Translations under genes and position numbers: made by a program | Shown here: one piece after another, positions 1 through 64,000 of the stretch | Layout of the letters: each line of letters begins with the position of its first letter | How positions within the stretch are numbered: the stretch's first letter is position 1 | The notes under the pieces: generated by a model | Databases searched by the model: none | The model's input: the letters and a program-made list of their open reading frames with translations, nothing else | What the model was told of the DNA's origin: nothing | IMG/VR virus record: IMGVR_UViG_3300003324_000863 | Coordinates: 745 to 64,744 of that record | Reading direction: 5' to 3' (one strand) | Length of the DNA: 64,000 nt | Source of the DNA: a virus

Positions 1-185
1 TCGTCGCCGACCTCCGTGATGAACGGCACCGGATCGATCCGAAGGTACATCAGTGCCGTGTCGGGGAACGGGGCAAACGAAGCAACCCACTGCCGGTACT
101 CCTCGGCTAGCTCGGTCGTCTGGAATGCAGCAAGCTTCTCGTCCCAGCCCGTGTGCTCCTGTACGACAAGGTAGATCTCCCGCAC
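1..185 (-). CDS. Hypothetical protein, 3' end beyond the window
   Basis: Starts at GTG (183-185), with an AGGGAGG ribosome site just upstream, and stays open to the window edge (61 codons seen). The protein begins VREIYLVVQEHTGWDEKLAA and is acidic with many aromatic residues; I do not recognise the family. If the two window ends were joined, this frame would continue without a stop into the partial frame at 63679-64000. It is the last gene seen of the minus-strand early block, just downstream of the tRNA. Confidence 0.6.
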   Translation of the reverse strand, partial: MREIYLVVQEHTGWDEKLAAFQTTELAEEYRQWVASFAPFPDTALMYLRIDPVPFITEVGD

Positions 186-212
186 TTCTCCCTCCCTTCG
201 GTTGTCTCTCGG

Positions 213-286
213 TTCCAGGGGGTGGACTCGAACCACCAACCTCGCACGTTCAGAGCGTGGTGTTCTACCAATTGAACTACCCTGGA
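213..286 (-). tRNA. tRNA-Gln (anticodon CTG)
   Basis: Cloverleaf read on the minus strand: acceptor TCCAGGG pairs with CCCTGGA, D-stem GTTC/GAAC, anticodon loop CTCTGAA (anticodon CTG, reading CAG), T-stem GGTGG/CCACC with loop TTCGAGT. The CCA end is not encoded. The top anticodon-stem pair is a C-C mismatch and the variable loop is about 6 nt, both mild oddities. It is the only tRNA I found. Phage tRNAs often compensate for codon use or resist host tRNA damage; nothing here separates these. Confidence 0.88.
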
Positions 287-362
287 ATGAAGGGCCGGAG
301 CCGAAGAGGATCCCTGCTCCCCTTGACCCCGGCCCATGTCCCCCTTCCCCCGGGGTTAGTGC

Positions 363-647
363 TTAGTAGCCGTGGACGTTCTGATAGTCCGGGCTACCGG
401 CGGGCTCCCAGTCCTCGAACTGGGCGTAGCTCCCGTGCTTGCTGACGCGGAACGTGTAGTCCGCTCGCTGGCCCTTCCGAGCGTTCTCGAGAATGGTGTC
501 GGCCTGGGCCAGCACCTGCTCGACGAGGCACTTCACGGGGGTGGAGAGACCGCGCAGCTCCAGGATCTCGACCTCTTCCGTCACGACGACGAGCTTGAGC
601 TCGGTCCGGCTCTGGGTCTCCGTTCGGGTCTTGATGTCGATCGCCAT
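363..647 (-). CDS. Hypothetical 94-residue protein
   Basis: Begins MAIDIKTRTETQSRTELKLV with GGAGGAAG upstream. The N-terminal half has alternating charged and hydrophobic residues typical of beta strands; the middle (LSTPVKCLVEQVLAQAD) looks helical. No recognised domain. It lies upstream of the tRNA in the same minus-strand block. Confidence 0.62.
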   Translation of the reverse strand: MAIDIKTRTETQSRTELKLVVVTEEVEILELRGLSTPVKCLVEQVLAQADTILENARKGQRADYTFRVSKHGSYAQFEDWEPAGSPDYQNVHGY

Positions 648-773
648 ACTCTTACTTCCTCCTGCTTTTATTTGGGTGTCTTGGGTTCGCCATGTCCCTG
701 GGTCACCGTCCCATCCGGCCCTTCACATCACCTCCTTCCAGGGGTCCCTCTATCACGCCGAGGGACGAGGCGC

Positions 774-1028
774 CTATGTCCTCCTCTCCCCACCCTCTGG
801 GCGGGGTCCCTTCGTCTTGGTCTCGATCTTGATGAACACCTTCCTCGAACACATCAGGCACTTCCAGCCCGGTCCGTCCTCCAGGTCCAGGTACTGGTCC
901 CCCCCACATTCACACCCCCGCCTCCTCCATCGGGTCTCGAGGTAGGTATTGACGGACTCGGGTCCGGCCATGCTGATGAGCTCCTCGATCGTTGGTGACT
1001 GTTTCAGTCTCGGGATAATTCTACTCAC
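774..1028 (-). CDS. Small zinc-ribbon-like protein
   Basis: 84 residues from a GTG at 1026-1028. A C-x-C (CECGG) near residue 39 and a C-x2-C (CLMCSR) about 15 residues later form a likely zinc ribbon; the N-terminus (SPTIEELISMAGPESVNTYL) looks helical. Its GTG overlaps a TGA that ends a possible 19-codon leader frame (GTG at 1084, with its own GAGG site), so translation may be coupled to the gene above. Function unknown. Confidence 0.6.
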   Translation of the reverse strand: MSRIIPRLKQSPTIEELISMAGPESVNTYLETRWRRRGCECGGDQYLDLEDGPGWKCLMCSRKVFIKIETKTKGPRPEGGERRT

Positions 1029-1098
1029 TCAAACGCTGGCTTCCCTCCCTTCGCTTTGATCCGCGCCTGGATCCCCCGGATCACGCCCTCGACCCGCC

Positions 1099-2490
1099 CT
1101 ACCCGTAGTACCCCCAGTTGTGGATGCGGAGTTCTTTTGGGTAGTCGGGGCACCCATCCCAACAGCCGAGATGCTCGTACTTCTTGCAGGTACAGGACAC
1201 CTTCTGTCCTGTGGCTGTACTCTGGACTGCTGCTTGAGCCGAAGGTCCACAGTCCTTGTCGCACGCCTCGCCGTAGTGGGCAGCGCAGTCGGTCTTGTGT
1301 CCTTGAACATACCGGTAGGTCTTGTGGTAGTTGGCGCCTCCACTCGTCGGCGCGGCCGGCTTCTTCTCCTCGGCTGCCTTGGCGGCCTTGGCTTCGATGA
1401 TGCGCTTGGCCGCCTCGAACCGGGGGCGGGTGACCTGAGAGCGGGCGATCTCCCTCACCTCCTCGTCGGCGAACGCAGCCGCCATCTCCTTCTCCAGGTT
1501 CTCCAGGTACTCGAGCTGCTTCTTGCTCTCGACTGCCTCCTCACAGTAGTCATCCCGGATCTGGAGGATGGCCTCGTGTGCTCCGTATCCCCCGAGACAG
1601 ATGAGAAGCGAGGAGAGTCCGGTGCCGGTTCGGCCGTGTCCCCCAACACAGCAGAGGGTGACCCGGCCTTCGAGCTTGCCATGCCGGTCGATGAGGAGTT
1701 CCTTGATCCGTACCCAGAGGGCCAGCCAGAAGGGAGCGCCGACGGGGGGGATGCCCTGGTCCGGCCACTTGAACTTGATGAGGGCGCCCGGCTCCTTGGG
1801 TCGAGGGACCAGGACGTTCAGCGCCCGGAACTGCTCTGGTCCGGTGAGGACGAACTTGTCCGGGTCCTTGCCGAGGGAGTAGGAGTCAGCGAAGTCCAGC
1901 ACCACGTCCGGCTCGTAGTCCATGTCCAGGTTCGCGGCCTTCGACCCGGAGAAGACGACGTCCCCGATCTTGAAGACCAGGTCCAGGTCCGAGCCATCGT
2001 GCGGCCCGCTGCAGTTGGCCTTGTAGCTGTACCCCGTGCCCCCCGTGTAGCTCTGTCCTGTCCCGGTCACCTTCCCCTCCGTCTCCGGCGCCTTTACATC
2101 AGACGCCACTGTGCTCTCCACTCCCGCCTCCGTCCCGATGATCGTCTCTCCGTAGAGGTAGGTTGCCTGGTCGGGGTCGATGAAAGCGGCCTGGCCGAAC
2201 TTCTCGAAGATGAAGTCGTACCACCAGTCATCAGTCAGCTCGTCCAGGTTCTGGTCCTCCAGCCACTTGATGTACTCGTTGTACAGGCTGTCATCGACGG
2301 CGTCGAACTGGAACTCTGGCTTCAGATCATCGTGACCTAAGAGGTAGCCCGGGTACGTCTCTTCATCCTCGTCTTCCCAGTCATCATCGTCTGCTGCCAG
2401 CTCAGCTTGGACCGCACCGACGTCCCCATCGAGGAAGAGGAGGGCATCGGACTGGGGCTTCGGCTTCCCCTTAGTCTTCGTCTTCTTCAT
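1099..2490 (-). CDS. Cys-X5-Arg phosphatase-like protein with Cys-rich tail
   Basis: About 463 residues from ATG 2488-2490 (MKKTKTKGKPKPQ), with GAGGAGGAAG upstream; a farther in-frame start would lie deep inside the previous gene. The centre carries CCVGGHGRTGTG, the HCX5R(S/T)G P-loop of protein tyrosine/dual-specificity phosphatases, followed by a helical segment (LSSLLICLGGYGAHEAI) as in that fold. The N-terminal third is acidic. The C-terminus is Cys/His-rich (DCAAHYGEACDKDCG and CTCKKYEHLGCWDGCP), probably zinc-binding. It overlaps the large upstream gene by 20 nt, so the two are probably translationally coupled and may act together. Substrate unknown; the phosphatase call rests on the motif. 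Confidence 0.75.
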   Translation of the reverse strand: MKKTKTKGKPKPQSDALLFLDGDVGAVQAELAADDDDWEDEDEETYPGYLLGHDDLKPEFQFDAVDDSLYNEYIKWLEDQNLDELTDDWWYDFIFEKFGQAAFIDPDQATYLYGETIIGTEAGVESTVASDVKAPETEGKVTGTGQSYTGGTGYSYKANCSGPHDGSDLDLVFKIGDVVFSGSKAANLDMDYEPDVVLDFADSYSLGKDPDKFVLTGPEQFRALNVLVPRPKEPGALIKFKWPDQGIPPVGAPFWLALWVRIKELLIDRHGKLEGRVTLCCVGGHGRTGTGLSSLLICLGGYGAHEAILQIRDDYCEEAVESKKQLEYLENLEKEMAAAFADEEVREIARSQVTRPRFEAAKRIIEAKAAKAAEEKKPAAPTSGGANYHKTYRYVQGHKTDCAAHYGEACDKDCGPSAQAAVQSTATGQKVSCTCKKYEHLGCWDGCPDYPKELRIHNWGYYG

Positions 2491-5215
2491 CCGCTTCCTC
2501 CTCCTCGTCGTCGTCTTCATCCATCTGGGGGCAGCAGTCCTCCGAGGTGCAGTCCCAGCAGAGGAGCTCGCCGCAGTGGTCACAGGAGTGCTGCCAGTCC
2601 ACCATGCCGTTCCCGCAGAGGACGCAGTGGTACTGGTACTCCACTTCCTCCTCGGACTCCTCGTACTCCGGGACGGGCTCGACGATCTTGGTGTCTGGGA
2701 TAAGCTGCTTATTGCAGGAGTCCTCCCCGATCAGGCAGCAGGACTCCGGTGCCGTGTAGGCAAGGCAGTTCTCGTGGATGTTGCCGACCCGGATATCCCC
2801 GTCGACCACCGGCAGCTGCTTGTACGTCATCTTGGAGTGGGCCAGGGACTTGATGTGGTCCAGAGCCAGAGCCTTCAGGTAGCTCTGGCAGTTGTCGCAG
2901 ACCCCAATGTCGTCGAGATTCACGTTGACTGCCGTGTACCCCGGCTCTCCGCCCCGCTTGTACTGGATGTGGACGAAGCCCTGCTCGGGCACCCACCGTC
3001 CCTGGGCGTAGGTCACCGGCGGCAGGGTCACCACCGTCGGCTCGGGCTTCGGCGCCTGGGCAAGGATCGCCTTGGCCAGCTCACCCACGGTCATTCCCAC
3101 GGTTCCTGACTGGGGTGGCGCCGACATCTTCATGGCCGCTTCGTACTTCTTCTTGTTGGCGGCGATGAGCTTCGCCTCGTACTCTGCGTGGGCCTTGGCC
3201 TGCTTCTCCAGCTCGACCTGCTTGCGGTACTCATGATCTCGGATGATCCGCTCGGTCTTGGGATCGGGCACCCAGGTCGGGACAGTGTGCATCTTGCCGA
3301 GCACCGAGATCACCCGGTCTCCCATCTCGAAGACCGTGCCGTCCCGCCGCAGCCGCTCCGCTTCCCAGATGGAGATCGCTGCTCGGGCGGGCACGATGGG
3401 ATGGCCCTGGGCTGCGAGGTCGAAGGTGTGGCCGTGGGCCCACTTGTTCAGCCACCAGCCCCCGTTGTGGACCTGGTCGACGGCGACGTTGAGGGCCTTG
3501 GCCAGGCCGTCCACCTCCAGCTTCCCCGTAACGAAGTCCCGGATGGCCTGGTCGACCTGGAGCGTCGCCACCGCGCAGTCCTTCCACCGCCGACCGCCGA
3601 TGGACCCCGCTCCCCAGGGGTACTTCTCAAAGATCCATCGGGCCCGCTCCAAGGCCTGCCGTCCCCCGAACGGAGACCGGAAGCTCTCCGTGTACACCTC
3701 CTCCCGCGTCCGCTCCCGCCGGGCCAGCCGGGCATGCCGTGCCTCACCGAGACAGGCCGCCGATCCGTACCGCAGGATCATGGCCATGGCATAGCCGATG
3801 TGGTACGTATCCTGACCGCGGAGGAGGCCGGAGTTGTGGGCTGCCCAGACCAGGTGGTTGATCTTCGACGCATGGCCAACGTATGCCGTGCCCTGATCGT
3901 AGTCCAGCTGCTTCTTGATGTGCTTCAGGTCCGTCATGAAGCCGGCGACCAGTCCATCCAGTGCCGCCTCCCTGCTGTAGGGCTCGAGATCGAACGTCGG
4001 TTCAAGCACGTCTCCGACCTGGGGCTCGAAGCTGATGACGATCGGGATGCGGGACGAGAGACAGTGGGCGCCGTAGTGGGTCGCCAAGCTGCCGCCTGGG
4101 TGGTAGACCACGGTACCCGGCTCGAACTCCTTGACCTTCCGCTCCCATTCGAGGAGGTCACCTGACGCTTCGACGACGTGCTGGACGGTCATCTTCTCGG
4201 GGATGTAGTCCCGCTTGCCCTCGGCCTTGGGCCCGGCCCGGAGCTGGACGAACTTGGCGCCCCCGTTCTCGTCGATGACCACCTCGAAGTAGGGATGCTC
4301 ATCGGCCACGTCCACCCCGGCGTTCTTCATCCGGTGGGCATGCTCGATGTGCCACTCGGATGCCTGGGGTAGGACCACCGCACCCTTCCCACTCGTCGCC
4401 CCGTCGTGCCCGGGTCCGATGGTGAGGAGGTTCGGGGTCCAGACCACGTTCAGCTGCGCATTGACCGGCGGCATGAGGATCAGCTCAGCCTCGGGGTCCT
4501 CGGCCAGTGCCTCCTCCAGGACCTTGACCGCCTCGTCTGCGGTCTTCACCTTCCGGCTATCGACGAAGCCGTGGCGTGGCCGAGTGGGGGCAGGCCGGGC
4601 GAACACCTCACCGATCGGGTTCTTGAACCGCCCCGACTTGTGATGGAAGGCGAAGCGCACCCCGTCCGCATCCTGGGCCACGACGTAGCTCAGGGTCGGG
4701 AGGCTGAAGCCAGGGAGCTGGGGCAGCCCCTTCGCCTTCTGGGTACGGAGCCGCTTGGCATCCGTGTACACCCCGTAGGCCTCGGGATCATAGACCCACG
4801 CCTTCGGCACCTCGACCCTGGGTGCAGAGCTGACCCCCGTTCCGCCGACCGAGGAGCGGAAGACCCCCAGCATCTCCTCGAAGCTGATCGCCTTCGGCGC
4901 GTCCAGGGTAGCGGGGATCTCCGCCCCGATCTCCACCTGAGGGGACTCCTCTAGGGCATCGTCGGAGACAGGCACGATCCATTCCTCCTTGTACCCGAAG
5001 GCCGTAGAGGAGTAGTAGGTAGGGTCCTCCCCCGGGTCAGGGATAGGGGCCGGCTCGGGCCACGTCACCTGGTAGTCGTAGAAGCCTCCGGGCTCGAGAA
5101 CGTTCGCCACTGTACCGACCAGGTGATCCGGGGGGCAGTTGGCGCCTGAGTTGGGGTTGACCTTGACCTTCATCCCAACCTTCAGCTTGGTCGGCGTGTC
5201 AACGAGTGCTGCCAT
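2471..5215 (-). CDS. Large protein with PEP-synthase-like phosphohistidine swivelling motif
   Basis: 914 residues. The N-terminus (VGMKVKVNPNSGANCPPDHL) looks like an SH3/KOW-type barrel. Mid-protein, LLTIGPGHDGATSGKGAVVL and AKFVQLRAGP recall the end of an ATP-grasp-like dikinase unit. PGGSLATHYGAHCLSSRIPI then matches the GG-x-(S/T)H-x-A-x-x-(A/C)R-x-x-x-IP signature around the phosphohistidine of PEP-utilising enzymes, with the His kept. A long helical, charged region follows, then C-terminal CxxC zinc ribbons (CVLCGNG, CDHCGELLCWDC) and an acidic tail. No complete PEP-synthase catalytic domain is evident, so the reaction is unknown. ATG at 5215 has CCTCCTTT (plus strand) as its SD. It overlaps the phosphatase-like gene. 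Confidence 0.72.
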   Translation of the reverse strand: MAALVDTPTKLKVGMKVKVNPNSGANCPPDHLVGTVANVLEPGGFYDYQVTWPEPAPIPDPGEDPTYYSSTAFGYKEEWIVPVSDDALEESPQVEIGAEIPATLDAPKAISFEEMLGVFRSSVGGTGVSSAPRVEVPKAWVYDPEAYGVYTDAKRLRTQKAKGLPQLPGFSLPTLSYVVAQDADGVRFAFHHKSGRFKNPIGEVFARPAPTRPRHGFVDSRKVKTADEAVKVLEEALAEDPEAELILMPPVNAQLNVVWTPNLLTIGPGHDGATSGKGAVVLPQASEWHIEHAHRMKNAGVDVADEHPYFEVVIDENGGAKFVQLRAGPKAEGKRDYIPEKMTVQHVVEASGDLLEWERKVKEFEPGTVVYHPGGSLATHYGAHCLSSRIPIVISFEPQVGDVLEPTFDLEPYSREAALDGLVAGFMTDLKHIKKQLDYDQGTAYVGHASKINHLVWAAHNSGLLRGQDTYHIGYAMAMILRYGSAACLGEARHARLARRERTREEVYTESFRSPFGGRQALERARWIFEKYPWGAGSIGGRRWKDCAVATLQVDQAIRDFVTGKLEVDGLAKALNVAVDQVHNGGWWLNKWAHGHTFDLAAQGHPIVPARAAISIWEAERLRRDGTVFEMGDRVISVLGKMHTVPTWVPDPKTERIIRDHEYRKQVELEKQAKAHAEYEAKLIAANKKKYEAAMKMSAPPQSGTVGMTVGELAKAILAQAPKPEPTVVTLPPVTYAQGRWVPEQGFVHIQYKRGGEPGYTAVNVNLDDIGVCDNCQSYLKALALDHIKSLAHSKMTYKQLPVVDGDIRVGNIHENCLAYTAPESCCLIGEDSCNKQLIPDTKIVEPVPEYEESEEEVEYQYHCVLCGNGMVDWQHSCDHCGELLCWDCTSEDCCPQMDEDDDEEEEADEEDED

Positions 5216-5266
5216 GCGTCCTCCTTTCGTCGCATCACTTCACTCCGCGTCAGCGGAGAGCGGAGA

Positions 5267-5280
5267 GTTAAGCGCTTAAC
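5267..5280. promoter_or_regulatory. Operator-like palindrome GTTAAGCGCTTAAC
   Basis: Perfect 14-bp palindrome overlapping the stop codon of the 5268-5534 gene. It is the cleanest member of a dispersed family. Others include ATAAGCTGCTTAT (2700), ATAAGCGCTTAT (6764), TGCTTAATAAGCA (14338), TTAAGCGGCTTAA (22430), TTAAGCGGCTTAT (29410), TTTAAGCGCTAAA (34204), GTTAAGCACTTAAC (39898), TTAAGTACTTAA (51107) and ATAAGCAGCTTAAC (51775). Probably a repressor or other phage protein binding site (inference). Confidence 0.6.
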
Positions 5281-5534
5281 TTGTAGGCCAGCCGCACTAT
5301 CGCTTGCAGCTCCAGCAGACTGATGGGGAGCTGCTCGCCCCGTGGATCGTAGACTCCGGCAGTACTGAAGTGGCCCTCACTCTTGCGGAACTCCTGATCG
5401 GCGGCGTAGGCGATGGCTGCCTGGAACGAGGGGAACCCGGACCGAGAGAGCAGCTTGCCCTCGACCCAGTAGGTGACGCGGTACGAAGGACTGAGCATGC
5501 GCTCGAACTCTGCCTTGTCAAGGACCTTGACCAT
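5268..5534 (-). CDS. Hypothetical 88-residue protein
   Basis: Begins MVKVLDKAEFERMLSPSYRV at ATG 5532-5534. I reject the longer reading from 5663, because it would run through a well-formed promoter (5589-5618). The sequence (YWVEGKLLSRSGFPSFQAAI) suggests a compact alpha/beta protein; the family is not recognised. The last codons and stop form a perfect 14-bp palindrome, GTTAAGCGCTTAAC (5267-5280), one of the dispersed operator-like sites. Confidence 0.68.
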   Translation of the reverse strand: MVKVLDKAEFERMLSPSYRVTYWVEGKLLSRSGFPSFQAAIAYAADQEFRKSEGHFSTAGVYDPRGEQLPISLLELQAIVRLAYKLSA

Positions 5535-5588
5535 TGACCTAACCCCCTTTACCTGGGACTTCGTGACTGTTTCGTTCGGTCGATCGGC

Positions 5589-5618
5589 ATTGTCGCACGA
5601 TCGAGCGGCGGCCGTCAA
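5589..5618 (-). promoter_or_regulatory. Sigma70-type promoter, copy 1
   Basis: On the minus strand: TTGACG, 18 bp, GACAAT. The spacer GCCGCCGCTCGATCGTGC is nearly identical to that of the second copy at 7014-7043. It sits 55 bp upstream of the ATG at 5534, and its flank (CCATC before the -35) is also shared with copy 2. Confidence 0.7.
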
Positions 5619-5634
5619 GATGGGGAACGCGGGT

Positions 5635-6447
5635 CTACGGGGTGAAGGTGTGCGTCTTCCCACGAGCGAGGGAGTAGAGCTGAACCCTATCTTTGGTGTT
5701 AGGGCACAGCCGTTCCCCGATCTCCAGCACTGCCTTGAGGGCGCCGTCGGTGAGAGGGAAGTTGTAGCTGGTGGGGTAGGTGGGATTAGCTAGCATATTT
5801 TCAGCCCGGATCAGTAGAGATCGGGCGATGATGCCGAGCACGTCTTTCCCCATACCGTATCTCTTCCGGAGTTCCTCCTCGAATGGCCGCAGCCCCTCGA
5901 CGATGCACCTGGCCAGGGCCTCAGCCTTCTCCTCGATGGTCTCACCCACCGGCGTGCTGGTCCAGGGATCGAGCCACTCGGGCTTGTAGTAGAGCTTGAG
6001 GTTCGGGGTATATCCCATCTTGGTGCCCGTCAGTGGGTGGTGGGTCTGTGGTGTCTCAAACTCCACAATGATGGGATTGAAGGGATGCGGGGTGTCCTGA
6101 GGATTGAACCCGGTGACCTTGCCCCTGATCTCTGGATTTCCATGTCCCTCCCTGGTCCGGACCTCGTCCCCGATCTGGAACCCTCCGGTTACCAGCTCCG
6201 GCGTCTCTTCCTGCGGAGCAGCCAGCTCCAGCTCCCAGTCGTAATAGTGGTCCTCGTCCTTGCCCTCCTTCAGCCAGTAGGGCGTGCCTGATGCAGTCCC
6301 GTAGTGGCCGTTCGGCTGGTCCCACTTGACAAGGAACAGGCCATCGTAGATTTCCGCGGTCACCATGCCGAGGGTCTCGGGGCTGACGACGTGGTGCCCG
6401 TCGAGCTGGTTCGCCTTGAACCTGACCTTGTCTCCGACCTTGAACAT
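5635..6447 (-). CDS. Protein with two SH3/KOW-like modules
   Basis: 270 residues. Two similar units begin FKVGDKVRFKANQLDG and FQIGDEVRTREGHGNPEIRG, each followed by strands ending in a W-D/E segment. This is the pattern of KOW or Mib/Herc2-type SH3 barrels, which usually bind protein or nucleic acid. The C-terminal 100 residues are helical (IEEKAEALARCIVEGLRPFE). ATG at 6447 has AGGAGGAG upstream. The same 'VGD+V' style recurs in the 914-residue protein and in 9603-9740. Function unknown. Confidence 0.72.
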   Translation of the reverse strand: MFKVGDKVRFKANQLDGHHVVSPETLGMVTAEIYDGLFLVKWDQPNGHYGTASGTPYWLKEGKDEDHYYDWELELAAPQEETPELVTGGFQIGDEVRTREGHGNPEIRGKVTGFNPQDTPHPFNPIIVEFETPQTHHPLTGTKMGYTPNLKLYYKPEWLDPWTSTPVGETIEEKAEALARCIVEGLRPFEEELRKRYGMGKDVLGIIARSLLIRAENMLANPTYPTSYNFPLTDGALKAVLEIGERLCPNTKDRVQLYSLARGKTHTFTP

Positions 6448-6495
6448 CGCTCCTCCTCTCTAGCCCAAGTCTCCAGCGTGCCGCCGGCAGTCCAG

Positions 6496-6687
6496 CTAGA
6501 AGACATAGGTCAGGTCCACGGGCTCACGGGTTACTTGGACTACGAACCACCCCAAGCGTAGCTCTAGGACCGGCCGCTCGGAGTTGTCCCGCCGGATATA
6601 GAATGGACAGCATCCCTCCTTATCGTAGGTATCCGACTTCAAACGCCATCTCTGGCCGAATGGACACCGATAGATGCTGATCGTCAT
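6496..6687 (-). CDS. Small Cys-containing hypothetical protein
   Basis: 63 residues, MTISIYRCPFGQRWRLKSDT, with CPF, CC and aromatic residues that could fold as a small zinc or beta protein. Its ATG overlaps the stop of the upstream gene (ATGA, 6684-6687), the packed arrangement seen throughout, which supports it as real. Function unknown. Confidence 0.6.
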   Translation of the reverse strand: MTISIYRCPFGQRWRLKSDTYDKEGCCPFYIRRDNSERPVLELRLGWFVVQVTREPVDLTYVF

Positions 6688-6923
6688 CGTGAGTACCGAT
6701 CCTCCCCTTGCCCAGCCACTCGGGTGAACTGGCCGCCGTTGAAGTCGGCGTAGTCCTCCTCGAATAAGCGCTTATACCATCGGGTCACCTCGTCCCAGAA
6801 CTCCGCATCCGGCTGGGTCTTGGGGTGGCCCTGCTTGTCCCGCTCTTCCCGTCGGGTCAGGTCCAGGCCGTGGCGGAGGGCCGAAGCTACTTCACCTATG
6901 TTCTTCCGATCCGCTCGGGACAT
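6684..6923 (-). CDS. Hypothetical 79-residue protein
   Basis: Starts MSRADRKNIGEVASALRHGL at ATG 6921-6923. A longer reading to 7064 would cross the promoter at 7014-7043. Charged and helical (LDLTRREERDKQGHPKTQPD), ending Gly/Arg-rich. An internal ATAAGCGCTTAT palindrome (6764-6775) is one of the dispersed operator-like sites. Confidence 0.65.
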   Translation of the reverse strand: MSRADRKNIGEVASALRHGLDLTRREERDKQGHPKTQPDAEFWDEVTRWYKRLFEEDYADFNGGQFTRVAGQGEDRYSR

Positions 6924-7013
6924 AGGGCTCTTCCTTATTGCTTCTGGCAGACTTCTCACCTCCCTTCTTATAGTCTCCCGTCTGACACTAGGCGTCCGAC
7001 GTGAAACGGGTCG

Positions 7014-7043
7014 ATTGTCGCACGGCCGAGCGGCGGCCGTCAA
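7014..7043 (-). promoter_or_regulatory. Sigma70-type promoter, copy 2
   Basis: Minus strand TTGACG, 18 bp (GCCGCCGCTCGGCCGTGC), GACAAT. Compared with the copy at 5589-5618, the spacer differs at only two positions. It drives the 6923 gene and those below. A half-symmetric TTTAGCCGCTTAAC (7072-7085) lies just upstream and belongs to the operator-like family. Confidence 0.7.
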
Positions 7044-7121
7044 GATGGTCTCGCGTCCCATCACCTCCGACTTTAGCCGCTTAACTATGGCTGCACCCCA
7101 AGGCCGAGGCTGAGTCTTTGT

Positions 7122-7268
7122 CTAGGCGGTCTCGGCCCAACACGAGCGGATGTAGGCGCGAAAGTACACCAGGTCTCCCGTGCTCTGCCAGAGTCTTGCC
7201 CAGTCTTGGGACTTCATCGTGGGCCAGACGGCGTGCCAGAGGATCATGGTGAGGTCGACGAAGTCCAT
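7122..7268 (-). CDS. Small hypothetical protein
   Basis: 48 residues from ATG 7266-7268 (MDFVDLTMILWHAVWPTMKS), with CGGAGG upstream; the longer reading lacks a ribosome site. Trp-rich and amphipathic. Contains two of the clustered GTCTTG motifs (plus strand), read in two different frames. TAG is followed on the minus strand by ACAAAGACTC and a GC-rich stretch similar to 54408-54445. Confidence 0.6.
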   Translation of the reverse strand: MDFVDLTMILWHAVWPTMKSQDWARLWQSTGDLVYFRAYIRSCWAETA

Positions 7269-7270
7269 GG

Positions 7271-7423
7271 TCAGCCTCCGATCTGGTCTTGCCAGTATGC
7301 CGCGGCCGTCTTGGCGTGGCGGTAGACCATCCATGCCCCAGGACAGCCGGTCTTGAGGAACTCCTGCCAGAAGCGATCGGCCCGTCTCAGGCAGGCCTCC
7401 CGCTGCGTCTCGGCGTAGCTCAT
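7271..7423 (-). CDS. Small hypothetical protein
   Basis: 50 residues from ATG 7421-7423 (MSYAETQREACLRRADRFWQ) with GAGGGA upstream; helical. Overlaps the 7420-7602 gene by ATGA. Three repeats of the GTCTTG cluster lie inside, as KT and QD codons. Function unknown. Confidence 0.6.
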   Translation of the reverse strand: MSYAETQREACLRRADRFWQEFLKTGCPGAWMVYRHAKTAAAYWQDQIGG

Positions 7424-7602
7424 GGTCGATCCCTCACGATCGGTTCGTGGAAATGGTGCGGTCTTGCGACGGAGATCACCCGCCGATTCTTTCCGTGCAG
7501 GCTCAAGGATCGGCTCTTGGTTTGCCTCTTGGGGCAGTCTGGGTTGGGGCATGGGTCTCGCTGGTCTCCCCGTGGGCAGCGGCAGGCACGGCAGGTAACC
7601 AT
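7420..7602 (-). CDS. Small Cys-rich (zinc-finger-like) protein
   Basis: 60 residues, starting MVTCRACRCPRGDQRDPCPN. C-x2-C-x-C, then C and C within the next ten residues, suggest a small zinc knuckle, followed by a basic tail. Ends in an ATGA overlap with the next gene, which supports it. Function unknown. Confidence 0.55.
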   Translation of the reverse strand: MVTCRACRCPRGDQRDPCPNPDCPKRQTKSRSLSLHGKNRRVISVARPHHFHEPIVRDRP

Positions 7603-7623
7603 CGCTCATCCTCCGAAGATAAA

Positions 7624-7661
7624 GCAAGACCAGGGACCGATTGTCTCAGCCCCTGGTCTTG
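7624..7661 (-). terminator. Stem-loop built from two inverted GGTCTTG copies
   Basis: CAAGACCAGGG ... CCCTGGTCTTG form an 11-bp stem around a 15-16 nt loop. On the minus strand the stem is followed by CTTTATC, so it may be a terminator after the 7689-7991 gene. It is also the only place in the cluster where the repeat word is inverted. Confidence 0.5.
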
Positions 7662-7688
7662 GGTCTATTCGATTGGCGCGGTCTTGGG

Positions 7689-7991
7689 CTAGGCCACCAG
7701 GTACAAGCTGGCGATGGTCTTGATGGTCTCGAACCCGGCGTACTCCTCCACCTCGAAGGCCGTCCCCTCAGGCAGCCACGTAATGGCCAACGTATCCTCC
7801 CCGAGGTAGCAGAAGTGCTCGTCCATCCCTAGCACGAAGGGGCAGGGGCCAACCTTTCCACCCTCAACCCACTCGACGGTCTTGGGATCGAACAGGCACT
7901 CGGGGTGGTCTTGGTTCCAGGTATACCAACCCGCGCCGTAGCCGGGTGAGTACAGCACCGCCACCTTCCCGTCTCGGATCACCTTCTCCAT
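7689..7991 (-). CDS. Conserved phage/viral hypothetical protein
   Basis: 100 residues from ATG 7989-7991 (MEKVIRDGKVAVLYSPGYGA). The opening VAVLYSPGYGAGWYTWN and LFDPKTVEWVE resemble a small protein I recall from several phages and large viruses, with no known function. The rest (TLAITWLPEGTAFEVEEYAG) looks like a small beta protein that could pack onto itself. Longer readings would overlap the next gene. Confidence 0.72.
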   Translation of the reverse strand: MEKVIRDGKVAVLYSPGYGAGWYTWNQDHPECLFDPKTVEWVEGGKVGPCPFVLGMDEHFCYLGEDTLAITWLPEGTAFEVEEYAGFETIKTIASLYLVA

Positions 7992-8076
7992 CGGTCTATC
8001 CTCCGTCTTGCTATGGGCTAGGCCCACGCTTAGAAGGCCGAAGGCACGGACACCTTGGGCCCTCTCTAGCGTGGTC

Positions 8077-8331
8077 TTAGCTGGCCAGTGCCACCGCTTC
8101 GGTCTTGCCCACCGCGTCGAAGTCCCGCGCCAGGATGGTCTCAAGCTCATCAGCGGTCTTGCCCGTGGCGCGGCAAATGTCGGTCTTGGGCAGCCGCGAG
8201 GTCTTGGCGAACATCTTGGCGCACCAGTCTTCCAAGTCCTGCAAGGATGGGTCTGCCTTGGCGCGACGCTCTTGGGCTCGGGCAATGGTGCGGGCCTTAA
8301 GCGGCTTGTTGTGGCGCGCGGTCCTTGACAT
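8077..8331 (-). CDS. Small basic hypothetical protein
   Basis: 84 residues from ATG 8329-8331 (MSRTARHNKPLKARTIARAQ), with GGGAG upstream. Basic N-terminus, then a helical segment with four Lys-Thr pairs (AKTSRLPKT, GKTADEL, GKTEA), each encoded by a copy of the CAAGACC word. The RATGKTADELETILAR stretch recalls an HTH. Possibly DNA-binding, not proven. Confidence 0.62.
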   Translation of the reverse strand: MSRTARHNKPLKARTIARAQERRAKADPSLQDLEDWCAKMFAKTSRLPKTDICRATGKTADELETILARDFDAVGKTEAVALAS

Positions 8332-8435
8332 GGGTCTAACTCCCTTCCCTCTGCCCCTGTTCTCAGGCGACAGCACTAACCCCCGAACCCGGAGGCTCAG
8401 GGGCTAGGGTTGTGGCCGGAGGATTAAGCGGTAGT

Positions 8436-8663
8436 CTACACGACTTCCCCGTTGTAATAGCAGTACTCGGAGACCTCCCAGTCCCAGTATAGGAGTACCG
8501 CACTCCGCATATCCTCCCAGATGTCTACTCGGGGATTGTCTGCGGCCCACCCAACCCACCGTAGGCCGTCATGCTCGTACCCCATATCCATTCTGGTACT
8601 CCACTCCCTAGGTATTGGGTGATCCTTCGGACATTCACCCTGGGGGTTTAGGGTAGGGCCCAC
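8436..8663 (-). CDS. Small acidic, Trp/Tyr-rich protein
   Basis: Up to 75 residues from a GTG at 8661-8663; a better ribosome site (GGGAGTGGAG) precedes an internal ATG at 8589-8591, which would give 51 residues beginning MDMGYEHDGLRWVGWAAD. Acidic and rich in Trp/Tyr. No recognised domain. It is followed on the minus strand by GC-rich inverted repeats near 8380-8405. Confidence 0.5.
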   Translation of the reverse strand: MGPTLNPQGECPKDHPIPREWSTRMDMGYEHDGLRWVGWAADNPRVDIWEDMRSAVLLYWDWEVSEYCYYNGEVV

Positions 8664-8684
8664 ATCCCTACCCCCGTCACCCGT

Positions 8685-9236
8685 CTAGCTCTTGGCGAAG
8701 CGGGCCTGAAGCTTGGCGAGCCGCGCCTTGTACTCCGCTTCCCGTCCTTCCTTGACCGCGATGCCCCCGTCGACGTTCACGGGCTGGCTGGCCATGATCC
8801 CGAGGATCTCTTCCTCCCACTCGAAGAACGTGAGCCAGTGCTCGGGGAAGTGCACGGCGGGGAAGCGGCCCAGTCCCGTCAGAGCGATCGTTCCCGATCC
8901 TACCGTGGGCTTCCCGTCCTTATCGTTGTTGCCCGTGGGGATGCCTTTGCCGTAGACCCGCAGCTTGATTGTGCTCGCCCCCGTGGACTTCGCAGCCTGG
9001 AGCGCCGCAATCTGCGCGTCTTTCTCCGCGAGCTTGGCGTCCTGGACGTTGATTTGAGCCTGTAGGCTAGCCAGCATCGCCTCGAGCTTGCCCATGTCCA
9101 TGCTCGCCGCGGGGGTCTCCGTGGTCGTCGAGGTCGCCGTGGTCGTCTTGCCCATGATAGTCTCTCCCTTCATATCGGCCATAGCCGCATTCTTGGCATG
9201 CAGTAGCTCAGGGTGCATCTCACCCAGGGTAGGCAT
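8685..9236 (-). CDS. Hypothetical protein with N-terminal coiled coil and beta C-terminus
   Basis: 183 residues; ATG 9236 with GGAGGT upstream (an internal ATG at 9155 also has GGGAGAG). A Thr-rich stretch (TTTATSTTTETPA) is followed by a short coiled coil (LQAQINVQDAKLAEKDAQIA), then a beta-rich segment (KLRVYGKGIPTGNNDKDGKP) and a helical end. Possibly oligomeric; function unknown. Confidence 0.68.
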   Translation of the reverse strand: MPTLGEMHPELLHAKNAAMADMKGETIMGKTTTATSTTTETPAASMDMGKLEAMLASLQAQINVQDAKLAEKDAQIAALQAAKSTGASTIKLRVYGKGIPTGNNDKDGKPTVGSGTIALTGLGRFPAVHFPEHWLTFFEWEEEILGIMASQPVNVDGGIAVKEGREAEYKARLAKLQARFAKS

Positions 9237-9240
9237 AGGC

Positions 9241-9600
9241 TTACCTCCGATTCAGCTTGGTTGCCTCCGATAGCCTGTACTGTCGGTCCCTGTCGGGCTT
9301 CCAGCCTTCCAGGGCCCAGGGGTATTCCTCGGCTACACCGTCCTTCCAGCGGTTAGCCGCAACATACCGACGCTTACTCCGCTCCGCGTCCTGTTCCCGC
9401 ATATCGGAGACACGGGACTGTAGCGCTACGGCGTCGGACACCCTTTTCTGGGCATTGTCAAGGGGCAGCTCCCCAGTAAGGATACGTCGCTTAACTTCAG
9501 CCCGAAGCACGACGTTCCGTGCCTGATCCCCCAGAACCTGACGTGCCAGCAACTCCGCTTGGAGCTCAAGCATCTGCGCTAGCACGTCCGCCTCAGCCAC
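9241..9600 (-). CDS. Helical hypothetical protein
   Basis: About 119 residues, from a GTG (9598-9600) two bases after the stop of the previous gene, with GGGGGAA upstream: VAEADVLAQMLELQAELLAR. Mostly helical and charged. The start reading from 9642 would overlap the previous gene. Function unknown. Confidence 0.6.
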   Translation of the reverse strand: MAEADVLAQMLELQAELLARQVLGDQARNVVLRAEVKRRILTGELPLDNAQKRVSDAVALQSRVSDMREQDAERSKRRYVAANRWKDGVAEEYPWALEGWKPDRDRQYRLSEATKLNRR

Positions 9601-9602
9601 GG

Positions 9603-9740
9603 TTAGTTCCCCCAGTCCAGGTTGTCGAGGGGGATCATCCATCCCCGCGTCCCATCCGCGAACTGGACGTTGGCGAAGTCACCGATAACACGGTGAATGA
9701 TGCCCCACCGTCCATCGAACCAAACCCGATCGCCCGCCAT
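9603..9740 (-). CDS. Mini SH3/KOW-like protein
   Basis: 45 residues from ATG 9738-9740 (MAGDRVWFDGRWGIIHRVIG), chosen because GGAGGT lies 6 nt upstream. It is one small beta barrel of the 'GD+V ... G.I..V.. ..V.F.DG' pattern, similar to the modules in 5635-6447. It is the first gene of the minus-strand early block, directly after the repeat-bearing gap. Confidence 0.58.
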   Translation of the reverse strand: MAGDRVWFDGRWGIIHRVIGDFANVQFADGTRGWMIPLDNLDWGN

Positions 9741-10152
9741 GTCCAAACCTCCCACGTCGGCGTCCGTTGCTCGGTCGCCAGATGGGGAAATCATCGTGTA
9801 TACACGGCCGAGAATCAATACCCGAAACGGACCAATTTGACTCGGATTCTGTGTGCGTCAAAAAAGTGACACGTCGGAAAAGTGACATACGTAGGCACGA
9901 ATCGGCGATTCTGTAACAAAATCGCCTCGTGTTACTGCACAAAAATTGTTGATCAACAATCCCGACAATCGGCCGCCCAGTGGCCCCCGATGTGTCAGTA
10001 GCGGGGCATATCGCCAGAAACCGACACGTCAAAAAAGTGACACATCGCCGCGCAGCGCGGAGCTCCCACGGCCCCGCAGAGGCAGCGCCAGCCCGTCGGA
10101 AACGTAGGGCGGGGCAGCGCTGGGGACACCCCCCCTCCGATTTTTCTGCCCC
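9741..10152. other. Non-coding control region with AT-rich repeats
   Basis: No convincing gene. It contains two adjacent and one distant 16-bp repeats (9856-9871, 9872-9887, 10027-10042), a perfect 16-bp palindrome ATTGTTGATCAACAAT (9945-9960), and an inverted repeat GGCGAT ... ATCGCC (9904-9926). This AT-rich patch stands out in a GC-rich genome. It probably drives the minus-strand block below 9740 and could be a replication origin or master operator. Confidence 0.6.
9856..10042 (-). repeat. Three 16-bp iteron-like direct repeats
   Basis: On the minus strand: TGTCACTTTTTTGACG (10027-10042), TGTCACTTTTCCGACG (9872-9887) and TGTCACTTTTTTGACG (9856-9871). The last two abut. The T-rich core with a TTGACG end could also act as a -35 element. 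Between them sits the ATTGTTGATCAACAAT palindrome. Confidence 0.7.
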
Positions 10153-10512
10153 TCAATTTTGGGCTCGAACCTTTCCTGACCGCTTCCTGACCGATGCTTC
10201 CGGCCTTCCCAGAATCCGCTGCACGATCTGACGCGGCATCTCCGGGTGCTCCTCGAGGAACCGCAGCTCGGTGGGCGTCCAGGGGCGGCCGGAGTTCCGC
10301 GCGGTTCGGTGGTCGGAGAGCGGCCGCGTGAGGTTCAGGTGGGTCCAGGTCTTTCGGACGGCAATGTCGTGGATCGTCACTGGGGACACCCCGAACTCCG
10401 CCGCGATCTCCCGCTCCGTCTTCTCAGCGACCAGGAGCGCCCAGACCTGCCGGACCTTCTCCTCGGTCAGCCTGGCCCGGCCGTTCTGCGCCCCGACCCG
10501 TTCCATACTCAT
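10153..10512 (-). CDS. Helix-turn-helix DNA-binding protein
   Basis: 119 residues from ATG 10510-10512 (MSMERVGAQNGRARLTEEKV), with GGGAGGGA upstream. First motif: EKTEREIAAEFGVSPVTIHD, a clear HTH of the resolvase/homing-nuclease accessory type. Second: WTPTELRFLEEHPEMPRQIV with ILGRPEASVRKR, Myb/SANT-like. No nuclease residues seen. Next to the repeat-bearing gap at 9741-10152, it is a candidate binder of those repeats (inference). Confidence 0.72.
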   Translation of the reverse strand: MSMERVGAQNGRARLTEEKVRQVWALLVAEKTEREIAAEFGVSPVTIHDIAVRKTWTHLNLTRPLSDHRTARNSGRPWTPTELRFLEEHPEMPRQIVQRILGRPEASVRKRSGKVRAQN

Positions 10513-10655
10513 ACATCCCTCCCACAGTGCGGACAGACCGTGGCCCAGCGGCTCCGTGTCTTCCGACACAGCTTGCACGTCACGTTCGCGTAGGCCATGA
10601 AGAGCGGGAAGCCGATGAGCAGCCCGAGGAAGCCGATCGCGAGCAGGTTCTCCAC
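10509..10655 (-). CDS. Tiny membrane protein with zinc ribbon
   Basis: 48 residues from GTG 10653-10655, with a perfect AAGGAGG upstream. A membrane segment (LLAIGFLGLLIGFPLFMAYA) is followed by CKLCRKTRSRWATVCPHCG, a four-Cys ribbon with two C-x2-C pairs. The stop overlaps the ATG of the HTH gene. Zinc ribbon and membrane anchor in one small protein; function unknown. Confidence 0.65.
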   Translation of the reverse strand: MENLLAIGFLGLLIGFPLFMAYANVTCKLCRKTRSRWATVCPHCGRDV

Positions 10656-10672
10656 GCCCCACCTCCTTCGAG

Positions 10673-10798
10673 TCAGTCGACCTGCTTCCAGGCGGGGCCG
10701 ACGATCTGTCGCGGCACGCGGCCATCGGGCGGAACCAGCACGTCACGCTGGTAGGTCGCCAGCGTGACCGGGTGCGGGGTCAGGTTAATGACGGTCAT
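10673..10798 (-). CDS. Small conserved phage protein (NLTPHPVTL type)
   Basis: 41 residues: starts MTVINLTPHPVTLATYQRDV, ends PRQIVGPAWKQVD. GGAGGACTGAG precedes the ATG. The opening 'NLTPH' is common in short phage and plasmid proteins of unknown function. Its ending resembles that of the 11285-11521 protein (IVGPAWRQIE), suggesting shared ancestry of the tails. Confidence 0.62.
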   Translation of the reverse strand: MTVINLTPHPVTLATYQRDVLVPPDGRVPRQIVGPAWKQVD

Positions 10799-10799
10799 C

Positions 10800-10991
10800 T
10801 CAGTCCTCCTCGCACCAATCGATGGCATATTCGACAAAGCCACCATCCGTCATGGTGACCGCCACCGGTTCATCCCGGTGCTCGGGGCACCGCACGATCC
10901 GTCTCGTGACGAGCCAGCCCTCGCGCGGCTTGTCGTCGCGCACGCGACGATGACAGTAGTCGCAGACGAGGAAGCGGTGGTGAATTCTCAT
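10800..10991 (-). CDS. Small zinc-binding-like protein
   Basis: 63 residues from ATG 10989-10991 (MRIHHRFLVCDYCHRRVRDD). C-x2-C near the start and RCPEH further on give a likely zinc site; the end is acidic. SD AGGAC. Part of a run of short genes with similar 'aggactgagATG' starts. Function unknown. Confidence 0.62.
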   Translation of the reverse strand: MRIHHRFLVCDYCHRRVRDDKPREGWLVTRRIVRCPEHRDEPVAVTMTDGGFVEYAIDWCEED

Positions 10992-10992
10992 C

Positions 10993-11241
10993 TCAGTCCT
11001 GCTCGTAGGCCCACGCGCAGTCGTCGGGGTCACCGCTGCTCATGACGGCATTCTCCAGCGTCTCGCGGGTGACCTCGCTGCGAGGCAGCGGGCCGAGGAT
11101 AGCAGTGTAGTTGGCCGAATAGCCTGGTGCATTGTCCTGCTCGAGGATGTAGACCTCGCCGCTTGGATGGTGGCTGAAGAAGCCTCGCCAGGTTTGGCCG
11201 TCGTTGTCGGTGTACATCCCGTACTCTCCGTAACGGCTCAT
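10993..11241 (-). CDS. Hypothetical 82-residue protein
   Basis: From ATG 11239-11241 (MSRYGEYGMYTDNDGQTWRG), with AAAGGAGG upstream. Aromatic and acidic; GQTWRGFFSHHPSGEVYILE looks beta-stranded. No family recognised. Confidence 0.6.
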   Translation of the reverse strand: MSRYGEYGMYTDNDGQTWRGFFSHHPSGEVYILEQDNAPGYSANYTAILGPLPRSEVTRETLENAVMSSGDPDDCAWAYEQD

Positions 11242-11284
11242 CAGTAGGGCCTCCTTTACTTTGGCTCTCGTCTCAGGCTTGGGG

Positions 11285-11521
11285 TTACTCGATCTGCCTC
11301 CACGCGGGACCGACGATCTGTCCGTTCTCTTCGTGGGGGTGGATGTACTCCCAGCGATGCCCGAGCTCACATCGAGCGGTTGAGTTCCCGATATCCGCGA
11401 GGAACACGGCGCTGCCGTCGATATCGCACCGAGAGTTTGAGTACACGTCATGCGCCTCAATCTCGGCGGGCGGGACGATCTGCTTCGTGTGCTCGTCGTA
11501 CCAGGTCGTGGTAAACGTCAT
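11285..11521 (-). CDS. Hypothetical 78-residue protein
   Basis: From ATG 11519-11521 (MTFTTTWYDEHTKQIVPPAE), with GGAGGACTACCG upstream. Contains two Cys (SRCDIDG, ARCELGH) and ends IVGPAWRQIE, like the ending of the 10673-10798 protein. It is the first gene after the 11548-11576 promoter. Confidence 0.6.
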   Translation of the reverse strand: MTFTTTWYDEHTKQIVPPAEIEAHDVYSNSRCDIDGSAVFLADIGNSTARCELGHRWEYIHPHEENGQIVGPAWRQIE

Positions 11522-11547
11522 CGGTAGTCCTCCTCTCCAGTTGACCC

Positions 11548-11576
11548 AGTATACAGGCCGCACCTGCCCAGACAAA
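11548..11576 (-). promoter_or_regulatory. Promoter TTTGTC-17-TATACT preceded by a stem-loop
   Basis: Minus strand TTTGTC (11571-11576), 17 bp, TATACT (11548-11553), 27 bp before the ATG at 11521. Just upstream, GGACCGAGGGCGCAGTCC (11577-11594) forms a stem-loop whose sequence, with the CTTTGTCT tail, matches the one after the plus-strand promoter at 23085. The rest of 11595-11692 holds no gene I can support. Confidence 0.55.
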
Positions 11577-11692
11577 GGACTGCGCCCTCGGTCCTCTGGT
11601 GTCGCCTTACGTCAAGTAGAACCATAACAACTCCTCCGTTTTCCTGCATACTTCCTCACCGTTTCACCATGTATAATCTGGTCAAATTTTGG

Positions 11693-12889
11693 CTAACTCC
11701 CCAAACCCGGGCCAATCCGTGCCTGGAGTCCTTCATCTTCCGAACGATCTGACCCAGTACCCGACCCACTATCTGACCCAGTATCCTGACCCAGCATTCG
11801 GTTCATCGACTCCGCGACGCGCTGCCGGCTCTCGTCGTACCAGTGACCATACAGGTTCGCCGTGAGCCCGATGTTCGAGTGCCCCAGCGTCCGTGCCACA
11901 TCATTCAAGGATAGCCCCGAGGCCAGGAGAAGGGACGCCGCCAGGTGTCTCAGGCCATGGAAGGTCTGCCTGGGGAGCCCCGCCTTCCTGAGGATGTGCT
12001 GCATGTGCTTGGTCATCATCGCGGGGTGGATCGGCTTCCCCCGACGCACCCCACGGAAGAGCAGCTCGTCCTCCGACTCGGGGTGCCGCTTCTCCTTCAG
12101 CTTTACCAGCAGATCCCAGGTGAGCTTCGGGAGTCCCACGACGCGCCGGCTCCTCCGGGTCTTGGCATACTCCTTGACGACGAACTCCTTGTCGATCAGG
12201 TGCATCGTCCGGTTCACGGAGACGGTCCCCTTCTCCAGATCAATGTCCCGCCAGGTGAGAGCCCGCGCCTCCGCGGAGCGTAGCCCACAGGTCGCAGCGA
12301 TCACGTAGCACAAGCCCAGCCAGTCGTCTTGGATCACGGCAAGGAACTTCCGTGCCTCCTCAGGCGTCAGGGGCTTCATCTCCTTTCCCTTGACCTGGGG
12401 CGCCTCTGCCAGCTTCGCCACGTTCCGGGTCACCACGCCCCACTTCAGCGCGTGGTTCAGGGCCATCCGCAGGACCGCGCGGTGCTGGCCGATGGTCGAC
12501 TTCGCCAGGCCCCACTCGAGCTTCTTGGCAATGTAGGTCTCGACGTGGAGGGGCGTCAGCGCCCGGAGCCGGTACGCACCCAGCCCCGGGATGAGGTGGT
12601 GGGTCACGATGCTGGAGAAGGTCTGGTAGGAGTTCGCCTCGACATGGTTCTTCCGAAGGGCGAGCCAGTCCGTGAGGAAGTCGGCCAGGGTCGGGTCTTC
12701 ACTCAGCTCGCCCTGCAGCTCGGTCGGCGGCGTTCCCGTCCCCGCCCGCAGCAGCTCGATGGCCTGGTGGGCCTCCGATTCCGTCCGCCCGTAGACCGAG
12801 TGGAGGGTACCCCCGATCGTGATCCGACCTTCATACCGCCCATCCGGCCGGAGGCGAACGCTCCCTGTGCCCTTAGCCCTCCTGGCCAT
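11693..12889 (-). CDS. int: Tyrosine integrase
   Basis: 398 residues. An N-terminal AP2-like segment (RLRPDGRYEGRITIGGTLHS) and SAM-like core-binding helices precede the catalytic domain. Catalytic residues fit the family: Arg in GLRSAEARALTW, Lys in the beta hairpin KTRRSRRVV, HGLRH, and His in LGHSN with the nucleophile Tyr in LTANLYGHW. It would splice the phage into a host site. The C-terminus is extended by a Gly/Ser/Asp repeat (GSDSGSGTGSD). Its start lies 17 nt inside the DGQHR gene upstream, so they are probably co-translated. The att site is not identified. Confidence 0.93.
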   Translation of the reverse strand: MARRAKGTGSVRLRPDGRYEGRITIGGTLHSVYGRTESEAHQAIELLRAGTGTPPTELQGELSEDPTLADFLTDWLALRKNHVEANSYQTFSSIVTHHLIPGLGAYRLRALTPLHVETYIAKKLEWGLAKSTIGQHRAVLRMALNHALKWGVVTRNVAKLAEAPQVKGKEMKPLTPEEARKFLAVIQDDWLGLCYVIAATCGLRSAEARALTWRDIDLEKGTVSVNRTMHLIDKEFVVKEYAKTRRSRRVVGLPKLTWDLLVKLKEKRHPESEDELLFRGVRRGKPIHPAMMTKHMQHILRKAGLPRQTFHGLRHLAASLLLASGLSLNDVARTLGHSNIGLTANLYGHWYDESRQRVAESMNRMLGQDTGSDSGSGTGSDRSEDEGLQARIGPGLGS

Positions 12890-14306
12890 CGCCCTGCTGC
12901 CAGCGCTCCCGATCCTTCTGGATGATGTCGAAGACCGGCGATCGCTCCTCTTCAGGTGGTGCTGTTTCGGTCTCTGTGATCTGATTCACATTCACCTTGA
13001 GGAACTCGGGCCGGTTGGCGAACCACATCTTCAGGTAGTCCACCGCCCGCTGGAGGTCCTGCCGCCGGCCCATGGGCGCCGATGCCCCGACCTCGAACGC
13101 GCCGGTCTTCATCCAGATCGAGTCCTCGGTGATCGGGACCGCGGTGTGCTGGGCGATGGCGCCGAAGAACTCCCGAATGTCCTCCGCACTCGCGTCATCC
13201 TTGACCTCGTGGTAGAAGCCCGCCAGGACCCGCAGGAATGCCGTACTCCCGAGGAGGCTCGTCGTCCGGAGGTACTGAGGGCTGATGTCCTTGGTCAGCA
13301 TCTTCTCCACATCAGGGAAGGCCTTGAACAGGATCGTCAGGAACTGCTTCGTCGTGTCGGCCAGCTCCCGGTCCTTGTGACTTCGCTCCGCCTCCCGCTC
13401 CATGGCCCGGCCCACGCGGCCAGAGATCCCCACCTCGATGTCCCGCGTCAGGTCCGCGATGTGCTTGGCGCTGATCCAGTACGGGCTCTTCCCCGTGGTC
13501 CGGTCCCGCGCCAGGTCGACGACGTCCTTCAGGGCCGGCATCTCGAGCACGTAGTCCGTGGCACGGTTCACCACCTTGCGCCGGTCGAAGAGGACCCGCA
13601 GCGTGGCCCCCACCCCGAGCTGGGTATCGTTGATATCGACGAACATCTGCTCGTAGACCCGTTTGTCGTCCGTTACGTGAATTTGGATGCTTATCCGCTC
13701 GTTGAAGAACCGCCGCCGCTCGGCCTCCAGGTCCCGCAGCTGCTTCTCGAAGTGGGCCACGAGGCCATGGTTCTCATCTCGCTTCGCTGCGGCGAGGGAG
13801 CTCCGAGTGTCGTCGATCTTCTTGTTGAGCTCCCGGTAGGCAACGTGCAGGCCCTTGACCCGGTGCTGCCCGTCCAGGATGTGCAGGTCCCCCCGCGCGT
13901 CGCGAGGAATAGAGAGCACCCCGAACTGGCTCCCCCCGATTTCCTCATGCGCCTCGAAGTGGAATCGATCCCCAGGAGCCCGCAGAAGCAAGGCCCCCGA
14001 GACCCAGTCCTCATTCCCCCGCACGTAGTCTCCGAAGCCCTTGGCATGTGGGACGTTCAGGGGGCGCTGCCCTGTGTCAACCGTCTCCGACTCAGGCTCC
14101 GGAAGCGATGCAACGATCGCTGCGAGGCTGAGATCGATCGAGTAGACCGTCCGCTTTCCCTGGTGATACCGGGTTGCGAAGTAGCGGTCTGCCGTGTCGT
14201 ACCCCGTGAGGGCCACGTTCTCCCCCGAAGGTAAGACCACCTCTGCCCCCTGATCCTGTTCTTCGGCCCGCCGACGCCGCGGCCGGGCCTTCGCTGGCTC
14301 GCTCAT
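12873..14306 (-). CDS. DGQHR-domain (DndB-like) protein
   Basis: 477 residues. DLHILDGQHRVKGLHVAYRE carries the DGQHR signature shared with DndB and ParB-like proteins; DndB represses the DNA phosphorothioation genes in bacteria. A coiled coil follows (NKKIDDTRSSLAAAKRDENH) and then QMFVDINDTQLGVGATLRVL, also typical of the family. A basic N-terminal stretch (ARPRRRRAEEQ) may bind DNA. No dndC/D/E genes are nearby, so a role in regulation, host interaction or integration control is inference. Expressed from the 14338-14376 region and overlapping the integrase. Confidence 0.82.
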   Translation of the reverse strand: MSEPAKARPRRRRAEEQDQGAEVVLPSGENVALTGYDTADRYFATRYHQGKRTVYSIDLSLAAIVASLPEPESETVDTGQRPLNVPHAKGFGDYVRGNEDWVSGALLLRAPGDRFHFEAHEEIGGSQFGVLSIPRDARGDLHILDGQHRVKGLHVAYRELNKKIDDTRSSLAAAKRDENHGLVAHFEKQLRDLEAERRRFFNERISIQIHVTDDKRVYEQMFVDINDTQLGVGATLRVLFDRRKVVNRATDYVLEMPALKDVVDLARDRTTGKSPYWISAKHIADLTRDIEVGISGRVGRAMEREAERSHKDRELADTTKQFLTILFKAFPDVEKMLTKDISPQYLRTTSLLGSTAFLRVLAGFYHEVKDDASAEDIREFFGAIAQHTAVPITEDSIWMKTGAFEVGASAPMGRRQDLQRAVDYLKMWFANRPEFLKVNVNQITETETAPPEEERSPVFDIIQKDRERWQQGDGQEG

Positions 14307-14337
14307 GACTATTCCTTTCCGCCGTTAGGCGTTTATG

Positions 14338-14376
14338 TGCTTAATAAGCATACCTCACATGTGATCTGGTTAACAA
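14338..14376 (-). promoter_or_regulatory. Promoter and operator of the DGQHR-integrase operon
   Basis: Minus strand TTGTTA (14371-14376), 18 bp, TATGCT (14347-14352). The palindrome TGCTTAATAAGCA (14338-14350) covers the -10 and likely start site and belongs to the TTAAGC operator family. A second palindrome, TCACATGTGA (14355-14364), lies in the spacer. This fits a repressed lysogeny promoter. Confidence 0.55.
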
Positions 14377-14405
14377 GAAGTATTCGGTAACTGTTCAGGA
14401 ATGTT

Positions 14406-14603
14406 TCAGGAAACAGCCCGTAACCTGTATAGCACATAATGTGAATGATACCCGGGGACATAGATCAGCTCCCCCTCTTCCAGATCCTCGACGACCTGAT
14501 ACCCCAGCTTCTCAACCGATCGCGCCTCATCATCGCTGCACGGCTCGTCCTGGACCTCAACCTCCTCGTCGGAAATCCGGTACGCTGGGAACAACTGGAA
14601 CAT
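14406..14603 (-). CDS. Small acidic hypothetical protein
   Basis: 65 residues, MFQLFPAYRISDEEVEVQDE, strongly acidic, with a beta-like end (EGELIYVPGYHSHYVLYRLR). GGAGG upstream. No family recognised. First minus-strand gene at the divergent boundary with the plus-strand block. Confidence 0.55.
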   Translation of the reverse strand: MFQLFPAYRISDEEVEVQDEPCSDDEARSVEKLGYQVVEDLEEGELIYVPGYHSHYVLYRLRAVS

Positions 14604-14756
14604 CCGTTCTATACCTCCACTGTCTTAGATAAGCGATGCCCTCCTCCTGAATTCTCAGTGGGGTCGTGACATAATGGAACAGGCGTGGCCACAATGCTAC
14701 CACCAGCGCACGAGTATTTCAACATCGTTACATCCCCTCACACTGGAATACCGTCC

Positions 14757-14885
14757 ATGCATGACGCCTCTCCGAATAAGCCGCCTAAGTCCATTCCCTG
14801 CCCGGTCTGCGGCCATCCGATCCCCGACCTGGCCGGCACGAAGCAGCCCTGCCCGAACTGCGGCTACCGAGAGGGTTGCTGTTAA
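14757..14885 (+). CDS. Small zinc-ribbon protein
   Basis: 42 residues from ATG 14757 (MHDASPNKPPKSIPCPVCGH): two CPxCG knuckles (CPVCGHPIP and CPNCGYREG), a rubredoxin-type zinc ribbon. An upstream in-frame ATG at 14685 is possible. Immediately precedes the small terminase gene. Function unknown. Confidence 0.55.
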   Translation: MHDASPNKPPKSIPCPVCGHPIPDLAGTKQPCPNCGYREGCC

Positions 14886-14894
14886 AATTACTAT

Positions 14895-15572
14895 ATGGAT
14901 ACCCCGCAGCCGACCCAGGTCCCGAACGTCACGCTCTTCTGGAGGACTGACGAGCCCCCGAAGGCGAAACAAGCGTTCAAGGACTACCTTGCCCTCGGAC
15001 CCTCCCGCTCGATCGAGCTGCTCTACGAGAGCTACCTGCGGGCCGCTGAGGAGACGGACACCAAGCCCTTCGCCCCACCCGCCACGCTCCGCAAGTGGGC
15101 GACCGAGTTCAACTGGGACCAGCGCCTCACCGAGCAGTCCGAGGCGGCCTCCTATGACGAGGAGATGAACCGCCTGGACCTCATGCGCCTGGAGCACGAG
15201 CACGCGGTGAAGCGGATCGAGGCGTGGGACGAGGTGCAGGAAGAGCACCGCTCCCGCATGGTGGACCTGGGCAATAAGCTCTACTCCCGGATCCTCGAGA
15301 TGCTGGCCCAGCCCATCGTCAAGGATGAGATCGACGAGGATGGGGTCACGGTCATCCGCTACCCGATCAAGTACGCCGCGTCGGATATTGCTCGCTACGT
15401 CGAGGTCATGGACAAGCTCGTGCGCCTGGCCGCCGAGATGGATACCTCCCGGGACAAGACAACGATCATCAGCGAAGAGCAGATCGACGCCGCCGCCCGG
15501 CAGTACGGGGTCCGGCGCGAGGACCTGGTCCGACGGCTGGACGAGATCACCAAGACCCTTACCAAGAAATAA
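14895..15572 (+). CDS. terS: Terminase small subunit (probable)
   Basis: 225 residues. The N-terminal half (KAKQAFKDYLALGPSRSIEL ... LRKWATEFNWDQRLTEQ) matches the HTH-like opening of phage small terminases, with long helices after (LRLEHEHAVKR region) and a basic C-terminal HTH-like end (AARQYGVRREDLVRRL). It would recognise phage DNA and feed it to the large terminase. No SD is visible: TTAAAATTACTATATG suggests the transcript starts almost at the ATG (leaderless). It lies over 8 kb from the large subunit, on the other strand. Confidence 0.65.
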   Translation: MDTPQPTQVPNVTLFWRTDEPPKAKQAFKDYLALGPSRSIELLYESYLRAAEETDTKPFAPPATLRKWATEFNWDQRLTEQSEAASYDEEMNRLDLMRLEHEHAVKRIEAWDEVQEEHRSRMVDLGNKLYSRILEMLAQPIVKDEIDEDGVTVIRYPIKYAASDIARYVEVMDKLVRLAAEMDTSRDKTTIISEEQIDAAARQYGVRREDLVRRLDEITKTLTKK

Positions 15573-15593
15573 GCGCGTAACGCCGGAGGCATC

Positions 15594-15962
15594 GTGGCGA
15601 ACGAGATCTCATACACGATCATCGGCAAGCTCCAGAACGGGGGCTTCACCGACGATCTAGGGACCGTGACCTATGCCTTCGACCAGTCCGCCGAGGGCGC
15701 CTGGCGCAACATCGTGACCGTGACGACCTCCGAAGGAGACATCACCCCGACCGGCATCACCACGGCTGGGTACTGCTTCATAAAGAACCTCGATACGACC
15801 AACTACGTCCAGGTCGGACCCAAGAGCGGGGGCTCCATGGTCGCGTTCACCAAGATCAAGCCGGGCCGCTTCGTGATCCTCCCACTCGATCCGGGGGCGA
15901 CGATTCGGGCCAAGGCCAACACCGCTTCCTGCCTCGTGGACATCCGCATCTGGAATGACTAA
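15594..15962 (+). CDS. Virion-associated beta-sandwich protein (probable)
   Basis: 122 residues from a GTG (VANEISYTIIGKLQNGGFTD). Regular beta-strand alternation with VGPKSGGSMVAF and RFVILPLDPGATIRAKA, the pattern of small phage head or tail decoration proteins. It begins the fibre gene block. Specific role unknown. Confidence 0.6.
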   Translation: MANEISYTIIGKLQNGGFTDDLGTVTYAFDQSAEGAWRNIVTVTTSEGDITPTGITTAGYCFIKNLDTTNYVQVGPKSGGSMVAFTKIKPGRFVILPLDPGATIRAKANTASCLVDIRIWND

Positions 15963-16022
15963 GCGTGCAGAGTGACGAGGACCGTCCATTCGTGAAGGGG
16001 GAACTTCACCTAGGGACGTGCC

Positions 16023-16739
16023 GTGAGCGACTTCACCAGCATCCAGTTCCAGTTCAACAGTAATACGAACGCCAGCCCGACGTGGACCGACCTCATCGGG
16101 GCGAACCACGAGCTGCGCTTCCACGACACGAACACGGCCGGCCTCTCGACCGCCTCAGCCGCGTGGCCCTACGTGACGCGCCCCTCCTCGACCGGCATGG
16201 TGAGCTACGCCTATGGCTATACCGCCGACGCCGTTGGACTCGGGCTCATCGGGTCCGGCGGCGCGCCGACCGCCTGGGCGCGGACGAACTATCTCCAGTA
16301 CCGCTGGCACTGGGACAACACGGGCACCTTCGCCTCGGCTCCCGTCATCACCTGCTACGCCACGACCGCCCACGCGGCGATCACGAGGGGCGACGGCTCC
16401 ATCCTGGGCGGCCATGCGACGGATACCGGCGCGACGGCGAAGAGCTACATCAAGTGCGCCATCTTCGGGCGCGTCGGGAGCGCGGGCGTTCCCGCGGCGG
16501 CACCCGGTGCCGATCCGGTCGTGACCGATGGGACGGTGGGCTCGATCAGCCCGACCGCCGGGGCGAATTGGAGCGGCTGGCAGGGGCTCATGGGGGACAA
16601 CGACTGGCTGACCAGCGTCTTCACGCCCGCGGCGACGACGGCTGATGACCTGTACGAAGAGCTGACCATGTTCGATGGGCCGAACGAGACGCCTGGGGTG
16701 CTGCTGCCCGTTCACAGCTTCAAATACACCTATGCGTAG
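16023..16739 (+). CDS. Tail/virion structural protein, paralogue A
   Basis: 238 residues from GTG 16023. Beta-rich, with LQYRWHWDN and WSGWQGLMGDNDWLTSVFTP. Its neighbour 16749-17471 shares the order of motifs (LRF-D ... AGL ... AWP ... YAY ... NYLQYRWHWD ... SWQGLMG ... LVP), so the pair is a tandem duplication. Probably a fibre or receptor-binding component; a role outside the virion is possible. Confidence 0.65.
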   Translation: MSDFTSIQFQFNSNTNASPTWTDLIGANHELRFHDTNTAGLSTASAAWPYVTRPSSTGMVSYAYGYTADAVGLGLIGSGGAPTAWARTNYLQYRWHWDNTGTFASAPVITCYATTAHAAITRGDGSILGGHATDTGATAKSYIKCAIFGRVGSAGVPAAAPGADPVVTDGTVGSISPTAGANWSGWQGLMGDNDWLTSVFTPAATTADDLYEELTMFDGPNETPGVLLPVHSFKYTYA

Positions 16740-16748
16740 CGGGGACGC

Positions 16749-17471
16749 ATGACCGCGTTCGGCAGCATCACCTTCGAGCCCAATGTCGGATCGCAAGGCT
16801 CGCCCGACTGGAGCCACAACCTCGTCGGGGGCGCCGGGAGCGGCAAGGAGTTGCGCTTCTACGACTCGGACGCGGCCGGCCTCGCAATAGGATCGCTCGC
16901 CTGGCCCTTTATCACGCAGCCGGCGAGCGCTCAGGCGATTCCCTACGCCTACGCCTACACCACGGACACCACCGGCTACGGCGTGCTGGGGAACGGCGGC
17001 AATCCAGCGGCGTTCACCATCAGCAACTACCTGCAATACCGCTGGCACTGGGACGCGGTGGGCACCTTCGCAGCAGCGCCGCTCACGACCTGCTACCACT
17101 CATCACTCCGCACAGACCTCTCACGCGGCGACGGCACGATCCCCGGCGGCGCGGTGCCCGATACGGGCGCGGCAACCGCTCGGAGTTACCTCAAGGGCGC
17201 GGCCTGGGGCGCGGTCGGGACGCCATCGGGTGCGCCGTCCGGTGCGCCGACCGCGACCGATGGATCGACGGGAGCTGTGACCGCGGGTCCGGGCGCGGCC
17301 TGGAGCGCGTGGCAGGGGCTCATGGGCAACATCGACTGGATCGTTGCTGGCTTCACGCCGGCGGGGGCGGCGGCCAACTGGTGGAACGTCATGCTCGAGA
17401 TGTTCCTCGGTCCAACCATCACGCCCGGCGAGCTGGTCCCGATCCTCTCGCTCAAGTTCACGTTCACGTGA
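16749..17471 (+). CDS. Tail/virion structural protein, paralogue B
   Basis: 240 residues. Diverged duplicate of the gene just upstream: ELRFYDSDAAGLAIGSLAWP corresponds to LRFHDTNTAGLSTASAAWP, then NYLQYRWHWDAVGTF and SAWQGLMGNIDWI. A Gly/Pro/Ala-rich linker (GTPSGAPSGAPTATDGSTGA) is specific to this copy. Probably part of the adsorption apparatus. Confidence 0.65.
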   Translation: MTAFGSITFEPNVGSQGSPDWSHNLVGGAGSGKELRFYDSDAAGLAIGSLAWPFITQPASAQAIPYAYAYTTDTTGYGVLGNGGNPAAFTISNYLQYRWHWDAVGTFAAAPLTTCYHSSLRTDLSRGDGTIPGGAVPDTGAATARSYLKGAAWGAVGTPSGAPSGAPTATDGSTGAVTAGPGAAWSAWQGLMGNIDWIVAGFTPAGAAANWWNVMLEMFLGPTITPGELVPILSLKFTFT

Positions 17472-17478
17472 GGCAGGA

Positions 17479-18180
17479 ATGACGCACATCCTCTCCGGTA
17501 TGCAGGACGCCATCTGGGCCAATCGGGTCTACGCTCGGCCGCAGGCGATCATGGCGCGCGCGAATGGGCAGTCCTTCTGGGCTGCGCGCTTCCGTGACCG
17601 GGTGGACCTCTACGAGTGGGACTGCCCGTGGGAGGAAATCCCGAAGGCCACGAAGAAGACGATGGTCGAGTTGCGCCTGTGCTGCCCCAACGGCCGGGTC
17701 CTGCCCCTCGGGGCCGAGCCGGCACCGGGCGCGGGAAGACGGATCGACTTCGGGGAGCGCTTCTTTCAGTTCAAGGTCGCAGCCGTGACGACGGGAGCCA
17801 TGCGCGGGGTGAGCAGCATCGTCGATCTCATGAGTGGCCGACAGAGTCCCATGCAGCTCCAGGGCCACGTCATCGGCTTCATCGACGGCGTAAATGGAGA
17901 GTGCATCCTCCATGCGTGGGAGCCGCCGTGGAAGGTGAGCTACGAGGAGCAGTACGACGACTCGCGCCCCCAGGACTTCCAGGCCCCGGCGAACGATGGG
18001 AGTGGGGGCGTCGTGTGGCTCCCCAGGAAGACCATCGTTGAGCGCCATCCTGGCGTCACTCGGGAAGGGATGCGCTGCCGGATCGAGGCATTGACCGGGA
18101 AGGAGATTCGGATCGTGGGCTACCAGGACAACGTCTTGACCCGGCTCAGCCAGGACGTGCTCGGGATCAGGGCGGACTAG
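17479..18180 (+). CDS. Tail-associated hypothetical protein
   Basis: 233 residues from ATG 17479 (MTHILSGMQDAIWANRVYAR), chosen over a longer reading that overlaps the previous gene. Mixed alpha/beta, with LYEWDCPWEEIPKATKKTMV and a Cys pair. Order between the paralogues and fibre genes suggests a baseplate or fibre-base role; no family recognised. Confidence 0.58.
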   Translation: MTHILSGMQDAIWANRVYARPQAIMARANGQSFWAARFRDRVDLYEWDCPWEEIPKATKKTMVELRLCCPNGRVLPLGAEPAPGAGRRIDFGERFFQFKVAAVTTGAMRGVSSIVDLMSGRQSPMQLQGHVIGFIDGVNGECILHAWEPPWKVSYEEQYDDSRPQDFQAPANDGSGGVVWLPRKTIVERHPGVTREGMRCRIEALTGKEIRIVGYQDNVLTRLSQDVLGIRAD

Positions 18181-18184
18181 GCTC

Positions 18185-19132
18185 GTGAGTACCGAGAAGC
18201 TGATCCTCAGCTACGTCACCAACCCGAACACCGACACGCCCGACACGACGCTCAACAACGGCGGGACGCTGACTTCGGGGGCGACCTCGCTCACCGTGAA
18301 CACGCTCCCCGCCGGCGTCTCGGCCGCCCAGTTCCGCATCAAGATCGACGACGAAATTCTGCTCGTGACGGCCATCGGCGGGACCGGCAACAAGACGTGG
18401 ACGGTGACGAGGGGCGTGGAGGGCACGTCTGCCGCCTCACACGTTGACGGGAGCAACGTCTACATCATCCCGACGCCGGGTGGGTTCCTCCAGTGGCTCC
18501 AGGACACGATCCTCGGATCGACCGCCCCCGCTGATCCAGGGAATGCTGCGTCCAACGGGTCCGGCACCGAAGTCGCGCGGGCGAACCATGTCCACCGCGG
18601 CGGCCTGGTGCTGTTGGAGCAGCACACCGCGTCCACGTCGGCCTCGCTCGACTTCACGACGTGCATCACCGCGACCTACGACGAGTACCTCTTCGAGCTC
18701 CTGAACCTGATCCCCGCCACGAACAACGTCAATCTCTGGCTGCGCATGTCGACAGACGGCGGGGCGACCTACGACTCGGGGACCAACTACGGGTGGTCCG
18801 TCAACCGGTTCAGCAGCGGTGGTGGGGCGTTCTCGGGCGGCAACAGCGGACAGGCATCAATCGTCATCGACGGCGGCGGGGCCGGAGACAAGGTATCGAA
18901 CAGCAGCAACTACGGCATCTCCGGCTCGCTGCGGCTCTTCTCCCCCTCGAGCACGAGCCTGTACAAAGCCGCCTCCTGGCAAACCAATATGTTCTCAGCC
19001 GCATCCTCCATCCAGCCAGCGTATGGGGGCGGCTTCTACCTGTCGACGACGGCGGTCAACGCCGTCCGGTTCCTCTTCAGCAGTGGCAACATCACGTCCG
19101 GGATCGTCCGTGCATTCGGCGTGATGAAGTAG
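18185..19132 (+). CDS. Tail fibre / receptor-binding protein (probable)
   Basis: 315 residues from GTG 18185. The N-terminal beta region (SGATSLTVNTLPAGVSAAQF ... DEILLVTAIGGTGNKTWTVT) is a common phage baseplate/fibre motif, followed by a linker (ANHVHRGG) and a Ser/Gly/Asn-rich C-terminal beta domain (SGGGAFSGGNSGQASIVIDG) as in carbohydrate-binding fibre tips. Likely contacts the host surface. Confidence 0.68.
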   Translation: MSTEKLILSYVTNPNTDTPDTTLNNGGTLTSGATSLTVNTLPAGVSAAQFRIKIDDEILLVTAIGGTGNKTWTVTRGVEGTSAASHVDGSNVYIIPTPGGFLQWLQDTILGSTAPADPGNAASNGSGTEVARANHVHRGGLVLLEQHTASTSASLDFTTCITATYDEYLFELLNLIPATNNVNLWLRMSTDGGATYDSGTNYGWSVNRFSSGGGAFSGGNSGQASIVIDGGGAGDKVSNSSNYGISGSLRLFSPSSTSLYKAASWQTNMFSAASSIQPAYGGGFYLSTTAVNAVRFLFSSGNITSGIVRAFGVMK

Positions 19133-19135
19133 CCG

Positions 19136-20521
19136 ATGTTCGGCTCCCGCTTCGGCAGTATTCGCGCCCGCCTCGGCCTCTCCCGTCTTGGGGCGCTTCC
19201 AGGCGGCCTTCCCTTCCGCGAGGCCGCGCTCCGCTTCCATCTCGACCTCAAGACCGTGCATTCGGCTGTCCGCTTCAACCTGGCGAAGACGAAGGACGCG
19301 GCGACCCGGTTCCAGCTCAAGAAGACGGCGGACGTTGCCGAGCGCTTCAAGCTCCAAGCCCAGGGCTACAAGGACGTCGCCACACGGGTCGCCTTCACCC
19401 TCGCTGGCGGTCCGACCACCGCCAACATCCTCTACTTCCGCAACCAGGCGCAGCGCTCCGACCTGGTGCCGACCGCCGGGACGCACTCTGGCCTTTCCGC
19501 GTCGGTCGCCAACAGCGGCAGCCCCTTCGAGGACCGGATGCTGAGTCCGCAGAAAGGGCCGAGCGGTGGGCAGACGAGCTTCGCGATCTTCTCGACGACC
19601 GGGACACGGAACTTCTACATGGCGCGCGGGACGAGTGGGCCGCTCAAAGCGCAGCATGTGAACGCGGGCAACTGGATCACCGGGGTCGGCCAGAAGGTCG
19701 GCAACACCTTCATCGAGATGGCGAGTTGCGATGCGATCTACATCTGGCGGCCGTCCACGAGCAGCGTCGTCGCCACCATCCGTTCGAGCCTCGGCAACGC
19801 CAGTTCCCCACCGAACGACAACGCCGAAGATTGGTACATCAACGTCTACACCGGCCTGAACGGCGGCGCGGGGCCAGCGTTCGATACGCAGGATGGCGAC
19901 GTGCTGGTGTGGGAGGTCTGGTTCTCCGGCTCCTACGCGGTCACCACCGGCAACACGACCTTCTTCTTCAACGGGTCCGATGCCTCGAAGGCGAACCGGG
20001 CAGCCGTCAGCGACGCCGCGTCGTATATCCGGGCCCCGCAGGCCCTCCAGTTCATCAATCCCTCTGATGCCCACATGCGCTTCAAGATGTGGGTTGGGCC
20101 GAAGTGGCGCGACACGCAGATGCTCGTCTGGCTGCGCCTCGGGGGCTACGCCTTCGCGACCATCCGGACGAACCTGGCGCAGTTCTTCTTTCGCGAGACG
20201 TCGATGCGCGTGGAGCTGCGGCCGGGGAACGTGCTCGTCGACGCGGCCATGCGCGCGGTCTATCGTCCGCTGGCCTTCAAGGACCCACAGCTCCGGTTCA
20301 ACGTTCCCACCTGGACCTACCGGGATGCCGGGCTGCGGATCGCGCTCCAGATTCTCAGTGCCATCAAGGATGCACAGATGCGCTGCAACCTGATCCAACC
20401 CACCTTTCAGGAGCCTACCGTGCGGTTCCAGCTTCAGGAAGAGACGTTCCAGGGGCTGGCCCTCCTGGATGAGACCACGGGGCTGCCGATCTGGCAGAAG
20501 ACCCAAGCGAGTGACTTCTGA
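19136..20521 (+). CDS. Fibre protein with short tandem (K/R)DxxxRF repeats
   Basis: 461 residues. Two arrays of about 14-residue repeats of the form (Y/F)-(K/R)-D-x-x-x-R-(F/L)-x-L: near the start FREAALRFHLDLKTVHSAVR and KDAATRFQLKKTADVAERF, and at the end AFKDPQLRFNVPTWTYRDAG and AIKDAQMRCNL. Between them is a jelly-roll-like domain of about 200 residues with GNTTFFFNGS. Such repeats usually form a fibrous shaft. Stop and next ATG overlap (TGATG). The same repeat appears at the end of the next gene. Confidence 0.7.
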   Translation: MFGSRFGSIRARLGLSRLGALPGGLPFREAALRFHLDLKTVHSAVRFNLAKTKDAATRFQLKKTADVAERFKLQAQGYKDVATRVAFTLAGGPTTANILYFRNQAQRSDLVPTAGTHSGLSASVANSGSPFEDRMLSPQKGPSGGQTSFAIFSTTGTRNFYMARGTSGPLKAQHVNAGNWITGVGQKVGNTFIEMASCDAIYIWRPSTSSVVATIRSSLGNASSPPNDNAEDWYINVYTGLNGGAGPAFDTQDGDVLVWEVWFSGSYAVTTGNTTFFFNGSDASKANRAAVSDAASYIRAPQALQFINPSDAHMRFKMWVGPKWRDTQMLVWLRLGGYAFATIRTNLAQFFFRETSMRVELRPGNVLVDAAMRAVYRPLAFKDPQLRFNVPTWTYRDAGLRIALQILSAIKDAQMRCNLIQPTFQEPTVRFQLQEETFQGLALLDETTGLPIWQKTQASDF

Positions 20522-21576
20522 TGGGACAGCCGTACAACTACGTCGATGCCGTCCAGGCCCGACTCCTGGTCAGCCCGAACAACTACATCGCCGGCCCGTG
20601 GGGATCGGTCTCGCATCCGGCGCATCCCATCGTGGGTGGGGATGAGCGCGACTTCTTCGTGGCCAATGGCTCGTCATTCCGACCGACCGAATGGATGCTC
20701 GCGCGTCATGCGCCGTTCATTGCGAACACCTACTGGGTGTTGACGATCTCCCACCGGAGCTTCTGGGACCTGATTCTCCGCGAGCAGATCAACCCGCTCC
20801 TCGACTCGCCTCCATGCCCTTTCCGGGACGTGTGGCGCACCTTCTGGTCAGAACCAGAGTACTTCTCCTTTTACGCAGGGATCATCAGCAGCCTCTGCCC
20901 GGTGATCCTCTCGCCAGCAGACGGGTTCGACTCCCACTGTATCCATCATCACAGCACCGACATGCACCATTTCCTCGCGAATTTCCACTTCGAGTATCTG
21001 TTCAACCGCACCCCGACGAACCAGATCGAATGTCAGGTCACGATGTACGGGGACCCGGACTGCCCGGGGGAAAGTCCCGTCACGCCCGAGGGTGGCCCCC
21101 TCGCGACGCCGACGCTCTCGACGCAGGTCACGAATGCGACGGTGGGCATCAACACGCCCTTCCGGGACACGATCACGCTCGGCGGCGGCAACCGGCCGAC
21201 GGGCACGATCACGGTCACGCTCTATCTGAACGGCGCGCCGATCAGCCAGGAGACGATCCCCATCTCGGGGAACGGTACCTACGCGAGCGGTCTGATCCAG
21301 GCGGCGGTCGGGAGCGTCTACAGCTACTCGGCCTATTACTCCGGCGATGCGCGCAACAACCCGGTGACGATGGGCTACGGCGACCCGCACGAGCAGACCA
21401 CCGTCGTGCAGCACGACCAGATCGGCTACAAGGACGTCCAGCTCCGCATGCACGTCCAGCCGCTGTGCTATGAGGACGTAGGGCTCCGGGCGAACGTCTC
21501 GCCCGTTCATCCGGGGATCGGCCACTACCAGCCGAGCGATGGATCGCGGATCAAGTACAAACGGACGCATCCATGA
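20521..21576 (+). CDS. Virion protein with Ig-like domain and fibre repeat
   Basis: 351 residues. The N-terminal 180 residues contain many aromatic and His residues (FDSHCIHHHSTDMHHFLANF). An Ig-like domain follows: TPTLSTQVTNATVGINTPFR ... GTITVTLYLNGAPISQ ... GSVYSYSAYYSGDARNNPV. The C-terminus repeats the YKDVQLRMHVQPLCYEDVGL motif of the upstream fibre. Likely part of the adhesion structure. Confidence 0.68.
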   Translation: MGQPYNYVDAVQARLLVSPNNYIAGPWGSVSHPAHPIVGGDERDFFVANGSSFRPTEWMLARHAPFIANTYWVLTISHRSFWDLILREQINPLLDSPPCPFRDVWRTFWSEPEYFSFYAGIISSLCPVILSPADGFDSHCIHHHSTDMHHFLANFHFEYLFNRTPTNQIECQVTMYGDPDCPGESPVTPEGGPLATPTLSTQVTNATVGINTPFRDTITLGGGNRPTGTITVTLYLNGAPISQETIPISGNGTYASGLIQAAVGSVYSYSAYYSGDARNNPVTMGYGDPHEQTTVVQHDQIGYKDVQLRMHVQPLCYEDVGLRANVSPVHPGIGHYQPSDGSRIKYKRTHP

Positions 21577-22433
21577 CGCGGATGCAGCGTGGGGACGTCG
21601 CGATCGGCGGCGGGCTCGGCTACGACGAGGTCATCACCAAGGTCGCCGAGTGGGAGCAGTACCTCCAGGCTTACGATGACGCCCACCTGGACAACCCCAT
21701 CCTTATCGACAACCCGATGCTGGTATCGGGGGCGACGTTCTCCCCCTCAGGGCACCTGTATCTCTCATGCGCTGACCCGACCCAGAACTCGGACTACGAC
21801 CCCCATGGCATCGTGTGGCTTCCCAAGGCTCATGCGGGCGCGCAGCTCGCCGTCCTTATTGCCCGAGTCGGGGATACGCTCGAGCTGTGGGAGTACGACT
21901 CGACACTGAACGATCCCGTCACGGTCCATACCGGTCTCGACGTCGATCCTGGATGGAACCGGAAGACCTACACCCATCTCGACTGTCTCTCGGACGGCCG
22001 CACGATCTACTACACCACGCAGGGGAAGACGATCTTCCGCTACCACCTGGACGACGGGCAGCTCACCCCGTTCACGCAGCTCGGGCCTGAGGCGCACCAC
22101 ATCTACGCCGACCTCAAGATCGTCCAGAAGACCGGCCGGGTCCTGGTGGCGATGACCTCGACCGGGCATGGGCCCCGGAACGCCGTGTGTTTCGACTCGA
22201 ACGGCACCTCGCTCTGGCATGACGAGATCAACCCGCCCGGCGCGTACAACATCTGGAAGCGGCTTATCGCCGATGGCTCGCTCGTCAATGACGTCGCCCA
22301 GGGGGTGCCGGAGGGGAAGTTCGAGGTGTCCCTGGCGCCTGGAGTTGCGGGGGTCGGGAACAATGCCGAGGTGTTCAGTCTCGCGTGCTGGCTCCAGGGC
22401 ACGTTCGGAGCCCACATCACCGTGCTCGGTTAA
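21573..22433 (+). CDS. Beta-propeller-like virion protein
   Basis: 286 residues, overlapping the previous gene by ATGA. Repeating units such as MLVSGATFSPSGHLYLSCAD, HLDCLSDGRTIYYTTQGKTI and KTGRVLVAMTSTGHGPRNAV read like short beta-propeller blades. Probably a tail-tip or receptor-binding component. The stop codon lies inside the palindrome at 22430-22442. Confidence 0.6.
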   Translation: MTRMQRGDVAIGGGLGYDEVITKVAEWEQYLQAYDDAHLDNPILIDNPMLVSGATFSPSGHLYLSCADPTQNSDYDPHGIVWLPKAHAGAQLAVLIARVGDTLELWEYDSTLNDPVTVHTGLDVDPGWNRKTYTHLDCLSDGRTIYYTTQGKTIFRYHLDDGQLTPFTQLGPEAHHIYADLKIVQKTGRVLVAMTSTGHGPRNAVCFDSNGTSLWHDEINPPGAYNIWKRLIADGSLVNDVAQGVPEGKFEVSLAPGVAGVGNNAEVFSLACWLQGTFGAHITVLG

Positions 22434-22454
22434 GCGGCTTAATCACCGTATACT
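22430..22454 (+). promoter_or_regulatory. Operator TTAAGCGGCTTAA overlapping a promoter
   Basis: A 13-bp palindrome (22430-22442) followed by TCACCG and a TATACT -10 box (22449-22454). The GGCTTAATC element before TATACT is shared with 23085 and 24913. The leader then forms a stem AAGGGGA ... TTCCCCTT before the start at 22491, so promoter - hairpin - gene is repeated here. Confidence 0.6.
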
Positions 22455-22490
22455 TTAGAGAGAAGGGGAGACCGACCACCGGAGTTCCCC

Positions 22491-23066
22491 TTGCCGCGTG
22501 TCTATACGAGTAGGGTCAAGTTCACAGCTGGCCTCGAGCTGGAGAACGCCGTCCAAAACCATACCGCGAAGGTCACCCTGACCGACGCGCAGATCAAGGC
22601 GCTCCCGACGACGCCGGTGGTGGTGGTGCCTGCGCCGGGGGCTGGGAAGATGATCTTGCCGGCGACGGCGTTGCTCCGGGTGCAATTCCCATCGGCTCCA
22701 TCTGGCGGGTATAGCGGGATCGACACCGACTTTGCGGCCATCTATCTGCAATACCAGGCCGGGCAGCAGATCGCCGCTGGGGTCATGAACCAGAACTCCC
22801 AGTTCACCATGCAGAACCTCAATACGCTTCTTGGCGTCGGCGGGGCGACCGACGACACCTGGGCGCTGATCCAGGTGAGCACCATCAACAATGCGGCCGC
22901 CGCGATCACCGCATTCGGTTCGCCCGTCATCGCGGATGGCGGGTCGCCGGTCGACAAGGCCATCGTCATCGCCGGGAACGACAACGTCGCCAGCGCCTGG
23001 ACCGGCGGCGACCCGGCGAACAGCCTGAAGGTCACGGTCGTCTATCTGGTGCTGGACCTGTCCTGA
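22491..23066 (+). CDS. Conserved virion beta-sandwich protein
   Basis: 191 residues from a TTG (MPRVYTSRVKFTAGLELENA). VTLTDAQIKALPTTPVVVVP and APGAGKMILPATALLRVQFP belong to a phage structural-protein pattern I recall ('...ALPTTP.. VPAPGAGK...'), with strands and a C-terminal NSLKVTVVYLVLDLS. Probably attached to the capsid or tail; exact role unknown. Has its own promoter and leader hairpin. Confidence 0.65.
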   Translation: MPRVYTSRVKFTAGLELENAVQNHTAKVTLTDAQIKALPTTPVVVVPAPGAGKMILPATALLRVQFPSAPSGGYSGIDTDFAAIYLQYQAGQQIAAGVMNQNSQFTMQNLNTLLGVGGATDDTWALIQVSTINNAAAAITAFGSPVIADGGSPVDKAIVIAGNDNVASAWTGGDPANSLKVTVVYLVLDLS

Positions 23067-23084
23067 CCTGGGAACTGCGAGTCC

Positions 23085-23102
23085 GGCTTAATCTGCTATA
23101 CT
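23085..23102 (+). promoter_or_regulatory. Promoter GGCTTAATCTGCTATACT
   Basis: GGCTTAA, 5 bp, TATACT, then AAGGACACACC and a stem-loop GGACC ... GGTCC (23117-23145) with a TTTGTCTA tail. The mirror copy on the minus strand at 24896-24913 differs at one base in the 18-bp core. No standard -35 box at 17 bp. Confidence 0.65.
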
Positions 23103-23116
23103 AAGGACACACCAGA

Positions 23117-23152
23117 GGACCGAGGGCCGGGCGCGAGTCCGGTCCTTTGTCT
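23117..23152 (+). terminator. Leader stem-loop with TTTGTC tail
   Basis: GGACC ... GGTCC stem with inner GGGCC/GAGTCC pairs, then TTTGTC. It sits between promoter and gene rather than after a gene, so it may attenuate or stabilise the transcript. Very similar sequence at 11577-11594 (minus). Confidence 0.45.
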
Positions 23153-23176
23153 ACCCTGCTTCGGAGAGATCCTCCC

Positions 23177-23362
23177 GTGATCGCCTTGCTTCCCCTTGCC
23201 CTCGCCGCGCTCCTCTTCCGACGGCCTACCCAGCGTCGGGTGGCGCTCCTGAAGATGGCGGCGGCGGGAGTCCTATCCGTGTCCGCAGCTCGGGATCTAC
23301 AGGAATGCCGCAGTACTGGCAGCTCACCCCGGCCCAGTCCCCGGTCAGTGACGTGTCCGTGA
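23177..23362 (+). CDS. Possible small membrane protein overlapping terL antisense
   Basis: 61 residues from GTG 23177 (VIALLPLALAALLFRRPTQR), with GGAGAG upstream: one short membrane segment with a basic tail. It follows the 23085 promoter and leader. The second half overlaps the end of terL on the other strand, which lowers confidence; only the first 50 bases are free of it. Confidence 0.35.
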   Translation: MIALLPLALAALLFRRPTQRRVALLKMAAAGVLSVSAARDLQECRSTGSSPRPSPRSVTCP

Positions 23363-24845
23363 TGGGGTTGCCGCAGTAGTCGCAGACCACGCAGCTCTGG
23401 GCGTACGCGCTCATCAGGTCCTGGAAGCTCCGCCCCTCCATCCAGAAGGCCATGGCCACGGCGTCCCCCGCGTCCGTTGACCGTCCGAGCCGTTTCCGGA
23501 TGTGCTCCTTATCCTCGACGCGGATCTTGCCCCCGGGCATCAGGTCGTAGGTTGGGGTGATCAGGTCGTAGGTCAGCTTCTCATCCGGGGGGAGCGCCAG
23601 GTCCTCGCCATGCACGGGGTCGAGCATCTCTCGCAGGTGCCACCACATCTCGCTCCGCTTATTCGAGAACCCGAGCTCCCGCGTCCGGTCCTTGGCGGTG
23701 CTCTTCTGGCTGGCCACGAACGCGACGTGCTCGATGCCCGCCCGCTGCAGGCTCTCCACCACGCCCGTGCCGATCCCGATGGCGTCCACCACCGCGATGC
23801 CGCCGTGCGCCTTCACCATCCCCGTGACGATGTCTGCAAGGGTGAGGGTATTGCCAGTGTTGGGCTTTCGCAGCTCGGTGATGGTGTGGCCCACACGAGG
23901 AGCCAGGACAGACTCGTCATGAGACAGACCAACGTCAACGCCGAGACTGTCCATGCGATCAAGAGGAACGAACCCGCTATCACCAGCCTGCAGCTCCCAC
24001 CGCCGGTTTGCGGCCTCCACCCAGCTGAGCGGGATGACGCCATTCGTCTCATCGTGTGCGAACTCCCCCAACACGCGGATCTTGAAGAGCGGGCTCTCCT
24101 CACCCCACACCTGCGCGCGCTCGTCCACCCACTCACGACTTGGGAGATAGGGATAGGACCCGGGATGGGCATACTCGGGCGTCTCCTTGGCGCTCAGGGT
24201 GATCGGGTGGTACAGGTGGCGCTGGCTGTTGAAGGCGTCAAAGAAGTAGCCGCTCGTCTGGGTGGGGTTCCCGATAAGCACTAAATGCGGGTCCTGCCCG
24301 GTCAGGGTCGCCTCGATGCCCACGGCAATGTCCGGGTCGATCCCCGACGCCTCGTCCACGATCACCAGCACATGCGGCGCGTGGATGCCCTGGAACTGCT
24401 CGGACGTGGTCGCCGTGAACCCGATGATCTTGTGCTGGTCGTTGACGACGTTCGTGTCCTCGAGCTTCAGCTTGAACAGGTTCCCGGGGAGCATCGCGCG
24501 GGCGTGCATGGACCGGATGTAGCCCCACATGGCCACTTCCACCTGCCGCGCCGTTGGCCCCGTCGTCACCACGATCGAGTCATCGAAGGCGTAGTAGAAG
24601 GCTAGCGCGGCCATCGCCATGCCCCGGGTCTTCCCGACCGAGTGGGCGCTCTTCACCGCGACCCGCTTCCGCGAGAATACGGACCGGATGATCTCTTCCT
24701 GCCGCGGCCAGGGATCCTCGTGGAGCACGTCCCGCACCCAGCGCACCGGGTCTTCCCGGATCCGCTCCTGCGCTTCCCGGTGCCCCAGCAGCTCCGCGAT
24801 CGCCAGGGCTAGCGGATCGACCCGGGCCTTACTCTGGATAGACAA
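23226..24845 (-). CDS. terL: Terminase large subunit
   Basis: 539 residues. ATPase: Walker A SAHSVGKTRGMAM, Walker B HVLVIVDEASGI. RNase H-like nuclease: SLGVDVGLSHDESV, a second acidic cluster near AVVDAIGIGTGV, and STDAGDAVAMAFW. Packages DNA into the prohead. The C-terminus carries a zinc ribbon (CVVCDYCGNPITD ... CQYCGIPVD), unusual for the family. The first codon in frame is TTG, inside the leader CTTTGTCTATCC, so the exact start is uncertain. Transcribed from 24896-24913. Confidence 0.93.
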   Translation of the reverse strand: MSIQSKARVDPLALAIAELLGHREAQERIREDPVRWVRDVLHEDPWPRQEEIIRSVFSRKRVAVKSAHSVGKTRGMAMAALAFYYAFDDSIVVTTGPTARQVEVAMWGYIRSMHARAMLPGNLFKLKLEDTNVVNDQHKIIGFTATTSEQFQGIHAPHVLVIVDEASGIDPDIAVGIEATLTGQDPHLVLIGNPTQTSGYFFDAFNSQRHLYHPITLSAKETPEYAHPGSYPYLPSREWVDERAQVWGEESPLFKIRVLGEFAHDETNGVIPLSWVEAANRRWELQAGDSGFVPLDRMDSLGVDVGLSHDESVLAPRVGHTITELRKPNTGNTLTLADIVTGMVKAHGGIAVVDAIGIGTGVVESLQRAGIEHVAFVASQKSTAKDRTRELGFSNKRSEMWWHLREMLDPVHGEDLALPPDEKLTYDLITPTYDLMPGGKIRVEDKEHIRKRLGRSTDAGDAVAMAFWMEGRSFQDLMSAYAQSCVVCDYCGNPITDTSLTGDWAGVSCQYCGIPVDPELRTRIGLPPPPSSGAPPDAG

Positions 24846-24895
24846 AGACCCCGGATCCTTTCGGACGCGGGGCCTCGGCCTTGGGGTGCGTCCTT

Positions 24896-24913
24896 AGTAT
24901 AGCAGAATAAGCC
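24896..24913 (-). promoter_or_regulatory. terL promoter GGCTTATTCTGCTATACT
   Basis: Minus-strand twin of the 23085 promoter (one base different), followed by AAGGACGCACC and a GC-rich leader stem-loop (GACCCCGGATCC against GGACGCGGGGCC, 24847-24880). TSS expected about 45 nt before the terL start. Confidence 0.65.
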
Positions 24914-24917
24914 GTAC

Positions 24918-25115
24918 TCACAGCCGTATCCCCCGGTTCACGAGGAACTCCCGCAGCCTCCGTTCCCGCTGCTCGTCTTCACTCAGCGCGGGGTACCAGA
25001 CGCAGCACTCGCAGCACGCGGCGCCCGTACAGCCACACGGGCATGCGGGCCACGGGTGCGCATCGAACCATCGCCAGAGGTCGAGCCAGGTCAATCCGTG
25101 CAGCGCTCCGTCCAC
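24918..25115 (-). CDS. Small Cys-rich protein
   Basis: 65 residues, with CPCGCTGAACCECC in the middle (seven Cys in 14 residues), Trp-rich N-terminus and charged helical C-terminus (EDEQRERRLREFLVNRG). The start overlaps the end of the CAP gene by 25 nt. Likely metal-binding; function unknown. Confidence 0.55.
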   Translation of the reverse strand: MDGALHGLTWLDLWRWFDAHPWPACPCGCTGAACCECCVWYPALSEDEQRERRLREFLVNRGIRL

Positions 25116-25858
25116 TCGTTCTCATCCCCATTCACCCGCACGCACGCGCGTTCATGCACATACGGATCGGGCGTCGGGGTCGGGGGCACCTGGGTTGCCG
25201 TTGGCGGAACCGCGGTTGCCGTCGGGGGGACCGGAGTCCTGGTGGGCGTCGGCGGAACAGGCGTTGCCGTCGGCGTGGGGGTATTGGTCGGCGGGGCGAT
25301 GCCGCCTGACTCCGGCAGGGTGCCGGCTTCCAGGACCCAGTAGTCCGGATAGGGGCACGTCGTGCAATGGTAATGGCCGAGGGCAGCAACGCTCCACCCC
25401 GGCGGGAAATACGCGGGAGCGTACAGAATACCGTTAAACTCGCCACAGCACGCGTACTGCCAGGTCGAGTACACCCCATACGGGTCCGAGAGGAAGCTCT
25501 GCACCCGGGCCTCGCTCACCTGCGCATCCGACCGGTAGCCGCAATAGGTGTCCCGCGTCCGTGTATCGCGCCCGAGGCTATCGGTGGCGGTGTAGATGTC
25601 CCGGCGCGTCGCCATGTCCTTCGCCATCCACGCACCTGCCTGCGCGAGCTGGGGCGACCAGGTGAGCGGGGATTCGCCCACGCCGGTTCGGGTGTTCATG
25701 ATGTACTGCCAGATCCCAGCGGTCGTTGGGTCGGACAGGGAAGTGGCCGTCGCGGTGCAGTCCCCCGAAGCCTCGGCGGCTGGCAAGGTCACGGACTGGA
25801 CGAGGATCGTGCCGCTCGCAATGATGCCGAGGGCGGTAAGGACGAGTCGCTTCAACAT
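25091..25858 (-). CDS. Secreted CAP-domain protein with Thr/Pro tail
   Basis: 255 residues. Signal peptide MLKRLVLTALGIIASGTILV, Ala-rich cleavage region, then a CAP/SCP-like domain (IMNTRTGVGESPLTWSPQLA, MAKDMATRRDIYTATD, HYHCTTCPYPDYWVLEAG) with Cys pairs that can form disulphides. A Thr/Pro repeat (TPTPTATPVPPTPTRTPVPP) and a short Cys-containing end follow. Repeats of this type are frequent in secreted Chloroflexota proteins. It sits between portal and terminase, suggesting an accessory (moron-like) gene, or a virion or lysogenic surface protein. Confidence 0.75.
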   Translation of the reverse strand: MLKRLVLTALGIIASGTILVQSVTLPAAEASGDCTATATSLSDPTTAGIWQYIMNTRTGVGESPLTWSPQLAQAGAWMAKDMATRRDIYTATDSLGRDTRTRDTYCGYRSDAQVSEARVQSFLSDPYGVYSTWQYACCGEFNGILYAPAYFPPGWSVAALGHYHCTTCPYPDYWVLEAGTLPESGGIAPPTNTPTPTATPVPPTPTRTPVPPTATAVPPTATQVPPTPTPDPYVHERACVRVNGDENEWTERCTD

Positions 25859-25871
25859 GGATCTTTCTCCG

Positions 25872-26054
25872 TTACTTCATCACGCACTTGGTCTCAACTC
25901 TCGACAGCACGGCTCGGACCATGCCGTTGTGGAAGTCCACGATGATTGTCATGGACTGCAGATCGTGTTCCGAGTCCGTCAGTTCCTGGCCCAGGCGGAA
26001 GGCGATCTCATTGGCCACCTTCTGCTGGACCTCTTTCACCCGCTCAGTCTTCAA
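25872..26054 (-). CDS. Hypothetical 60-residue protein
   Basis: MKTERVKEVQQKVANEIAFR, an amphipathic helix, then a beta end (MTIIVDFHNGMVRAVLSRVE). The start lies 11 nt inside the end of the portal gene. Function unknown. Confidence 0.58.
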   Translation of the reverse strand: MKTERVKEVQQKVANEIAFRLGQELTDSEHDLQSMTIIVDFHNGMVRAVLSRVETKCVMK

Positions 26055-27867
26055 GGCCGAGACTCACACACGCATCCGCGATCATCTTCTGGACCCAGAC
26101 CCGCTCCTCGACCTCGGCCGGCCGACTGAGCCACACGTTTCCTAATGCATCGACCACCTCGTCCGGGAGGACGACGGGGTAGAACGGCCGGTCCGCGTGC
26201 TTCAGGAGATGGTTCCCGAGGTTCCCCAGCTCCTTCAGCAGGGCCTTCTTCCGTGCTACCGTCCGGCCATCCGGCACCACCTCCGTCGTTGGCTGATCGC
26301 CGGCGCCGGTGCCCACGTTTTCCTCATCCTCCGCATCGACCGGAGCAGGCGATCCTGGCGCCTCATGCACCGGCTGCGGCGCCTCGACTTCGGGCAGGGG
26401 CTCCCCCGTCGCTGAGGCGAGACTCACCACACCCGAGCGGGTCGTCACGAGGAGCATGTTCGCTTCAGGCTCCTCGGCACGGTTCCAGCCGTTCTCTTCC
26501 CGGATCTCGTTCCGCGGCCGGAGCCCCCCAGCGGCATAGATGTTGTCGATCTGCGCCTTCTGCAAGAGGTCCTGCTGACTCAAGCTCAACCACCGGAAGG
26601 AGAACCGCCGCTCCCCGATGATGTTGTGGATGACGAAGTTGAAGATCTCGGCCAGGTAGATGAGCCGCGGCCTGATCGCAATCCGCAGCTGCCGCCTCGT
26701 CGACTCTTCCGCCCAGCCGCCACCACCCAACCCGCTCTTCGGGCTCAGGTTCATGGACTCCGGGGAGATCGAGTAGGCCATGGAAATAATCCGGATCAGG
26801 AACTCATCGAAGCTCAGGTCGTACTGATGCGGCCGCACCTGCGTGATGTTCCCGCCGCCCGTCGGCACGACCTTGATCCGGTGCTTCCACCCGGGGTCCC
26901 CGGCCATCTCCATGTTGATGTTCCGCTGGTACTCCTTGATCTGCTGCGGGCCCCAGTCCTCGGGCGCGGGGAAGAACATGGCGGGCATATCGCTCTGATC
27001 GAAGTACGCCTGGTGGTACTTCTCCCGGTCCATCCACAGCTTGATCTCATTCAGACAAGATTCCGTTTCTGAGAACCCATAGGGTGTCCACGAGAGCCGG
27101 TGGAAGGGCTTGTAGATGATCTGCCGGCCGGTGAAGTTCTGGACCACGGGGTTCTTCCCATCGCCCAGCTCCTCCTTCACCCACGGGGCAATGAGGTCTG
27201 CCCGAGGCGCACCATACAGGTACTGCTGGAAGGCGGGGGCCGGGGGCTGGGGCCGTCCACCGCGGATGTCACGGAGGGGCTTGATCAGGGTGCCGTCAAG
27301 GATCTGGAGGCTGTGGAGACCAGAGCCGAGAACCCCGGCCGACTGCGCCCGGGTCTTCCGCACGTACACCGAGAGCGCGTCGATGACACTGATCTCCTCC
27401 TCGGCCATCTTCACCCAGTCGCTGAAGGACAACCCCTCGTCCCGATCCGGGTGGGCAAAGAACTCAATGAGCTGCTTCCGGACATCCTCGACCTCCGGCC
27501 CCTTCTGATCGTGGTACTCCGGGAGCAGGACAATGTCCCACTCCATCGAGGCGATCTCGGACTTCCGGACATCAATGGCGCGCCACACCGGGAGCACCAT
27601 CTTGCTCGTGGCCCGCAAGAGCGCGAAGGGCACCAGCTTCGTGTATCCGGGCAGGCTGAACTGGTTCCACCCGGGCAGATATTCCGCGAGTCTCGGTTCC
27701 CCCGACTCGTCAATCGGGTACGGGTTGATCGGGATCCCCGGTCCGAACTGCCCGGCAGTAAAGAGCTCCGGCGGTCGGGGCAGGGCCACATCCCCCACGG
27801 ACGCGGCATCCTGGGGCTCGAGGATCTGCTTCGGGGCTTTCTCTAGGAGCCAGCGGGCATCACGCAC
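26044..27867 (-). CDS. Portal protein
   Basis: 607 residues from GTG 27865-27867. Phage-portal features: KMVLPVWRAIDVRKSEIASM, a WMDREKYHQAYFDQSDMPAM region, ISMAYSISPESMNLSPKS and the helical C-terminal half. It forms the dodecameric ring for DNA entry and tail attachment. A Pro/Glu-rich tail (EAPGSPAPVDAEDEENVG) precedes a final helical segment. Oriented opposite to protease and capsid, which is unusual. Confidence 0.88.
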   Translation of the reverse strand: MRDARWLLEKAPKQILEPQDAASVGDVALPRPPELFTAGQFGPGIPINPYPIDESGEPRLAEYLPGWNQFSLPGYTKLVPFALLRATSKMVLPVWRAIDVRKSEIASMEWDIVLLPEYHDQKGPEVEDVRKQLIEFFAHPDRDEGLSFSDWVKMAEEEISVIDALSVYVRKTRAQSAGVLGSGLHSLQILDGTLIKPLRDIRGGRPQPPAPAFQQYLYGAPRADLIAPWVKEELGDGKNPVVQNFTGRQIIYKPFHRLSWTPYGFSETESCLNEIKLWMDREKYHQAYFDQSDMPAMFFPAPEDWGPQQIKEYQRNINMEMAGDPGWKHRIKVVPTGGGNITQVRPHQYDLSFDEFLIRIISMAYSISPESMNLSPKSGLGGGGWAEESTRRQLRIAIRPRLIYLAEIFNFVIHNIIGERRFSFRWLSLSQQDLLQKAQIDNIYAAGGLRPRNEIREENGWNRAEEPEANMLLVTTRSGVVSLASATGEPLPEVEAPQPVHEAPGSPAPVDAEDEENVGTGAGDQPTTEVVPDGRTVARKKALLKELGNLGNHLLKHADRPFYPVVLPDEVVDALGNVWLSRPAEVEERVWVQKMIADACVSLGLED

Positions 27868-28140
27868 TCATGCCTCGGGGTCCTCTTCCAATTCGACCAC
27901 GACCCCCCACAGCTCCTCTGATGCCCCTTCCCAGAACTCGATGCTCTCGATCCGTCCCAGCTCCTGGCCCACGGACGGTGGATAGAACGTTACGTGCTTA
28001 ATCCGCGGGCAGAAGAACGTATGGACACACCCGCACCATCGGCAGACATCGACAACCCCGCCGGGCCCCATGATCCGTCCGTTCTCGTACCGCACGGGGA
28101 GCGACGGGCGGGCCTTCGGCTTCGTCCACGGCCAGTCCAT
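27868..28140 (-). CDS. Small Cys-containing protein upstream of portal
   Basis: 90 residues (MDWPWTKPKARPSLPVRYEN), with CRWCGCVHTFFCPR as a likely zinc site and an acidic end (VVVELEEDPEA). Stop and portal GTG abut, so translation is coupled. Function unknown. Confidence 0.6.
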   Translation of the reverse strand: MDWPWTKPKARPSLPVRYENGRIMGPGGVVDVCRWCGCVHTFFCPRIKHVTFYPPSVGQELGRIESIEFWEGASEELWGVVVELEEDPEA

Positions 28141-28170
28141 ACGTCTCCTGTTTCACTATGCTATCATCTA

Positions 28171-28176
28171 ATTGTA
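28171..28176 (-). promoter_or_regulatory. TACAATT box for the portal operon
   Basis: Minus strand CCGGTTACAATTAGATG, 31 nt before the ATG at 28140. It belongs to a set of five minus-strand CCGGTACAATT-like boxes (also 40650, 46747, 51388, 57550). The region 28141-28265 is divergent; the plus-strand side holds a leader terminator. Confidence 0.5.
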
Positions 28177-28216
28177 ACCGGTTAACTGAATACCTTGTTG
28201 AAGCCCACAGGTGTAG

Positions 28217-28256
28217 GAGCGGCTGTCCTCTTCGGAGGCGGCCGCTCTTTTTGTTT
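28217..28256 (+). terminator. Strong intrinsic terminator in the capsid leader
   Basis: GAGCGGC ... TTCG ... GCCGCTC stem followed by TTTTTGTTT, ten bases before the protease ATG. A terminator directly before a late gene implies attenuation, or antitermination by a phage factor. Confidence 0.8.
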
Positions 28257-28265
28257 GGGGAGCGA

Positions 28266-29720
28266 ATGGCCACCGACCTCACCCGACTCTACGTGCCCAT
28301 CACCGTCAAGATGGACCCCGGCAACCCGGGCGTCCGCGTCGTCTCCGGCCTCGCCACGGACCCAACGCTCGATTCCGACCGGCAGATCTGTGACCCGGGA
28401 TGGCTCGAGAAGGCGATGCCGGCCTACGAACGGTGGGGCAATATCCGCGAGATGCATCAGCCCATCGCCGCCGGGGTGGCCACCTCCATCATCAAAGAGG
28501 GCGATGCCTACTACGTCACCTCCAAGATCATTGACCAGGGCACCTGCGCCAAGCTCGACGCGGGGGTCCTCAAGGGTTACTCGATCGGTATCGCCCACCC
28601 CCAGGTGATCCGGGACACCAAGGCGATCGGGGGCCGCATCGTCGGGGGCGAGATCATCGAGATCTCCCTCGTCGACCGCCCGGCCAACCCCTCCGCCCTC
28701 ATCGACTCCGTTGAATTTGCCGAGAAGATGGACAAGGTCTTCCTCCTTCCTCCGGAAGACGAGCGTCTCACGGCCGTCAAGACCCACCTCGCGTCCCTCG
28801 TCAAGGGCGACCTCGACCCCGCTAACGCCGACGTCATGAACGTGCTCCAGCTCAATGAACTGGACGATGCCCAGCTCGCCCTCCTGGCAGCCGATCTTAT
28901 CCGCCGCCTGATGATTCGCGAGCTGCACGAGGGCGCCGAGCCGGGCGAGGGTCTCTCCTACTCCATGGGCACCCTGTCCTACTGCTACGACTGCCTCCTG
29001 GCCTACTCCCGTGAGGAAGCCGAGGAAGCCTGGAGCTACCTTGCCGCCCAGCTCATCGGCCGCATGGAGACCGGTCACACCGTAAGCCAAGCCACTGAGG
29101 TTGTTATGGATAACGCAGAACAGAACCAGCCCGAGGGGAAGGCCCTCCTGGCTGAGCTCCAGAAGGCGCTCTCTCGTGCCGACACCGCGACCCTCCGTGA
29201 GGCTCACGACATGCTGGCTGAGGTCACCAAGAGCGCCGACATGTGCAACGACTTCGCCACCAAGTTCTCTTCCGCTGTCGCGGAAGCGGCGAACAAGGAC
29301 GCGGAGTCCGAGGACCCCAAGGTTGAAGAGCCTGAGGCGGTGAAGTCCGAGGGTGAAGAGGCTCCCGAGCTTGTTGCCGGCGAGCCCGTCCCGACGGTTG
29401 AAGAGATCGTTAAGCGGCTTATCGAAGCCCGAGAAGCGGAATGGACCTCCCAGCTGGAAGCGGCGACGACCAAGGTTGCCGAGCTGGAAGCCAAGCTGAC
29501 CGAGCTCGGGAACCAGCCGGACGATACGAACTCCCCGCTCCTCCAGTCCCCACCGATCGTGAAGAGCTACCTCGAGAAGCAGCTCGATGGGCTGAAGGAG
29601 CGCCAGAAGTCCCTCGACTACACCGCCAGCAACCACCCGGACGGGACCATGCGCGCCCGCGCCTTGGGGGACCTCCGCAAGGTGAACGCGCAGATCAAGG
29701 AGATTGAAGGCAATGTTTAG
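28266..29720 (+). CDS. Prohead protease fused to scaffold-like tail
   Basis: 484 residues from ATG 28266 (GGGGAG upstream); a reading from 28158 would run through the leader terminator. The protease part has the HK97-type catalytic set: His in REMHQPIAAG, Ser in LKGYSIGIAH, and a following ISLVDRPANP. The rest is acidic with a coiled coil (REAEWTSQLEAATTKVAELE), typical of scaffold fused to protease. It matures capsid and scaffold. The stop overlaps the capsid start. Confidence 0.85.
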   Translation: MATDLTRLYVPITVKMDPGNPGVRVVSGLATDPTLDSDRQICDPGWLEKAMPAYERWGNIREMHQPIAAGVATSIIKEGDAYYVTSKIIDQGTCAKLDAGVLKGYSIGIAHPQVIRDTKAIGGRIVGGEIIEISLVDRPANPSALIDSVEFAEKMDKVFLLPPEDERLTAVKTHLASLVKGDLDPANADVMNVLQLNELDDAQLALLAADLIRRLMIRELHEGAEPGEGLSYSMGTLSYCYDCLLAYSREEAEEAWSYLAAQLIGRMETGHTVSQATEVVMDNAEQNQPEGKALLAELQKALSRADTATLREAHDMLAEVTKSADMCNDFATKFSSAVAEAANKDAESEDPKVEEPEAVKSEGEEAPELVAGEPVPTVEEIVKRLIEAREAEWTSQLEAATTKVAELEAKLTELGNQPDDTNSPLLQSPPIVKSYLEKQLDGLKERQKSLDYTASNHPDGTMRARALGDLRKVNAQIKEIEGNV

Positions 29721-31389
29721 TTACGACTCCACCCTCGGGCCCGATGCGGTCAAGGGGATGGGCCAGGCGTACGGCGCGGAGGTGAGCGTCGATGCCATGC
29801 TGGAGGCCTGCGAGCGCGCGAACAGCGTGTTCAAGGCCTCCATGGACAATGTGAAGAAGTGGACTAACCCGGCCCACGAAGCGTTCGGCCAGGGTGACTG
29901 GGACAAGGTCAGCCCCCAGATGGTCCCCCAGCTCGCGGCCATGTCCAACATGATGGGCAAGGCGATCAACACCGAGCAGCTGATGCAGCGCCTCCAGTCC
30001 ATGCAGCAGGACATGGCGAACGGTCTGCAGAAGGACTTCACGCTCACCTCGCCCCTCTCGACCGGCCTCGTGCCCTTCGACCTGGTCGCCCCGGCCAAGC
30101 TGATCTACCCGGTCTACTCGCCCATCCGCAACAAGATCCCCCGCACCCCCGGTATGGGCACCTCCCGGAAGGGCAAGCGGATCACGGGCATCGACGGGTC
30201 CAACGGCGTGTTCTCGAACATGTTCCTGGCGGATCTCCCCGGCGGGAACTTCGGCACGTTCAACTACCCGACGGCCATGTCCAACATCACGGCCGACGAC
30301 AAGGACTTCCCCTACGCCTACTACGGCCTCGGGAACAACGCCTCCCTCCTCTCGATCCTGGCCGGCCGCGGCTACCAGGACATCGAGAGCCTCACCACGC
30401 AGGTCCTCTTGCAGTCGATGTTCCTCCAGGAGGAGGGCCAGATGCTCTTCTCCCGCCGGACCGCCGCTCTGGCCGTCCCGGGAACCCCGACCGTCACCGA
30501 CCACGTCCCCTCGGCCACTGGCACGGCGTTCAACTCGGGCGGTGCCAAGTACGTCTTCGTGAAGATCACGGCGCTCTCCGGCATCGGTGAGACCACGGCG
30601 TCGGCCACGGCGGGCACGGTCCAGATCACGGCGGGCAACAACCTCCTCGTCTCGTGGACCGAGGTCCCGGGTGCGGTGGCCTACCGGGTCTATGTCTCGG
30701 ACAACACGGCGAACTCCGATCCGGGCGACGGCTCTCGCTTCCTCTACGCCACGGTGGGCCAGGTCACGAACGTCGAGATCGGCTCCCGCGTGACCTCCGG
30801 TACGACGGCTCCGGTCTCCAATACGACCCAGCAGACCAACGGCTACGACGGCATCTTCGCCAACGTGGCCGCGGGCGGTGACTACACCCAGCTGAAGGCC
30901 GGCTTCACCACGGGCGCCCCGGAGATCCAGAAGGCGTTCGAGCGGGTCTACAACAGCATCAAGGCCGACCCCGACGAGATCTGGCTCTCCGGCTCCGACC
31001 GCCTGCGCCTGTCCATGAAGCTGGTCGAGGACCAGTCCAACACCTCCGCCTACCGCCTCTCGATCATGTCGAACGAGCGCGGCTCTATGACGGGCGGGGT
31101 GGTGGTCACGGCCCTCTACAACTCGGTGACGGGCAAGGAAGTCCCCCTGACGGTCCACCCCTGGATCCCCCAGGGCAACGTGCTGGGCCTCAGCTACCAG
31201 TTCCCGTTCCCGGTCAACGACACCCCGAACATCTGGGAGATGGTGATGGTTCAGGACTACCTGGGCCTGGCCTTCCCGCAGATCGACCTGGCCCGCCGGT
31301 TCGCCATCATCGCCTACGGCGGCATGGCGTGCTGGTCCCAGGCCTTCAACTTCTGGATCGGCGGCGTCGAGAAGAGCGCGCTGCCCTAG
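29713..31389 (+). CDS. Major capsid protein with FN3-like insertion
   Basis: 558 residues from ATG 29713 (MFSYDSTLGPDAVKGMGQAY). HK97-type features: N-terminal helical region, LVAPAKLIYPVYSPIRNKIP, the middle FLADLPGGNFGTFN, and a C-terminal GLSYQFPFPVNDTPNIWEMV followed by ARRFAIIAYGG. Roughly residues 260-375 form an inserted FN3/Ig-like module (KYVFVKITALSGIGETTASA ... VSWTEVPGAVAYRVYVSDN), probably displayed on the outside. It builds the capsid shell. Confidence 0.88.
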   Translation: MFSYDSTLGPDAVKGMGQAYGAEVSVDAMLEACERANSVFKASMDNVKKWTNPAHEAFGQGDWDKVSPQMVPQLAAMSNMMGKAINTEQLMQRLQSMQQDMANGLQKDFTLTSPLSTGLVPFDLVAPAKLIYPVYSPIRNKIPRTPGMGTSRKGKRITGIDGSNGVFSNMFLADLPGGNFGTFNYPTAMSNITADDKDFPYAYYGLGNNASLLSILAGRGYQDIESLTTQVLLQSMFLQEEGQMLFSRRTAALAVPGTPTVTDHVPSATGTAFNSGGAKYVFVKITALSGIGETTASATAGTVQITAGNNLLVSWTEVPGAVAYRVYVSDNTANSDPGDGSRFLYATVGQVTNVEIGSRVTSGTTAPVSNTTQQTNGYDGIFANVAAGGDYTQLKAGFTTGAPEIQKAFERVYNSIKADPDEIWLSGSDRLRLSMKLVEDQSNTSAYRLSIMSNERGSMTGGVVVTALYNSVTGKEVPLTVHPWIPQGNVLGLSYQFPFPVNDTPNIWEMVMVQDYLGLAFPQIDLARRFAIIAYGGMACWSQAFNFWIGGVEKSALP

Positions 31390-31406
31390 TAGCTGACCCT
31401 GTCTGA

Positions 31407-31444
31407 GGGGGCTGGGGCTTCACGGCCCTGGCCCCTTCTTTCGT
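31407..31444 (+). terminator. Terminator after capsid gene
   Basis: GGGGCTGGGGC TTCAC GGCCCTGGCCCC stem followed by TTCTTTCGTC. It sits between the capsid gene and the CTG-start gene, so the latter is probably reached by read-through. Confidence 0.7.
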
Positions 31445-31457
31445 CTAGGAGGACCAC

Positions 31458-33473
31458 CTGACGAGCTTCCGTGACCCCTCCACCCACTCCGTCCTCGCCG
31501 GCTCCCTCGACCTCACCGCCCTCGCCTCCCGCATCCGCACGACCAACCTCTCCCCCGGCGGGCACGGCGATGCCACGATCGAGTTCGAGGATGTGGCCCC
31601 CCTCTCGGTCCCATCCCCCGGTGACCTCCTCGTCATCTCCGACGAGCTGGGCCCCTACTGGACGGGCCGCGTCGAAGAGCCCACGGTTGCCTTCCGACCC
31701 GGTGGGGGGAAGGTCAGCATCCTGGCCCGGGGCATGGCGTCCTCAGCCGGGGACCAGATCGTCAACACGACCATTGCCTGGAACCCCTCGACGGGCCTCC
31801 CCTACCCCTACTTCCCCGCGGGCATGGCCTGTCGCGATGCCTTCATTGCCGTTATCCTGAACATCTGTCCCAACATCAGCTTCTCCGCGCCGGACTTCCA
31901 CGTCGGCGCTACCCTAGCCGGGGACTCGCAGCCGCTCTGGGGCCGCACGGGCCTCGAGTGCTTCAACGAGATCGCCACCCTGGGCTCATCGTATGGCCCG
32001 GCGGCCACCGGCGGCGAACAGGTCTACTGGCACGTCTACTGCGACGGCGCCCTCCGGCCCGGCAGCAGCACCACGTCGCTCCTCGAAGCCGTCTACTACG
32101 GCCAGGTCCCGGCCTACGAGATCGCCATGGCCGAGTGCGACGAGACCGAGATCAGCTGGCCGATGAAGTACGTGGCCAACCGGGTCCATGTCCAGTGGAA
32201 GGACGCCTCGGGGAGCGGGGGTATTGCGACGGCTACCGACCCCGTCTCCTTCTCCCAGCTCCGCATCTGGAAGGACCACTTCATCGACGGCTCCTCCCAT
32301 GTGACGACCCACTACGAAGCCTGGCTCATCGCCAACACCGTGCTGGCCCGCGTGAAGAACATTCGGGCGGTGGGCCACCAGATTCGGATCAAGTCGCCGG
32401 CCATGGTCACGGGCCTCGATGGCAACCCCTGTCCCCTGTGGCGGGTCCTGGCCGGGCGCATGATCCGCATCACCGGTCTCTCGGCCACCAATCCCACCTG
32501 CGACGCGGCCGGCAATACCTTCTTCATCCGTGAGACGGAGTGGGACGAGTACGAGCGCACCCTCACCCTCATCACCGAGGAAGTGGAGACCATCGCGTCG
32601 GTCGTCGGCCGCACGCTCCCCGCCCAGCTCGGGGCCCTCAACACCAGTAACCCCAGTGCTGCCCGTCCCGCGCTTCCCCGCAACGATCCTCCTGCTGCTG
32701 CCGGCAGTCCGAACTCTTCAACCGGGGGTGCTTTCCCCGCCTCGGTCAAGCCCGGCCATCTGAACGAGGTCGATCGCGGCGCGGCTGAGCGGGACATTGT
32801 GAACCCCCAGATCATCGCCAACGGCTTCGGCTCGCCGATTCCGACCGACAAGATCCTGGGCTGGCTCGCCATCTCCTTTGCCGGGTACCTGACCAAGGTC
32901 ACCATGGACGCGACCAAGGCTGCCGATCCGGCCCTCGTTGCCGCGGCCTCGGCCACCGTGGAGGTCTGGCGGGCGGACTGGAACGACGGCATCCTGGACT
33001 ATGACGGACGCACGGTCCTCCATACCCTGGACACCACGACCGGCTTCGACGAGTGGTCCCCGACCGATCCCGTCGAGCTCTACCGCAACTCCCGCCTCGG
33101 CTTCACGTACACGGCCGGGGACGCGGAGATCCTGGTCATCCCCTCGGTCTATACCCGGGATGCATCCCTGGTCGACCCGGGCGCCACGCCTGTCACCCCG
33201 ACCATCTCCAACGTCGCCCTCACCCCCGAATCAGCGGCGAGCGGTGGCGTGGGCTTCCTGGCCATCTGGGATACCGACGTCCTCTCGCGGGGCCAGATCA
33301 GCTGGGGTGTCTCCGACGTTCGGGAGAACTGGAAGGTCCAGCACACGGGCCTGATGAAGCACCACGAGGTCCACATCCCGGCCGTCGCCCCGGGCCAGGA
33401 GTTCCTGTTCGAGATCACCGCGACCTCCCAGGACGGGACCGACGGGACGAAGGCCGGGACCTTCCACAGCTAG
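31458..33473 (+). CDS. Large virion protein with C-terminal FN3-like domain, CTG start
   Basis: 671 residues. The only start giving a full N-terminus is CTG at 31458: AGGAGGACCAC lies 5 nt upstream and the frame reads LTSFRDPSTHSVLAGSLDLT through clean sequence; the next ATG (31734) and GTG (31593) lack ribosome sites. Beta-rich, with a TISNVALTPESAASGGVGFL domain that resembles the FN3-like N-terminal unit of purple acid phosphatases. Likely a structural protein downstream of the capsid; not recognised more closely. Confidence 0.7.
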   Translation: MTSFRDPSTHSVLAGSLDLTALASRIRTTNLSPGGHGDATIEFEDVAPLSVPSPGDLLVISDELGPYWTGRVEEPTVAFRPGGGKVSILARGMASSAGDQIVNTTIAWNPSTGLPYPYFPAGMACRDAFIAVILNICPNISFSAPDFHVGATLAGDSQPLWGRTGLECFNEIATLGSSYGPAATGGEQVYWHVYCDGALRPGSSTTSLLEAVYYGQVPAYEIAMAECDETEISWPMKYVANRVHVQWKDASGSGGIATATDPVSFSQLRIWKDHFIDGSSHVTTHYEAWLIANTVLARVKNIRAVGHQIRIKSPAMVTGLDGNPCPLWRVLAGRMIRITGLSATNPTCDAAGNTFFIRETEWDEYERTLTLITEEVETIASVVGRTLPAQLGALNTSNPSAARPALPRNDPPAAAGSPNSSTGGAFPASVKPGHLNEVDRGAAERDIVNPQIIANGFGSPIPTDKILGWLAISFAGYLTKVTMDATKAADPALVAAASATVEVWRADWNDGILDYDGRTVLHTLDTTTGFDEWSPTDPVELYRNSRLGFTYTAGDAEILVIPSVYTRDASLVDPGATPVTPTISNVALTPESAASGGVGFLAIWDTDVLSRGQISWGVSDVRENWKVQHTGLMKHHEVHIPAVAPGQEFLFEITATSQDGTDGTKAGTFHS

Positions 33474-33703
33474 AAGCAGTCGAGGAGCTTCTCGGCCGCC
33501 GCCCGGTACGCCAGGTCCACTGTCTCCTCGACCGAGAGGTCCAGGGCCCGGACCAGGTCCACCGTTGTGTGAATCGTGGGCCGCCGTCTCCCCGCTTCCA
33601 GCTCCCGGACCAGGGACTCGGAGACCGACGCGGCAACGGCGAGGTCCGCCTGCCCCCACTTCCTGGCCTTCCGTAGCTCCCTCATCTTGCGGCCAAAGCG
33701 CAC
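33470..33703 (-). CDS. XRE-family HTH regulator
   Basis: 77 residues from GTG 33701-33703, with GGAGGTGATC upstream. Cro/C1-type HTH: WGQADLAVAASVSESLVREL followed by EAGRRRPTIHTTVDLVRAL. The stop overlaps the plus-strand gene's stop (CTAG). A candidate repressor for the TTAAGC palindromes, though its location among structural genes is unusual; no direct evidence. Confidence 0.82.
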   Translation of the reverse strand: MRFGRKMRELRKARKWGQADLAVAASVSESLVRELEAGRRRPTIHTTVDLVRALDLSVEETVDLAYRAAAEKLLDCF

Positions 33704-34440
33704 TCGATCACCTCCTGGCAGAGATCGCTGGCCCGCTTGTAGTCCGGTTCCCCGGGGAGCGGTGAGCAGATGTACGCTTCCTTCAGGGCATCGAGGAGTC
33801 GTTCCGCTTCCGCGAACGCCCGCTCCTCGTCCCATTTCCCAGCCCGGATATCTCTCAACTCCTCCGCGTCTGCATGTCGGAAGACCTGGAGTTCCCCGTC
33901 GGTGAGGAACTCGACCCCCATCCGCAGGACTCGGATCGCGTGCATCATGTCCTTCCATGGGAACGGGGGCCAGGTGTCGTATCCACCACACGGAGGACAC
34001 GGGGCCTCTGCGCAACACCGATCGCAGCGCTGGAATGGCCGGTTCTTCATCCGCCGCAGGTGCCCGGTGGCCATGTCCTTGAACGCGCCGTAGACGTGCC
34101 GGCCCACGAAGACGTCCCGGTTCTTCCGGAGGAGATCCCCGGCATCCGTAGTCCGCACCGCGTACATCGGGACCCAGAGTACCTCGAGCACCGATGGGTT
34201 CCCTTTAAGCGCTAAACTGAAGAACTTCCGGCACTCATACACGACGATGTCGAACTCGCCCTCCTTGATCTCCTTTGTCCCTTCAGCTCCGTACCGCTCC
34301 AGCCCCGCGTAGTGCGAGAGGGGCGGCACGCAGATGGACAGAACGTCGAAGTCACTCGTCTCCGTCGCCAGGTTGTACGCCCGGCTCCCGCGTGGGCAGG
34401 AATAGATAGACCACTCTCCGAACCCCGGATCGTCGATCAT
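33682..34440 (-). CDS. RlaP-like nucleotidyltransferase
   Basis: 252 residues from ATG 34438-34440, with GGAGGGG upstream. CPRGSRAYNLATETSDFDVL is the GSRxYxLAT..SDxD motif of the RlaP branch of DNA polymerase beta-type nucleotidyltransferases, found in phages with RNA repair systems; EFDIVVYECRKFFSLALKGN is also typical. A Cys-rich insert (CDRCCAEAPCPPCGGYD) may bind zinc. No RNA ligase is nearby, so the partner and substrate are unknown. Confidence 0.85.
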   Translation of the reverse strand: MIDDPGFGEWSIYSCPRGSRAYNLATETSDFDVLSICVPPLSHYAGLERYGAEGTKEIKEGEFDIVVYECRKFFSLALKGNPSVLEVLWVPMYAVRTTDAGDLLRKNRDVFVGRHVYGAFKDMATGHLRRMKNRPFQRCDRCCAEAPCPPCGGYDTWPPFPWKDMMHAIRVLRMGVEFLTDGELQVFRHADAEELRDIRAGKWDEERAFAEAERLLDALKEAYICSPLPGEPDYKRASDLCQEVIECALAAR

Positions 34441-34628
34441 CGTCCCCTCCTTCTCGACGCATGCCCGGTGTGGTACGCCGAGCAGAAGGCGCACTTGTAC
34501 ACCGACATCACGTCGTTCTTCCCCCGGTCCCGATTGAGCGCACGGGCGTGCAGGTATGCTGAGGTTGCGCTCGGGTGCTTGAACTTCCCTTCGCAGGACT
34601 TGCGTCGGACATGCCGCTTGGATGCCAC
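34437..34628 (-). CDS. Small basic zinc-finger-like protein
   Basis: 63 residues, strongly basic (MASKRHVRRKSCEGKFKHPS). CEGKF, then YKCAFCSAYHTGH, gives a treble-clef-like C/H pattern. The stop overlaps the nucleotidyltransferase ATG (ATGA). Probably nucleic-acid-binding; function unknown. Confidence 0.65.
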   Translation of the reverse strand: MASKRHVRRKSCEGKFKHPSATSAYLHARALNRDRGKNDVMSVYKCAFCSAYHTGHASRRRGR

Positions 34629-34667
34629 ATCTCCCCTCCTATCCCTTCTACCCCTTCAGACACGAGG

Positions 34668-34759
34668 ACGGCCCCGTCACACGGTGTTAAGCCGCATGCC
34701 GGGGCCGTTGCCCTGGGGAAGGGGGAACCCAAGGCGTGGTCGGAGGACACTTACATTAT
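34668..34759 (-). promoter_or_regulatory. TATAAT promoter and stem-loop leader
   Basis: Minus-strand TATAAT at 34754-34759 with no strong -35, then a 125-nt leader with ACGGCCCC ... GGGGCCGT stem (34668-34708) before the ATG at 34628. Another small stem (GGCGC ... GCGCC, about 34787-34803) ends the gene before it. Otherwise 34629-34802 holds no gene. Confidence 0.55.
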
Positions 34760-34802
34760 AACAGTCTGTTTCGCATCGTTGCACTCGGCGCGCGAAGCGC
34801 CG

Positions 34803-35168
34803 TTAGAAGGTGAACACCATGAACTCGATGTCCGTAGTCTCGGGCGTGATCGTGATCTTGCCGGTCTCCGTATCCACCCACCCATCGGTCGAGGAGAAGT
34901 AGAAGCCGGCCGTCTCCCCCGCACCGATCGAGTAGTCCGTGATGTCGCCCGTGCGGTTATACGGCGTGTCCACCACACTCGAGATCGTGACGGTATGGGC
35001 GCCCGCGTCCGTGTTCCGCATCAGGACCAGGTACCGGGTTGCCCCAGAGACCGCGATGGTATTCCCCGACGCATCGCCCGTCGTCCAGGCGAGATCGAGC
35101 GAGTTGGCTGCGACAGGCAGGGCAGGATACGGACCGATCTTCGTGACCGGAGTCAGCGCAGTGGCCAT
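34803..35168 (-). CDS. Small head/tail decoration-like protein
   Basis: 121 residues (MATALTPVTKIGPYPALPVA). Regular beta strands, SVVDTPYNRTGDITDYSIGA and GWVDTETGKITITPETTDIE; of the type often placed next to tail tube genes. The start overlaps the end of the upstream gene by 16 nt. Confidence 0.6.
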   Translation of the reverse strand: MATALTPVTKIGPYPALPVAANSLDLAWTTGDASGNTIAVSGATRYLVLMRNTDAGAHTVTISSVVDTPYNRTGDITDYSIGAGETAGFYFSSTDGWVDTETGKITITPETTDIEFMVFTF

Positions 35169-35422
35169 GCAGGCTTCTCCTCAACAACAGGTACAGGTTC
35201 GGTATCCTCGGTCACCTTCTTCGCCCAGCCCTTCGTCGAGGGAGGCGCCACCGCTTCCGGCTCGGGCTCCTCATGTTCCCCGGCGACCTCCCAGTCCTCG
35301 CGGTCCCGGACCTCGTCCTCGGGCATGATGCAGTCCTCGCCCTCCGCGACGATCCCGCCCCACGGCAGGACAACCGGGCCGTAGCCCTTCTTCCTTCGCG
35401 CCCACGTCAGTCCAGATTCCAT
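35153..35422 (-). CDS. Small acidic hypothetical protein
   Basis: 89 residues (MESGLTWARRKKGYGPVVLP), basic start and a Glu/Pro-rich disordered middle (EHEEPEPEAVAPPSTKGWAK). Possibly a structural accessory or assembly protein. Confidence 0.55.
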   Translation of the reverse strand: MESGLTWARRKKGYGPVVLPWGGIVAEGEDCIMPEDEVRDREDWEVAGEHEEPEPEAVAPPSTKGWAKKVTEDTEPVPVVEEKPAWPLR

Positions 35423-35880
35423 TACTCTGTCACCTCGTACGCTGCGTCCGGCATGATCACCGGCATCACCACGTACCTGACCATGAGGGTCGACCGGCCC
35501 ACGCTTGCATCCGTTCCCACGGTCACCACCGTTGCCGTCACCACCCCGCCGTTCGGGTAGTAGCCCGGGGACGCACTCGTGGGATCCATCGTCCCGATGC
35601 CCTGTGCTATGCCGATGCTCTCCCCCTTGGCTGGGACGGTCTTCACATCCACCCCGTCCATGAACAGACTGGCATCAGACTCGTCGCCGCAGTCCAGGGT
35701 GGCTGAGGTCCCCGCGCCCCACAACTCGCGGTTCGCCCACCGGACATCCAGGAGCTGGCTATTCGGAGGGAGCGGCACGCTCGCGGTATACGTCCCGGCC
35801 GCGCCCTGCTCGGTGAAGTTGCAGACGGCGGTGATGACCTCCGCCGCCCACTCGCTCGCCAGTGCTTGTACGTTCGTCAT
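35422..35880 (-). CDS. Virion structural protein (probable)
   Basis: 152 residues: helical start (MTNVQALASEWAAEVITAVC) then beta sandwich (AGTYTASVPLPPNSQLLDVR ... GRSTLMVRYVVMPVIM). The 'lasting of T-rich beta' composition suggests a head-decoration or head-tail protein; no closer family. Confidence 0.6.
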   Translation of the reverse strand: MTNVQALASEWAAEVITAVCNFTEQGAAGTYTASVPLPPNSQLLDVRWANRELWGAGTSATLDCGDESDASLFMDGVDVKTVPAKGESIGIAQGIGTMDPTSASPGYYPNGGVVTATVVTVGTDASVGRSTLMVRYVVMPVIMPDAAYEVTE

Positions 35881-35889
35881 GCCCGCTCC

Positions 35890-36105
35890 TTAGCTTGCCG
35901 CCAGGATACCCGCGGTCTCCAGCGCATCCAAGATCGCCGCGATCGCTGTTCGTGCTTGGCTATCCGTGGTGGCCCCGCCGGTCGGGTCCGCGATATGGGC
36001 CGCCTGGGTCATGAAGACGTCGACCGTCGGGTCCTCGAAGATGTCGATCGTGGCTTCCGCGTCCAGCGTCCGCTTGTTTAGGGGCTTATTCTGGGAAACG
36101 CTCAT
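35890..36105 (-). CDS. Small virion-associated hypothetical protein
   Basis: 71 residues (MSVSQNKPLNKRTLDAEATI), ending in a helical Ala-rich segment (ARTAIAAILDALETAGILAA) common in small phage head proteins. Function unknown. 36106-36181 upstream holds no gene. Confidence 0.55.
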   Translation of the reverse strand: MSVSQNKPLNKRTLDAEATIDIFEDPTVDVFMTQAAHIADPTGGATTDSQARTAIAAILDALETAGILAAS

Positions 36106-36181
36106 ATCTCGTCCTGCTCCTTACACGTAGGCTAGGCTACATCATCCGTCGTGAACATTGGCGATATGTTCGCTGACCCTA

Positions 36182-37174
36182 TCACACGTAAGCAGACGCG
36201 GTTGCGTTCTGGCTCTCGATCTCGCAGATATGGGTATTCGTTCCCTTGAGTGCCTGGCCCTTGGCCTGGATCATGAACGCCTTGGCATTCGCGTCGTAGG
36301 TCGGCTTCGCATCGCTCATGACGATGTTGTAGAGCTTGATCTGCGTGTAGTGATCCGGGCTCCCGCCGAGGTCGAACTTCAGCTGCAGGCTCGTGAGGAT
36401 ACTCGGCGCGGCGACCGGAGCCGTGGCGCCCGAGCTGCCGAAGAACACTTTCCGATAGAGCGCGTTGTCCGGCACGAACACCGTGAAGTCCAGCGTGAAC
36501 TCTCGGGCGGTGGGGAAGATCACGGCCGGGCTGATCCCACAGAACGTGTAGATCTGCTCGCCCGTATTCTTCATGTCGATCGAGACCTGGGTCACATCGC
36601 ACGGCGCCACGTCCACGCCGACGAGGGTCAGCGTGCCATCCGCGTAGATCGCCGGGCGGTCCGTCTCGAAGGTCACCGTCGCGCCCGATCCCTGGGCCAC
36701 CGCACCCGTCCCCTTGGCCACCACATCCAGCGTGGTCAGGTTCCCGGCCACGGCCTTCAGGGTGAGCTGGTCGACGAGACAGTCCTTGATCCGGTCGACC
36801 TCCAGGCCGTTCCCCATCGAGTGCTCGAAGGAGACGATGGGCAGGGAGGTCAGGGCGCCGGACAGCTCGTTGAAGCTATGCTTGTAGGGATCGGCGCCAC
36901 CTGTGACCGTGTCCGCGCCGCCGAGGAAGTAGTTCAGCAGTGCGGTCGAGGCGTCCGGGTAGAGCCAGGTGGTGTAGGCGATGTCGTGCCAGGTCGCCAG
37001 CTTGAGGCCAATCGTGGCATCCCTCGAGCTGCCGTCGTGGTAGTAGCCCATCCGCATGGCCTCAGACGCCTCGCGGACAGCACTCCACCTCGAGAACCGG
37101 GTCGGGGCAACGGCGGTCCCGGCAACGGACTGCTTCCCGAAGCCGATATACGCCAGGGCTGGCTGGTGGGCCAT
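36182..37174 (-). CDS. Major tail tube protein
   Basis: 330 residues (MAHQPALAYIGFGKQSVAGT). The opening, with GFGKQS..GTAV, ALLNYFLGG and repeated strands (SLPIVSFEHSMGNGLEVDRI, EFTLDFTVFVPDNALYRKVF), fits phage tail tube proteins of the lambda/Gp9 type. It assembles the non-contractile tail tube. It has its own long leader (37175-37340). Confidence 0.78.
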   Translation of the reverse strand: MAHQPALAYIGFGKQSVAGTAVAPTRFSRWSAVREASEAMRMGYYHDGSSRDATIGLKLATWHDIAYTTWLYPDASTALLNYFLGGADTVTGGADPYKHSFNELSGALTSLPIVSFEHSMGNGLEVDRIKDCLVDQLTLKAVAGNLTTLDVVAKGTGAVAQGSGATVTFETDRPAIYADGTLTLVGVDVAPCDVTQVSIDMKNTGEQIYTFCGISPAVIFPTAREFTLDFTVFVPDNALYRKVFFGSSGATAPVAAPSILTSLQLKFDLGGSPDHYTQIKLYNIVMSDAKPTYDANAKAFMIQAKGQALKGTNTHICEIESQNATASAYV

Positions 37175-37185
37175 GTCTCACTCCA

Positions 37186-37220
37186 TAACGAAAGGCACCC
37201 GAACACGAGATCCAGGTGCC
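37186..37220 (-). terminator. Stem-loop with T-tract in the tail tube leader
   Basis: GGCACC ... GGTGCC stem with TTTCGTT after it, 12 nt before the tail tube ATG. A further stem CCCGTGC ... GCACGGG lies about 37250-37291, and a TAGAAT -10-like box near 37320. Nothing else in 37175-37340. Confidence 0.6.
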
Positions 37221-37340
37221 CTCCGCCCCGGGTGGGCTTAGCTATGGAGTCCCGTGCATACGAGTGCCTAGCGCGAACTCTCCTAAGCACGGGAGGACAG
37301 ATTCAGTTATCCCTTAATTCTACCATTCGCAAGCTCAGCT

Positions 37341-37583
37341 CTACGAGCAGCAGCCATTGGGGGCCGGGACCGTGTACCCTGCCATCAGGTGGCTCACGTC
37401 CTGGTCCAGGACCCAGTCCTCCCGGTCGATCGCTTCTTGCAGCGGGAGGTAGTAGACCCCGCCCTCGGGGATCGTCGCCCGGGCCTCGGGCATGTACGCC
37501 GCTCCCCAACCTGTCGCTCGCCGTACCCGGACCCGACCGGGGAGCTTGCTGATCTGCTCAAGGAACGGGTTCACCTCAGACAT
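37341..37583 (-). CDS. Tail-completion-region hypothetical protein
   Basis: 80 residues (MSEVNPFLEQISKLPGRVRV), with YMPEARATIPEGGVYYLPLQ. Overlaps the start of the previous gene by 8 nt. Position between tail terminator and tail tube suggests a tail assembly role. Not recognised. Confidence 0.6.
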   Translation of the reverse strand: MSEVNPFLEQISKLPGRVRVRRATGWGAAYMPEARATIPEGGVYYLPLQEAIDREDWVLDQDVSHLMAGYTVPAPNGCCS

Positions 37584-38055
37584 CCCGGACCTCGCGGATC
37601 CAGTCCCAGATCGTGGCGTGGCGGAACACCGAGGGGATGGACGCCGTGGTCTCCGAGTGGCTAGCCTTCCGGTCGATCCGCTCGGCGTGCAGCAGCAGGA
37701 ACCCCGGGGGGATATCTGCCCGCCCCGACAGCCGGTAGTCCGAGGACAGGACCTCCTTCACCCGGAGCACCAGCTGCTCGAACGCCTTGTGCCCATCACC
37801 ATTGTCGAAGCTGAAGATGTGGATCTCCAGGGGCCAGTCCACCTGCTTGTATCCGCCGAGGCTCGCCCCCTGCCCGAAGCCCCCCGCGAGCCGCGTCTCC
37901 TGCACGTTCACGTTGTCCGGGACCTTGAGCCGGATTGCGGGGCACTCGTGGAGCTCGGGCTCGGGCTTGTCCTCTTCCCAGATCGACACGGTCTTGGCCA
38001 CCGCGTGCTGGTTCAGGAGCCACTCCACCGCCTCCATGACGGACAGCTCGCTCAT
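37576..38055 (-). CDS. Tail terminator protein (probable)
   Basis: 159 residues. Pattern of tail terminators (gpU-like): beta-alpha-beta with NVQETRLAGGF, DWPLEIHIFSFDNGDGHKAF and a helical EQLVLRVKEVL. Position directly before the tail tube gene supports it. It would cap the tail and join it to the head. Confidence 0.6.
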   Translation of the reverse strand: MSELSVMEAVEWLLNQHAVAKTVSIWEEDKPEPELHECPAIRLKVPDNVNVQETRLAGGFGQGASLGGYKQVDWPLEIHIFSFDNGDGHKAFEQLVLRVKEVLSSDYRLSGRADIPPGFLLLHAERIDRKASHSETTASIPSVFRHATIWDWIREVRDV

Positions 38056-38198
38056 ATGACCGCATAGTCCGACCGCAGACGACGGTTCGGATCCTGGAGC
38101 ACGAGGATCGTAATGAACTGCTCGGCCATCTCGCGGGTATTGAACTCCCCGAGAATCTCATAGGAGTACTGATCACGGACCTTATAGGTCTTAGACAT
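38052..38198 (-). CDS. Small hypothetical protein in the head-tail cluster
   Basis: 48 residues from ATG 38196-38198: MSKTYKVRDQYSYEILGEFN, ending RRLRSDYAVI. Overlaps both neighbours (ATGA with the tail terminator start, 8 nt with the previous gene), which supports it as a real small gene. Confidence 0.6.
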   Translation of the reverse strand: MSKTYKVRDQYSYEILGEFNTREMAEQFITILVLQDPNRRLRSDYAVI

Positions 38199-38766
38199 CC
38201 GCCAACCTCGCAAAGATATCTCGGACGAGCCGCTCGGGATGGATCATGGCCGGGTTGTCCCGGATCATGTTCCGTACCCGCTCGGCTGCTGGATAGGCAA
38301 AGTCATTGGGCTTCACATTCCCCCGAACGATCTCTCGTGCAAAGTGCTTCTGCCCATCCCGGCCGTAGAACATCAGACGGTTCCGTCCCTGCGGATCGAC
38401 CAGGGTATGTGGCCTGACGGGTCCGGGCCGCAGGGGACTCCCCGATGTCATCATGACCGTTCGCGCATACTTCGGTCGGATGATCGTACCACCCTTCGTC
38501 CCTTTCAGGATCCACTCGATCAACGGCTCTGGGAGATCCGCGTAGACCTCGATGACCGCGTGGTCCAGGTCGTTCCAGGTCACCCGCGCCCGGATCGCCC
38601 GCTTCACCTGGCCGGCCACCGCCTGCTTCCGAGGATCGCCGCCGGTGTACTCGGGCGCCTCCTGGACCGCGATCTCCCGGGCCCGCTCCGTCACCGAACC
38701 CACCACACCCTCATCGAACACCCCGCCGGGCGTCGAGGTCTGCGTCAACGTTGCTGTTAGCGTCAT
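38191..38766 (-). CDS. Head-tail joining / tail component
   Basis: 191 residues from ATG 38764-38766 (MTLTATLTQTSTPGGVFDEG). The GYKVxR-like HK97 gp10/minor-tail pattern is seen in ARVTWNDLDHAVIEVYADLP and PLIEWILKGTKGGTIIRPKY. Order (connector, this, tail terminator, tail tube) matches siphovirus head-tail joining genes. ATGA overlap with the upstream gene. Confidence 0.6.
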   Translation of the reverse strand: MTLTATLTQTSTPGGVFDEGVVGSVTERAREIAVQEAPEYTGGDPRKQAVAGQVKRAIRARVTWNDLDHAVIEVYADLPEPLIEWILKGTKGGTIIRPKYARTVMMTSGSPLRPGPVRPHTLVDPQGRNRLMFYGRDGQKHFAREIVRGNVKPNDFAYPAAERVRNMIRDNPAMIHPERLVRDIFARLADV

Positions 38767-39620
38767 GGGGTCAGGATGTAGCCGTGCTCTTGCAGCAGGT
38801 TCACGGCTCGCTTGAAGTAGTTGACGGGGCGCTCGATCTGGTCCCCGCCCATGAGGTCCAGGCTCGCGATGGTCAGCGTCTGCCGCGTGTGGCTCTGCGC
38901 AATGTCCCAGCACAGCCAGACCGCGGCCCGCCACACCGTTCGGGGAATCTCCGTCACTCGGATCCCGGCCGCATGGTTCCCCGCGAACTGCTCCGCGAAG
39001 GTCAGGGTCTTGGTTCCCGCGTTCACTGCCGTGACCGTCATCCCCTCGGCCAGGTCGTCCATGACCTCGACCACGTCGCCCACGAGGAACCCGGTCACGT
39101 CATCCACCACTGCCGTGCTCGCTCCCGACGAGACGGGATTGGTGAGCAGGGTGTTGGGGAACCCATTCACATACGTGGCCGTGATCCGCATCGCCTGACT
39201 CCGCATGTACTCCCACATGCCGGTGACAATGATGTCCCGCCCGTCGATGTAGACATAGTCAATCGGGATGATGTTCACCTGCGTCGGCGCCGCTACCGGG
39301 TTGTAGGTCATCTGCGTCACGGACCGGACGGGTCGGTAGTTGCTGATGAACACGAGCTGGCCCAGCTTGTCCACCATGACCTGGTCCCGATCGGTGGTAA
39401 TCGACGACTCGGTATCCTCGGTCGCGCGGAGGACGTACTTCTTCCGACTCGTATACACGTACTTCCCGCAGATATCGTCGACCAGGTCCGTCACCTCCCG
39501 GCACAGCTTCACCAGCTTCTGGTCGGGGGAGAGCTGCGACTCGGGGTACAGGCCGGAGAAGTCTACCCCGCCCGACTCGGCCAGCAGCTCTGCGGGGAGG
39601 ATGTACGGCACGCTAGACAT
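38763..39620 (-). CDS. Head-tail connector (adaptor) protein
   Basis: 285 residues. Starts MSSVPYILPAELLAESGGVD, with DLVDDICGKYVYTSRKKYVL and a helical C-terminus (NYFKRAVNLLQEHGYIL), as in gp6/HK97-type adaptors. Region YVNGFPNTLLTNPVSSGAST is an inserted beta part. It would sit under the portal ring. Confidence 0.7.
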   Translation of the reverse strand: MSSVPYILPAELLAESGGVDFSGLYPESQLSPDQKLVKLCREVTDLVDDICGKYVYTSRKKYVLRATEDTESSITTDRDQVMVDKLGQLVFISNYRPVRSVTQMTYNPVAAPTQVNIIPIDYVYIDGRDIIVTGMWEYMRSQAMRITATYVNGFPNTLLTNPVSSGASTAVVDDVTGFLVGDVVEVMDDLAEGMTVTAVNAGTKTLTFAEQFAGNHAAGIRVTEIPRTVWRAAVWLCWDIAQSHTRQTLTIASLDLMGGDQIERPVNYFKRAVNLLQEHGYILTP

Positions 39621-39825
39621 TGCTCATTCCTTCGAGGTACGGCTGGAAGTCTTCAGGCCCGAGATCGAGGTTCAGCACCTGGTGCCGGACGATGAAGTTC
39701 TCGATGCACGGCGTGCTGCAGTACCAGAACCGGTACTCGACCGGCGAGTCCGAGTCTGTCCGCAGCACGAAGCTCACGGTCCCATCCTTAGGCACGAGCC
39801 GCCGGCACGATTCACACTGGACCAT
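39613..39825 (-). CDS. Small zinc-binding-like protein
   Basis: 70 residues from ATG 39823-39825 (MVQCESCRRLVPKDGTVSFV): CESC and YCSTPC form a treble-clef-like zinc site. Overlaps the connector start by 8 nt. Often seen as accessory genes between structural genes; function unknown. Confidence 0.62.
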   Translation of the reverse strand: MVQCESCRRLVPKDGTVSFVLRTDSDSPVEYRFWYCSTPCIENFIVRHQVLNLDLGPEDFQPYLEGMSNV

Positions 39826-39827
39826 GC

Positions 39828-40085
39828 TCAGACCCACTCGACGTCCTCCGATCCGCACCACTTGCACTCGGGCCCGAAGAGACTCTGGTGTCCACAGGTT
39901 AAGCACTTAACGCCAGGGATGTTCGTGTGGCTGAGGCTCGTCACCTTGGCCGTTACATCCGCGACGTGCCGGATCATCCGAGCGATCGTCGGGGGAACTT
40001 CGGCTCTCCCGTCCTGGGCCTCATACCTCCGCCCCGCGATATCAACACTCTTGGCGCCCTTCGGAAGATTGACGTTGTAGCTCAT
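39828..40085 (-). CDS. Small protein with zinc ribbon tail
   Basis: 85 residues from ATG 40083-40085 (MSYNVNLPKGAKSVDIAGRR), ending VKCLTCGHQSLFGPECKWCG, a two-knuckle zinc ribbon. The GTTAAGCACTTAAC operator-like site (39898-39911) lies in the region that encodes its first knuckle. Confidence 0.62.
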   Translation of the reverse strand: MSYNVNLPKGAKSVDIAGRRYEAQDGRAEVPPTIARMIRHVADVTAKVTSLSHTNIPGVKCLTCGHQSLFGPECKWCGSEDVEWV

Positions 40086-40119
40086 CGCTTCACTCCGCTC
40101 AGCGCCGACATAGGAGGCG

Positions 40120-40611
40120 TCATGTGAGATCGTTCTCCTCTTCGGGCGCATCGCACCGGATCTCGAAGTTGGACCGGATCCCCCCAGAGGGCAGCCACAC
40201 CCGTGCCCCCTCGACCTCATCCCCAGTCTGCACCAGGTACCGAGTCACCGGGCTCAGGCTCCCCTGGTTCAGGAACTGTTCGGTGTAGTAGACCGGGGGC
40301 CAGGGGTTCGGACTATCTTTGAGATGTCTCCAGTACTGCCGGGCATCCTCGAGCATCCGCCGGAGGGCGATCAGCCTGGCCAGTGCCGCGTCGTACCCAT
40401 CCACGGGGTCCGGGACGAAGTCCAATTGCGCCGACATCTGCACGGCCATGATCCGGGAGTAGGCCAGATCCGATCCGCCCGACCGCCGTTCCCGGAAGAT
40501 CTCCCGCTTGAGATACTCCTTGTGGAAGCCATCCGGCGGGAAGATGTACCGGGACGTATCGGACAGCACGATCTCCGAGGCCGTCGGCCCCAGCTTGATG
40601 ATGCACGTCAC
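40120..40611 (-). CDS. Hypothetical structural-block protein
   Basis: 163 residues (MTCIIKLGPTASEIVLSDTS), beta N-terminus (RYIFPPDGFHKEYLKREIFR) and helical middle (ALARLIALRRMLEDARQYWR). It lies directly below the tape measure gene. Some phages have a tail-tip or distal tail protein here; I cannot be sure. Confidence 0.6.
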   Translation of the reverse strand: MTCIIKLGPTASEIVLSDTSRYIFPPDGFHKEYLKREIFRERRSGGSDLAYSRIMAVQMSAQLDFVPDPVDGYDAALARLIALRRMLEDARQYWRHLKDSPNPWPPVYYTEQFLNQGSLSPVTRYLVQTGDEVEGARVWLPSGGIRSNFEIRCDAPEEENDLT

Positions 40612-40649
40612 CGCGTCGTTCTACTCCGCGCCGATAGGCGACATGATCT

Positions 40650-40655
40650 ATTGTA
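40650..40655 (-). promoter_or_regulatory. TACAAT box
   Basis: Minus strand CGTAAGGTACAATAGATC just below the tape measure stop, 39 nt before ATG 40611. It belongs to the set of TACAATT boxes. Confidence 0.4.
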
Positions 40656-40657
40656 CC

Positions 40658-43600
40658 TTACGGCTGCCCTGAAACAGATCGCCTGGTCTCCATCCGATCG
40701 ATCTGCCGCCGCTCGGTCCGCCCGTCCACGACGATGGTGATCTCGATGGGCTGACTCTTCACGGCATCGGAGATCCTGCGCGCACTGCCATCCGTCACCT
40801 CGACCGAGACCGCGCGGGAGAGGCGACTGTCTACGCTCTTCATGACGTCGTAGATCTTCTGGCTGTCCGTCGCGTCCTTCCGCGCAGCAGCCGAGAGCTC
40901 CTTGTCATGCCCCGGGCCGGCCATGTTCCGGATCACGTCGGCCGTGTACCCATGCAGGTACTGACTGGCAAAGGCATCCGGTGACCCCGCCCCCGACCGC
41001 CGGATCAGATCCAGGATGTAGGGCGTCACGTTCGCCAGGGCCGACTGGCTGACCTGACTCGCTGTCGCGTTCCTCTGAGGAATTGGTACTGCCGCTGCGG
41101 CTTCTCTTGCGTAGCGCAGCATGTCCTGGAAGTCCGGCACGGTCTCGCCGGTCGTGTCCTTCACATCCTGCCAGGCACGGACATTCTTCTCCGCTTCCTC
41201 CCGCATCTGGCCCATCAGGTCCAGGCTCTGCTGCAGCTCGGTGTTCCACTCGGACTGCGCGTCCTTCACCCGGGCCAATGCAGCATCAGAGTCCTCACCT
41301 ACGAGCGTATGGGCCTTGACCTCCTGCTCCTGGAAGAAGAGCTGCATCCGTCGATCACTCGCCCGCAGCTCCCGCTCGGCCTGCTGGGTGGCCTGGAGCT
41401 GCTCCTGGGCCGCGCGGCGGTTGATGTTGGCGATCTGCCGGTCCGTGGCCAGCTTGTCCTTGGAATCCGCGTCGATGTGGAGCTTCTCTTCCAGGGCCTG
41501 CTTGTACGCGGCCACCCGGTTGGCGTTGTCCTCCTGGACCGCGCCCTTGTCGATCTCGTCCTGGATGGCACGGTCCTTGGCCATGGCCTCCTGGATGAGC
41601 TGCTTCGCCAGCTTCGCGGCAGCGACCCGGTCCTCCTCTTCCTGGACCTGGCGCTGGAACTTCAGCTTCTCCTGCTCAAGCTGGAGCTGCTTCATCGCCT
41701 TGTCCCGCTCGGCCTGGATCTTCTTGTCTTCCTCCGCGTTCCCCGTGAAGTCCACCCGAGAGGCGACGGTGTTCTGGCCGTAGTAGCTGGCGCCGAAGGC
41801 CTTCAGGCGATTGAGCTCGGAGTCCTGGGACTTCTCCTTCAGGTTGTCGATCTGGTCCTGGACGTGCTCGACGAACGCATCCATCTGGTCCTGGACCTTG
41901 TCCGTGAGCTGCTCCTGCTTCAGGGTCTCCTGGAAGCCCTTCACGAACTGGTCGGCCACGAGCTTCCCGCTCTGCTCGAACTGCTGATCTTTCAATCGCG
42001 TGTAGATCTGGTCGAGCCCGTCCGCCTGGGTATCCGCGATCCGCTGCCAGGTCTCGTTGAACGACCCGACCAGGTCATCCTCGCCGCCGCCCATCAGCTC
42101 GTGCAGCTTCTCCAGGGCCTGGTCCACCTGCTTCGTCACAGCCTCGCCCAGCTGGGCATTCGCGACGTCCGTGGCCAGGGCCATGATCGCCCGGCTCGCC
42201 TCTTCCGCTGCCTCTGGGGTCCGGTCGGCCAGCGCCTTCTGGGCCGCGTCGGCCACGTCGTTGAACCGCTGGGCGAGGTCGGGGAGGTTCGCTTCCCGGC
42301 CCTTCTCGATCAGCCCCTGGATCTGGTTGAAGAGATCCCGCCCCGCGCCCGCGGCCGTCGGCACCCGGATCCCCGTCTCCAGGTCCTCGATCGCCTTGGC
42401 TGCCAGCTTCCCGTAGGTATCCTCAGCCAGCAGATCCCCGACGTCCCCGCGGGCTGCCATGAACTCCCCGATCGCCGTCTGAACAACCTTCTCTTCCTTC
42501 GGCTTCTTATGGCTCGGCGGCGGGGGTGCCGTGACGGTGAGTCCACCACCAGGAGCTGGCGCTTCCCCTGGCGACCCGGTGTCCGGAGCCGATCCCGCTG
42601 GGGGTGGAGAGATCCGCCCGACCTCGATGCCATTGACGTAGGTGACTTGGGACCCGTCCGGGAGATACTCGGTAGTCGTCACTGGAAGGCCCGGTGTGGG
42701 CTGAGGATTCGTCCAGTCAGTCCGTGGTGGCAGCTTCGGGGTATTTGAGCCTCCCAAACCCGCGCCCCCAAAGGGTGAGTTCGCCAGGGCAGCGGCGAGT
42801 GGGCCCAGCGCCTCGCGGAACCCATCTGCCCAACTCGTTCCAGCGGCCTTCCCCGCGTTCTTGATGGGCTCGTGGTTCTCAGCGAAGGCCTTCGCCGCAG
42901 CGGTCGCAACGTCGGTTGCCGCCTGCGTGGCCTCATCCTTTGCGGAACTCAGCCCCGTTGCGTACGCCGATCCTGCCGCCTGGCCCGCCGCCCGGACCTG
43001 GACGTTGGCGCCCTCCATGGAGCTGATGACCGTCTGCACCATCTTGACGGTCTCATCCCCGGCGCCCCGCTGCTCGACCAGCTCGTCCCGGTAGTTCTTC
43101 AGCTCGCCGACGAGGTCCGAGGTCTTCCGAGTCTGGTCCTGCTGGGCCGCCACGACGCTCGTCGCCGCTTCCCGGGAGTCCTGGAGGGCCTTCTTCTCGT
43201 CGTCCAGGACGGTCTTCTCGTCCTTCAGCTTGTCGATCTGCTGCTGCATCTGGGCGACTTGCGCGGCGAGGGCCGGGTTTGAGGCGTTGGCGATCACATA
43301 GGCCAGGTCCTGCTGCTTCTTCGTGACCTCGTCGATGTTCCCGCCGCTCTTCAGCATGCGGTCCAGCTCTTCCTGGAGCTTTGCCACACTCTGCGCGCCC
43401 TGGCCCATCAGCGTGATCTGGGCCTGGATCTGGGAGATCTTGGCCTGGACGACGTCGGACTGCGCCTTGAGCCCCAGCTCCTCCTTCGTGGGCTCCTTGG
43501 TCAGGTCCTTCAGCTTGTTCTGGGTCGCGTCGATCTCCCGCTGCAGATCCTGGAAGTGCTTGACTGCGTCGCCGGTCGAGTCATCCAGGTGCTTCTTCGT

Positions 43601-46033
43601 CTCCTGTGCCTGGTCGGAGAGCACCTTGAAGGCACCGGCTCCAGCGAGCGCACCGGCTGCCAGGACTGCCCAGCCAATCGGACCCATAGCTGCGTTGAGC
43701 GCAATGAACGCGATGGCGAGCGCCCCGACAACCCCACCGAAGAGGAGTGCCCCCGCGATCGCCGCTCGGAACCCGGGGTCGATCTTGGCGACAGCCAGCG
43801 CCACCTGCTGGATCCCACGCTCGAAGCTCGTCAGGATGGGCGCCATCTCCGAGCCCATCGTGGCGAAGATCGCCTGGATCGTGGCGTGCATGCTGGTCCC
43901 GGCCGTCTCCAGCTCGTGAAAGCGCTCGGCCTGCTGCTCGGTGCCAACACCCATAGCCTGGAGGAGCTCCAGGTAGAACTTGATCGGCTCGGCCCCGCCC
44001 TGGAAGACCTTGACCAGCTCCACCCCGCGCTCACCCAGGATCGCCATCCCTCTTCCCAGCGTCTCGTCCGCCTGGCCGGTGAGCTTCACCTGGTCCTCGT
44101 GCCGCTTGAAGGCGTCGGCCATCTCGAGGGTGACCTGGAAGGTGCTCTTCGCCTTGCCCTGGTTGTCGACGAGGCTGATCCCCATGGCGTCGAGGGCCTT
44201 GGTCATGTCGTTGACGGGGACCTTGCCTCGGGCCATCCCATCTTCGACACTGACAATGTCCTTCGCCATCTGTGCCATGACACGGGTGAAGTTGGTCCCG
44301 TCTACTCCCGCGCTCCGTGCAGCCAAGGAGATCGCTCCGAGCTGCTGGGCGGTCATCCCGGCACCCGAGCCGACGACCTCGAACTCTTTCTCCATGCTCT
44401 TGAACTGGGCGATCGACTCCGCGACCAGGAGCCCGCCAGCGGCAATCCCTGCAACCGAGAGGAGCCCCGGGAGGAGGAACCGCTGGAGCCCATTTGCCCA
44501 GCCCACCGATGCCGTGTTCGCCGCAGTCATCGCCGCCGCGTTCTGCTCCGCCGCACGGGTCGCCAGGTTCATAGCCGCCATGGCAGCGAGGCCACCCTGC
44601 GTCACCTTCCCAAGTCCCGTTACACCGAACGACTCCGCGGCCCACGCGGCAGCCAGGACCGTGTACCCGACTTCCCGTGCCTCATTACGGAAGTCCCGCA
44701 TGCCGGCGGCCAGCTCCTCTGGGGTTTTCCCGACCAGGAAGGACCGATCCCCGGTCGCGGCAGCGCGCAGCCTCCCGAGGTTCGCGGCCTCGTTCATGTT
44801 GCTACGGCCATCATCCCCCAGGCTGGACGTGATCGGCTTGCTCAGGAGCCGGGCGTTGCGCTCCCGGGCCGCGGCCATCTGCTCCTCGTACTGGAGGATC
44901 TCCTTGTCCGTGCCAAGGACCTTCCGGAGAGCGTCCAGTCCATCCTGCTCAGCCCGCGCCGCCCGCTCGGTGCTCTCCCCGCGGGCAATCCGGGCTGCGG
45001 CCAGGCGCTGCTCGGTCTCCGTCAGCTGGCCATTCACGTCCAGTGCGTTCCGGAGAGCATCGATATTCCTGCGCTCCGCCTGGGCCGCCTCGTCCAGCTG
45101 GGCAGCCCGGGCTACCCGCGCATTCAGGTCCTCCTGCCGTTCGACGCGCCCTCCCTCGGGATCCTTTAGGAAGGCACTGCGCTGCTGCTCGAGGACCTTG
45201 TTCCAGGCGTCGGCAGCCTGCCCCGCTTCGCGCTGCTCCTGCTGGAACTGCTGCTCAACATCGCGGGCCGACTGCGCCAGGATACTCCGCTGCTGCTGAA
45301 GAGACTTCGACCAGTGGTCGACCACTTCCTGGGTGGTCTTCACTTCCCGCTGGACCGCACGGAACCCGTCGACGTCGGCCTCCGATTTCTTGAGAGCGAC
45401 CTGCATCTGCCCGATCAGCTCGCTCTGGGCCCTGATCCGTTCACCGTATGGGCCGGAATCGAACTCCGCACCCGACTCCGCGGCGGCCACCCGTGCCTCA
45501 GCCATCTCGACCTGGATCTTCCGGAGGTTCAGGATCTCCTGGGCAAGGACACGAGCTGCCGCTGCCTTCTCCTCCATGGTCTGACGGGTCCGGGCATTCG
45601 CGGAGGCGAGGTCGGTATTGGCCTGGTACTCCTTGTGGAGGGCAGACTCCACCTCAGATGCAGCCCGAACCTCCTGCTCCATAGCCTGACGAACCACGGC
45701 TTCCTGGAGGGCGAGCCGTTCCAGGGCCTTGGTGAGCTGATTGTAGGCTTTTTCAACATCGATAACCGCGTCCTTCGTCGAGCTGGCCATCTGCTTACTC
45801 GAAGACCCCGCTCGTCGGGCCGCCTGCTCCACCTGTTGGACGCCCTCGGACATCTTCCCGAAGGTGGGCATAGCAGAGCCGAGCTGGTCCATCCCTTGCG
45901 TCAGGGACGCCAGCTCGGCCTTCAGCTCTTTGATCGCGTTCCGGGAAAGCTCGACGAAGTCGGTGAAGGAGGCGAGGGCATTCTCACCCCCGCTCGCATC
46001 GAGGTCAACGCGGAAGAGGACCTGGTCTGTCAC
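40658..46033 (-). CDS. Tape measure protein
   Basis: 1791 residues. Long coiled coils at both ends (LASLTQGMDQLGSAMPTFGK; ELRASDRRMQLFFQEQEVKA), the TP901-type core GSGAGMTAQQLGAISLAARS near the middle, and hydrophobic stretches there (FLLPGLLSVAGIAAGGLLVA, IAGALLFGGVVGALAIAFIA). A Pro/Gly linker (PPAGSAPDTGSPGEAPAPGG) separates a C-terminal helical part. Sets tail length and passes with the DNA. A short gap of 17 nt separates it from the frameshifted chaperone gene. Confidence 0.92.
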   Translation of the reverse strand: MTDQVLFRVDLDASGGENALASFTDFVELSRNAIKELKAELASLTQGMDQLGSAMPTFGKMSEGVQQVEQAARRAGSSSKQMASSTKDAVIDVEKAYNQLTKALERLALQEAVVRQAMEQEVRAASEVESALHKEYQANTDLASANARTRQTMEEKAAAARVLAQEILNLRKIQVEMAEARVAAAESGAEFDSGPYGERIRAQSELIGQMQVALKKSEADVDGFRAVQREVKTTQEVVDHWSKSLQQQRSILAQSARDVEQQFQQEQREAGQAADAWNKVLEQQRSAFLKDPEGGRVERQEDLNARVARAAQLDEAAQAERRNIDALRNALDVNGQLTETEQRLAAARIARGESTERAARAEQDGLDALRKVLGTDKEILQYEEQMAAARERNARLLSKPITSSLGDDGRSNMNEAANLGRLRAAATGDRSFLVGKTPEELAAGMRDFRNEAREVGYTVLAAAWAAESFGVTGLGKVTQGGLAAMAAMNLATRAAEQNAAAMTAANTASVGWANGLQRFLLPGLLSVAGIAAGGLLVAESIAQFKSMEKEFEVVGSGAGMTAQQLGAISLAARSAGVDGTNFTRVMAQMAKDIVSVEDGMARGKVPVNDMTKALDAMGISLVDNQGKAKSTFQVTLEMADAFKRHEDQVKLTGQADETLGRGMAILGERGVELVKVFQGGAEPIKFYLELLQAMGVGTEQQAERFHELETAGTSMHATIQAIFATMGSEMAPILTSFERGIQQVALAVAKIDPGFRAAIAGALLFGGVVGALAIAFIALNAAMGPIGWAVLAAGALAGAGAFKVLSDQAQETKKHLDDSTGDAVKHFQDLQREIDATQNKLKDLTKEPTKEELGLKAQSDVVQAKISQIQAQITLMGQGAQSVAKLQEELDRMLKSGGNIDEVTKKQQDLAYVIANASNPALAAQVAQMQQQIDKLKDEKTVLDDEKKALQDSREAATSVVAAQQDQTRKTSDLVGELKNYRDELVEQRGAGDETVKMVQTVISSMEGANVQVRAAGQAAGSAYATGLSSAKDEATQAATDVATAAAKAFAENHEPIKNAGKAAGTSWADGFREALGPLAAALANSPFGGAGLGGSNTPKLPPRTDWTNPQPTPGLPVTTTEYLPDGSQVTYVNGIEVGRISPPPAGSAPDTGSPGEAPAPGGGLTVTAPPPPSHKKPKEEKVVQTAIGEFMAARGDVGDLLAEDTYGKLAAKAIEDLETGIRVPTAAGAGRDLFNQIQGLIEKGREANLPDLAQRFNDVADAAQKALADRTPEAAEEASRAIMALATDVANAQLGEAVTKQVDQALEKLHELMGGGEDDLVGSFNETWQRIADTQADGLDQIYTRLKDQQFEQSGKLVADQFVKGFQETLKQEQLTDKVQDQMDAFVEHVQDQIDNLKEKSQDSELNRLKAFGASYYGQNTVASRVDFTGNAEEDKKIQAERDKAMKQLQLEQEKLKFQRQVQEEEDRVAAAKLAKQLIQEAMAKDRAIQDEIDKGAVQEDNANRVAAYKQALEEKLHIDADSKDKLATDRQIANINRRAAQEQLQATQQAERELRASDRRMQLFFQEQEVKAHTLVGEDSDAALARVKDAQSEWNTELQQSLDLMGQMREEAEKNVRAWQDVKDTTGETVPDFQDMLRYAREAAAAVPIPQRNATASQVSQSALANVTPYILDLIRRSGAGSPDAFASQYLHGYTADVIRNMAGPGHDKELSAAARKDATDSQKIYDVMKSVDSRLSRAVSVEVTDGSARRISDAVKSQPIEITIVVDGRTERRQIDRMETRRSVSGQP

Positions 46034-46050
46034 TGGGACATCCTTACCCG

Positions 46051-46721
46051 CTAGTGCGGGAGAACTAGCTCGCCGTTAGCCCGGATCTCCCTCATCTCGC
46101 GCATCCACTGCGCATCCTCCGCCGACCGCTCGGCTTGATGACTGTCCCTGCTCGCTTGCAAGAGACGGGTAAATGCGTGCATCGGGGTCTTGAGGACGTC
46201 CCGGTACGTGTGCCCGGGGTACGCCTGCATGAACATGCTGATCAGCTCTGACCAGTAGACGCGCTGCTCTCGCTCTTTGACTCCGGGGGTGGGGAGGTCT
46301 GGTCGTCCGGGGTCTTCGGGGTCCCAGTCGAGTCCTCCTCCGAAGCCGTCAGCTTGCCCGTGATGATCCCCGCGATCCGCTCGGCCGTCTCCTTCTTGAT
46401 CTGGCCGGCGCTGGGCGCCATCACTGCGAAAAAACCGTATGCCCACCCGATGTGCTGGCGGGAGCACTTCTGATAGATCTCGTCCTTGGTCCAGTCGGGG
46501 TTCGCCGGGAGGACCAGCTCGGCAAAGAGGTCGGTCATGAGCCGGATGGCCTTGACCTCATCCCCTGCCTCCATGAGCTTGGTCTCCTCTTTGAGCGCCT
46601 CTTTGACCTTCAGCTCGAACTCGACGGTGTACATGCTCGGATCGAGGACGAGGTCCTTCCCCTTGACGGCGATCGCAATGGCCACGGGCTGGATGTCGTT
46701 CTCGACGGTGATGCGGTCCAT
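46051..46721 (-). CDS. Tail assembly chaperone, frameshifted long form (G-T)
   Basis: About 223 residues if a -1 shift occurs at 46428-46434: the first 98 codons are shared with the short form, then the frame continues RSDGAQRRPDQEGDGRADRG to the end at 46051 (NGELVLPH). This is the lambda G/GT type arrangement directly before the tape measure. The helical C-terminal part (WSELISMFMQAYPGHTYRDV) resembles the T part, which contacts tail tube subunits. Confidence 0.75.
46242..46721 (-). CDS. Tail assembly chaperone, short form (G)
   Basis: 159 residues (MDRITVENDIQPVAIAIAVK). Acidic and helical (EVKAIRLMTDLFAELVLPAN), ending in a Ser/Glu/Pro-rich tail. Coats the tape measure before tube assembly. 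The gene after it is read in the -1 frame from the slippery site within it. Preceded by the TACAATT box at 46747. Confidence 0.78.
   Translation of the reverse strand: MDRITVENDIQPVAIAIAVKGKDLVLDPSMYTVEFELKVKEALKEETKLMEAGDEVKAIRLMTDLFAELVLPANPDWTKDEIYQKCSRQHIGWAYGFFAVMAPSAGQIKKETAERIAGIITGKLTASEEDSTGTPKTPDDQTSPPPESKSESSASTGQS
46428..46434 (-). other. Programmed -1 frameshift site TTTTTTC
   Basis: On the minus strand, GGT-TTT-TTC in the zero frame places T-TTT-TTC across the ribosome sites, the classic X-XXY-YYZ form. The next bases, CGCAGTGATGGCGCCCAGCG, are GC-rich and could fold. Slipping joins the 46242-46721 frame to the 46051 frame without a stop. Confidence 0.8.
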
Positions 46722-46735
46722 CTGTTTCCCTTCCG

Positions 46736-46897
46736 TTAGCTAGTTAATTGTACCGGCTCAGGCTTGCACAGCTTGCACACCCCGAGCGGCCCGACACGGT
46801 CCCCGGGCTGCGTGACATACGCCAGGTTCTCGGCCGTGAGGATGAGGCCACAGCCGCAGCAGGGGGTTCCGAGAACTCGGTTCGCCGCGTCTGGCAT
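46736..46897 (-). CDS. Small zinc-ribbon protein
   Basis: 53 residues from ATG 46895-46897 (MPDAANRVLGTPCCGCGLIL): CCGCG and CKLCKP form a zinc ribbon. It overlaps the endolysin stop by one base (TGATG). The TACAATT box for the chaperone genes lies inside its end. Function unknown. Confidence 0.6.
   Translation of the reverse strand: MPDAANRVLGTPCCGCGLILTAENLAYVTQPGDRVGPLGVCKLCKPEPVQLTS
46747..46752 (-). promoter_or_regulatory. TACAATT box for the tail operon
   Basis: Minus-strand GCCGGTACAATTAACTAG, 26 nt before ATG 46721. Shared sequence with boxes at 28171, 40650, 51388 and 57550. Confidence 0.5.
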
Positions 46898-47673
46898 CAG
46901 ATCAACCCCTTTCCACGGGCGATATCGAGGTAGGCATTCACTGCCCCGATGAAGGTGTCCCAACCATTCAGGCCCCCGTTCACCCCCGTCCGGACACGCT
47001 GCCAGTCCCCTCGCTGCGCAGCGGCACAGAGGTCCCGGTCGGTGAAGTAGAGGACGAACACCCGGGCACTCACCTCGGGGTCAAGCGCGAGATCAGGATT
47101 AGACTCAAGATCAATCCCAAGACGCTGGCCATAGTTCCGGTAGTTGGCACGGCCCGTAAGTTGAAGCAGTCCGCGGCCACAGTAGCGAGCACCATCACCA
47201 GGATAGACGTTACCCAGATCAGATCGTCCTTCGTACAGTCGGGTGAAATACGCATCATCTCCGTACTCATGGATGGGCCAGAAGGGCGGGCACTCCACCC
47301 GGATCGTGGCCAGTGTAGCGATCGCGGTGTAGAGATCCGGCGCCCCGGCCTGGGCGAACCCCTGTGCCAGGAGCGGCCACTGGTCCACGATGTTGTCGAG
47401 TGGTGCGCCATAGGAGACCGTGTGGATCTCATCCGGTGTGAAGTACGCCGTGGCGTCCGAGGGCTCCTGGACCGTGTCGTCGTGCCACCAGTCGGCCTGG
47501 TTCTGCGGATCCCCGCCAACACGGAGGGCCCAATGCGGGGAGTTCGGGTCGTACTCGAAGCCGTCCGGCGGCATCTGCCACCAGGACTCGGGCTGGTTCG
47601 GATCCCCCTCCGGATCGTAGTACCAGCCGGGGCTATTGGCGTCCTCCAACCACCCACTCGGTGGCTGGGCCAT
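46897..47673 (-). CDS. GH19-type endolysin
   Basis: 258 residues. The N-terminal 75 residues repeat a W/D/P pattern (GWYYDPEGDPNQPESWWQMP, HWALRVGGDPQNQADWWHD), probably a binding or linker unit. The catalytic part has the GH19 signature GRGLLQLTGRANYRNYGQRL, with the conserved Glu-containing segment TIRVECPPFWPIHEYGDDA. It would cut peptidoglycan (or chitin-like polymer) and release progeny. No signal peptide, so it needs a holin such as the neighbour at 47683-48147. Confidence 0.85.
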   Translation of the reverse strand: MAQPPSGWLEDANSPGWYYDPEGDPNQPESWWQMPPDGFEYDPNSPHWALRVGGDPQNQADWWHDDTVQEPSDATAYFTPDEIHTVSYGAPLDNIVDQWPLLAQGFAQAGAPDLYTAIATLATIRVECPPFWPIHEYGDDAYFTRLYEGRSDLGNVYPGDGARYCGRGLLQLTGRANYRNYGQRLGIDLESNPDLALDPEVSARVFVLYFTDRDLCAAAQRGDWQRVRTGVNGGLNGWDTFIGAVNAYLDIARGKGLI

Positions 47674-47682
47674 GTCCTTCTC

Positions 47683-48147
47683 CTAGCTCGGATCGTCCGC
47701 TGGGGGAAGCCCGGGGAGTCCGGTCACTTTGTAGCCGGTATAGTCCATCCATGTCTGCATGGCCAATGCGCACCCCTTCGCGAAAGCTTGGTCAAGCGAT
47801 ATATGGCCGAGAACACCAAAGATCAAGAACCCGACTCCGATCGCTAGGAGTACGAGAAGGATCTTGCCGTACTTGTGTTGGTTAATCCAACTCTGTTGCT
47901 TGATGTCATTGAACATGAGCGCCATGGCCTTGGCGATCCACATCACGTCAGTTCCGGCACTCGCAGCTGTCATCCCGTTCGAGGCAGCCAGTACCCCTCC
48001 ACCGATGCCGATGTTAACCGGAACGGAGTTGGTAAGGCCCGGCGTCCCGGGTGGGGTAGTGGTGAGGCTGCTTGGCAGAGCAGGCGGAGGAGGCGCTGGG
48101 TTCCCCCCCGCCTGCCGAGCCTTCATCCATGGAGGTACGGTTGCCAT
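47683..48147 (-). CDS. Holin-like membrane protein (probable)
   Basis: 154 residues. Pro/Gly-rich N-terminus, helical middle, then a single strong membrane segment ILLVLLAIGVGFLIFGVLGH, and a short charged end. Directly upstream of the endolysin, so holin is the best guess; a tail-associated membrane protein is an alternative. Confidence 0.55.
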   Translation of the reverse strand: MATVPPWMKARQAGGNPAPPPPALPSSLTTTPPGTPGLTNSVPVNIGIGGGVLAASNGMTAASAGTDVMWIAKAMALMFNDIKQQSWINQHKYGKILLVLLAIGVGFLIFGVLGHISLDQAFAKGCALAMQTWMDYTGYKVTGLPGLPPADDPS

Positions 48148-48149
48148 GG

Positions 48150-48449
48150 TTACGGGAGCGGGATCGCCTCAGCCGCGGCGCCCAGGACCTTGTTCAGGCG
48201 CTCCTGGGTCCGGTCCGCGAAGTCTGCGATGCGCTTCATGAGGTCCGCCCGCTCGCCCTCGATCTCAGCCAGGGCCTCGTTTGCCATGGTGTGGAGGTGG
48301 CCCGTGGTATCCTCGGCCGCGCCGGCCAGGGTCTGGACCGCGTCCATGCCCTCACCCGTCGCCGCGTCGAGCACGGCAACCGCCACGTCCGAGGCCTTGC
48401 CCACCATGTTCACCGACTGGGTCACGCCGATCTTTGCAATGTCGCTCAT
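48150..48449 (-). CDS. Helical hypothetical protein
   Basis: 99 residues from ATG 48447-48449 (MSDIAKIGVTQSVNMVGKAS). Ala-rich amphipathic helices throughout (AGAAEDTTGHLHTMANEALA); possibly a phasin-like or membrane-associated coiled coil. It lies in the lysis block; function unknown. Confidence 0.55.
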   Translation of the reverse strand: MSDIAKIGVTQSVNMVGKASDVAVAVLDAATGEGMDAVQTLAGAAEDTTGHLHTMANEALAEIEGERADLMKRIADFADRTQERLNKVLGAAAEAIPLP

Positions 48450-48850
48450 CAGCAATACCATCCTTCGTATTCGTAGTTGTACTGGCCTGCCGGATACTCG
48501 GGCCGCGGTTCTTCGTCCTCAGCTACCGTCCGGATCAGGTAATCGCATCCCTCGACCATCGCCCGGCGCGCCTCTTTCCCCATCCGCTCGAGCCCGGTGA
48601 ACTCCGTCGCGCCACTCCGGTTCAAGTGGTGAGCTGGGGACTGCTTCATCTCGTAGTCCAGCTCGTAGCAGATCCCCTGGAAGACCGTCTCCACCTCCTC
48701 ATCGGTCAGGGGCGGCTCACGGATCGCCCAGGGATCTCGGACGATCAGGTCCTCCCTGCCCATCTCCAGCTTCTCGAAGCAATCCTGGATCCACGCGATG
48801 ACCGCCAGCGTTCGGTCCGGGACCCAGACGTTCTCGATCTTCTCACCCAT
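48449..48850 (-). CDS. Hypothetical 133-residue protein
   Basis: From ATG 48848-48850 (MGEKIENVWVPDRTLAVIAW). Acidic and helical, with a Tyr-rich end (EYPAGQYNYEYEGWYC). GGGAG upstream. Overlaps both neighbours by a few bases. No family recognised. Confidence 0.58.
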   Translation of the reverse strand: MGEKIENVWVPDRTLAVIAWIQDCFEKLEMGREDLIVRDPWAIREPPLTDEEVETVFQGICYELDYEMKQSPAHHLNRSGATEFTGLERMGKEARRAMVEGCDYLIRTVAEDEEPRPEYPAGQYNYEYEGWYC

Positions 48851-49034
48851 GCTTTGGCAGCTCCCGCTCGATGCGCCTGACGACGCGATTCTTCTGGCCT
48901 GGGCAGATTTTCCCTGGGTTAAGCCTCCGACTCGGCTCCACTTCCGGCGCTGGGAGCTTGAACGGTCCGCGCTCCGGCTCCGGCGTCTTGGTCGGGGTCT
49001 TCGTTGGCGTCTTCGGTTCGACCTTGAGCGGCAT
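48843..49034 (-). CDS. Thr/Lys/Pro-rich small protein overlapping the next gene
   Basis: 63 residues (MPLKVEPKTPTKTPTKTPEP), then a basic tail (KNRVVRRIERELPKHG). ATG 49034 has GGAGCAGGAAG upstream. It overlaps the 48919-49464 gene by 116 nt in another frame, more than usual here. It may be a true overlapping gene, or reached by a frameshift from that gene. Confidence 0.45.
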   Translation of the reverse strand: MPLKVEPKTPTKTPTKTPEPERGPFKLPAPEVEPSRRLNPGKICPGQKNRVVRRIERELPKHG

Positions 49035-49464
49035 CTTCCTGCTCCTTCCATTCAGCCATCAGCTTCAGCACATCGACCTTCTCCAGTTCCCCATCCCCGG
49101 TCGGCTGCCCCATCTGCCGGGCAAGCCAGCCCTTCTCGGTCTCGGGGTTGAGGAGTCCAGAGAAGATCTTCTCTAACAGGCGGATGCCGAACTTCGGGTC
49201 TTCTGGGGTTCCATCGAGCGACGAGACTTTGGTCCGGATGAGCCAGAGCTCGGCCTCGGTCAGGTCCACGGCCAGGAGCTTACTGGACAGCTCGGCCTGG
49301 TCCATCTGGTTGGCCAGGAGTGGCCGAACGACGGCGAGCCAACGGTCCGCCATCTTGCGGAGCAGCTCGAAGGTGTCCACCTCCTGGTCTTCCCAGCCGC
49401 AGTCATCGTTCTCGATCTTGTCTGTCAGGTAGAGAATCTCTCTCGGCGTCAGGTTGATAAGCAC
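48919..49464 (-). CDS. Acidic hypothetical protein
   Basis: 181 residues (MLINLTPREILYLTDKIEND), helical with a Glu/Asp/Ala-rich end. The opening 'LTPREILYLTDKI' is neat and may be a small phage domain. Overlaps the Thr/Pro-rich gene at its end. Function unknown. Confidence 0.6.
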   Translation of the reverse strand: MLINLTPREILYLTDKIENDDCGWEDQEVDTFELLRKMADRWLAVVRPLLANQMDQAELSSKLLAVDLTEAELWLIRTKVSSLDGTPEDPKFGIRLLEKIFSGLLNPETEKGWLARQMGQPTGDGELEKVDVLKLMAEWKEQEDAAQGRTEDANEDPDQDAGAGARTVQAPSAGSGAESEA

Positions 49465-49475
49465 ACATTCCCCTC

Positions 49476-50552
49476 CTATGCGATCTTCGCGTAATGGATC
49501 TCACCATCCTCTTCCCAGATCCGGTACGTCGGGGTGATCAGCTCCCCACCATCCCAGGTCACCTGCTGCAGGTGGAAGCCCTCCCCAACGTGGATCACCT
49601 CAGTCCATCCATTGGCCCAGTCCGGCGTGTTCGTCCAGCCCAGACCGCCAAGGATCTTGCACATCGTTCCATTCTCGACGGCGTACAAGGTTCGGAGCTC
49701 CGTGTCCGAGAGATGGAGCGTCTTGCGGATAATGGCAAGTCCGTGCGTGTGTCCTTGGATGTACGAGTAGGTCACGTTCTCTAGCTCGGAGAGGGCGGCG
49801 CCTCCCCGGATCTTCCGTGACCGATCGCCATGGAATCCGTAGAAGTTCGGGGCAATCTCGATATGGGCAAGGGGGTACTCGTTGGCACCACAATCACCAA
49901 CCCACTCAATGTCAAGCTCTTCCAGGCCGAACAGTCCGGGCAAGGACAGAGCGGGGTATCGTGCCCCAGCTGCTCGCACACCGAACAGCATTGGAGCCTT
50001 GCTGAGAAGGGTCTTCGTGAGGTTGTGCTCATGATTCCCCGGCAGGTAAGTGATCTCGGTGTCCCAGCCGCAGGACTCCCGGTAGTCCTCCAGCACTGCC
50101 CGCCCCGAAGTCACCGTCTCCTGCAAAGACTCTCTGACTGCCGAGTCCAGGTGCCGCGAGGTCGCGGCGTTGTCCACAAAGTCCCCGAGGATGATGAGGC
50201 GCTTCGGCTTGGTGACCCGGAGATAGGTGCAGAAGAGCTTGTGCAGCTGCTTATCGTGCTGGGGGATCTGGTGATCCGAGACGATGATGGTCTTATCGGC
50301 CACCTCCCGCGGCCCCCGCACGCCCTTCAGCGTGTGACTGAGGATGGGCGCCCGGACGATTCTTGGGGTGAGCGTGACCTTGTAGTCCTTGCTACTGACC
50401 ACTGTCTCATCGACCTGCCAGAGCGCAGCGTCGAGCCCCAGGGCCTCCATCGCCTCGGCCAGGGTGCCCTCGGAGAACGTGACCTCCAGCTCCTCGCCCT
50501 TACTCTTCAGCTTGACCTCGGTCTCCTTCGCAACGTACTCCAGGAGATCCAT
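49476..50552 (-). CDS. Metallophosphoesterase
   Basis: 358 residues. Calcineurin-type motifs in order: SDHQIP (D-x-H), GDFVDN, GNHEHN, HGD and GHTHG, all metal ligands present. The N-terminal 90 residues are extra, with a helical start (LLEYVAKETEVKLKSKGEEL). Phage relatives act on phosphoesters of unknown substrate. Overlapping small genes on both sides. Confidence 0.88.
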   Translation of the reverse strand: MDLLEYVAKETEVKLKSKGEELEVTFSEGTLAEAMEALGLDAALWQVDETVVSSKDYKVTLTPRIVRAPILSHTLKGVRGPREVADKTIIVSDHQIPQHDKQLHKLFCTYLRVTKPKRLIILGDFVDNAATSRHLDSAVRESLQETVTSGRAVLEDYRESCGWDTEITYLPGNHEHNLTKTLLSKAPMLFGVRAAGARYPALSLPGLFGLEELDIEWVGDCGANEYPLAHIEIAPNFYGFHGDRSRKIRGGAALSELENVTYSYIQGHTHGLAIIRKTLHLSDTELRTLYAVENGTMCKILGGLGWTNTPDWANGWTEVIHVGEGFHLQQVTWDGGELITPTYRIWEEDGEIHYAKIA

Positions 50553-50554
50553 GG

Positions 50555-50803
50555 TCAGCCCCGCTGGGGGCGCTGGAGGAGTCCCGGCGCCTCCGTGGTC
50601 CCGAAGAGCACAGCATCCAGACGGCTGTGAGAGCCCTTGAACCCCTTCTCTTCACAGAGCCAGCGGTACACGGCGGCGATGGTCCCGCCCTGCTTCACGT
50701 ACTCTTCGATCTGAAGAACGAGCTCCGGCCGGGCCAGGAGCCAGTTCCGGATGCTCTTCCGGGGCGGCGCCTCATAGCGCCCGATCTCAATCGTCTCGAC
50801 CAC
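50555..50803 (-). CDS. Probable DNA-binding partner of the phosphoesterase
   Basis: 82 residues from a GTG (MVETIEIGRYEAPPRKSIRN). EYVKQGGTIAAVYRWLCEEK and GFKGSHSRLDAVLFG resemble the small HTH-like proteins paired with metallophosphoesterases in other phages. Overlaps the 50787 gene by 17 nt. Confidence 0.6.
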   Translation of the reverse strand: MVETIEIGRYEAPPRKSIRNWLLARPELVLQIEEYVKQGGTIAAVYRWLCEEKGFKGSHSRLDAVLFGTTEAPGLLQRPQRG

Positions 50804-51245
50804 TTACCCCCCTCATCCGATCCACCAGCGCTCGGTCAATCGCGATCACCACCTTCTCGGTCATGTGATCGATGCGGTCCAGGATCTGCTTCCGCTCGTC
50901 CGCGGCATCCCGGCGCTGGTTCTCGGAGATCATCAGGTAGTCTCGGTGCTGCTCCCGCATGGTTCCCAGGGTCTCACGGTTCTGATTCACAGACTCCTTC
51001 ATGACGTTCGCCATCTCGGCAATGGTCCGCATCTCCCGGGCTCGGTCCTGCCCCACCTGCTCCGCGAACTCCTTCGACTCGGTGCGCAGGACCTCGATCT
51101 GGCCGGTTAAGTACTTAATGTGCTCGTCTTTCCCGTGACCGTACTCCCGCCATAGGTAGAAGGAGACGAGTGCCAGGGCCAGGAAGAGGGCCGAGCCCGG
51201 CCCGAAGGTGGTGTAGATGCCGCTGAGAATATCGGACCAGGGCAC
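50787..51245 (-). CDS. Membrane-anchored coiled-coil protein
   Basis: 152 residues. N-terminal membrane segment ALFLALALVSFYLWREY, then a long charged coiled coil (ESKEFAEQVGQDRAREMRTI). This is the build of spanin-like or inner-membrane phage proteins. Carries an internal TTAAGTACTTAA palindrome (51107-51118). Function unknown. Confidence 0.58.
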   Translation of the reverse strand: MPWSDILSGIYTTFGPGSALFLALALVSFYLWREYGHGKDEHIKYLTGQIEVLRTESKEFAEQVGQDRAREMRTIAEMANVMKESVNQNRETLGTMREQHRDYLMISENQRRDAADERKQILDRIDHMTEKVVIAIDRALVDRMRGVSGRDD

Positions 51246-51254
51246 TCAGCGCTC

Positions 51255-51845
51255 CTACTCACGGTCGAGGAACCTGGCAACGGTTACCCCCCATGGCACC
51301 CCCTGCTTCCTGGGGCTCCGCCGGGTCTTTCGAGGAATGGCGACGAGGTCCTCTGTAACCTGGTCAGCTTCCTGCTGCCACGATTCAATTGTACCAGGTG
51401 AGAGCCCCTTAACGACCGCGCGGCGATAGAACGCCCGGAAGGTCATGGCTACACCGTCCCGGTCCGGCACCCAGATCGGCATCATCTCCAGCTTCCGGCA
51501 GAAGGAGTAGATCGCCATCTGCATGGACCCGATATGCCAGCCCGTATCCCGCTTCCGGTAGACCACATGGCTCCCATCCAGGGACCAGGCGCCCTCGAGG
51601 AGGAGGATCCGGGTATCGAACTCGTGCCGCATCCGGGTGCATTGGGCTTCGAGGCGGCCCGACTTGAGGGAGGAGAGGAAGTCACTGACGGTCTTCCGCT
51701 CCATCCCCAGCCGGACCCCCTCACACTCGATGACGTAGTCGCCGGTCTCGATCATCTTGATCTCGGTACCTGGGATAAGCAGCTTAACTGCGTCCTTGTA
51801 GATCGCCGGTTCGCGGGCATCGACAGTCGCGACCACCTTGTGCAC
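51255..51845 (-). CDS. ERCC4-type nuclease
   Basis: 196 residues from GTG 51843-51845. VVATVDAREP and GDYVIECEGVRLGMERKTVS form the GDx(n)ERKxxxD motif of ERCC4/XPF/Mus81 nucleases, and DFLSSLKSGRLEAQCTRM is the following helix. Cleaves branched DNA. A basic C-terminus (RKTRRSPRKQG) may bind DNA. A TACAATT box (51388) and an ATAAGCAGCTTAAC palindrome (51775) lie inside it. Confidence 0.85.
   Translation of the reverse strand: MHKVVATVDAREPAIYKDAVKLLIPGTEIKMIETGDYVIECEGVRLGMERKTVSDFLSSLKSGRLEAQCTRMRHEFDTRILLLEGAWSLDGSHVVYRKRDTGWHIGSMQMAIYSFCRKLEMMPIWVPDRDGVAMTFRAFYRRAVVKGLSPGTIESWQQEADQVTEDLVAIPRKTRRSPRKQGVPWGVTVARFLDRE
51388..51393 (-). promoter_or_regulatory. TACAATT box
   Basis: Minus-strand ACCTGGTACAATTGAATC, 140 nt upstream of the 51245 gene, inside the ERCC4 nuclease gene. 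Part of the set with 28171, 40650, 46747 and 57550. Confidence 0.4.
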
Positions 51846-51894
51846 TGGCGGACCTCATGCGAGATTCGCCCTCCGACCAGCGGGCCCCCACCCG

Positions 51895-52326
51895 CTAGGC
51901 TGCCTCTGGATCAGGCAGCGGATCGATCCCTTCCGGCCACTTGTCCCTCGGCACGTCATGCCAGAAGGAACATCGGGGCCAGGATCGCAGCCGTTCCGGT
52001 TCCTTCGGCGCATCCGGCCCGTAGAAGTTCTGGTACCAGGGGAAGCCGGCGCAGATCTCCGGCTTACGATCCTGGGCCATGCACTCGTGCGTCTCACGGT
52101 CGTACTGATCGCACTCGTAGTACGGTCCGGACCCCTGGAACCCGAGTCGTTCGGACGCTGTCTTCTTACTGATCCGGTGCCAGTGTTCCCGGAGGAACGG
52201 GCCATCCGTCTTGATGATGTTCCCGTCCCCATCGACCGTAGCATTGATCCCGTCGTGCATGTCCTTCTTCAGCCGAGGGAAGTAGATGGCATCGCAGCAC
52301 ATCCCACACTTCGCACATCCGGTCAT
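51895..52326 (-). CDS. CxxCxxCC (YkgJ/UPF0153-like) protein, copy A
   Basis: 143 residues. GCAKCGMCCDAI at the N-terminus and ECDQYDRETHECMAQDRKPE, then GFPWYQ and WPRCSFWHDVPRDKWPEGID. This is the C-x2-C-x2-CC type of zinc/iron-chelating family. Paralogue of 53058-53465. Probably binds an iron or zinc site; substrate unknown. It flanks a GP88-like gene. Confidence 0.75.
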   Translation of the reverse strand: MTGCAKCGMCCDAIYFPRLKKDMHDGINATVDGDGNIIKTDGPFLREHWHRISKKTASERLGFQGSGPYYECDQYDRETHECMAQDRKPEICAGFPWYQNFYGPDAPKEPERLRSWPRCSFWHDVPRDKWPEGIDPLPDPEAA

Positions 52327-52334
52327 CCGTCCTC

Positions 52335-52997
52335 CTAGTGCTGATGGTACGAGACTTCGACGCCGGGCTTATCCCAGCAGACCCGGCAGGACCCGCACTG
52401 GTTCCCCTGGTACGCTGCCGGACAGGTGTATCCCTTGGCCGTCGCCGTGGTCCCCGCTGCCAGCCCTGGGATCTTTGGTGGAAGATCGCCGAACTTCAGG
52501 GCAGAGGGACGGAGCGCCACGTTGGGCAGGGCTCCCAGCTCGAGAAGGGCATCCTTCCACTTCGGATTCGCCATGAACTGCCAGGTCCTGGTCGGGATGT
52601 AGAACTTGACGTCCGGGAGCCGCCGGCAGACCTCGGCCCAGGCCCGCACATACGTGGGGTTGAAGAGATCCCCCGAGTCGTGGACCCGGAAGTACGGGTT
52701 CTTCGTCGCCTTGATCGCTCCGACCATGGTGGAGATGAACTCCTCGATCCCCTCGGGCGCCCGCATGCACTGGGTCACCCACTGGAACCGGAGCGCCTGG
52801 GACTCGCGGACGTTGGGGAACGTGTACATCCCCTTGTCCGCGTAGCATGCCCCGCAGATCGTATCCGGCCCGAACACCGCTGCCGGGCACGCCTTCTTCG
52901 CTGGGAGAGACCAGGACTTACACGGCATCTTCGAGGTCCTGGTTAGGAGAGACGTACTGGTATTGGGTACAGTACGCCTAGCGCTGAGGTTTGGCAC
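52335..52997 (-). CDS. Phage GP88-family protein
   Basis: 220 residues from GTG 52995-52997, with GGAGGGGTGA upstream; the family opening LLTRTSKMPCKSWSLPAKKA supports this start. CGACYADKGMYTFPNVRES and YFRVHDSGDLFNPTYVRAWA are family hallmarks; CGSCRVCW gives a further Cys cluster. Gene product 88 proteins are widespread in phages, with no settled function. Several Cys clusters suggest a metal or Fe-S site. Confidence 0.78.
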   Translation of the reverse strand: MPNLSARRTVPNTSTSLLTRTSKMPCKSWSLPAKKACPAAVFGPDTICGACYADKGMYTFPNVRESQALRFQWVTQCMRAPEGIEEFISTMVGAIKATKNPYFRVHDSGDLFNPTYVRAWAEVCRRLPDVKFYIPTRTWQFMANPKWKDALLELGALPNVALRPSALKFGDLPPKIPGLAAGTTATAKGYTCPAAYQGNQCGSCRVCWDKPGVEVSYHQH

Positions 52998-53057
52998 TCA
53001 CCCCTCCGCGTTAGGCCGGGGGTACAGGGATTAGGCCCCCTGCCCCCGGCCGATTCT

Positions 53058-53465
53058 CTAGCTATAGATCTTTGGCACGTTCGGGTCGGGGAGTGGATCG
53101 GTCCCCGCGAGCCACTGCTGCTTTGGCAAGTCATGCCAATAACTACACTTGGGCCACCACCGGATCCGCTGGGCCTCGGGCTGGCCGGTGTACCAGGGGA
53201 ACCCCGTGCAGACGTAGGGCTTCTCCCAGCCCGCCATGCACTGGTGGGTCTCCTTGTTGTACTTGTCGCACTCGTAGGTGCTCATCCCCTTCAGCTCCTC
53301 CTCGGGGATGTTCGGGTTCCGCTTCAGCACCTCGGCCCTGGAGATCGGATGCCAGTGCTTGTTGACGAAGCCCCGGGATGGGTCACCATAGGCCCAGTTG
53401 GACTTCGGCTTGTCGACGACGATCGCTTCGCAACACGACCCACACTGCGCACACCCGGCCCCCAT
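53058..53465 (-). CDS. CxxCxxCC (YkgJ/UPF0153-like) protein, copy B
   Basis: 135 residues. GCAQCGSCCEAIVV, then YECDKYNKETHQCMAGWEKP, GFPWYTG and WPKCSYWHDLPKQQWLAGTD match copy A. The pair flanks the GP88-like gene, one on each side. Probably a gene duplication around the central gene. Confidence 0.75.
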   Translation of the reverse strand: MGAGCAQCGSCCEAIVVDKPKSNWAYGDPSRGFVNKHWHPISRAEVLKRNPNIPEEELKGMSTYECDKYNKETHQCMAGWEKPYVCTGFPWYTGQPEAQRIRWWPKCSYWHDLPKQQWLAGTDPLPDPNVPKIYS

Positions 53466-54197
53466 CTACTCACCCCCCAGCAGCGAGCGGAGCGTGGCGT
53501 AGTCCGGGTCGGGGAAGCGGAACCCCCGCAGCTTCGGGTTCGACCGGCAGCTCTCGATCGTGGCATGGAACTTCTTGTCGGTCTGGTCCTGCTCCATGCG
53601 GATCGTCACCCCCGCATAGGCCGGCACCTCACCCCAGCCCTGCATCTTGAACTGGCCGGGGATCTCGTTACCGCCGTTGTCATAGACCTTGGCCGCGCGG
53701 TGGATCAGCACGAGGTTGACGTTGGGCAGGTTCCAGGCCTGGTTGATGTAGTCGCCGGTCCGGACGTTGGCCTCGGCGTAGTCGAACGGGAAGACCTTGA
53801 CATCCTCCTCACTCTTGTTCGACGACTTTGCCCGCCGCGCCCGGACCTCGTTCAGCTTGGCGTTGTCGATGAGCTGCCGGATCTGGGTGTAGGTATCCAC
53901 GACCACGGTGCCGCTCCTCTTCGATGCTTCGCGGAGCGCCTCGCCGTAGTCCTGCTCGAACTGGGCCAGGGTCTGCTCGGCGCTGATCCCGTTGAGGAGG
54001 CCGGTCTTGATATGCGAGACATAGATCTCTTCGTCGGGGAACTTCTGGATCACGCCCTCCAGGGACCCGGCGTCCAGTCCGAGGTAGTAGAGCGGCTTCG
54101 GGAAGGTCAGGGCTGTATGGGTCTTCCCCTCCTTCTCCCGGCCCCACAGGGCGCAGATGATGCGGAATGGAATCGTAGTTACTTTCTCGAAAGGCAT
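53466..54197 (-). CDS. Sak4-like RecA-fold ATPase
   Basis: 243 residues. Walker A GREKEGKTHTA, Walker B SGTVVVDTYTQI, and VNLVLIHRA as in RecA-like Sak4 ATPases. These anneal single-stranded phage DNA with the help of an SSB. Neighbouring genes (Cas4-like nuclease, SSB-like, helicase, polymerase) fit a recombination/replication module. Confidence 0.78.
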   Translation of the reverse strand: MPFEKVTTIPFRIICALWGREKEGKTHTALTFPKPLYYLGLDAGSLEGVIQKFPDEEIYVSHIKTGLLNGISAEQTLAQFEQDYGEALREASKRSGTVVVDTYTQIRQLIDNAKLNEVRARRAKSSNKSEEDVKVFPFDYAEANVRTGDYINQAWNLPNVNLVLIHRAAKVYDNGGNEIPGQFKMQGWGEVPAYAGVTIRMEQDQTDKKFHATIESCRSNPKLRGFRFPDPDYATLRSLLGGE

Positions 54198-54206
54198 TCG
54201 TCCTCC

Positions 54207-54365
54207 TTAGCTCAGATCGATCACGACGGCGATGAGGTTGAGGATCACGACGACAACGTCGAAGAGTACCAAGCCAGCCTTTCCTCGTATGGCATCATTG
54301 ACCGCCTCGCGCGCCATCCACCCAGCGGCGGCAGTGCTGAGGAGTAACCCCCACGGAACGGTCAT
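54207..54365 (-). CDS. Small membrane protein
   Basis: 52 residues from ATG 54363-54365 (MTVPWGLLLSTAAAGWMARE), AAGGAGGAC upstream. Two hydrophobic segments, the second being LVLFDVVVVILNLIAVVIDL. Function unknown. 54366-54445 contains a minus-strand stem GGCGGC ... GCCGCC (54403-54433). Confidence 0.58.
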   Translation of the reverse strand: MTVPWGLLLSTAAAGWMAREAVNDAIRGKAGLVLFDVVVVILNLIAVVIDLS

Positions 54366-54445
54366 AGTGTCCTCCTTGTGTACGTAGATTTGCCGAGCGT
54401 AAGGCGGCACCCCAAGGCCGAGGCCCCGCCGCCGGAAGTCTTTGT

Positions 54446-54631
54446 CTAGCCCGCGTTCGGACCAGGCTCCTCGGTCACCTCGACCTGAATCTCCCCGTAG
54501 TCGTAGCTGAAGCCGCGGTGCAGGTATTCCTGTATGGCATCAGCGCTGTACCAGTCGATGCCCGAGGCCAGCGAGCTCTCCCGCACGGAGTCGGGGATGA
54601 GGAAGGTCACCTTGTACTCCCGCTTGATCAT
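54446..54631 (-). CDS. Hypothetical 61-residue protein
   Basis: From ATG 54629-54631 (MIKREYKVTFLIPDSVRESS), overlapping the nuclease stop by ATGA. Short alpha/beta protein; ends acidic. Its TAG is followed by ACAAAGAC and GC-rich inverted repeats similar to 7090-7125. Confidence 0.58.
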   Translation of the reverse strand: MIKREYKVTFLIPDSVRESSLASGIDWYSADAIQEYLHRGFSYDYGEIQVEVTEEPGPNAG

Positions 54632-55365
54632 GCCTCTCCCTTCAGCAGCTTCTCCGCCTCGAACCAGTGGTGCTCCCGGCCCGGCCCCCCGGGGCACAGC
54701 GTTCCCTTGGCGGGGCAGTACTTACACTGCCAGGCCACATGCTGGTCGAAGAGTATGGCCCGGACGTTATCGTTCCAGAGCGGATCCCGGTCGGCAGGCT
54801 CATACCCCTCGACCGCAGCGACGAGGAGTCGGAGACGCGCGATCAGCTCTTCTCCCCAGGCCTGGAGCTCATCGTCGGAGAACTCGAAGCTGTAAGCCTT
54901 GGCCACCTTCTTGTAACCAGTGTTGTGGATGACGTACAGCCGCCCCTCGTTCACTTGGAGCATCCAGCAGTAGGCGGCGAGCTGCTCGACGTAGGTATCG
55001 CTGACCTTGCCGGGCGCCATGCTGGTCGTTTTCAGCTCGCAGGGGATCTCACCGTCCATGAAGTCGACGTAGCCGGTGATCTCCATCTCATACATCGGGG
55101 CCGTCCAGTACACGGGCACGTCTTCCTCGGTCCCAGCCTTGCCGAACACCCCGTGGCCCGATGTCCCCAGGAGCAGGGTCAGCATGGACTGGGTATCAGG
55201 CGCGTCGGTGATCTGCCCGGTCCGCTGGTAGTACGCCTTGAGGAGGCAGCCGATCAGTGTCGTGACCCCGGCCGACTTGGGATTGTAGGGGTGCTTCCGC
55301 TCCTGAGCGTTCCATGCCGCCTCGACGAACGCCTGTGCCAGGTCGGCCCGCTCCTCGACGATCAC
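54628..55365 (-). CDS. Cas4-like PD-(D/E)XK nuclease
   Basis: 245 residues from GTG 55363-55365 (overlapping the previous stop by GTGA). ITGYVDFMDGEIPCELKTTS holds the D...(E)xK core, and QLAAYCWML the QxxxY motif. Cys in TTLIGCLLK and the C-terminal CKYCPAKGTLC give the four-Cys iron-sulphur site of Cas4/AddB-type nucleases. No other cas genes or CRISPR are near, so a recombination nuclease is likely. Confidence 0.85.
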   Translation of the reverse strand: MIVEERADLAQAFVEAAWNAQERKHPYNPKSAGVTTLIGCLLKAYYQRTGQITDAPDTQSMLTLLLGTSGHGVFGKAGTEEDVPVYWTAPMYEMEITGYVDFMDGEIPCELKTTSMAPGKVSDTYVEQLAAYCWMLQVNEGRLYVIHNTGYKKVAKAYSFEFSDDELQAWGEELIARLRLLVAAVEGYEPADRDPLWNDNVRAILFDQHVAWQCKYCPAKGTLCPGGPGREHHWFEAEKLLKGEA

Positions 55366-55511
55366 GAGGCGATCCCGCAGAGCATGGCGAGGCCGAGGAC
55401 CAGCCAGCCCCACGGCGTCAGCGGCACCAGGTAGGCCCCCATCACCACCAGGATGATCCCCGGCGGGATGAGGTACCAGTTCCCGTGGTACCCAAAGATC
55501 TTATGCAGCAT
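55362..55511 (-). CDS. Tiny two-segment membrane protein
   Basis: 49 residues from ATG 55509-55511: MLHKIFGYHGNWYLIPPGII, two hydrophobic stretches (GIILVVMGAYLVP and WGWLVLGLAMLCGI). The stop overlaps the nuclease GTG. Overlaps the possible 55501 frame upstream by 11 nt. Function unknown. Confidence 0.58.
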   Translation of the reverse strand: MLHKIFGYHGNWYLIPPGIILVVMGAYLVPLTPWGWLVLGLAMLCGIAS

Positions 55512-55764
55512 CCTCCTTCTCCTTTCGCCTTCGCTCGTCGAGCTCTCGCTGGGCCAGAGCCCTTGACTGCTTCCAGATCCGCGGCTTAGTCAGGCCCAGC
55601 TTCCGCTTCTGCTTATGGTTGGGCCCCGGGTGCGGTCCCGTTAGGTACGAGGACTGGCGAACCGTCCGGGTTGGCCACTGGTACCGGGACGTAGCGCTTG
55701 AGGTCGTAGTCCCATCGGATGTTGGCTGGGAATGGCTGATCGCAGATGGCGTGGGGGAATCCAA
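55501..55764 (-). CDS. Possible frame with basic helical end (start unclear)
   Basis: The last 45 residues (KQKRKLGLTKPRIWKQSRAL ... ERRRKEKEDAA) look like real coding sequence, but no ATG/GTG/TTG lies near the end of the upstream gene; the TTG at 55762-55764 is deep inside it. It may be joined to the 55613-56116 gene by a +1 shift near its end, or start at a rare codon. Confidence 0.35.
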   Translation of the reverse strand: MDSPTPSAISHSQPTSDGTTTSSATSRYQWPTRTVRQSSYLTGPHPGPNHKQKRKLGLTKPRIWKQSRALAQRELDERRRKEKEDAA

Positions 55765-56116
55765 GCGGGGCCTCCTGATGCACGTAGCTCTTGTCCTTGT
55801 ACCTCGTCGTCTCGTCCTGCGGCAGCACGGGCGCCATCTGCATATAGTCCAGGTACAGCTTGAGGATCAGGACCCCATAGACCGCCCGATCGAGGAGGTT
55901 GTCGTACAGCTCCTCGTAGGGACGGCCTGCTTTCAGCATGTTCTCGGTGCGGGTGTCCTTGTCCCCGGCCCGGATCAGCGCGCCCTGCCAGGCTGGTATC
56001 CCCATCCGCTCACAGCGCCGCAGGTTGTCGTACTCGTCGAGGTGATTCCCATACCCGGCCTCGCCCTTATGCACATGGACCTTCCCGATGAACTCGAGCA
56101 CCTCGTCGAACGTCAT
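55613..56116 (-). CDS. Hypothetical DUF1599-like protein
   Basis: 167 residues (MTFDEVLEFIGKVHVHKGEA). GYGNHLDEYDNLRRCERMGI, RAGDKDTRTENMLKAGRPYE and LYDNLLDRAVYGVLILKLYL resemble the nucleotide modification-associated DUF1599 pattern (R..DK, DxxxDxxxY). The end is Pro-rich. It could act on nucleotides, though the call is by memory of the family pattern. Confidence 0.55.
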   Translation of the reverse strand: MTFDEVLEFIGKVHVHKGEAGYGNHLDEYDNLRRCERMGIPAWQGALIRAGDKDTRTENMLKAGRPYEELYDNLLDRAVYGVLILKLYLDYMQMAPVLPQDETTRYKDKSYVHQEAPLGFPHAICDQPFPANIRWDYDLKRYVPVPVANPDGSPVLVPNGTAPGAQP

Positions 56117-56119
56117 AGG

Positions 56120-56194
56120 TCACCCCCTTGAATGTCTGGCTGCCACGAGCAGGATCACCAGGATGAATAGCGCGGCGAAGACCAATGCCCCCAT
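56120..56194 (-). CDS. Tiny membrane peptide
   Basis: 24 residues from ATG 56192-56194: MGALVFAALFILVILLVAAR. One membrane segment with a short basic tail; AAGGAGG upstream. Two similar genes follow directly upstream, so the run looks like a set of small membrane proteins. Confidence 0.5.
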   Translation of the reverse strand: MGALVFAALFILVILLVAARHSRG

Positions 56195-56204
56195 CTTCCC
56201 TCCT

Positions 56205-56288
56205 TCACTTCGAGTACGCGGCCGTGACCCAGATGGCCACGATGATCGCCGCCCCCGTCAGCAGGCCCACGAAGAACACCCCGTCCAT
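56205..56288 (-). CDS. Tiny membrane peptide
   Basis: 27 residues from ATG 56286-56288 (MDGVFFVGLLTGAAIIVAIW); single membrane span. The start overlaps the stop of 56288-56692. Function unknown. Confidence 0.5.
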   Translation of the reverse strand: MDGVFFVGLLTGAAIIVAIWVTAAYSK

Positions 56289-56692
56289 CACTTGCCTCCC
56301 GCGGCCTTGCCCAGGAGCTGCATGATCGTGGCCCCCTCCGGTGCGATGAGGACTGGCAGCCAGTACGCGAGCGAGCTGAGGATGCAGATCGACCCCAGAA
56401 CTGCGCCTGGCACGGAGACGACAGCGACCAGCCCAAGAAAGTCTCCGCTGGTGGGAAACTCTCCAGCTGACCATCCCCCCTGCTTCTGGAGCGCTCCTCT
56501 TGCGGCATGGATTAAGATGCCTACGCCCATCCACATCCCAACGAGCGCCGCCAGTAGCACGAGCGTTGTCCCGATGGCCTGCGCCCAGATGTAGCGGACC
56601 ACTGCCGGATAGGCATACTCGAACGCGACCCCGAGCTGGCCAGCGGCATCCCGCAGGAACCCGAGCACCTTGTCAACCGTTTGCTGATCCAT
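56288..56692 (-). CDS. Integral membrane protein (three or four spans)
   Basis: 134 residues. Segments TLVLLAALVGMWMGVGILIH, FLGLVAVVSVPGAVLGSICI and LAYWLPVLIA, with a helical amphipathic N-terminus (TVDKVLGFLRDAAGQLGVAF). Could be a holin, pore or superinfection-exclusion protein; nothing decides. Preceded by a strong terminator (56715-56763). Confidence 0.58.
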   Translation of the reverse strand: MDQQTVDKVLGFLRDAAGQLGVAFEYAYPAVVRYIWAQAIGTTLVLLAALVGMWMGVGILIHAARGALQKQGGWSAGEFPTSGDFLGLVAVVSVPGAVLGSICILSSLAYWLPVLIAPEGATIMQLLGKAAGGK

Positions 56693-56714
56693 GTCCCCTC
56701 CTTACGTTGCAGTG

Positions 56715-56763
56715 TGGAAAAGGGACCGAGGCTCCTCACCCCGGCCCCTCCTCCGGTTGTCCC
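56715..56763 (-). terminator. Terminator between SSB-like and membrane genes
   Basis: Minus-strand GGGACAACCGGAGG ... CCTCGGTCCC stem followed by TTTTCC. It lies between the stop of the SSB-like gene and the ATG of the membrane gene. Confidence 0.7.
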
Positions 56764-56803
56764 AGTCCTTGAGGTCGGTCAGCTCTCAAGGGTTGACCGG
56801 TCT

Positions 56804-57496
56804 CTAGCTCCGGCGGACCACGTCTCCGTCCAACACGGCGAAGCCCTTGTCCACCATCTGCTGGATGATGCTCTCGTCGGCCAGGGCGGCCCCCACATCA
56901 CCACCCTCTTCAGCGGCAACTCTCATCCGCTGGATCCGGGTGAGCCCCTCGATCTTCTTCAGCACGTCACCCAGGGTCAGGTCGTCGAACTCCTTGGCGG
57001 CCGGGGGCTGGTAGGGCTGGGCGCTCACCCCGCCCTCACCCTGGTCCTTCCAGCTGGGATCCTTCCCGAGCGGCGCCAGGTTCTGAGCCAGGGCCTTCTG
57101 CTCTTCTGTCGCCAGGCCCACAGGGATCGTCATGCGCACACCTTTGCCGCCGAACTTCCGGGTCCCGCGGATGAAGAGGCCGATCTTCCCGACGAGCTTG
57201 CCCTGCCCCACCGGGACGATCGATGCGTGCTCGCTCTTGGGGATGGCCTTCTTGAAGCCCTCGATGTACAGGCCCAGCTTGGACGTGGGGCTCGTCGAGT
57301 CGTTGGCCCGCTCATGGAACACCCCACCCTCACTCTGGAGGGCGTAGTCCAGGGGCCGGATGGCGAAGTGCCACTGCTCCCCACTCTCGTTGTACTGGTT
57401 GGGGATGATCTCGTCGGCCACCACCAGGCCCACGAACGGATCGCTGTCCTTCTCCTCGAAGGTACTGGTCAGACCCACGTTGTCGAATGCGCCCAT
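56804..57496 (-). CDS. SSB-like recombination protein (probable)
   Basis: 230 residues. N-terminal beta barrel with PFVGLVVADEIIPNQYNESG, WHFAIRPLDYAL and SKLGLYIEGFKKAI, then a disordered linker and a helical end. Similar sequences sit next to Sak4 ATPases in other phages and act as their single-strand-binding partners. It is the first gene after the GGCTTAA/TACAAT promoter at 57550. Confidence 0.55.
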   Translation of the reverse strand: MGAFDNVGLTSTFEEKDSDPFVGLVVADEIIPNQYNESGEQWHFAIRPLDYALQSEGGVFHERANDSTSPTSKLGLYIEGFKKAIPKSEHASIVPVGQGKLVGKIGLFIRGTRKFGGKGVRMTIPVGLATEEQKALAQNLAPLGKDPSWKDQGEGGVSAQPYQPPAAKEFDDLTLGDVLKKIEGLTRIQRMRVAAEEGGDVGAALADESIIQQMVDKGFAVLDGDVVRRS

Positions 57497-57549
57497 ACTT
57501 CCTCCTTCTCACGCCCCTCTTGGGCGTCTCCTGTTTCACTTGGCTCTCA

Positions 57550-57570
57550 ATTGTACACGATGGTTAAGCC
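57550..57570 (-). promoter_or_regulatory. Promoter with GGCTTAA and TACAAT
   Basis: Minus strand GGCTTAACCATCGTGTACAAT: the GGCTTAA element (57564-57570) and TACAAT (57550-57555), 8 bp apart. It combines the upstream element of the 23085/24913 promoters with the -10 box of the TACAATT group. 54 nt before ATG 57496. Confidence 0.55.
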
Positions 57571-57571
57571 A

Positions 57572-57775
57572 CTAAATCTTCACCTCCATCCCGGGGTGGA
57601 ATAGCTCCGACAGCTTCTTCCACATCTCCATCAGTGCCCCAGCCTCCCCGACGAACTCCATCCGGATCTCCATCTCATGGGCTGGAGGGATTACCGGAGC
57701 GCCCCCCAGTGCGTAGTGTCCATAGGTGGCCGACGACTTCATGTCCGCATCCATCTTCACGAGAATCGTCTTCAC
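57572..57775 (-). CDS. Hypothetical 67-residue protein
   Basis: From GTG 57773-57775 (VKTILVKMDADMKSSATYGH), overlapping the helicase stop by GTGA. Beta-alpha pattern, ending EMWKKLSELFHPGMEVKI. Possibly a helicase-associated small protein; unknown. Confidence 0.58.
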   Translation of the reverse strand: MKTILVKMDADMKSSATYGHYALGGAPVIPPAHEMEIRMEFVGEAGALMEMWKKLSELFHPGMEVKI

Positions 57776-59247
57776 TTCACCACTGCCTCCAAGAACCAGT
57801 TGGGTAAGAACCTCTTCGCCGCGTGCTTGAACCACCCGAAGTTGGCATCACACAGGTACGTGATCCCCCAGTCATCCTCGGCCCGCATCGCCCGCCCGTA
57901 GGCTTGAACCAGGGCGCTTGCCGTGTCGTAGATGGCCATGTCCTTCCCGACCTGGCTCCTCGCCTGGGCTACCCTCACTGGATCTGACCGATCGGGGAAG
58001 GGCAGCTTGAGGATCACCTGGAACCGACACTGCTCGAACGGTGCATCGAACCCCACCATCGCACTAGGGGAGATCAATACCGCAGGGAACGTAGCACTTC
58101 GGTAGTTCCGGAACGTCTGCTCTCGGTCCTTGCTGTCGTGGCACAACAACCGATGCGTATTCCTCGAACGGCGTAAGACTTCCTGGGTCAGCCGGTAGCT
58201 CACGCTGTGGATGATCCCCTTGTCCCCCGGGTGCGCCTCCAGGATCCGGTCCACCTCCTCCACCAGGCTCGCGATCTCGTCCTCCCCCATCGATGCCGAG
58301 ACCTTCGTAACTAATCTCAAGCGTAAGGGTCTTCGTTCCACTGGGAACGGCGAAGGTATATCGAAGAAGGCAGTCCGATCCATCGCCAACCCCAACTGCC
58401 GACAGAAGAGATATGGGTCCAGGATGGTGGCGGACATAATAACGGCACGCTTTGACCAGGAGAGAATAGTCGGAGACGCCCACATCCCCGCCCACACGGG
58501 CTTCACGCTCCACCCGTAGGGTTCCTCGACCACGAGCCTTTCGCCTGAGCCATTCAAACACTGGACGTACTCCTCTACAGCCTTGGCCGACCGAGCATGT
58601 CTCTTGTCCTCCGTCTTGGGAATCTCGACCCGCTTTCCCCAAGCTCGCCACTCCTCGATCCCAGTTCCGCGCGGAGGATGTGGAGCGTCGACGGATGCAA
58701 GATCCCCCCGCTTGAGATCGCGAGCCATCCAACTAGACATCTCAGAAGCCAGCTCATGGCCCTCATCACACACGAGGAGCTCGGGCTTGAACCCGGAGTC
58801 TGGCTCCATGTTCCGGAGTGCGTAACTGTAATTGGTCACCACCTCCCTACTCTGAATCGCTGCCCTCTTGGCATCGTAATAGCTACACCCAGGTAGCCCT
58901 GTCGGCCCGGCGTAGTCACAGGGGATCCCGAAGGTGCAGTTCCCCCAGTCCGCCTGGAGTCTCTCATCGATCTTGCACCGGAAGTTCTGCCGGCCCCGCA
59001 TGTCCACCATCCCACCCATGCTGAGGTACTGGTCCTGCAGCTGCTTGGTGCTGGTGAGGTACATGGTCTGGGACGGGCTGAGCATGCGGCTCACGAGGAT
59101 GGCGATGGCGGTCTTCCCTACCCCCGGCGGCGCCTGGACCAGGACATGCTGCGCCCCATCCCTGAACTTCCTCACAATCTCCTGTGCCAGCTCGAGCTGC
59201 CCCTCCCGGAAGCTCTCGAATGGCAGGCCCCAATCACTCGGGGTCAT
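57772..59247 (-). CDS. XPD/DinG-like SF2 helicase
   Basis: 491 residues. Motif I QAPPGVGKTAIAI, four Cys of an Fe-S domain (NFRCKID, GNCTFGIPCDYAG, LPGCSY), DEGH box VCDEGHEL, and motif VI VQAYGRAMRAEDDWG. A 5'-3' DNA helicase of the XPD/DinG family, probably for replication or recombination. Unwinds branched or repair substrates; ATP-driven. Confidence 0.92.
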   Translation of the reverse strand: MTPSDWGLPFESFREGQLELAQEIVRKFRDGAQHVLVQAPPGVGKTAIAILVSRMLSPSQTMYLTSTKQLQDQYLSMGGMVDMRGRQNFRCKIDERLQADWGNCTFGIPCDYAGPTGLPGCSYYDAKRAAIQSREVVTNYSYALRNMEPDSGFKPELLVCDEGHELASEMSSWMARDLKRGDLASVDAPHPPRGTGIEEWRAWGKRVEIPKTEDKRHARSAKAVEEYVQCLNGSGERLVVEEPYGWSVKPVWAGMWASPTILSWSKRAVIMSATILDPYLFCRQLGLAMDRTAFFDIPSPFPVERRPLRLRLVTKVSASMGEDEIASLVEEVDRILEAHPGDKGIIHSVSYRLTQEVLRRSRNTHRLLCHDSKDREQTFRNYRSATFPAVLISPSAMVGFDAPFEQCRFQVILKLPFPDRSDPVRVAQARSQVGKDMAIYDTASALVQAYGRAMRAEDDWGITYLCDANFGWFKHAAKRFLPNWFLEAVVK

Positions 59248-59447
59248 TCGGTGTTCTGCCTGATCTCACTCGTGACAGGGTCGACATCTATGAATCCAAG
59301 CTCATCGTGTGTGATGAGATGGTTGTCAGTTCCCCAGGGTGATGCATTACTCCAGATACTGATCCCGTGGTCCTCACCTTCGTACACGTCGACCAGGGCA
59401 TTCCCGGGGTACTTCTGCAACTCCTCGATCAGCTCGTCTACGGTCAT
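59244..59447 (-). CDS. Small conserved hypothetical protein
   Basis: 67 residues (MTVDELIEELQKYPGNALVD). DELIEELQKYPGNALVDVYE is a small alpha/beta opening common in phage and bacterial genes. ATGA overlap on both sides. Function unknown. Confidence 0.65.
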   Translation of the reverse strand: MTVDELIEELQKYPGNALVDVYEGEDHGISIWSNASPWGTDNHLITHDELGFIDVDPVTSEIRQNTE

Positions 59448-59911
59448 TCGTCCTCCTCTCTGGATAAGAGCTTAATCACCCCGTCGACCCGGTGGAAGTG
59501 CATCCCGTCCCACTGGTAGTAGCCCCCGTTGATGGCGGGCCGCTCGATGTAGATCCCCAGGGGCTCGTGCCGGTGGTCCTCCTCCCAGTGCTGGGCCATG
59601 AACGCCACGGCCTCCAGGAACGGGGAGATGTCCGACTCCTCATACTCCCAGGCCTGGTCGACATACCCCGTCAGCTCGGGCCAGGGCGAGTCCTCGGTGT
59701 CCCGATGCTGCCGGAAGATATGGATCGCCCCGGGACTCAGGCTCCAGACATGTCCCTCGATCTCACTGGAGAGCCCCACGTTCCCCGGGTTCGAGATGAC
59801 CACCGTCCGCTCGATCGGGGACCAGTGAAAGATCCGGAGGGTCAGTCCACCCTCGAGCTGGATCTCCTCCTTGGGCACGCCTCTGTGCCCATCGCCGTCA
59901 CCGTCCTGCAT
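59444..59911 (-). CDS. Hypothetical beta-rich protein
   Basis: 155 residues (MQDGDGDGHRGVPKEEIQLE), beta segments (LTLRIFHWSPIERTVVISNP), acidic middle and Glu-rich end. Operator-like GATAAGAGCTTAAT near its stop (59463-59475). No family recognised. Confidence 0.58.
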   Translation of the reverse strand: MQDGDGDGHRGVPKEEIQLEGGLTLRIFHWSPIERTVVISNPGNVGLSSEIEGHVWSLSPGAIHIFRQHRDTEDSPWPELTGYVDQAWEYEESDISPFLEAVAFMAQHWEEDHRHEPLGIYIERPAINGGYYQWDGMHFHRVDGVIKLLSREEDE

Positions 59912-60155
59912 GCGTCAGCCACCTCCATGCCTTGGGGCCCCAGACATCGATGGTCCAGGGATGTGCTTCCTTCCGCACCTCGTCGACGACCTTGAGCTGC
60001 GCGATGGCTCCCATCGTGTACCCAATTCGGAACAGCATCTCCTGGTCGGCAACCGTTCCCATCCCGATCTGGCACTGGACAAACTTCCAGTCGTTGGTGA
60101 GATGAGCTTCCCATAGGCGGTCTGCGATGGTCATCTCCTTATCCGGCTTGGGCAA
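59898..60155 (-). CDS. Hypothetical helical protein
   Basis: 85 residues (MPKPDKEMTIADRLWEAHLT). The middle ADQEMLFRIGYTMGAIAQLK is helical. Its start lies inside the end of the polymerase gene by 17 nt. Function unknown. Confidence 0.6.
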   Translation of the reverse strand: MPKPDKEMTIADRLWEAHLTNDWKFVQCQIGMGTVADQEMLFRIGYTMGAIAQLKVVDEVRKEAHPWTIDVWGPKAWRWLTHAGR

Positions 60156-62436
60156 GGTAGACCTCCAAGGGTTCCTGATCGACCCAGTTCGGGCCCGCCG
60201 TCACCTCGACGACTAGGGGCACCATCACCTCAGGAGCCCCGCACTCTGCTCCGATCCGCTGCATCGCTTCGCCCACCTCCTTCACCGCCCCTATGGGCAC
60301 CTCAGCATTGACCTCATCGTGAACCTGGAGCACCGGCACTGCATCGTAGTAGTCGAACACCTCCTGCATCTGGGCCATCCACCGCTTGATGATCCCCGCT
60401 TCCGTTGCCTGGATGGGCATGTTCGCCGCCTCCCTCAAGGCTGCCGCCTTCTCCCGGTAGATCGGGCTGAAGTACTGGGGGTAGTAGTTCATCCATCCGT
60501 ACTTGCTCTCCACATACCCATGCATCTCGAGGAACCGTTCCACCGTCTCGGGCCACTCCAGGAAGGCGGGCATCCTGGTCTTGATGGTCTTGAGGAACGC
60601 ATCCGCCTCCCCTGCCGGGACGCCCGCTGTGACCGCCAGCTTATCGATCGCTACTCCGAACATGACTGCGAACAGGCTGTTCTTCGCCGGCTTCCGATCG
60701 ATCCCGAGCATATCCGCCGCAGCCTGATGGACGTCCTGGCCCGTTCGATACGCTTCCAGAAGGACGGGCTCCTGGGTGTAGTCCGCGAAGACCCGAACCT
60801 GTAGCTGAGAAAAGTCACCGTGTACCCAGACGTGGCCGGGTCGAGCGACAAATGCACGTCGTAGTTGCTTGCCAAGATCAGTCCGTGCCGGAACGTTCTG
60901 CAGATTAGGCTTGCTCGAGCTGAGCCGATCCGTATCTGTAACTGTCTGGTGGTACTGGGTGTGGACCCGGCCCTCGCCATCCCGCAGAGCCAGGAGCTTT
61001 CGGACGTAAGTGGATCGGAACTTGATGAGGCCACGTCGATCGAGAACCGCCTGAGCAAACTCCCGAACATCCTCGCCCAGCTCACCCTTGACCACCTCCT
61101 CCAATACAGCCTCATCGACGCAGATCTTCCCGGTCTCGGTGAACTTCTTCGGCACCCATCCCCTGGCCATGAGCCACTCGGCTACCTGCTCGTTGGACCC
61201 GGGGTTCTCGATGTCCGCGTTCGCTTTCAGGAGACCGTCACAATCATCGAGCGCTTCGTTGGCCCACTCTTCCAGACCTGCAAGGATATCCGGATCGACC
61301 AGCACCCCGGCAGATTCCATGCGGTGAAGGATCGGGACCACGGGCTTCTCGAACTCCAGGTAGTAACGTCGCCTGGGCGGGTCCCGATCCAGGAGTTCTC
61401 GAATGATCTCCCAGCACCGGGCAGTAACCACCGCGTCAAGAATCGCATACTCCACCCCTGACTCGTAATCCTCTTCCAGGACCTGACTGAACTTCCGGCC
61501 CTTAGCCACCTCGTTGAACGTCCGCATCTGCATCCGGGTCAGCTTCGGGCCCAGCTCCTTCAGTGCGTGGGGGAGCCGGAGCACGTACGCGGCGAGGAGT
61601 ACGTCCTCCCAGTTCACCTCGTCGAACCCGAGCCCCATCTTCGGGAGGTCTGCCCGGATATGAGCGAACGCGGTGGTCTTCTCTCTGGCCCGGAGCTTCT
61701 CCTGGATGAACGGGAGCTGGTCCGCAGTCCAGAGGTACCCGCACCACGGCGCCGCTACCTGTACCGACACCAGCGTATCCTGCCCGGCCACGTCCCCCTT
61801 GTCCGCGGTATCGTACTCCGTGTCCACCCCGAGCACGTCGGCCGTCCAGTTGGCGTACTGCGTCCACGGTTCTGGCTCGGGCAGCTGCTCCGGTGTCACC
61901 CCGACCAGTTCCTCCACGATCCGTCTGATCTCCGCTTCCCATGCCGTCCGCTTCCCCGGACTCCGGAGGATGTACGCCGGGTGGTAGACGTGGGCCACCA
62001 TCCCCTCGTACCCCGTGTCCTCGAGCACCTTGGCCAAGCCCTTCTCACTGACCTCACCAAGACATAGGATGAGTCGTGGCTTCAGCTTCAGGATCTCGTA
62101 GGCCAGGTACGGGGAGCAGTTCTCCACCTCCTCGGCCGTCGGCTTCCGATCGCCCCCGCCTTTCGGGTTCTTCCCGGGGTAGCACCGCACGGCGTTCGTG
62201 TACCAGGTGCTGAGAAGTGGGAGGTGCTGCTCCATGCAAACGGTGCCGATGATTGTCGCCAACACTGGCCGGATGAGCTGCCCCGCCTGTCCTGCGAACG
62301 GGTATCCTAGCTGGTCTTCCGTCCATCCCGGTGCCTGGCCGATGCACAGGATGTCCACCTTCTCCGGCGGGACCGGGCTCACCACCCTACTCCTGGTCTC
62401 GCACATGCTGGGGCACAAAGAACACGTCTGATTCAT
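60139..62436 (-). CDS. polA: Uracil-DNA glycosylase / DNA polymerase I fusion
   Basis: 765 residues. First 170: UDG family-4-like (CSLCPSMCE, GQAPGWTEDQLGYPFAGQAG, HPAYILRSPGKR) with Cys pairs for an Fe-S cluster. Next, a 3'-5' exonuclease-like region (DTEYDTADKGDVAGQDT, AHIRADLPKMGL, LEEDYESGVEYAILDAVVTA). C-terminal 390: polymerase A, with motif A HGDFSQLQVRVFADYTQEPV, B RKPAKNSLFAVMFGVAI and C LQVHDEVNAEVP. In motif A the usual Glu (DYSQIELR) is Gln. The phage replicative polymerase. Confidence 0.92.
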   Translation of the reverse strand: MNQTCSLCPSMCETRSRVVSPVPPEKVDILCIGQAPGWTEDQLGYPFAGQAGQLIRPVLATIIGTVCMEQHLPLLSTWYTNAVRCYPGKNPKGGGDRKPTAEEVENCSPYLAYEILKLKPRLILCLGEVSEKGLAKVLEDTGYEGMVAHVYHPAYILRSPGKRTAWEAEIRRIVEELVGVTPEQLPEPEPWTQYANWTADVLGVDTEYDTADKGDVAGQDTLVSVQVAAPWCGYLWTADQLPFIQEKLRAREKTTAFAHIRADLPKMGLGFDEVNWEDVLLAAYVLRLPHALKELGPKLTRMQMRTFNEVAKGRKFSQVLEEDYESGVEYAILDAVVTARCWEIIRELLDRDPPRRRYYLEFEKPVVPILHRMESAGVLVDPDILAGLEEWANEALDDCDGLLKANADIENPGSNEQVAEWLMARGWVPKKFTETGKICVDEAVLEEVVKGELGEDVREFAQAVLDRRGLIKFRSTYVRKLLALRDGEGRVHTQYHQTVTDTDRLSSSKPNLQNVPARTDLGKQLRRAFVARPGHVWVHGDFSQLQVRVFADYTQEPVLLEAYRTGQDVHQAAADMLGIDRKPAKNSLFAVMFGVAIDKLAVTAGVPAGEADAFLKTIKTRMPAFLEWPETVERFLEMHGYVESKYGWMNYYPQYFSPIYREKAAALREAANMPIQATEAGIIKRWMAQMQEVFDYYDAVPVLQVHDEVNAEVPIGAVKEVGEAMQRIGAECGAPEVMVPLVVEVTAGPNWVDQEPLEVYLAQAG

Positions 62437-62452
62437 CCCCCTCCTCGTCCTC

Positions 62453-62680
62453 CTAGAGTCCTGGTCTTGGGGTGATCCGCACCCTCGGTCTCTCCTCCTC
62501 GACCCGCATGGTCTCCCGGAAGTAGGAGATCAAGAGCCCCCGGACGAACTCACTCCTGGTCTGGCCGTACTCGTACCGTAGCTCGTCGATCCGCTTGAGC
62601 ACCGAGGCGGGCAGCCGGAACGTGATTCGCTGGTCCTGCTTCACTACCCGGTACCGCTTGTTCACCTTCGCCGTGGTCAT
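62453..62680 (-). CDS. Ribbon-helix-helix regulator
   Basis: 75 residues (MTTAKVNKRYRVVKQDQRIT). QRITFRLPASVLKRIDELRY followed by GQTRSEFVRGLLISYF is a CopG/Arc-type RHH fold; basic N-terminus. A candidate autoregulator or another binder of the operator-like sites. Confidence 0.8.
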   Translation of the reverse strand: MTTAKVNKRYRVVKQDQRITFRLPASVLKRIDELRYEYGQTRSEFVRGLLISYFRETMRVEEERPRVRITPRPGL

Positions 62681-62943
62681 CCGTGGATCTCGCGGCGGAT
62701 CACGTAGTCGACGGACCGTTGCAGCCCGAGTATCCGGATGGCCTGCTCCAGGTCCCTGATCCGCTGCGCTGCTTCCATGGCCAGGCTTGCGGGCACATGG
62801 TCGCCGGTACAGACCGAGTCACCGGCATTCCAGTCATCCGGGTATGTTGGGTAGCCGAGGGCCTTGCCGAGGATCTGGTCGATCTCATGGTCGGACCTGA
62901 TCCAGGCCTCGAGCACCTCTTCCTTCGTCTCGTCTCCCCTCAT
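62677..62943 (-). CDS. Hypothetical helical protein
   Basis: 88 residues (MRGDETKEEVLEAWIRSDHE). Charged helical sequence ending RSVDYVIRREIHG. Overlaps neighbours by ATGA at both ends. Function unknown. Confidence 0.6.
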   Translation of the reverse strand: MRGDETKEEVLEAWIRSDHEIDQILGKALGYPTYPDDWNAGDSVCTGDHVPASLAMEAAQRIRDLEQAIRILGLQRSVDYVIRREIHG

Positions 62944-63230
62944 ACGTGCCGCCCCACGCCCGTCCCATCAGCGATCCACTTCCGGGCACGGTTCTTCCGC
63001 ATCTTCTGGTCGATCGCCTCGTGCAGGTCCAGGCCCATGGTGCTGGCCAGCTGGTACAGGACGATTACCACATCGGCCATCTCCTCGGCCACATAGTCAT
63101 CCGGCTTGGTCTTGGCCACAGCGGTCAGCAGCTCGGCCATCTCCTCGTTCGCACGGGCCGCTGCGACGATGGGCTCCGGACTCCCGAAGGTCACCGTCGT
63201 CCAGGCGGCTACGCTATCCTGTGTCTCCAT
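62940..63230 (-). CDS. MazG-like NTP pyrophosphohydrolase
   Basis: 96 residues from ATG 63228-63230 (AGGAGG upstream). ANEEMAELLTAVAKTKPDDY then VAEEMADVVIVLYQLASTMG is the ExxE(x12-28)ExxD metal-binding core of MazG-type enzymes. Likely hydrolyses a nucleotide; in phages it often trims ppGpp-like or unusual dNTPs. Next to a UDG-polymerase, dUTP or damaged nucleotide removal is plausible. Confidence 0.82.
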   Translation of the reverse strand: METQDSVAAWTTVTFGSPEPIVAAARANEEMAELLTAVAKTKPDDYVAEEMADVVIVLYQLASTMGLDLHEAIDQKMRKNRARKWIADGTGVGRHV

Positions 63231-63391
63231 CACTCCTCCTCCAGTCGGCAGGCCCCATGCTGGCAGCTCGTCCAACACCGCCGACAGATCCCCGTGCCGT
63301 TCGGGTTCTGGGTCTCGTACTCCTGTCCGCAGCAGCCGCAGAGCATCAGGTGCCAAGGCTGCTCCGTCTTGCGGTAGTCCCGCCGCCTCAT
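63230..63391 (-). CDS. Small zinc-finger protein
   Basis: 53 residues from ATG 63389-63391 (MRRRDYRKTEQPWHLMLCGC). CGCCGQ, then CRRCWTSCQHGAC gives two or more zinc knuckles, with a basic start and acidic end. ATGA overlap with the tiny gene upstream. Function unknown. Confidence 0.62.
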   Translation of the reverse strand: MRRRDYRKTEQPWHLMLCGCCGQEYETQNPNGTGICRRCWTSCQHGACRLEEE

Positions 63392-63483
63392 CGCCACCAG
63401 CCCAGGACGATCCACACGCCGAGGAACACCCAGGTCTGCGCTGCTCCCACGACGATCAGGTTCGCTAACCCGATCCGTCTCAT
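63388..63483 (-). CDS. Tiny membrane peptide
   Basis: 31 residues from ATG 63481-63483: MRRIGLANLIVVGAAQTWVF, one membrane segment ending LGWWR. ATGA overlaps on both sides (63483 and 63391) support it. Function unknown. Confidence 0.55.
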   Translation of the reverse strand: MRRIGLANLIVVGAAQTWVFLGVWIVLGWWR

Positions 63484-63695
63484 CCGAGCACCGTGTCCAG
63501 GGCCCGCTCCAGGACGTCATCCTCGACCCCGTACACATCGCCCTGCGGGTTCCCGAGGCAGACGTAGATGAGCTGGGTCAGTCGCAGATCTGGGAACCGG
63601 CGCCAGTGCTCCCGGACCTTGTCCAGCATCCGGTCGATCCGCTCCGGGTCCCGCTCATAGGCCGTGGTCCTCGGCGCCTCAGCGAGCATGCGCAT
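63480..63695 (-). CDS. Hypothetical 71-residue protein
   Basis: MRMLAEAPRTTAYERDPERI, helical (RMLDKVREHWRRFPDLRL), then a beta end. This resembles small phage proteins that begin with a helix 'DRMLxKxxxxWxxxPDLRLxQL'. Function unknown. Overlaps the partial gene by 17 nt. Confidence 0.62.
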   Translation of the reverse strand: MRMLAEAPRTTAYERDPERIDRMLDKVREHWRRFPDLRLTQLIYVCLGNPQGDVYGVEDDVLERALDTVLG

Positions 63696-64000
63696 GGTAC
63701 GTCTCCCGCACGGCGAGGAACAGCTCCTTCTTCTCGAGCTCCAGGTCGACCATGAAGTCCGGCTTGCCCTCCGCCGCGGCCTTGAGCGCCCGACCCACGG
63801 CGATGCGGTAGCCCAGCTTGTGGTTGTAGTTGTCCCGCTCGTGGCACTTCGCCTTGCCTACGAAGCACTCGCCCCGCTTGGACACTACGACGGCAACGTG
63901 GACCGTGTTCCAGTCAGCGACGAGCTGCCCGTGAAAGTAGTTGAGCGACTTGGCTTCCGTGCGGAAGTGCTCGATGTCCTTGATGGGGCCGATGGTGAAC
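63679..64000 (-). CDS. Hypothetical protein, 5' end beyond the window
   Basis: At least 106 residues: begins in frame FTIGPIKDIEHFRTEAKSLN at the edge and ends LFLAVRETYHAHAR. A GTG at 63883-63885 (VSKRGECFVGKAKCHERDNY) would be a late start, but the frame upstream stays open and reads as protein, so it is probably partial. It would run in frame from the partial 1-185 gene if the window ends were joined. Confidence 0.6.
   Translation of the reverse strand, partial: FTIGPIKDIEHFRTEAKSLNYFHGQLVADWNTVHVAVVVSKRGECFVGKAKCHERDNYNHKLGYRIAVGRALKAAAEGKPDFMVDLELEKKELFLAVRETYHAHAR

Follow-up and report, generated by a model that had tools for sequence, protein, structure and literature searches.

Glucan water dikinase adds phosphate, and the DSP glucan phosphatases of the PTP superfamily (SEX4, laforin) remove phosphate, which offers a working analogy for the two phage genes described here, although that is a plant/algal starch system and no carbohydrate-binding module was detected in the phage pair. 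The best structural match of the larger phage protein is the enzyme type represented by pyruvate phosphate dikinase (PPDK) and PEP synthase (1dik; TIGR01828; PF01326, PF00391), which has the same order of an ATP-grasp domain followed by a swivel domain; the phage protein, however, lacks the PEP/pyruvate TIM barrel, and its swivel is cut to about 60 residues that Pfam does not recognize. Rifampin phosphotransferase (RPH; 5hv2, 5fbs; PMC4844700) shares with it the ATP-grasp and phosphohistidine swivel fold and key Lys, Arg and His residues, the counterparts by role being Lys22, Arg117 and His825 of RPH, and possesses a third, non-PEP-barrel domain that binds the acceptor, a role that in the phage protein would fall to a domain that we call REARH. 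The order of domains differs, being ATP-grasp, swivel and REARH in the phage protein but ATP-grasp, rifampin domain and swivel in RPH, and no phosphatase partner has been described for RPH, unlike the phage pair. HpeHI is a known two-component dikinase with split domains; it is spread over two genes, as the dikinase half and REARH gene of isolated phages may be, but it is split between ATP-grasp and swivel, uses aromatic compounds as substrates and has no PTP (PMC12167813).

The window, the whole stretch of DNA analysed, comprises 64,000 of the 66,169 bases of an IMG/VR virus record, and its source is judged to be a tailed phage, probably able to integrate, because it encodes portal, tape measure, minor tail, integrase, helicase and DNA polymerase genes. 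The gene pair lies on the minus strand. A 914-aa dikinase-like phosphotransferase gene (2471-5215), with the ribosome-binding site AAAGGAGG at 5220-5227, encodes ATP-grasp, His swivel and REARH domains with accessory ends; the following gene (1099-2490) encodes a 463-aa protein with a PTP-type phosphatase domain. The ATG of the latter, at 2490, lies inside the 914-aa gene and is preceded, still within that gene, by the ribosome-binding-site-like GAGGAGGAAG (2494-2506), rated good. A preliminary description of this DNA had reported the 914-aa ORF, the 20-nt overlap and three motifs in the protein, all of which are present. We put at roughly two in three the probability that the two genes constitute one phage module, in which a predicted phosphotransferase of the dikinase type, equipped with a new acceptor domain, is accompanied by a phosphatase that takes off or processes the phosphate. 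The pair is probably an unrecognised phosphate-on/phosphate-off device.

Domains of the large protein

Searches of Pfam, PHROGs, NCBIfam, PADLOC and PDB sequences gave no confident match for the 914-aa protein. PF01326 and PF00391 did not match it, and only one of 31 relatives weakly matches PEP-utilizers (E 0.012); the family profile found nothing in the PDB. A comparison of eight proteins with PADLOC-DB 2.0.0 was also empty, although a system missing from that library could still act in defence. By hhalign the family is only weakly similar to phage PPDK (E 0.011, probability 3.7%), with His380 paired with the phage PPDK histidine. Since Pfam and NCBIfam are silent, the profile comparison is weak and the PDB profile search was empty, the dikinase reading was settled by structure, and homology rests on the predicted structure together with the residue pattern.

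An AlphaFold2 model of residues 150-690, built with 30 relatives, has a mean pLDDT of 83.4 and a pTM of 0.83. VIA-align superposed it on PPDK 1dik (Z 14.3, 246 residues, rmsd 3.8 Å, chain 6-502) and on rifampin phosphotransferase 5hv2 (Z 14.2, 237 residues, 3.4 Å), both alignments spanning ATP-grasp and swivel jointly (model 1-261; residues 150-410). Carbamoyl-phosphate synthetase, synapsin, Ddl and succinyl-CoA synthetase reached Z 11.2 or less, mainly over the ATP-grasp part. Foldseek alone ranked D-Ala ligases above PPDK, whereas the aligner that scores the whole chain placed PPDK and RPH first. An ATP-grasp peptide ligase of the R2K kind (PMC4431377) was considered and rejected, the invariant swivel histidine arguing against it.

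The model contains a reduced ATP-grasp domain (about residues 150-330; 4226-4768) with K160, R207, E311, Q324 and R326, assigned on the model, the structure alignment and conservation, and a small phosphohistidine swivel (about residues 345-405; 4001-4183), identified from the model, the structure alignment and the hhalign pairing with the phage PPDK His motif. The equivalence of the ATP-grasp residues (Lys, Arg, Glu, Q-x-R) was assigned from motif order and spacing. Alignment of the model to PPDK and RPH bears out the swivel-type phosphohistidine domain proposed in the preliminary description, and FEPGTVVYHPGGSLATHYGAHCLSSRIPIV is part of that swivel. LLTIGPGHDGATSGKGAVVL, LLTIGPGHDGATSGKG and AKFVQLRAGP (FVQLRAGP) lie in the ATP-grasp domain, not the swivel; the preliminary description was incomplete, leaving the ATP-grasp domain unnamed and missing the conserved domain at residues 411-644.

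When the 914-aa protein and the phosphatase were used singly as queries, scans of viral contigs returned no relatives. A tblastn search of annotated phages supplied the first relative, in podovirus MW202572 from Manatee Spring, where neighbouring genes that overlap encode relatives of the two proteins; alignments derived from it reached many metagenomic phages. Relatives were recovered by pattern scans built from alignments of short conserved stretches. K160, R207, Q324, R326 and H380 are conserved in 100% of 57-65 distinct sequences and E311 in 98%, with one exception; the retrieval patterns lay around TQKAKG, RPCPxxPRHG, MPxVNAQ and HNNGxxFNK, so conservation there is partly built in, which affects K160 in nine loci and R207 in many, while E311, Q324, R326 and H380 lie outside all patterns. 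His380, the predicted phosphocarrier (codon 4076-4078), is invariant in 65 of 65 distinct relatives.

By fold and residues the modelled protein belongs to the wider PPDK/RPH superfamily. It is neither PPDK nor RPH, because the defining domain of each is missing: a Pfam search found no C-terminal PEP/pyruvate-binding domain PF02896, and there is no rifampin-binding domain between ATP-grasp and swivel, the swivel following directly after ATP-grasp. Instead, the REARH domain (residues 411-644; 3284-3985) occupies the position that the acceptor domain has in known dikinases, and we infer from this position that it receives the acceptor. It is homologous to a separate protein of about 340 residues in isolated phages, phrog_20946 (hhalign E 1.7e-13, probability 98%). 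Predicted alone, it is confidently all-helical (pLDDT 89.4, pTM 0.89). Compared with the PDB, the model scored no better than noise: the highest Z was 6.2, for a designed protein, and Foldseek gave E values of 0.27 or more. This leaves a new fold unproven, and REARH does not match the rifampin domain. Its invariant residues are E491, R493, R504, G540-G541, H583-N584 and K591 (E-x-R, Arg, GG, HN, Lys). An Arg-Glu pair in the acceptor domain of RPH is essential for the second transfer (PMC4844700), and by analogy the invariant REARH Glu and Arg would suit that role.

The two ends of the protein are accessory. An SH3-like N-terminal extension (about residues 12-83; 4967-5182) was recognised by eye and has no Pfam match; a Cys-rich, zinc-finger-like C-terminal tail (about residues 855-900; 2516-2653) gives a weak EEA1 FYVE match (E 0.085). 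Both were features of the preliminary description, but they are not general to the family: extensions of 100 aa or more occur at the N terminus of 11 of 66 relatives, at least two CxxC follow the core in 6 of 66 fusions, and 23 of 71 phosphatases have a Cys-rich tail. An SH3/zinc device as the function was set aside, as the SH3 and zinc-like parts are not conserved. The start of a 270-aa gene upstream (5635-6447, minus strand) resembles the SH3-like start (FKVGDKVRF against LKVGMKVKV), and BLASTP was not significant.

The phosphatase and its linkage to the large protein

The 463-aa protein carries CCVGGHGRTGTG and is placed by its sequence in the Cys-based class I PTP superfamily, with predicted phosphatase activity. 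The PTP domain (about residues 165-335; 1486-1998) was defined by conservation and the family profile, with D244 in the WPD loop, C281-X5-R287 in the P loop and E321/Q325 in the Q loop. The single sequence gave a weak PTP-type match in the PDB (E 3e-4); the family profile matched receptor PTP epsilon at E 1.5e-13, spanning the WPD, P and Q loops, with 232 PDB sequences under 0.01, so that the Cys-X5-Arg phosphatase suggested earlier is now tied to the classical PTPs. Most family members match PTP-SAK, Y_phosphatase or Tc-R-P. They share the catalytic core, WPD loop, C-X5-R and Q loop of the PTP-SAK, Tc-R-P and classical PTP families (PF22784, PF22785, PF00102) but differ in that the usual HC signature is replaced in most by another residue and C, and in the linkage to a dikinase-like gene. 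D244, C281, R287 and Q325 are invariant in 71 phosphatase sequences. Retention of the conserved His and Cys in relatives, one of the points on which the preliminary description could have failed, was thus found for both proteins, and such constancy, over 65 distinct relatives for His380 and over 71 for the Cys and Arg of the phosphatase, means that the motifs are not chance.

The gene pair, sought in other phages as had been proposed, recurs in more than 60. Pattern scans found the fused gene, with REARH in the same chain as ATP-grasp and swivel, in three bacterial genomes and at about 62 distinct loci of viruses, which form 42 clusters at 50% identity. A PTP is on the same strand in 62 distinct virus-contig fusion loci and directly downstream in 61 of them, the commonest arrangement being a 4-nt overlap. 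A phosphatase gene neighbours the fusion gene everywhere except in the truncated L064, which ends within the fusion gene, and in L088, where the PTP genes are on the other strand; in L038 and its copies the PTP is just upstream. In the three bacterial-genome loci (one Chloroflexi, two Acidobacteriota) the PTP is right behind the fusion gene. The identities of fusion and PTP are correlated (Mantel r 0.73; the highest value among 2000 shuffles was 0.13) at median pairwise identities of 29% and 28%, respectively; as shared whole-phage ancestry contributes, this co-variation shows long joint inheritance rather than contact.

A third conserved partner gene was sought in the neighbourhoods and none was found beyond lineage-specific synteny. 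Small genes for the RapZ C-terminal domain (PF22740, E down to 2e-21), which has its own CxGGxHRS loop, recur near the module in seven loci (L091:8085-8540, L020:9628-10134, L015:5617-6072; related in L014, L016, L048 and L080). The two Acidobacteriota loci have similar genes of about 185 aa just upstream of the fusion gene (L116:6320-6877 and L117:7291-7851; YPVYYTGLIGITP / YPVYFEGTIEVSP). One locus (L088:1564-3533, minus strand) stands alone in being divergent: two PTP genes in tandem run on the strand opposite the fusion gene, at a distance of 1.1 kb. The window has a tRNA-Gln at 211-286 and an integrase (phrog_1) at 11693-12889, and the Chloroflexi contig (L115) has, near the module, a tRNA-Gln (3423-3495) adjoining a possible phage integrase ORF (3566-4480); this recurrence of tRNA-Gln and integrase suggests that the attachment sites are tRNA-Gln genes and that the host may be related to Chloroflexi.

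Strict pairing, co-variation and the lack of any other conserved partner gene would also be expected if the PTP regulated the kinase itself, acting on its His or an auto-phosphorylated side chain, so that the sole partner of each protein were the other gene product. Nothing, however, singles out the kinase as PTP substrate, and the usual substrates of PTP-type enzymes are phosphotyrosine, phosphoserine/threonine and phosphate groups on lipids, RNA or glycans; we regard such self-regulation as improbable. It is still harder to credit that both proteins have lost catalysis and act as binding or structural components. Their activities are predictions and the sequence has drifted beyond Pfam detection, yet none of the key ATP-grasp, swivel and PTP residues varies, against an average identity of about 29% elsewhere in the proteins. 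A module of active phosphotransferase and phosphatase remains our preferred reading.

Cultured phages with a split module

Isolated Vibrio, Stenotrophomonas, Rhizobium and Rhodobacter phages encode a split version of the module. In Stenotrophomonas phage Summit, Rhodobacter phage RcZahn and Vibrio phage MS01 the gene order is 'pyruvate phosphate dikinase', PTP and REARH protein, and all three clusters are close to DNA polymerase. The RcZahn cluster has terminase on one side and polymerase/portal genes on the other; in MS01 polymerase and portal genes come after the cluster. Among 40 phage records with a REARH match the dikinase gene is present in 39, the fortieth being a 5.8-kb fragment; the distance between dikinase and REARH genes is 1.2-2.3 kb in 36 of the 39, and in the other three, from permuted genomes, only the ends of the record come between the two genes. 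Summit and RcZahn have a second PTP after the REARH protein; there is no second PTP in the window's record. This second PTP is labelled 'thymidylate synthase' in phrog_17568 (e.g. L002:7626-8408) and in the DLP3 and DLP5 records, but by its sequence and motifs it is a PTP-type phosphatase. The genome reports, among open-access papers, give the genes separately and none connects them: the DLP3 record names four consecutive genes, dikinase, PTP, hypothetical protein and 'thymidylate synthase', and does not remark on them (PMC7326821), and the vibriophage 'PPDK' was published as a glycolysis gene with the PTP listed apart (PMC9229204, PMC12038007).

That published annotation, with its docking, together with the match of the phage proteins to the first 530 positions of TIGR01828, favours a true glycolysis helper interconverting pyruvate and PEP, of which the window protein would be a relic. 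The phage 'PPDKs' match PF01326 and PF00391 strongly, and one of them gives a sub-threshold match to GWD1_pHisD (E 0.06). A Pfam search found no PF02896 in them, however, and their coverage of TIGR01828 ends at about position 530 of 865, with scores under the curated cutoff. Because the PEP/pyruvate-binding domain is missing, the glycolysis reading of these genes (e.g. L002, L003, L004) appears doubtful. Nor is the window protein a relic, because it has REARH instead of that domain and its catalytic residues are invariant. As an account of the module, a glycolysis helper with a decayed relative is very unlikely.

Another reading is a same-direction biosynthesis, in which the kinase would activate a small molecule or nucleic-acid group and the PTP would remove a phosphate later, with no switch. 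Both RPH (PMC4844700) and HpeHI (PMC12167813) have small-molecule substrates, the isolated-phage genes are placed between those for terminase and those for DNA polymerase/portal, and some clusters have two different PTP genes. No third biosynthetic gene, however, is common to the neighbourhoods and the pair alone is conserved, and we consider this pathway unlikely, though it deserves more weight than self-regulation of the kinase.

A proposed route for the phosphate

In the module that we favour, the ATP-grasp domain would pass phosphate from ATP to His380 on the swivel, with AMP leaving, as in PPDK and RPH. The swivel would then carry the phosphate to an acceptor bound in REARH, which stands where PPDK has its PEP/pyruvate barrel and RPH its rifampin-binding domain. 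The PTP encoded downstream may remove that phosphate or trim the phosphorylated product, a direction that we take from the arrangement of the pair. It is likely that ATP-driven phosphorylation of His380 and transfer to the REARH acceptor take place, catalysis being predicted from the residues; we are less sure that the PTP reverses phosphorylation on the same acceptor, since it is the linkage of the genes from which we infer that kinase and phosphatase act on the same bond.

Reversible phosphorylation, which the preliminary description had also proposed, is the simplest reading of such a pair, but nothing found in this analysis points to the host proteins or nucleotides that it named as targets. 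A more specific version, in which the REARH dikinase phosphorylates a macromolecule of host or phage, be it a protein, RNA or a cell-envelope glycan, and the dedicated PTP dephosphorylates it as a reversible switch, is put forward only tentatively.

The function is directly testable because cultured Vibrio, Stenotrophomonas, Rhizobium and Rhodobacter phages carry the module. The two genes, or three parts where split, would represent a widespread phage module that is unnamed in curated libraries. The vibriophage glycolysis 'PPDK' is without its PEP/pyruvate half and would belong to this module instead. The dikinase superfamily would gain in REARH an acceptor domain, as judged by its position, not seen before and, if the macromolecular switch is true, a new class of macromolecular kinase that uses a phosphohistidine swivel.

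Follow-up and report, generated by a model that had tools for sequence, protein, structure and literature searches.

The 64,000-nucleotide stretch of viral DNA analysed here (the window) carries TTAAGC(N)GCTTAA palindromes at 17 dispersed places, and their reader is probably a protein encoded by the phage itself. As judged from sequence, the palindromes are candidate sites of the phage's own DndB/DGQHR protein, which would act as a dimer-type regulator of its own transcription unit and of units dispersed over the genome.

Dispersed palindromes in two spacings

The dispersed palindromes reported in the initial annotation are genuine, as there are 18 counts at 17 places when up to two mismatches are allowed, whereas spacers 2-60 give 0.7 each on average. 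Eight sites have one central base (0.25 expected) and ten have none (0.34 expected), both counts being far above those of the shuffled controls, in which the largest was 2 at either spacing (100 shuffles); the place at 7072/7073 is scored at both spacings, so that the 18 counts correspond to 17 distinct places. When spacers 0-60 are compared at the same stringency, the remaining spacers have a mean of 0.71 and a maximum of 4, and with no more than one mismatch there are three sites at spacer 0 and four at spacer 1, against a mean of 0.034 and a maximum of 1 elsewhere. Enrichment is limited to spacers 0 and 1. The 13-mer read in reverse order has no match in the window, and tandem and outward arrangements (spacers 0-30) are not raised at spacers 0 and 1, with counts of 2 and 1 (tandem) and of 0 and 1 (outward). 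Tandem counts of 7 and 8 occur at spacers 2 and 3.

An origin of the palindromes in chance or codon usage has to be considered, since a 12-13 bp pattern noticed by eye within 64 kb carries a selection effect. All 4096 six-base half-sites were scanned at spacers 0-10 and compared with 40 third-order Markov simulations; TTAAGC reached a log10 p of -10.9 at spacer 0 and of -8.1 at spacer 1, the best simulation reaching -6.6. Some GC-rich palindromes (TCCAGG and others), which could be taken in favour of an artefact, likewise lie above the simulations, but just about three- to fourfold, and their excess probably stems from codon structure that the Markov null ignores. Inside genes there are 11 sites, while 300 synonymous-codon shuffles gave 1.53 on average and never more than 5, and six of the 18 rare TTA codons fall in the 212 bp of the sites; the motif is maintained inside genes by selection at the DNA level. 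The exhaustive half-site scan, the spacer controls and the synonymous shuffles refute the chance explanation, to which we assign next to no probability.

Position of the sites relative to genes

All 13 places listed in the initial annotation carry a TTAAGC-type palindrome, although five of their coordinates were displaced: four were given one base early (5267, 34204, 39898 and 59463, where the 12-mers begin at 5268, 34205, 39899 and 59464), and the site listed as 14338 is 14333-14344. Four more sites (8297, 14776, 57564 and 27990) were absent from that list. Two copies are perfect (5268 and 22430), and the remaining listed sites have one or two mismatches.

Within genes lie the 13-bp palindrome ATAAGCTGCTTAT (2700..2712, gene 2471-5215(-)) and the 12-bp palindromes ATAAGCGCTTAT (6764..6775, predicted gene 6684-6923(-)), TTACGTGCTTAA (27990..28001, gene 27868-28140(-)), TTAAGCGCTAAA (34205..34216, gene 33682-34440(-)), TTAAGCACTTAA (39899..39910, gene 39828-40085(-)) and TTAAGTACTTAA (51107..51118, gene 50787-51245(-)), as well as the 13-bp palindrome TTAAGCGGCTTAT (29410..29422) in the head maturation protease-like gene 28266-29720(+). 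Two 13-bp palindromes are found shortly after gene starts, namely TTAAGCGGCTTGT (8297..8309), 22 bp into gene 8077-8331(-), and ATAAGCAGCTTAA (51775..51787), 58 bp into gene 51255-51845(-). Other sites coincide with gene ends. The perfect 12-bp palindrome TTAAGCGCTTAA (5268..5279) makes the stop codon of gene 5268-5534(-), with the next gene start (5215) 53 bp on; the 12-bp palindrome ATAAGCGCGTAA (15569..15580) covers the stop codon of gene 14895-15572(+), with the next gene 13 bp on; and the perfect 13-bp palindrome TTAAGCGGCTTAA (22430..22442) covers that of gene 21573-22433(+). The 13-bp palindrome TTAAGCCACTAAA (57564..57576) marks the end of gene 57572-57775(-) and is separated from the next gene by 67 bp; the 12-bp palindrome ATAAGAGCTTAA (59464..59475) occurs towards the end of gene 59444-59911(-), with gene 59244-59447(-) starting about 17 bp on. 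The palindrome TTTAGCCGCTTAA (7072..7084) is located between predicted genes, and the 13-bp palindrome ATAAGCCGCCTAA (14776..14788) is intergenic, upstream of the terminase small subunit gene 14895-15572(+).

The DndB-like gene holds one palindrome in its own promoter region, the 12-bp TTATGTGCTTAA (14333..14344), 26 bp upstream of the ATG and directly following a promoter-like pair, TTGTTA-18-TATGCT, on the minus strand. A weaker overlapping copy of this palindrome is present at 14325. The stop-codon and promoter placements given earlier for 5268, 15569, 22430 and 14333 were correct; the proposal that the GCTTAA half serves as the upstream element of several promoters could not be confirmed, the single promoter-like pair found beside a window site having the palindrome just past its -10 hexamer. 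Over the window as a whole enrichment outside genes and upstream of starts is modest, with 6 of the 17 sites not wholly genic (1.9 expected) and 10 of the 17 in the 150 bp preceding a gene start (4.0 expected).

The DndB-like protein and its homologues in other phages

The candidate palindrome binder is encoded by a gene of the DndB/DGQHR family (12873..14306, minus strand; 477 aa), whose product lies above the curated cut-offs of Pfam PF14072 (93.1 bits, cut-off 29.1) and TIGR03187 (74.8 bits, cut-off 58.85), and the DGQHR residues are invariant across 39 alignment rows. Its score with TIGR03233, the equivalog of DndB proper from dnd operons, is 28.6 bits, far under the cut-off of 328. The gene has as neighbours the terminase small subunit gene and a tyrosine integrase gene (11693..12889, minus strand; Pfam PF00589, 80.9 bits), the latter overlapping its end. 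Its N-terminal fold is predicted to be ParB-like: in the predicted structure (pLDDT 87.8), residues about 44-242 align with ParB, Noc, SspE and BrxU, which are the top 14 VIA-align rows at Z scores of 4.8-7.0, below 8. Plain Foldseek with the predicted structure gave no match of E below 0.001, and a search of solved structures with a four-row DndB profile nothing under E 0.1.

No DNA match to cultured phages was obtained with window positions 1-25000 (near) or 40658-48600 (distant), nor any relative among viral contigs with single PolA, portal and DndB sequences. The exact 14-mer GTTAAGCGCTTAAC occurs in 16 stretches of viral contigs, and the records bearing it have one or two sites each (at most one mismatch) and no network; 26 capsid-related records have no site with 0 or 1 mismatch, and among these the exact window motif is private. 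In cultured phages the matches of the DndB-like protein are all remote, the best being to Vibrio phages (E 3e-7, 25% identity). Among bacteria it has a match at E <= 1e-20 in 1 of 396 sampled genomes of the Actinomycete phylum, the DndB profile has one at E <= 1e-40 in 7 of 391 genomes of the Streptomyces order, and none of six genomes with a related head protein has a DndB-like match.

A homologue search of viral contigs returned 37 loci, four weak partial ones (L185-L188) being left out. Dispersed palindromes of matching shape (TTAR-N3/4-YTAA or TTTG-type) also occur, with sequences of their own, in distant phages that encode a DndB homologue. In an unbiased motif search with a cut of log10 p <= -8, 18 of the 24 DndB-positive contigs of at least 18 kb passed with TTA- or TTTG-type palindromes, as did 1 of 32 DndB-free relatives, with a different motif type. 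The window, counted among the 24, misses this cut with a log10 p of -6.0, partly because its sites divide between two spacings. Of the 32 DndB-free controls, 11 are complete or almost complete contigs and 21 are loci of 18-22 kb; the shorter pieces are less powerful, and some of the controls, retained here, come from the same or near-identical elements. None of 13 DndB-free relatives found via the capsid of DndB-positive phages passes. In a reduced set without G830 (DndB protein identical to that of G831) and G824, a TTA/TTTG-type motif is found in 16 of 22 DndB-positive and 0 of 45 DndB-free cases (Fisher p 7e-11). G824 passes the test with an odd motif, CCTAAA-N4-TTTAGG, and differs in arrangement, its sites lying mostly in bases 1-17,000; G838 passes at spacer 6 only, and no spacing passes in five DndB-positive contigs of at least 18 kb (G832, G833, G834, G843 and G845). 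G832 carries the tree-nearest homologue of the window's DndB. The repeat of G846 (GGGTTCGAACCC), presumably a tRNA T-arm, was set aside as a network case. The DndB-positive phages have many other genes in common, so that their contigs are not independent.

The motif itself varies with the protein. Across 15 phages, motif distance tracks DndB distance given terminase distance (partial r 0.42, p 0.0004), while no such relation is seen between motif and terminase distance given DndB (r 0.06, p 0.26); motif sequence thus goes with DndB divergence rather than with terminase divergence. The DndB-like gene is the sole link of the window to all network-bearing phages, if a remote likeness of terminase and integrase to those of some is set aside. 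Some homologous genes also carry a site of their own, with TTAR-N4-YTAA within 120 bp upstream in 15 of 40 non-redundant homologues, against 2-5 at ten other gaps tried; the excess over an AT-matched expectation of 6.1 is modest.

These results bear on readers other than the DndB-like protein. Dimers of the XRE, RHH and HTH types commonly bind 12-17 bp palindromes, and the window encodes an XRE (33470-33703), an RHH (62453-62680) and an HTH protein (10153-10512), the first two with DNA-binding domain matches above Pfam cut-offs and the third below. That one of them is the regulator and the DndB-like protein a passenger is nevertheless unlikely, given the covariation of the motif with DndB beyond terminase. 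For the XRE and RHH proteins, which had been put forward as binders, tblastn gave no match in the other DndB-positive contigs, the gene shared with these being the DndB-like one, and matches to the HTH protein are confined to G832 and G833, both without a network. This last protein (119 aa; KORA 19.4 bits, cut-off 26.7) was also considered as an RK2 KorA-like candidate, the KorA operator GTTTAGCTAAAC being, as we take it, similar to the window palindrome, and was rejected because it is missing from network-bearing phages. That the sites are read by the host, through a regulator, a nucleoid protein or a modification enzyme, with no involvement of phage proteins is very improbable: no computed result favours it, the motif differs among DndB-positive phages in step with DndB sequence, and DndB-free relatives are without such networks.

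Proposed regulation and known dispersed-site systems

Placement in the DndB-positive phages is strongly biased towards gene starts. In 16 phages (G824, G830 and G838 left out), 169 of 226 sites extend beyond genes at least in part (30 expected) and 157 fall in the 150 bp preceding a gene start (57 expected). Against a repressor role, promoter-like pairs accompany only 14 of 164 oriented sites (background 8 of 528). The concentration of sites upstream of genes argues against sites that are bound by the DndB-like protein in DNA organisation, partition or packaging, as in clamp loading at parS, and not in transcription. Such a role would fit the ParB-like predicted fold, the dispersal of the sites, many of them intragenic in the window, and the position of the DndB-like gene directly before terminase genes in G844, G841, G839 and G827; Corndog-type phages also combine dispersed palindromes and a ParB-domain protein with few promoters near the sites, as far as the available text of PMC4351075 goes. 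We consider it improbable nonetheless, because an integrase is present in 13 of the 16 DndB-positive records, the window included, which makes partition unneeded for maintenance, and because known DndB is a transcriptional repressor according to PMC4507180.

Operators and stoperators, as suggested in the initial annotation, are the best supported class, although the set is not of the L5 type and the binders then proposed gained no support. This class is favoured by the dyad symmetry, the fixed spacing and the DNA-level selection inside genes, by the enrichment upstream of genes (strong in DndB-positive relatives, weaker in the window), by the site that starts the dndB-int unit and by the frequency of integrases. 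We infer direct binding by the DndB-like protein, which would repress its own unit (dndB, then int) from the site beside its promoter and would repress or damp many other units from the dispersed sites. RNA polymerase would be blocked at promoter sites, and sites at gene ends and inside genes would act as a road-block, in the manner of stoperators; the protein may also take part in lysogeny or immunity.

A wider proposal, tentative and in our view somewhat doubtful, is that a whole class of temperate actinobacterial phages silences the prophage through a ParB-fold DndB-like dimer at 10-20 private TTAR-N3/4/5-YTAA sites, with coevolving immunity. The dimer would be nucleotide-controlled, load at dispersed sites and shut transcription from them, and the coevolution of repressor and site specificity would give each phage private sites and private immunity. 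If so, the proteins of such phages and plasmids that now bear the name DNA sulfur modification protein DndB would be repressors without a role in sulfur modification. A DndB-like reader of a dispersed network would by itself assign a function to a gene family of many uncultured phages and prophages and call for new names for proteins now listed as sulfur modification factors, and 15 naturally varied protein-motif pairs would be at hand for learning sequence choice by a ParB-like fold. No description of a link between DndB/DGQHR proteins and phage repressors, prophages or lysogens was found in the available text of the literature searched.

The closest characterised protein is DndB of Salmonella enterica (dnd phosphorothioation operon), which belongs to the same superfamily (PF14072, DGQHR domain) and is a palindrome-binding autorepressor at its own promoter; its motif, TACG-N10-CGTA, is described at one promoter, in contrast to TTAAGC(N)GCTTAA at 17 places in the phage (PMC4507180). 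DndB is presented as a ParB-like ATP-dependent repressor in PMC12704722, where binding of ATP and GTP by a DndB-like protein from bacteria is also described. Dispersed operator networks are already known, the best-studied (L5 and relatives) relying on helix-turn-helix repressors. Like the palindromes of the window, the stoperators of L5 and cluster A are many short repressor sites spread through the genome of a temperate phage, both at promoters and in intergenic gaps. In L5 the sites are oriented 13-mers without symmetry, to which an HTH repressor binds as a monomer (PMC9283540), whereas those of the window are symmetric 12/13-mers in two spacings with a candidate binder of ParB-like predicted fold, which sets them apart from an L5-type set.

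The binding sites of RK2 KorA/KorB differ in sequence from the window palindrome. By description, KorA/KorB resemble the present proposal in having a ParB-family protein as repressor, KorB being a long-range one (PMC11790492). Cluster O phages such as Corndog have 34 copies of a dyad-symmetric 17-bp repeat, about one third of them intragenic, and encode a ParB-like protein, the palindrome binder being given as unknown in the available text of PMC4351075, which also describes these phages as lacking an integrase, in contrast to the window. Their repeat, TGTTCGG-N3-CCGAACA, for which viral contigs were scanned, is unlike that of the window in sequence and length. Corndog-type phages were rejected as a second DndB case, the DndB-like profile having no significant match in the sampled loci; a contig with many Corndog-type copies encodes a ParB_N protein.

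Palindromes in the window and selection on the DNA

The window (bases 745-64744 of a virus record of 66,169 bases) contains a well-supported network of dispersed operators. Allowing up to two mismatches, TTAAGCNGCTTAA is counted 8 times against 0.25 expected and TTAAGCGCTTAA 10 times against 0.34, which corresponds to 17 distinct places, as one of them falls in both counts. All 13 places listed in the initial annotation are real, with slightly shifted coordinates, although the list was incomplete by four. The excess over controls that it anticipated is also found: among all half-sites at spacers 0-10, TTAAGC with spacers 0 and 1 lies far above Markov simulations, and the enrichment is confined to these two spacers when 0-60 are compared. 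Some GC-rich palindromes, such as TCCAGG-N-CCTGGA, also exceed the simulations, with a fold change (around 3- to 4-fold) much smaller than that of TTAAGC, an excess that probably reflects codon structure.

From the perspective of coding sequence, delimited here by a simple codon-usage script rather than by curated annotation, 11 of the 18 counts are wholly intragenic, against a mean of 1.53 and a maximum of 5 in 300 synonymous-codon shuffles. With at most one mismatch, five intragenic palindromes remain, against 0.08 in such shuffles, and six of the 18 TTA-leucine codons of all predicted genes sit inside the sites themselves, which together span 212 bp. Given this excess and the TTA codons in the sites, it is the DNA pattern that is kept at intragenic palindromes, rather than the protein sequence.

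Networks in phages with a DndB-like gene

A search of viral contigs with an alignment of four DndB homologues yielded 37 loci, 33 of them good, and an unbiased palindrome scan revealed that many of the contigs encoding a homologue carry dispersed 12-13-bp palindromes of their own. These include TTAGTCGACTAA or near variants (contigs G828, G830, G831, G835, G841 and G844), TTAGTGCACTAA (G822), TTAGCCGGCTAA (G823), TTAGCTAGCTAA (G839 and G840), TTTGCATGCAAA or TTTGCGCGCAAA (G836, G837 and G842, the last with TTTGCGCGCAAA) and, in G826, G827 and G829, 13-mers that fit xTTAGYNRCTAAx. In one test applied to all, log10 p <= -8 is reached by 18 of the 24 DndB-encoding contigs of at least 18 kb; the window, with a score of -6.0, is one of the six that do not pass. 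The same threshold is passed by one of 32 DndB-free relatives retrieved through the window's head protein (G018) and by none of 13 DndB-free phages linked to the DndB-encoding group by their capsid, the latter drawn from 18 records checked for the gene, all lacking it. The DndB profile found no relative in any control sequence. When G830 and G824 are removed, TTA-/TTTG-type motifs pass in 16/22 versus 0/45 (p 7e-11; p 2e-5 against the 13 same-capsid controls alone), both p values being too small because shared descent makes the phages non-independent.

Two contigs show other palindromes. G018 (the record of locus L077, IMGVR_UViG_3300032898_000005) has 18 dispersed TTGWCA-N3-TGWCAA sites (up to two mismatches), and the DndB-encoding G824 (loci L203 and L204) has dispersed CCTAAA-N4-TTTAGG, mostly in bases 1300-16500, in an arrangement unlike that of the other networks.

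The placement of 226 sites was compared across 16 phages including the window: 169 extend at least partly outside genes, where 30 would be expected, and 157 fall in the 150 bp preceding a start, where 57 would be, expectations that take no account of AT-rich gaps; the median position is 42.5 bp upstream of the start codon. Recognisable promoter pairs occur near 14/164 sites versus 8/528 site-free upstream regions. A tyrosine integrase is present in 13 of the 16 DndB-encoding records, and in G844, G841, G839 and G827 the dndB-like gene is immediately ahead of the terminase genes.

The DndB-like protein as candidate reader

The window's DndB-like protein is supported as a candidate reader of the network by this association, by covariation, by putative autoregulatory sites and by its predicted fold. 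In the DndB tree, phages with TTTGC motifs (G836, G837 and G842) form one starred clade and those with TTAGCT motifs (G839 and G840) another, while G826, G827 and G829 fall in a weaker group together with G822 and the network-free G847. Among 15 network phages, motif distance, on a simple scale devised for the present analysis, rises with DndB distance (r 0.49, p 0.0002) and still does so when terminase distance is controlled for (r 0.42, p 0.0004); terminase distance given DndB explains little (r 0.06, p 0.26).

Upstream of the window's gene (12873-14306, minus strand), a palindrome at 14333 lies immediately past the promoter-like pair TTGTTA-18-TATGCT. Related signals precede homologous genes from two actinobacterial plasmids and from a single genome in that phylum: TTAAGATCTTAA 80 bp ahead of the gene at L151, TTAAGAACTTAC at L150 and less exact copies at L149. 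The Streptomyces-order loci L189 and L190 each have TTAAGAACTTAC at -95. Within 120 bp upstream, TTAR-N4-YTAA (up to one mismatch) is found in 15 of 40 non-redundant homologues, against 6.1 predicted from AT-matched windows of the same contigs and 2.8 from shuffles; other gaps (0-3 and 5-10) give 2-5 each.

The AlphaFold2 model (37 rows; mean pLDDT 87.8) has, as its top 14 structural matches, the ParB group (SspE, BrxU, ParB, Noc and pNOB8-type ParB; Z 4.8-7.0). Since Foldseek alone gave no significant match with this model, a ParB-like fold is likely rather than proven. PMC12704722 describes DndB as a ParB-like protein that represses the dnd operon in an ATP-dependent manner, and PMC4507180 reports that Salmonella DndB protects two TACG-N10-CGTA palindromes in its own promoter. 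We infer a role in lysogeny for the protein and the network.

Known palindrome systems and gene setting

The initial annotation had likened the scattered sites to the stoperators of phage L5; stoperators of this type are asymmetric and oriented (PMC9283540). Nearest in appearance to the window's network are the cluster O palindromes, for which no binder is known and for which the authors of PMC4351075 judge transcriptional regulation unlikely. The contig of locus L407 (IMGVR_UViG_2974766419_000001) contains TGTTCGG-N3-CCGAACA, the repeat of cluster O, in many copies and also encodes a 519-aa ParB_N-domain protein (4214-5773, minus strand; 27.9 bits, cut-off 26.3), a candidate binder of the repeat; a possible link between ParB folds and dispersed palindromes is thus worth testing in cluster O too.

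For two stretches of the window compared, no close cultured phage was found. A tyrosine integrase (11693-12889, minus) adjoins the DndB-family gene, followed by the terminase small subunit (14895-15572, plus). The head genes (23226-31389) are unusually split, with the terminase large subunit (23226-24845) and portal (26044-27867) on the minus strand and the head protease (28266-29720) and a protein related to the major head protein (29713-31389) on the plus strand. The predicted protein at 60139-62385 (minus) has an N-terminal match to uracil-DNA glycosylase (residues 7-150) and a C-terminal one to family A DNA polymerase (387-735), possibly a natural fusion in the phage. The sole tRNA detected in the window is tRNA-Gln (ctg; 211-286, minus). 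Near the tail genes, which include the tail tube (36182-37174, minus), an RlaP-type nucleotidyltransferase of an RNA repair family (33682-34440, minus) contains one palindrome.

Follow-up and report, generated by a model that had tools for sequence, protein, structure and literature searches.

Results

A cluster of one-way words across five small genes

The window, by which we mean the whole 64,000-nt stretch of DNA analysed, is a portion of a 66,169-base record of an unclassified virus of bacteria. Genes in this part of the window lie almost all on the minus strand, and five tiny ones, here called A to E, are packed into 1.2 kb (Table 1). The gene calls are our own, and gene C, which is absent from the gene call, was added by hand; its third-position GC is 0.69, compared with 0.81-0.88 for genes A, B, D and E. 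For gene A no relatives were found in the searches made. Gene B has relatives at 53 loci in viral_contigs and in 14 phage records, 12 of them from Vibrio phages, and the family shares a near-invariant start, MEKVIRDG; no family match was obtained in PHROGs (where it was scanned as a longer ORF) or in Pfam.

Across this cassette the hexamer GTCTTG occurs 16 times on the plus strand between 7193 and 8206, 12 times as GGTCTTG, and our recount gave the same numbers as the preliminary description of this DNA. In the sense of the genes (minus strand) the word reads CAAGAC(C). GGTCTTG is found on the minus strand of the region a single time, and 16 of the 17 copies are in the sense strand. When frames were read from the translations, eight copies encoded Lys-Thr, three Gln-Asp and two Ala-Arg, and the other three fell in the gaps at 7603-7688 and 7992-8076 (173 non-coding bases together), in agreement with the earlier remark that the word is read in all frames and also fills two gaps. 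Coverage is even over the five genes, in coding and non-coding sequence alike, with irregular spacing (CV 0.80) and no helical phasing at the tested periods of 6 to 21 bases; a pentamer or hexamer period was considered for these copies and rejected, since they have no period. Elsewhere the word is sparse, as had been noted before, with 25 copies on the plus and 7 on the minus strand of the remaining window.

Table 1. Positions of the array, its word copies and neighbouring features in the window.
Feature	Position	Strand	Remarks
tRNA-Gln(CTG)	211-286	-	
Promoter-like 35-nt element	7014-7048	-	just downstream of array; 94% identical to 5589-5623
Whole array	7122-8331	-	genes A-E and two gaps; CAAGACC-like words on minus strand
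Gene E	7122-7268	-	48 aa
GTCTTG copy 1 (AGTCTTG)	7193-7198	+	gene E, Ala-Arg frame
GTCTTG copy 2 (AGTCTTG)	7203-7208	+	gene E, Gln-Asp frame
Gene D	7271-7423	-	50 aa
GGTCTTG copy 3	7285-7291	+	gene D, Gln-Asp frame
GTCTTG copy 4 (CGTCTTG)	7308-7313	+	gene D, Lys-Thr frame
GGTCTTG copy 5	7349-7355	+	gene D, Lys-Thr frame
Gene C	7420-7602	-	60-aa ORF with Shine-Dalgarno; weaker coding signal
GGTCTTG copy 6	7460-7466	+	gene C, Ala-Arg frame
Terminator-like hairpin	7625-7661	-	16 pairs, 5-nt loop, tail CTTTATCTTC
Sole inverted copy (GGTCTTG on minus)	7625-7631	-	3' arm of hairpin
GGTCTTG copy 7	7655-7661	+	gap; 5' arm of terminator-like hairpin
GGTCTTG copy 8	7680-7686	+	gap, right after gene B stop
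Gene B	7689-7991	-	100 aa; widespread small phage protein MEKVIRDGKVAVLYSPG...
GGTCTTG copy 9	7716-7722	+	gene B, Lys-Thr frame
GGTCTTG copy 10	7878-7884	+	gene B, Lys-Thr frame; Thr vs V/I/L/M in 31 aligned relatives
GGTCTTG copy 11	7907-7913	+	gene B, Gln-Asp frame; QD common to some relatives
GTCTTG copy 12 (CGTCTTG)	8005-8010	+	gap, adjoins gene B Shine-Dalgarno
Gene A	8077-8331	-	84 aa
GGTCTTG copy 13	8101-8107	+	gene A, Lys-Thr frame
GGTCTTG copy 14	8155-8161	+	gene A, Lys-Thr frame
GGTCTTG copy 15	8182-8188	+	gene A, Lys-Thr frame
GGTCTTG copy 16	8200-8206	+	gene A, Lys-Thr frame
Candidate binder	10153-10512	-	119 aa; HTH and weaker second helical domain

Elements within and near the array

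The inverted copy and one sense copy pair in a hairpin, and the 101 nt around it fold at z -3.2. A stem had been predicted here with 11 bp; it does exist, with 16 pairs rather than 11, and is terminator-like given its 5-nt loop and T-rich tail. As in an intrinsic terminator, a GC-rich stem-loop is followed by a T run, here an interrupted one. The promoter-like element beyond gene E is one of a pair on the minus strand (5589-5623 and 7014-7048), each of the form TTGACG-18-GACAAT.

Several other features of the window were recorded. An AT-rich intergenic segment at 9820-10050 contains AAGTGACA/ACGTC repeats and the perfect 16-bp palindrome ATTGTTGATCAACAAT, and looks like an operator or control region. 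Four copies of TGACCCAG lie in the 500 bases that start at 11542 (11542-12041), around the integrase gene's 3' end, and these repeats are possibly arm-type integrase sites. The integrase gene is adjoined by a gene for a protein with a DndB-like domain (12873-14306, minus strand; PF14072, 2.3e-26), and an RlaP-like nucleotidyltransferase is encoded at 33682-34440 (minus strand; PF10127, 1.2e-25). The head genes between 14895 and 33473 have an unusual mixed-strand order, with a terminase small-subunit-like gene on the plus strand (14.9 kb), the terminase large subunit and portal genes on the minus strand and a protease-like gene on the plus strand.

The word is enriched beyond proteins and codon usage

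When clusters of all 6-8-mers of the window were scored at scan widths of 500, 1200 and 3000 bases, GTCTTG ranked first (log10 p -18.5); the next unrelated word, CCTGGA (log10 p -13.5), lies inside a 1791-aa gene. We then compared the genes with a null in which proteins are fixed and codons are redrawn from the rest of the genome, codon-pair bias being left out of the model. Genes A-E contain 13 CAAGAC, compared with 3.7 +- 1.4 expected, and 0 of 5000 draws reached 13; CAAGACC (10 against 1.9) and GAGACC (6 against 1.9) were likewise in excess under codon resampling with fixed proteins. All five genes show the excess, with observed and expected CAAGAC counts of 2 and 0.03 in E, 3 and 0.94 in D, 1 and 0.00 in C, 3 and 1.2 in B, and 4 and 1.6 in A. 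The Lys-Thr pairs show the same, since a C precedes AAG in 8 of 8 pairs in the array and in 24 of 59 elsewhere.

As the word had been picked after it was seen, we also redrew the whole window 860 times, with codons redrawn and non-coding bases shuffled, and kept for each run the score of its strongest 1200-base cluster, whichever hexamer formed it. The mean was -8.0 and the most extreme run, a homopolymer of G, reached -16.9, so that 0 of 860 runs equalled the observed -18.5. Only 7122-8331 has an excess over the codon null; in other blocks p ranges from 0.03 (57.6-64 kb, a weak hint) to 1. The equal density elsewhere that would have spoken against the array was not found. Pooled in an earlier test, the early genes that lie outside the array had 9 CAAGACC against 3.7 expected (1/300), and some weak spread of the word into other early genes may exist.

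That protein sequence, codon habits or chance explain the array is strongly disfavoured and very improbable: eight copies do encode Lys-Thr, some words in gene B track residues common to relatives (the QD of WNQDHPE, and FETI) and about 3.7 coding copies are expected anyway, but both redraws, the C before AAG, and the copies in gaps and in two other frames go against it. The preliminary claim that protein selection cannot account for the word is therefore borne out by the coding copies, with proteins contributing a part only. The CAAGACC signal itself is secure, and the word is selected at the nucleotide level, over and above the proteins.

An alignment of gene B with 31 relatives, some of them near-identical to one another, is informative on this point. 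At the position of the Thr in DPKTVEW, encoded by the copy at 7879, each of the 31 has V, I, L or M, and at this one site the word seems to have displaced a conserved residue type. The Gln-Asp copy and the FETI stretch are common to some relatives and are accounted for by the protein.

A weak profile on one strand

The fitted profile, written in the sense of the genes, is SC(A/G)AGACC and carries about 9 bits in its 9 positions. At scores of at least 9 it matches the array 20 times on the minus and once on the plus strand, and the rest of the window 38 times on the minus and 20 times on the plus strand, counts that favour the array because the profile was fitted to it. Words with one mismatch are mostly absent from the array, with the exceptions of CGAGACC (3, with 0.28 expected), CAAGACG (2), CAAGACT (2), CAAGAGC (2) and TAAGACC (1). 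AGACC is in excess even where it is not part of CAAGAC (10, with 1.8 expected), which would fit recognition of a profile by a protein more readily than a fixed word; the core is slightly wider than the word GGTCTTG of the preliminary description. Single sites could not be specific, given the weak profile and the 38 minus-strand matches outside the array. Together with the even coverage and single orientation, the absence of a period and the small amount of information in each site suggest something that is read by its density along the strand.

AGACC is also the sequence read by the type III restriction enzyme EcoP1I. A type III restriction site was considered as the cause and rejected, as it leaves the enrichment unexplained and GGTCT lies in both orientations elsewhere. 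No methyltransferase was found among the genes in the Pfam scans made.

Relatives of the region

A DNA search of 5-12 kb against phages gave no close relative, and scans that used proteins as queries (polymerase, terminase, portal and the products of the 183-aa and 463-aa genes) gave no or only distant relatives. The array is absent from MW202742 and MW202455, distant relatives that share early genes, and from 31 gene B loci, in which CAAGAC was counted and the longer of which were scanned for any clustered word. Since the gene B relatives are distant (39-56% identity, GC 0.27-0.49), its absence there does not refute the array. Pattern scans of viral_contigs for three copies gave, among the matches listed, tandem hexamer arrays, coding repeats and unrelated short repeats. 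Literature searches for the word and for the gene B peptide yielded nothing relevant, and a host search with the tRNA-Gln pattern gave no exact match in genome_contigs to a 34-base stretch.

Discussion

What may read the array

The reading that we prefer, with a probability of about one in three, is that the words are weak DNA sites, densely set and pointing one way, for a phage regulator, and would act as stoperators do. The regulator would assemble on the weak sites by virtue of their local density and, once assembled, would hinder or tune transcription through the five-gene early cassette. A repressed state is plausible because the virus has an integrase gene. Of the proposals in the preliminary description, an array bound by a phage protein appears the best. 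Our confidence in any function of the array is moderate to low.

Nearly as likely as a regulator bound to DNA is a role at the RNA level, in which CAAGACC in the early mRNA would be recognised by an RNA-binding protein of phage or host origin, or would pair with a small RNA that carries GGUCUUG, and would govern mRNA decay, translation or whether transcription stops at the internal hairpin. The strong bias to the sense strand fits this possibility, as does the hairpin, whose 5' arm begins with the word, so that RNA binding there would block it. The A-to-G change at position 2 seen in CGAGACC would also be tolerated by G-U pairing. Mildly against it, the copies are not extra accessible, with a mean unpaired value of 0.53 compared with 0.60 when flanks are shuffled; against the regional mean the values are 0.080 and 0.046, in a comparison that does not control for the A-richness of the word. 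Moreover, the leftward transcript has a single GGUCUUG in the neighbourhood of the array, and that one is sequestered in the hairpin; no RNA family was matched except a tRNA.

A role in replication, with sites for an initiator or a primase-helicase in an origin with short oriented repeats, we consider unlikely. The words are short and oriented and the region sits among leftward early genes, but their irregular, unphased spacing, their spread over coding sequence and an AT content of 0.35-0.41 throughout, with no AT-rich segment, do not favour an origin and speak against the iterons proposed earlier. The only nearby AT peak, with dyads and operator-like repeats, is at 9.8-10.05 kb. GC skew, suggested earlier as a check, shows no turn at the array, a result to be read knowing that the skew is strongly shaped by gene strand and is negative almost throughout the window because most genes are on the minus strand. 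A packaging signal, likewise proposed, finds no support, the terminase-like genes lying at 14.9-15.6 and 23.2-24.8 kb. Still less probable is a word of the host machinery, Chi-like or orienting a translocase, of which the virus would carry many copies. Chi and KOPS words are short, asymmetric and one-way, and by analogy the present word could be of that sort; such words are usually dispersed rather than packed into 1.2 kb, however, and there is little excess in the remaining window.

For the DNA-bound regulator, the 119-aa HTH protein is a lead only as the binder of the array. It has weak matches to HTH families, and in tblastn it matches stretches annotated as phage HNH endonucleases. Its single-sequence model (mean pLDDT 63) predicts one fairly confident three-helix unit and a second, weaker one, and when the model was used in a structure search, nothing in the PDB matched at E <= 0.001. 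A second lead is the RHH protein at 62453-62680. It is also possible, although less likely than not, that the array is a new form of cassette marking, in which many weak one-way words are spread across coding and non-coding sequence and read by density, at the cost of a conserved residue type. If the array is functional, 7-base words written densely over protein-coding genes would be enough for a regulator to act through. Elements of this kind would escape annotation that seeks long or intergenic operators, and the codon-preserving cluster test applied here could find similar ones in other genomes.

Comparison with known arrays

Arrays in the viral contigs L006, L012, L070, L089 and L104 have many GGTCT- or GAC-rich words, as here; they are short-period tandem arrays with a strict period of 6 or 5 bases, whereas the copies in the window have none. 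Degenerate hexamer GGTCTN arrays between or within small genes are carried by many viral contigs with GC of 0.35-0.58, among them L006, L012, L089 and L104, and also L047 and L103. Translated in frame, such arrays yield runs of Ser-X, of which MITKRTKWRRGSGSQSGSRSRS in L006 is an example, and TCT is nearly constant, as if the nucleotide sequence were kept. Of similar style is a degenerate pentamer array, (NNGAC)n, that runs for about 400 bases in L070 (8060-8480).

Origins of phages and plasmids, such as the P4 ori, can have iterons or type I repeats, which are short direct repeats in one region. The array shares this arrangement and differs in lacking regular spacing and an AT-rich segment, and no initiator gene was identified adjoining it. 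The P1 pac hexamer cluster and the SeqA/GATC clusters are made of low-information words that become specific through local density. In this they resemble the array, whose word is, in contrast, asymmetric and one-way; none of the scanned genes was found to encode a methyltransferase.

The closest parallel to our preferred reading, sites for a DNA-bound regulator, is with the stoperators of Cluster A mycobacteriophages. Those of L5 and Bxb1 are asymmetric short sites of temperate phages, 20-30 per genome (PMC6550527; PMC9283540), and Cluster A stoperators point with transcription and are mostly not associated with promoters (PMC6550527). We do not claim that the array belongs to them, for stoperators are 13-bp sites of high information, compared with about 7-9 bp and a profile of about 9 bits over 9 positions here, and they are spread over the genome, whereas the array is packed in 1.2 kb. 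Unlike stoperators, the array also lies mostly inside coding sequence. Stoperators are bound by the immunity repressor of the phage, a part for which the HTH protein (10153-10512) is here only a candidate. What the two have in common are asymmetric short sites in one orientation relative to transcription.
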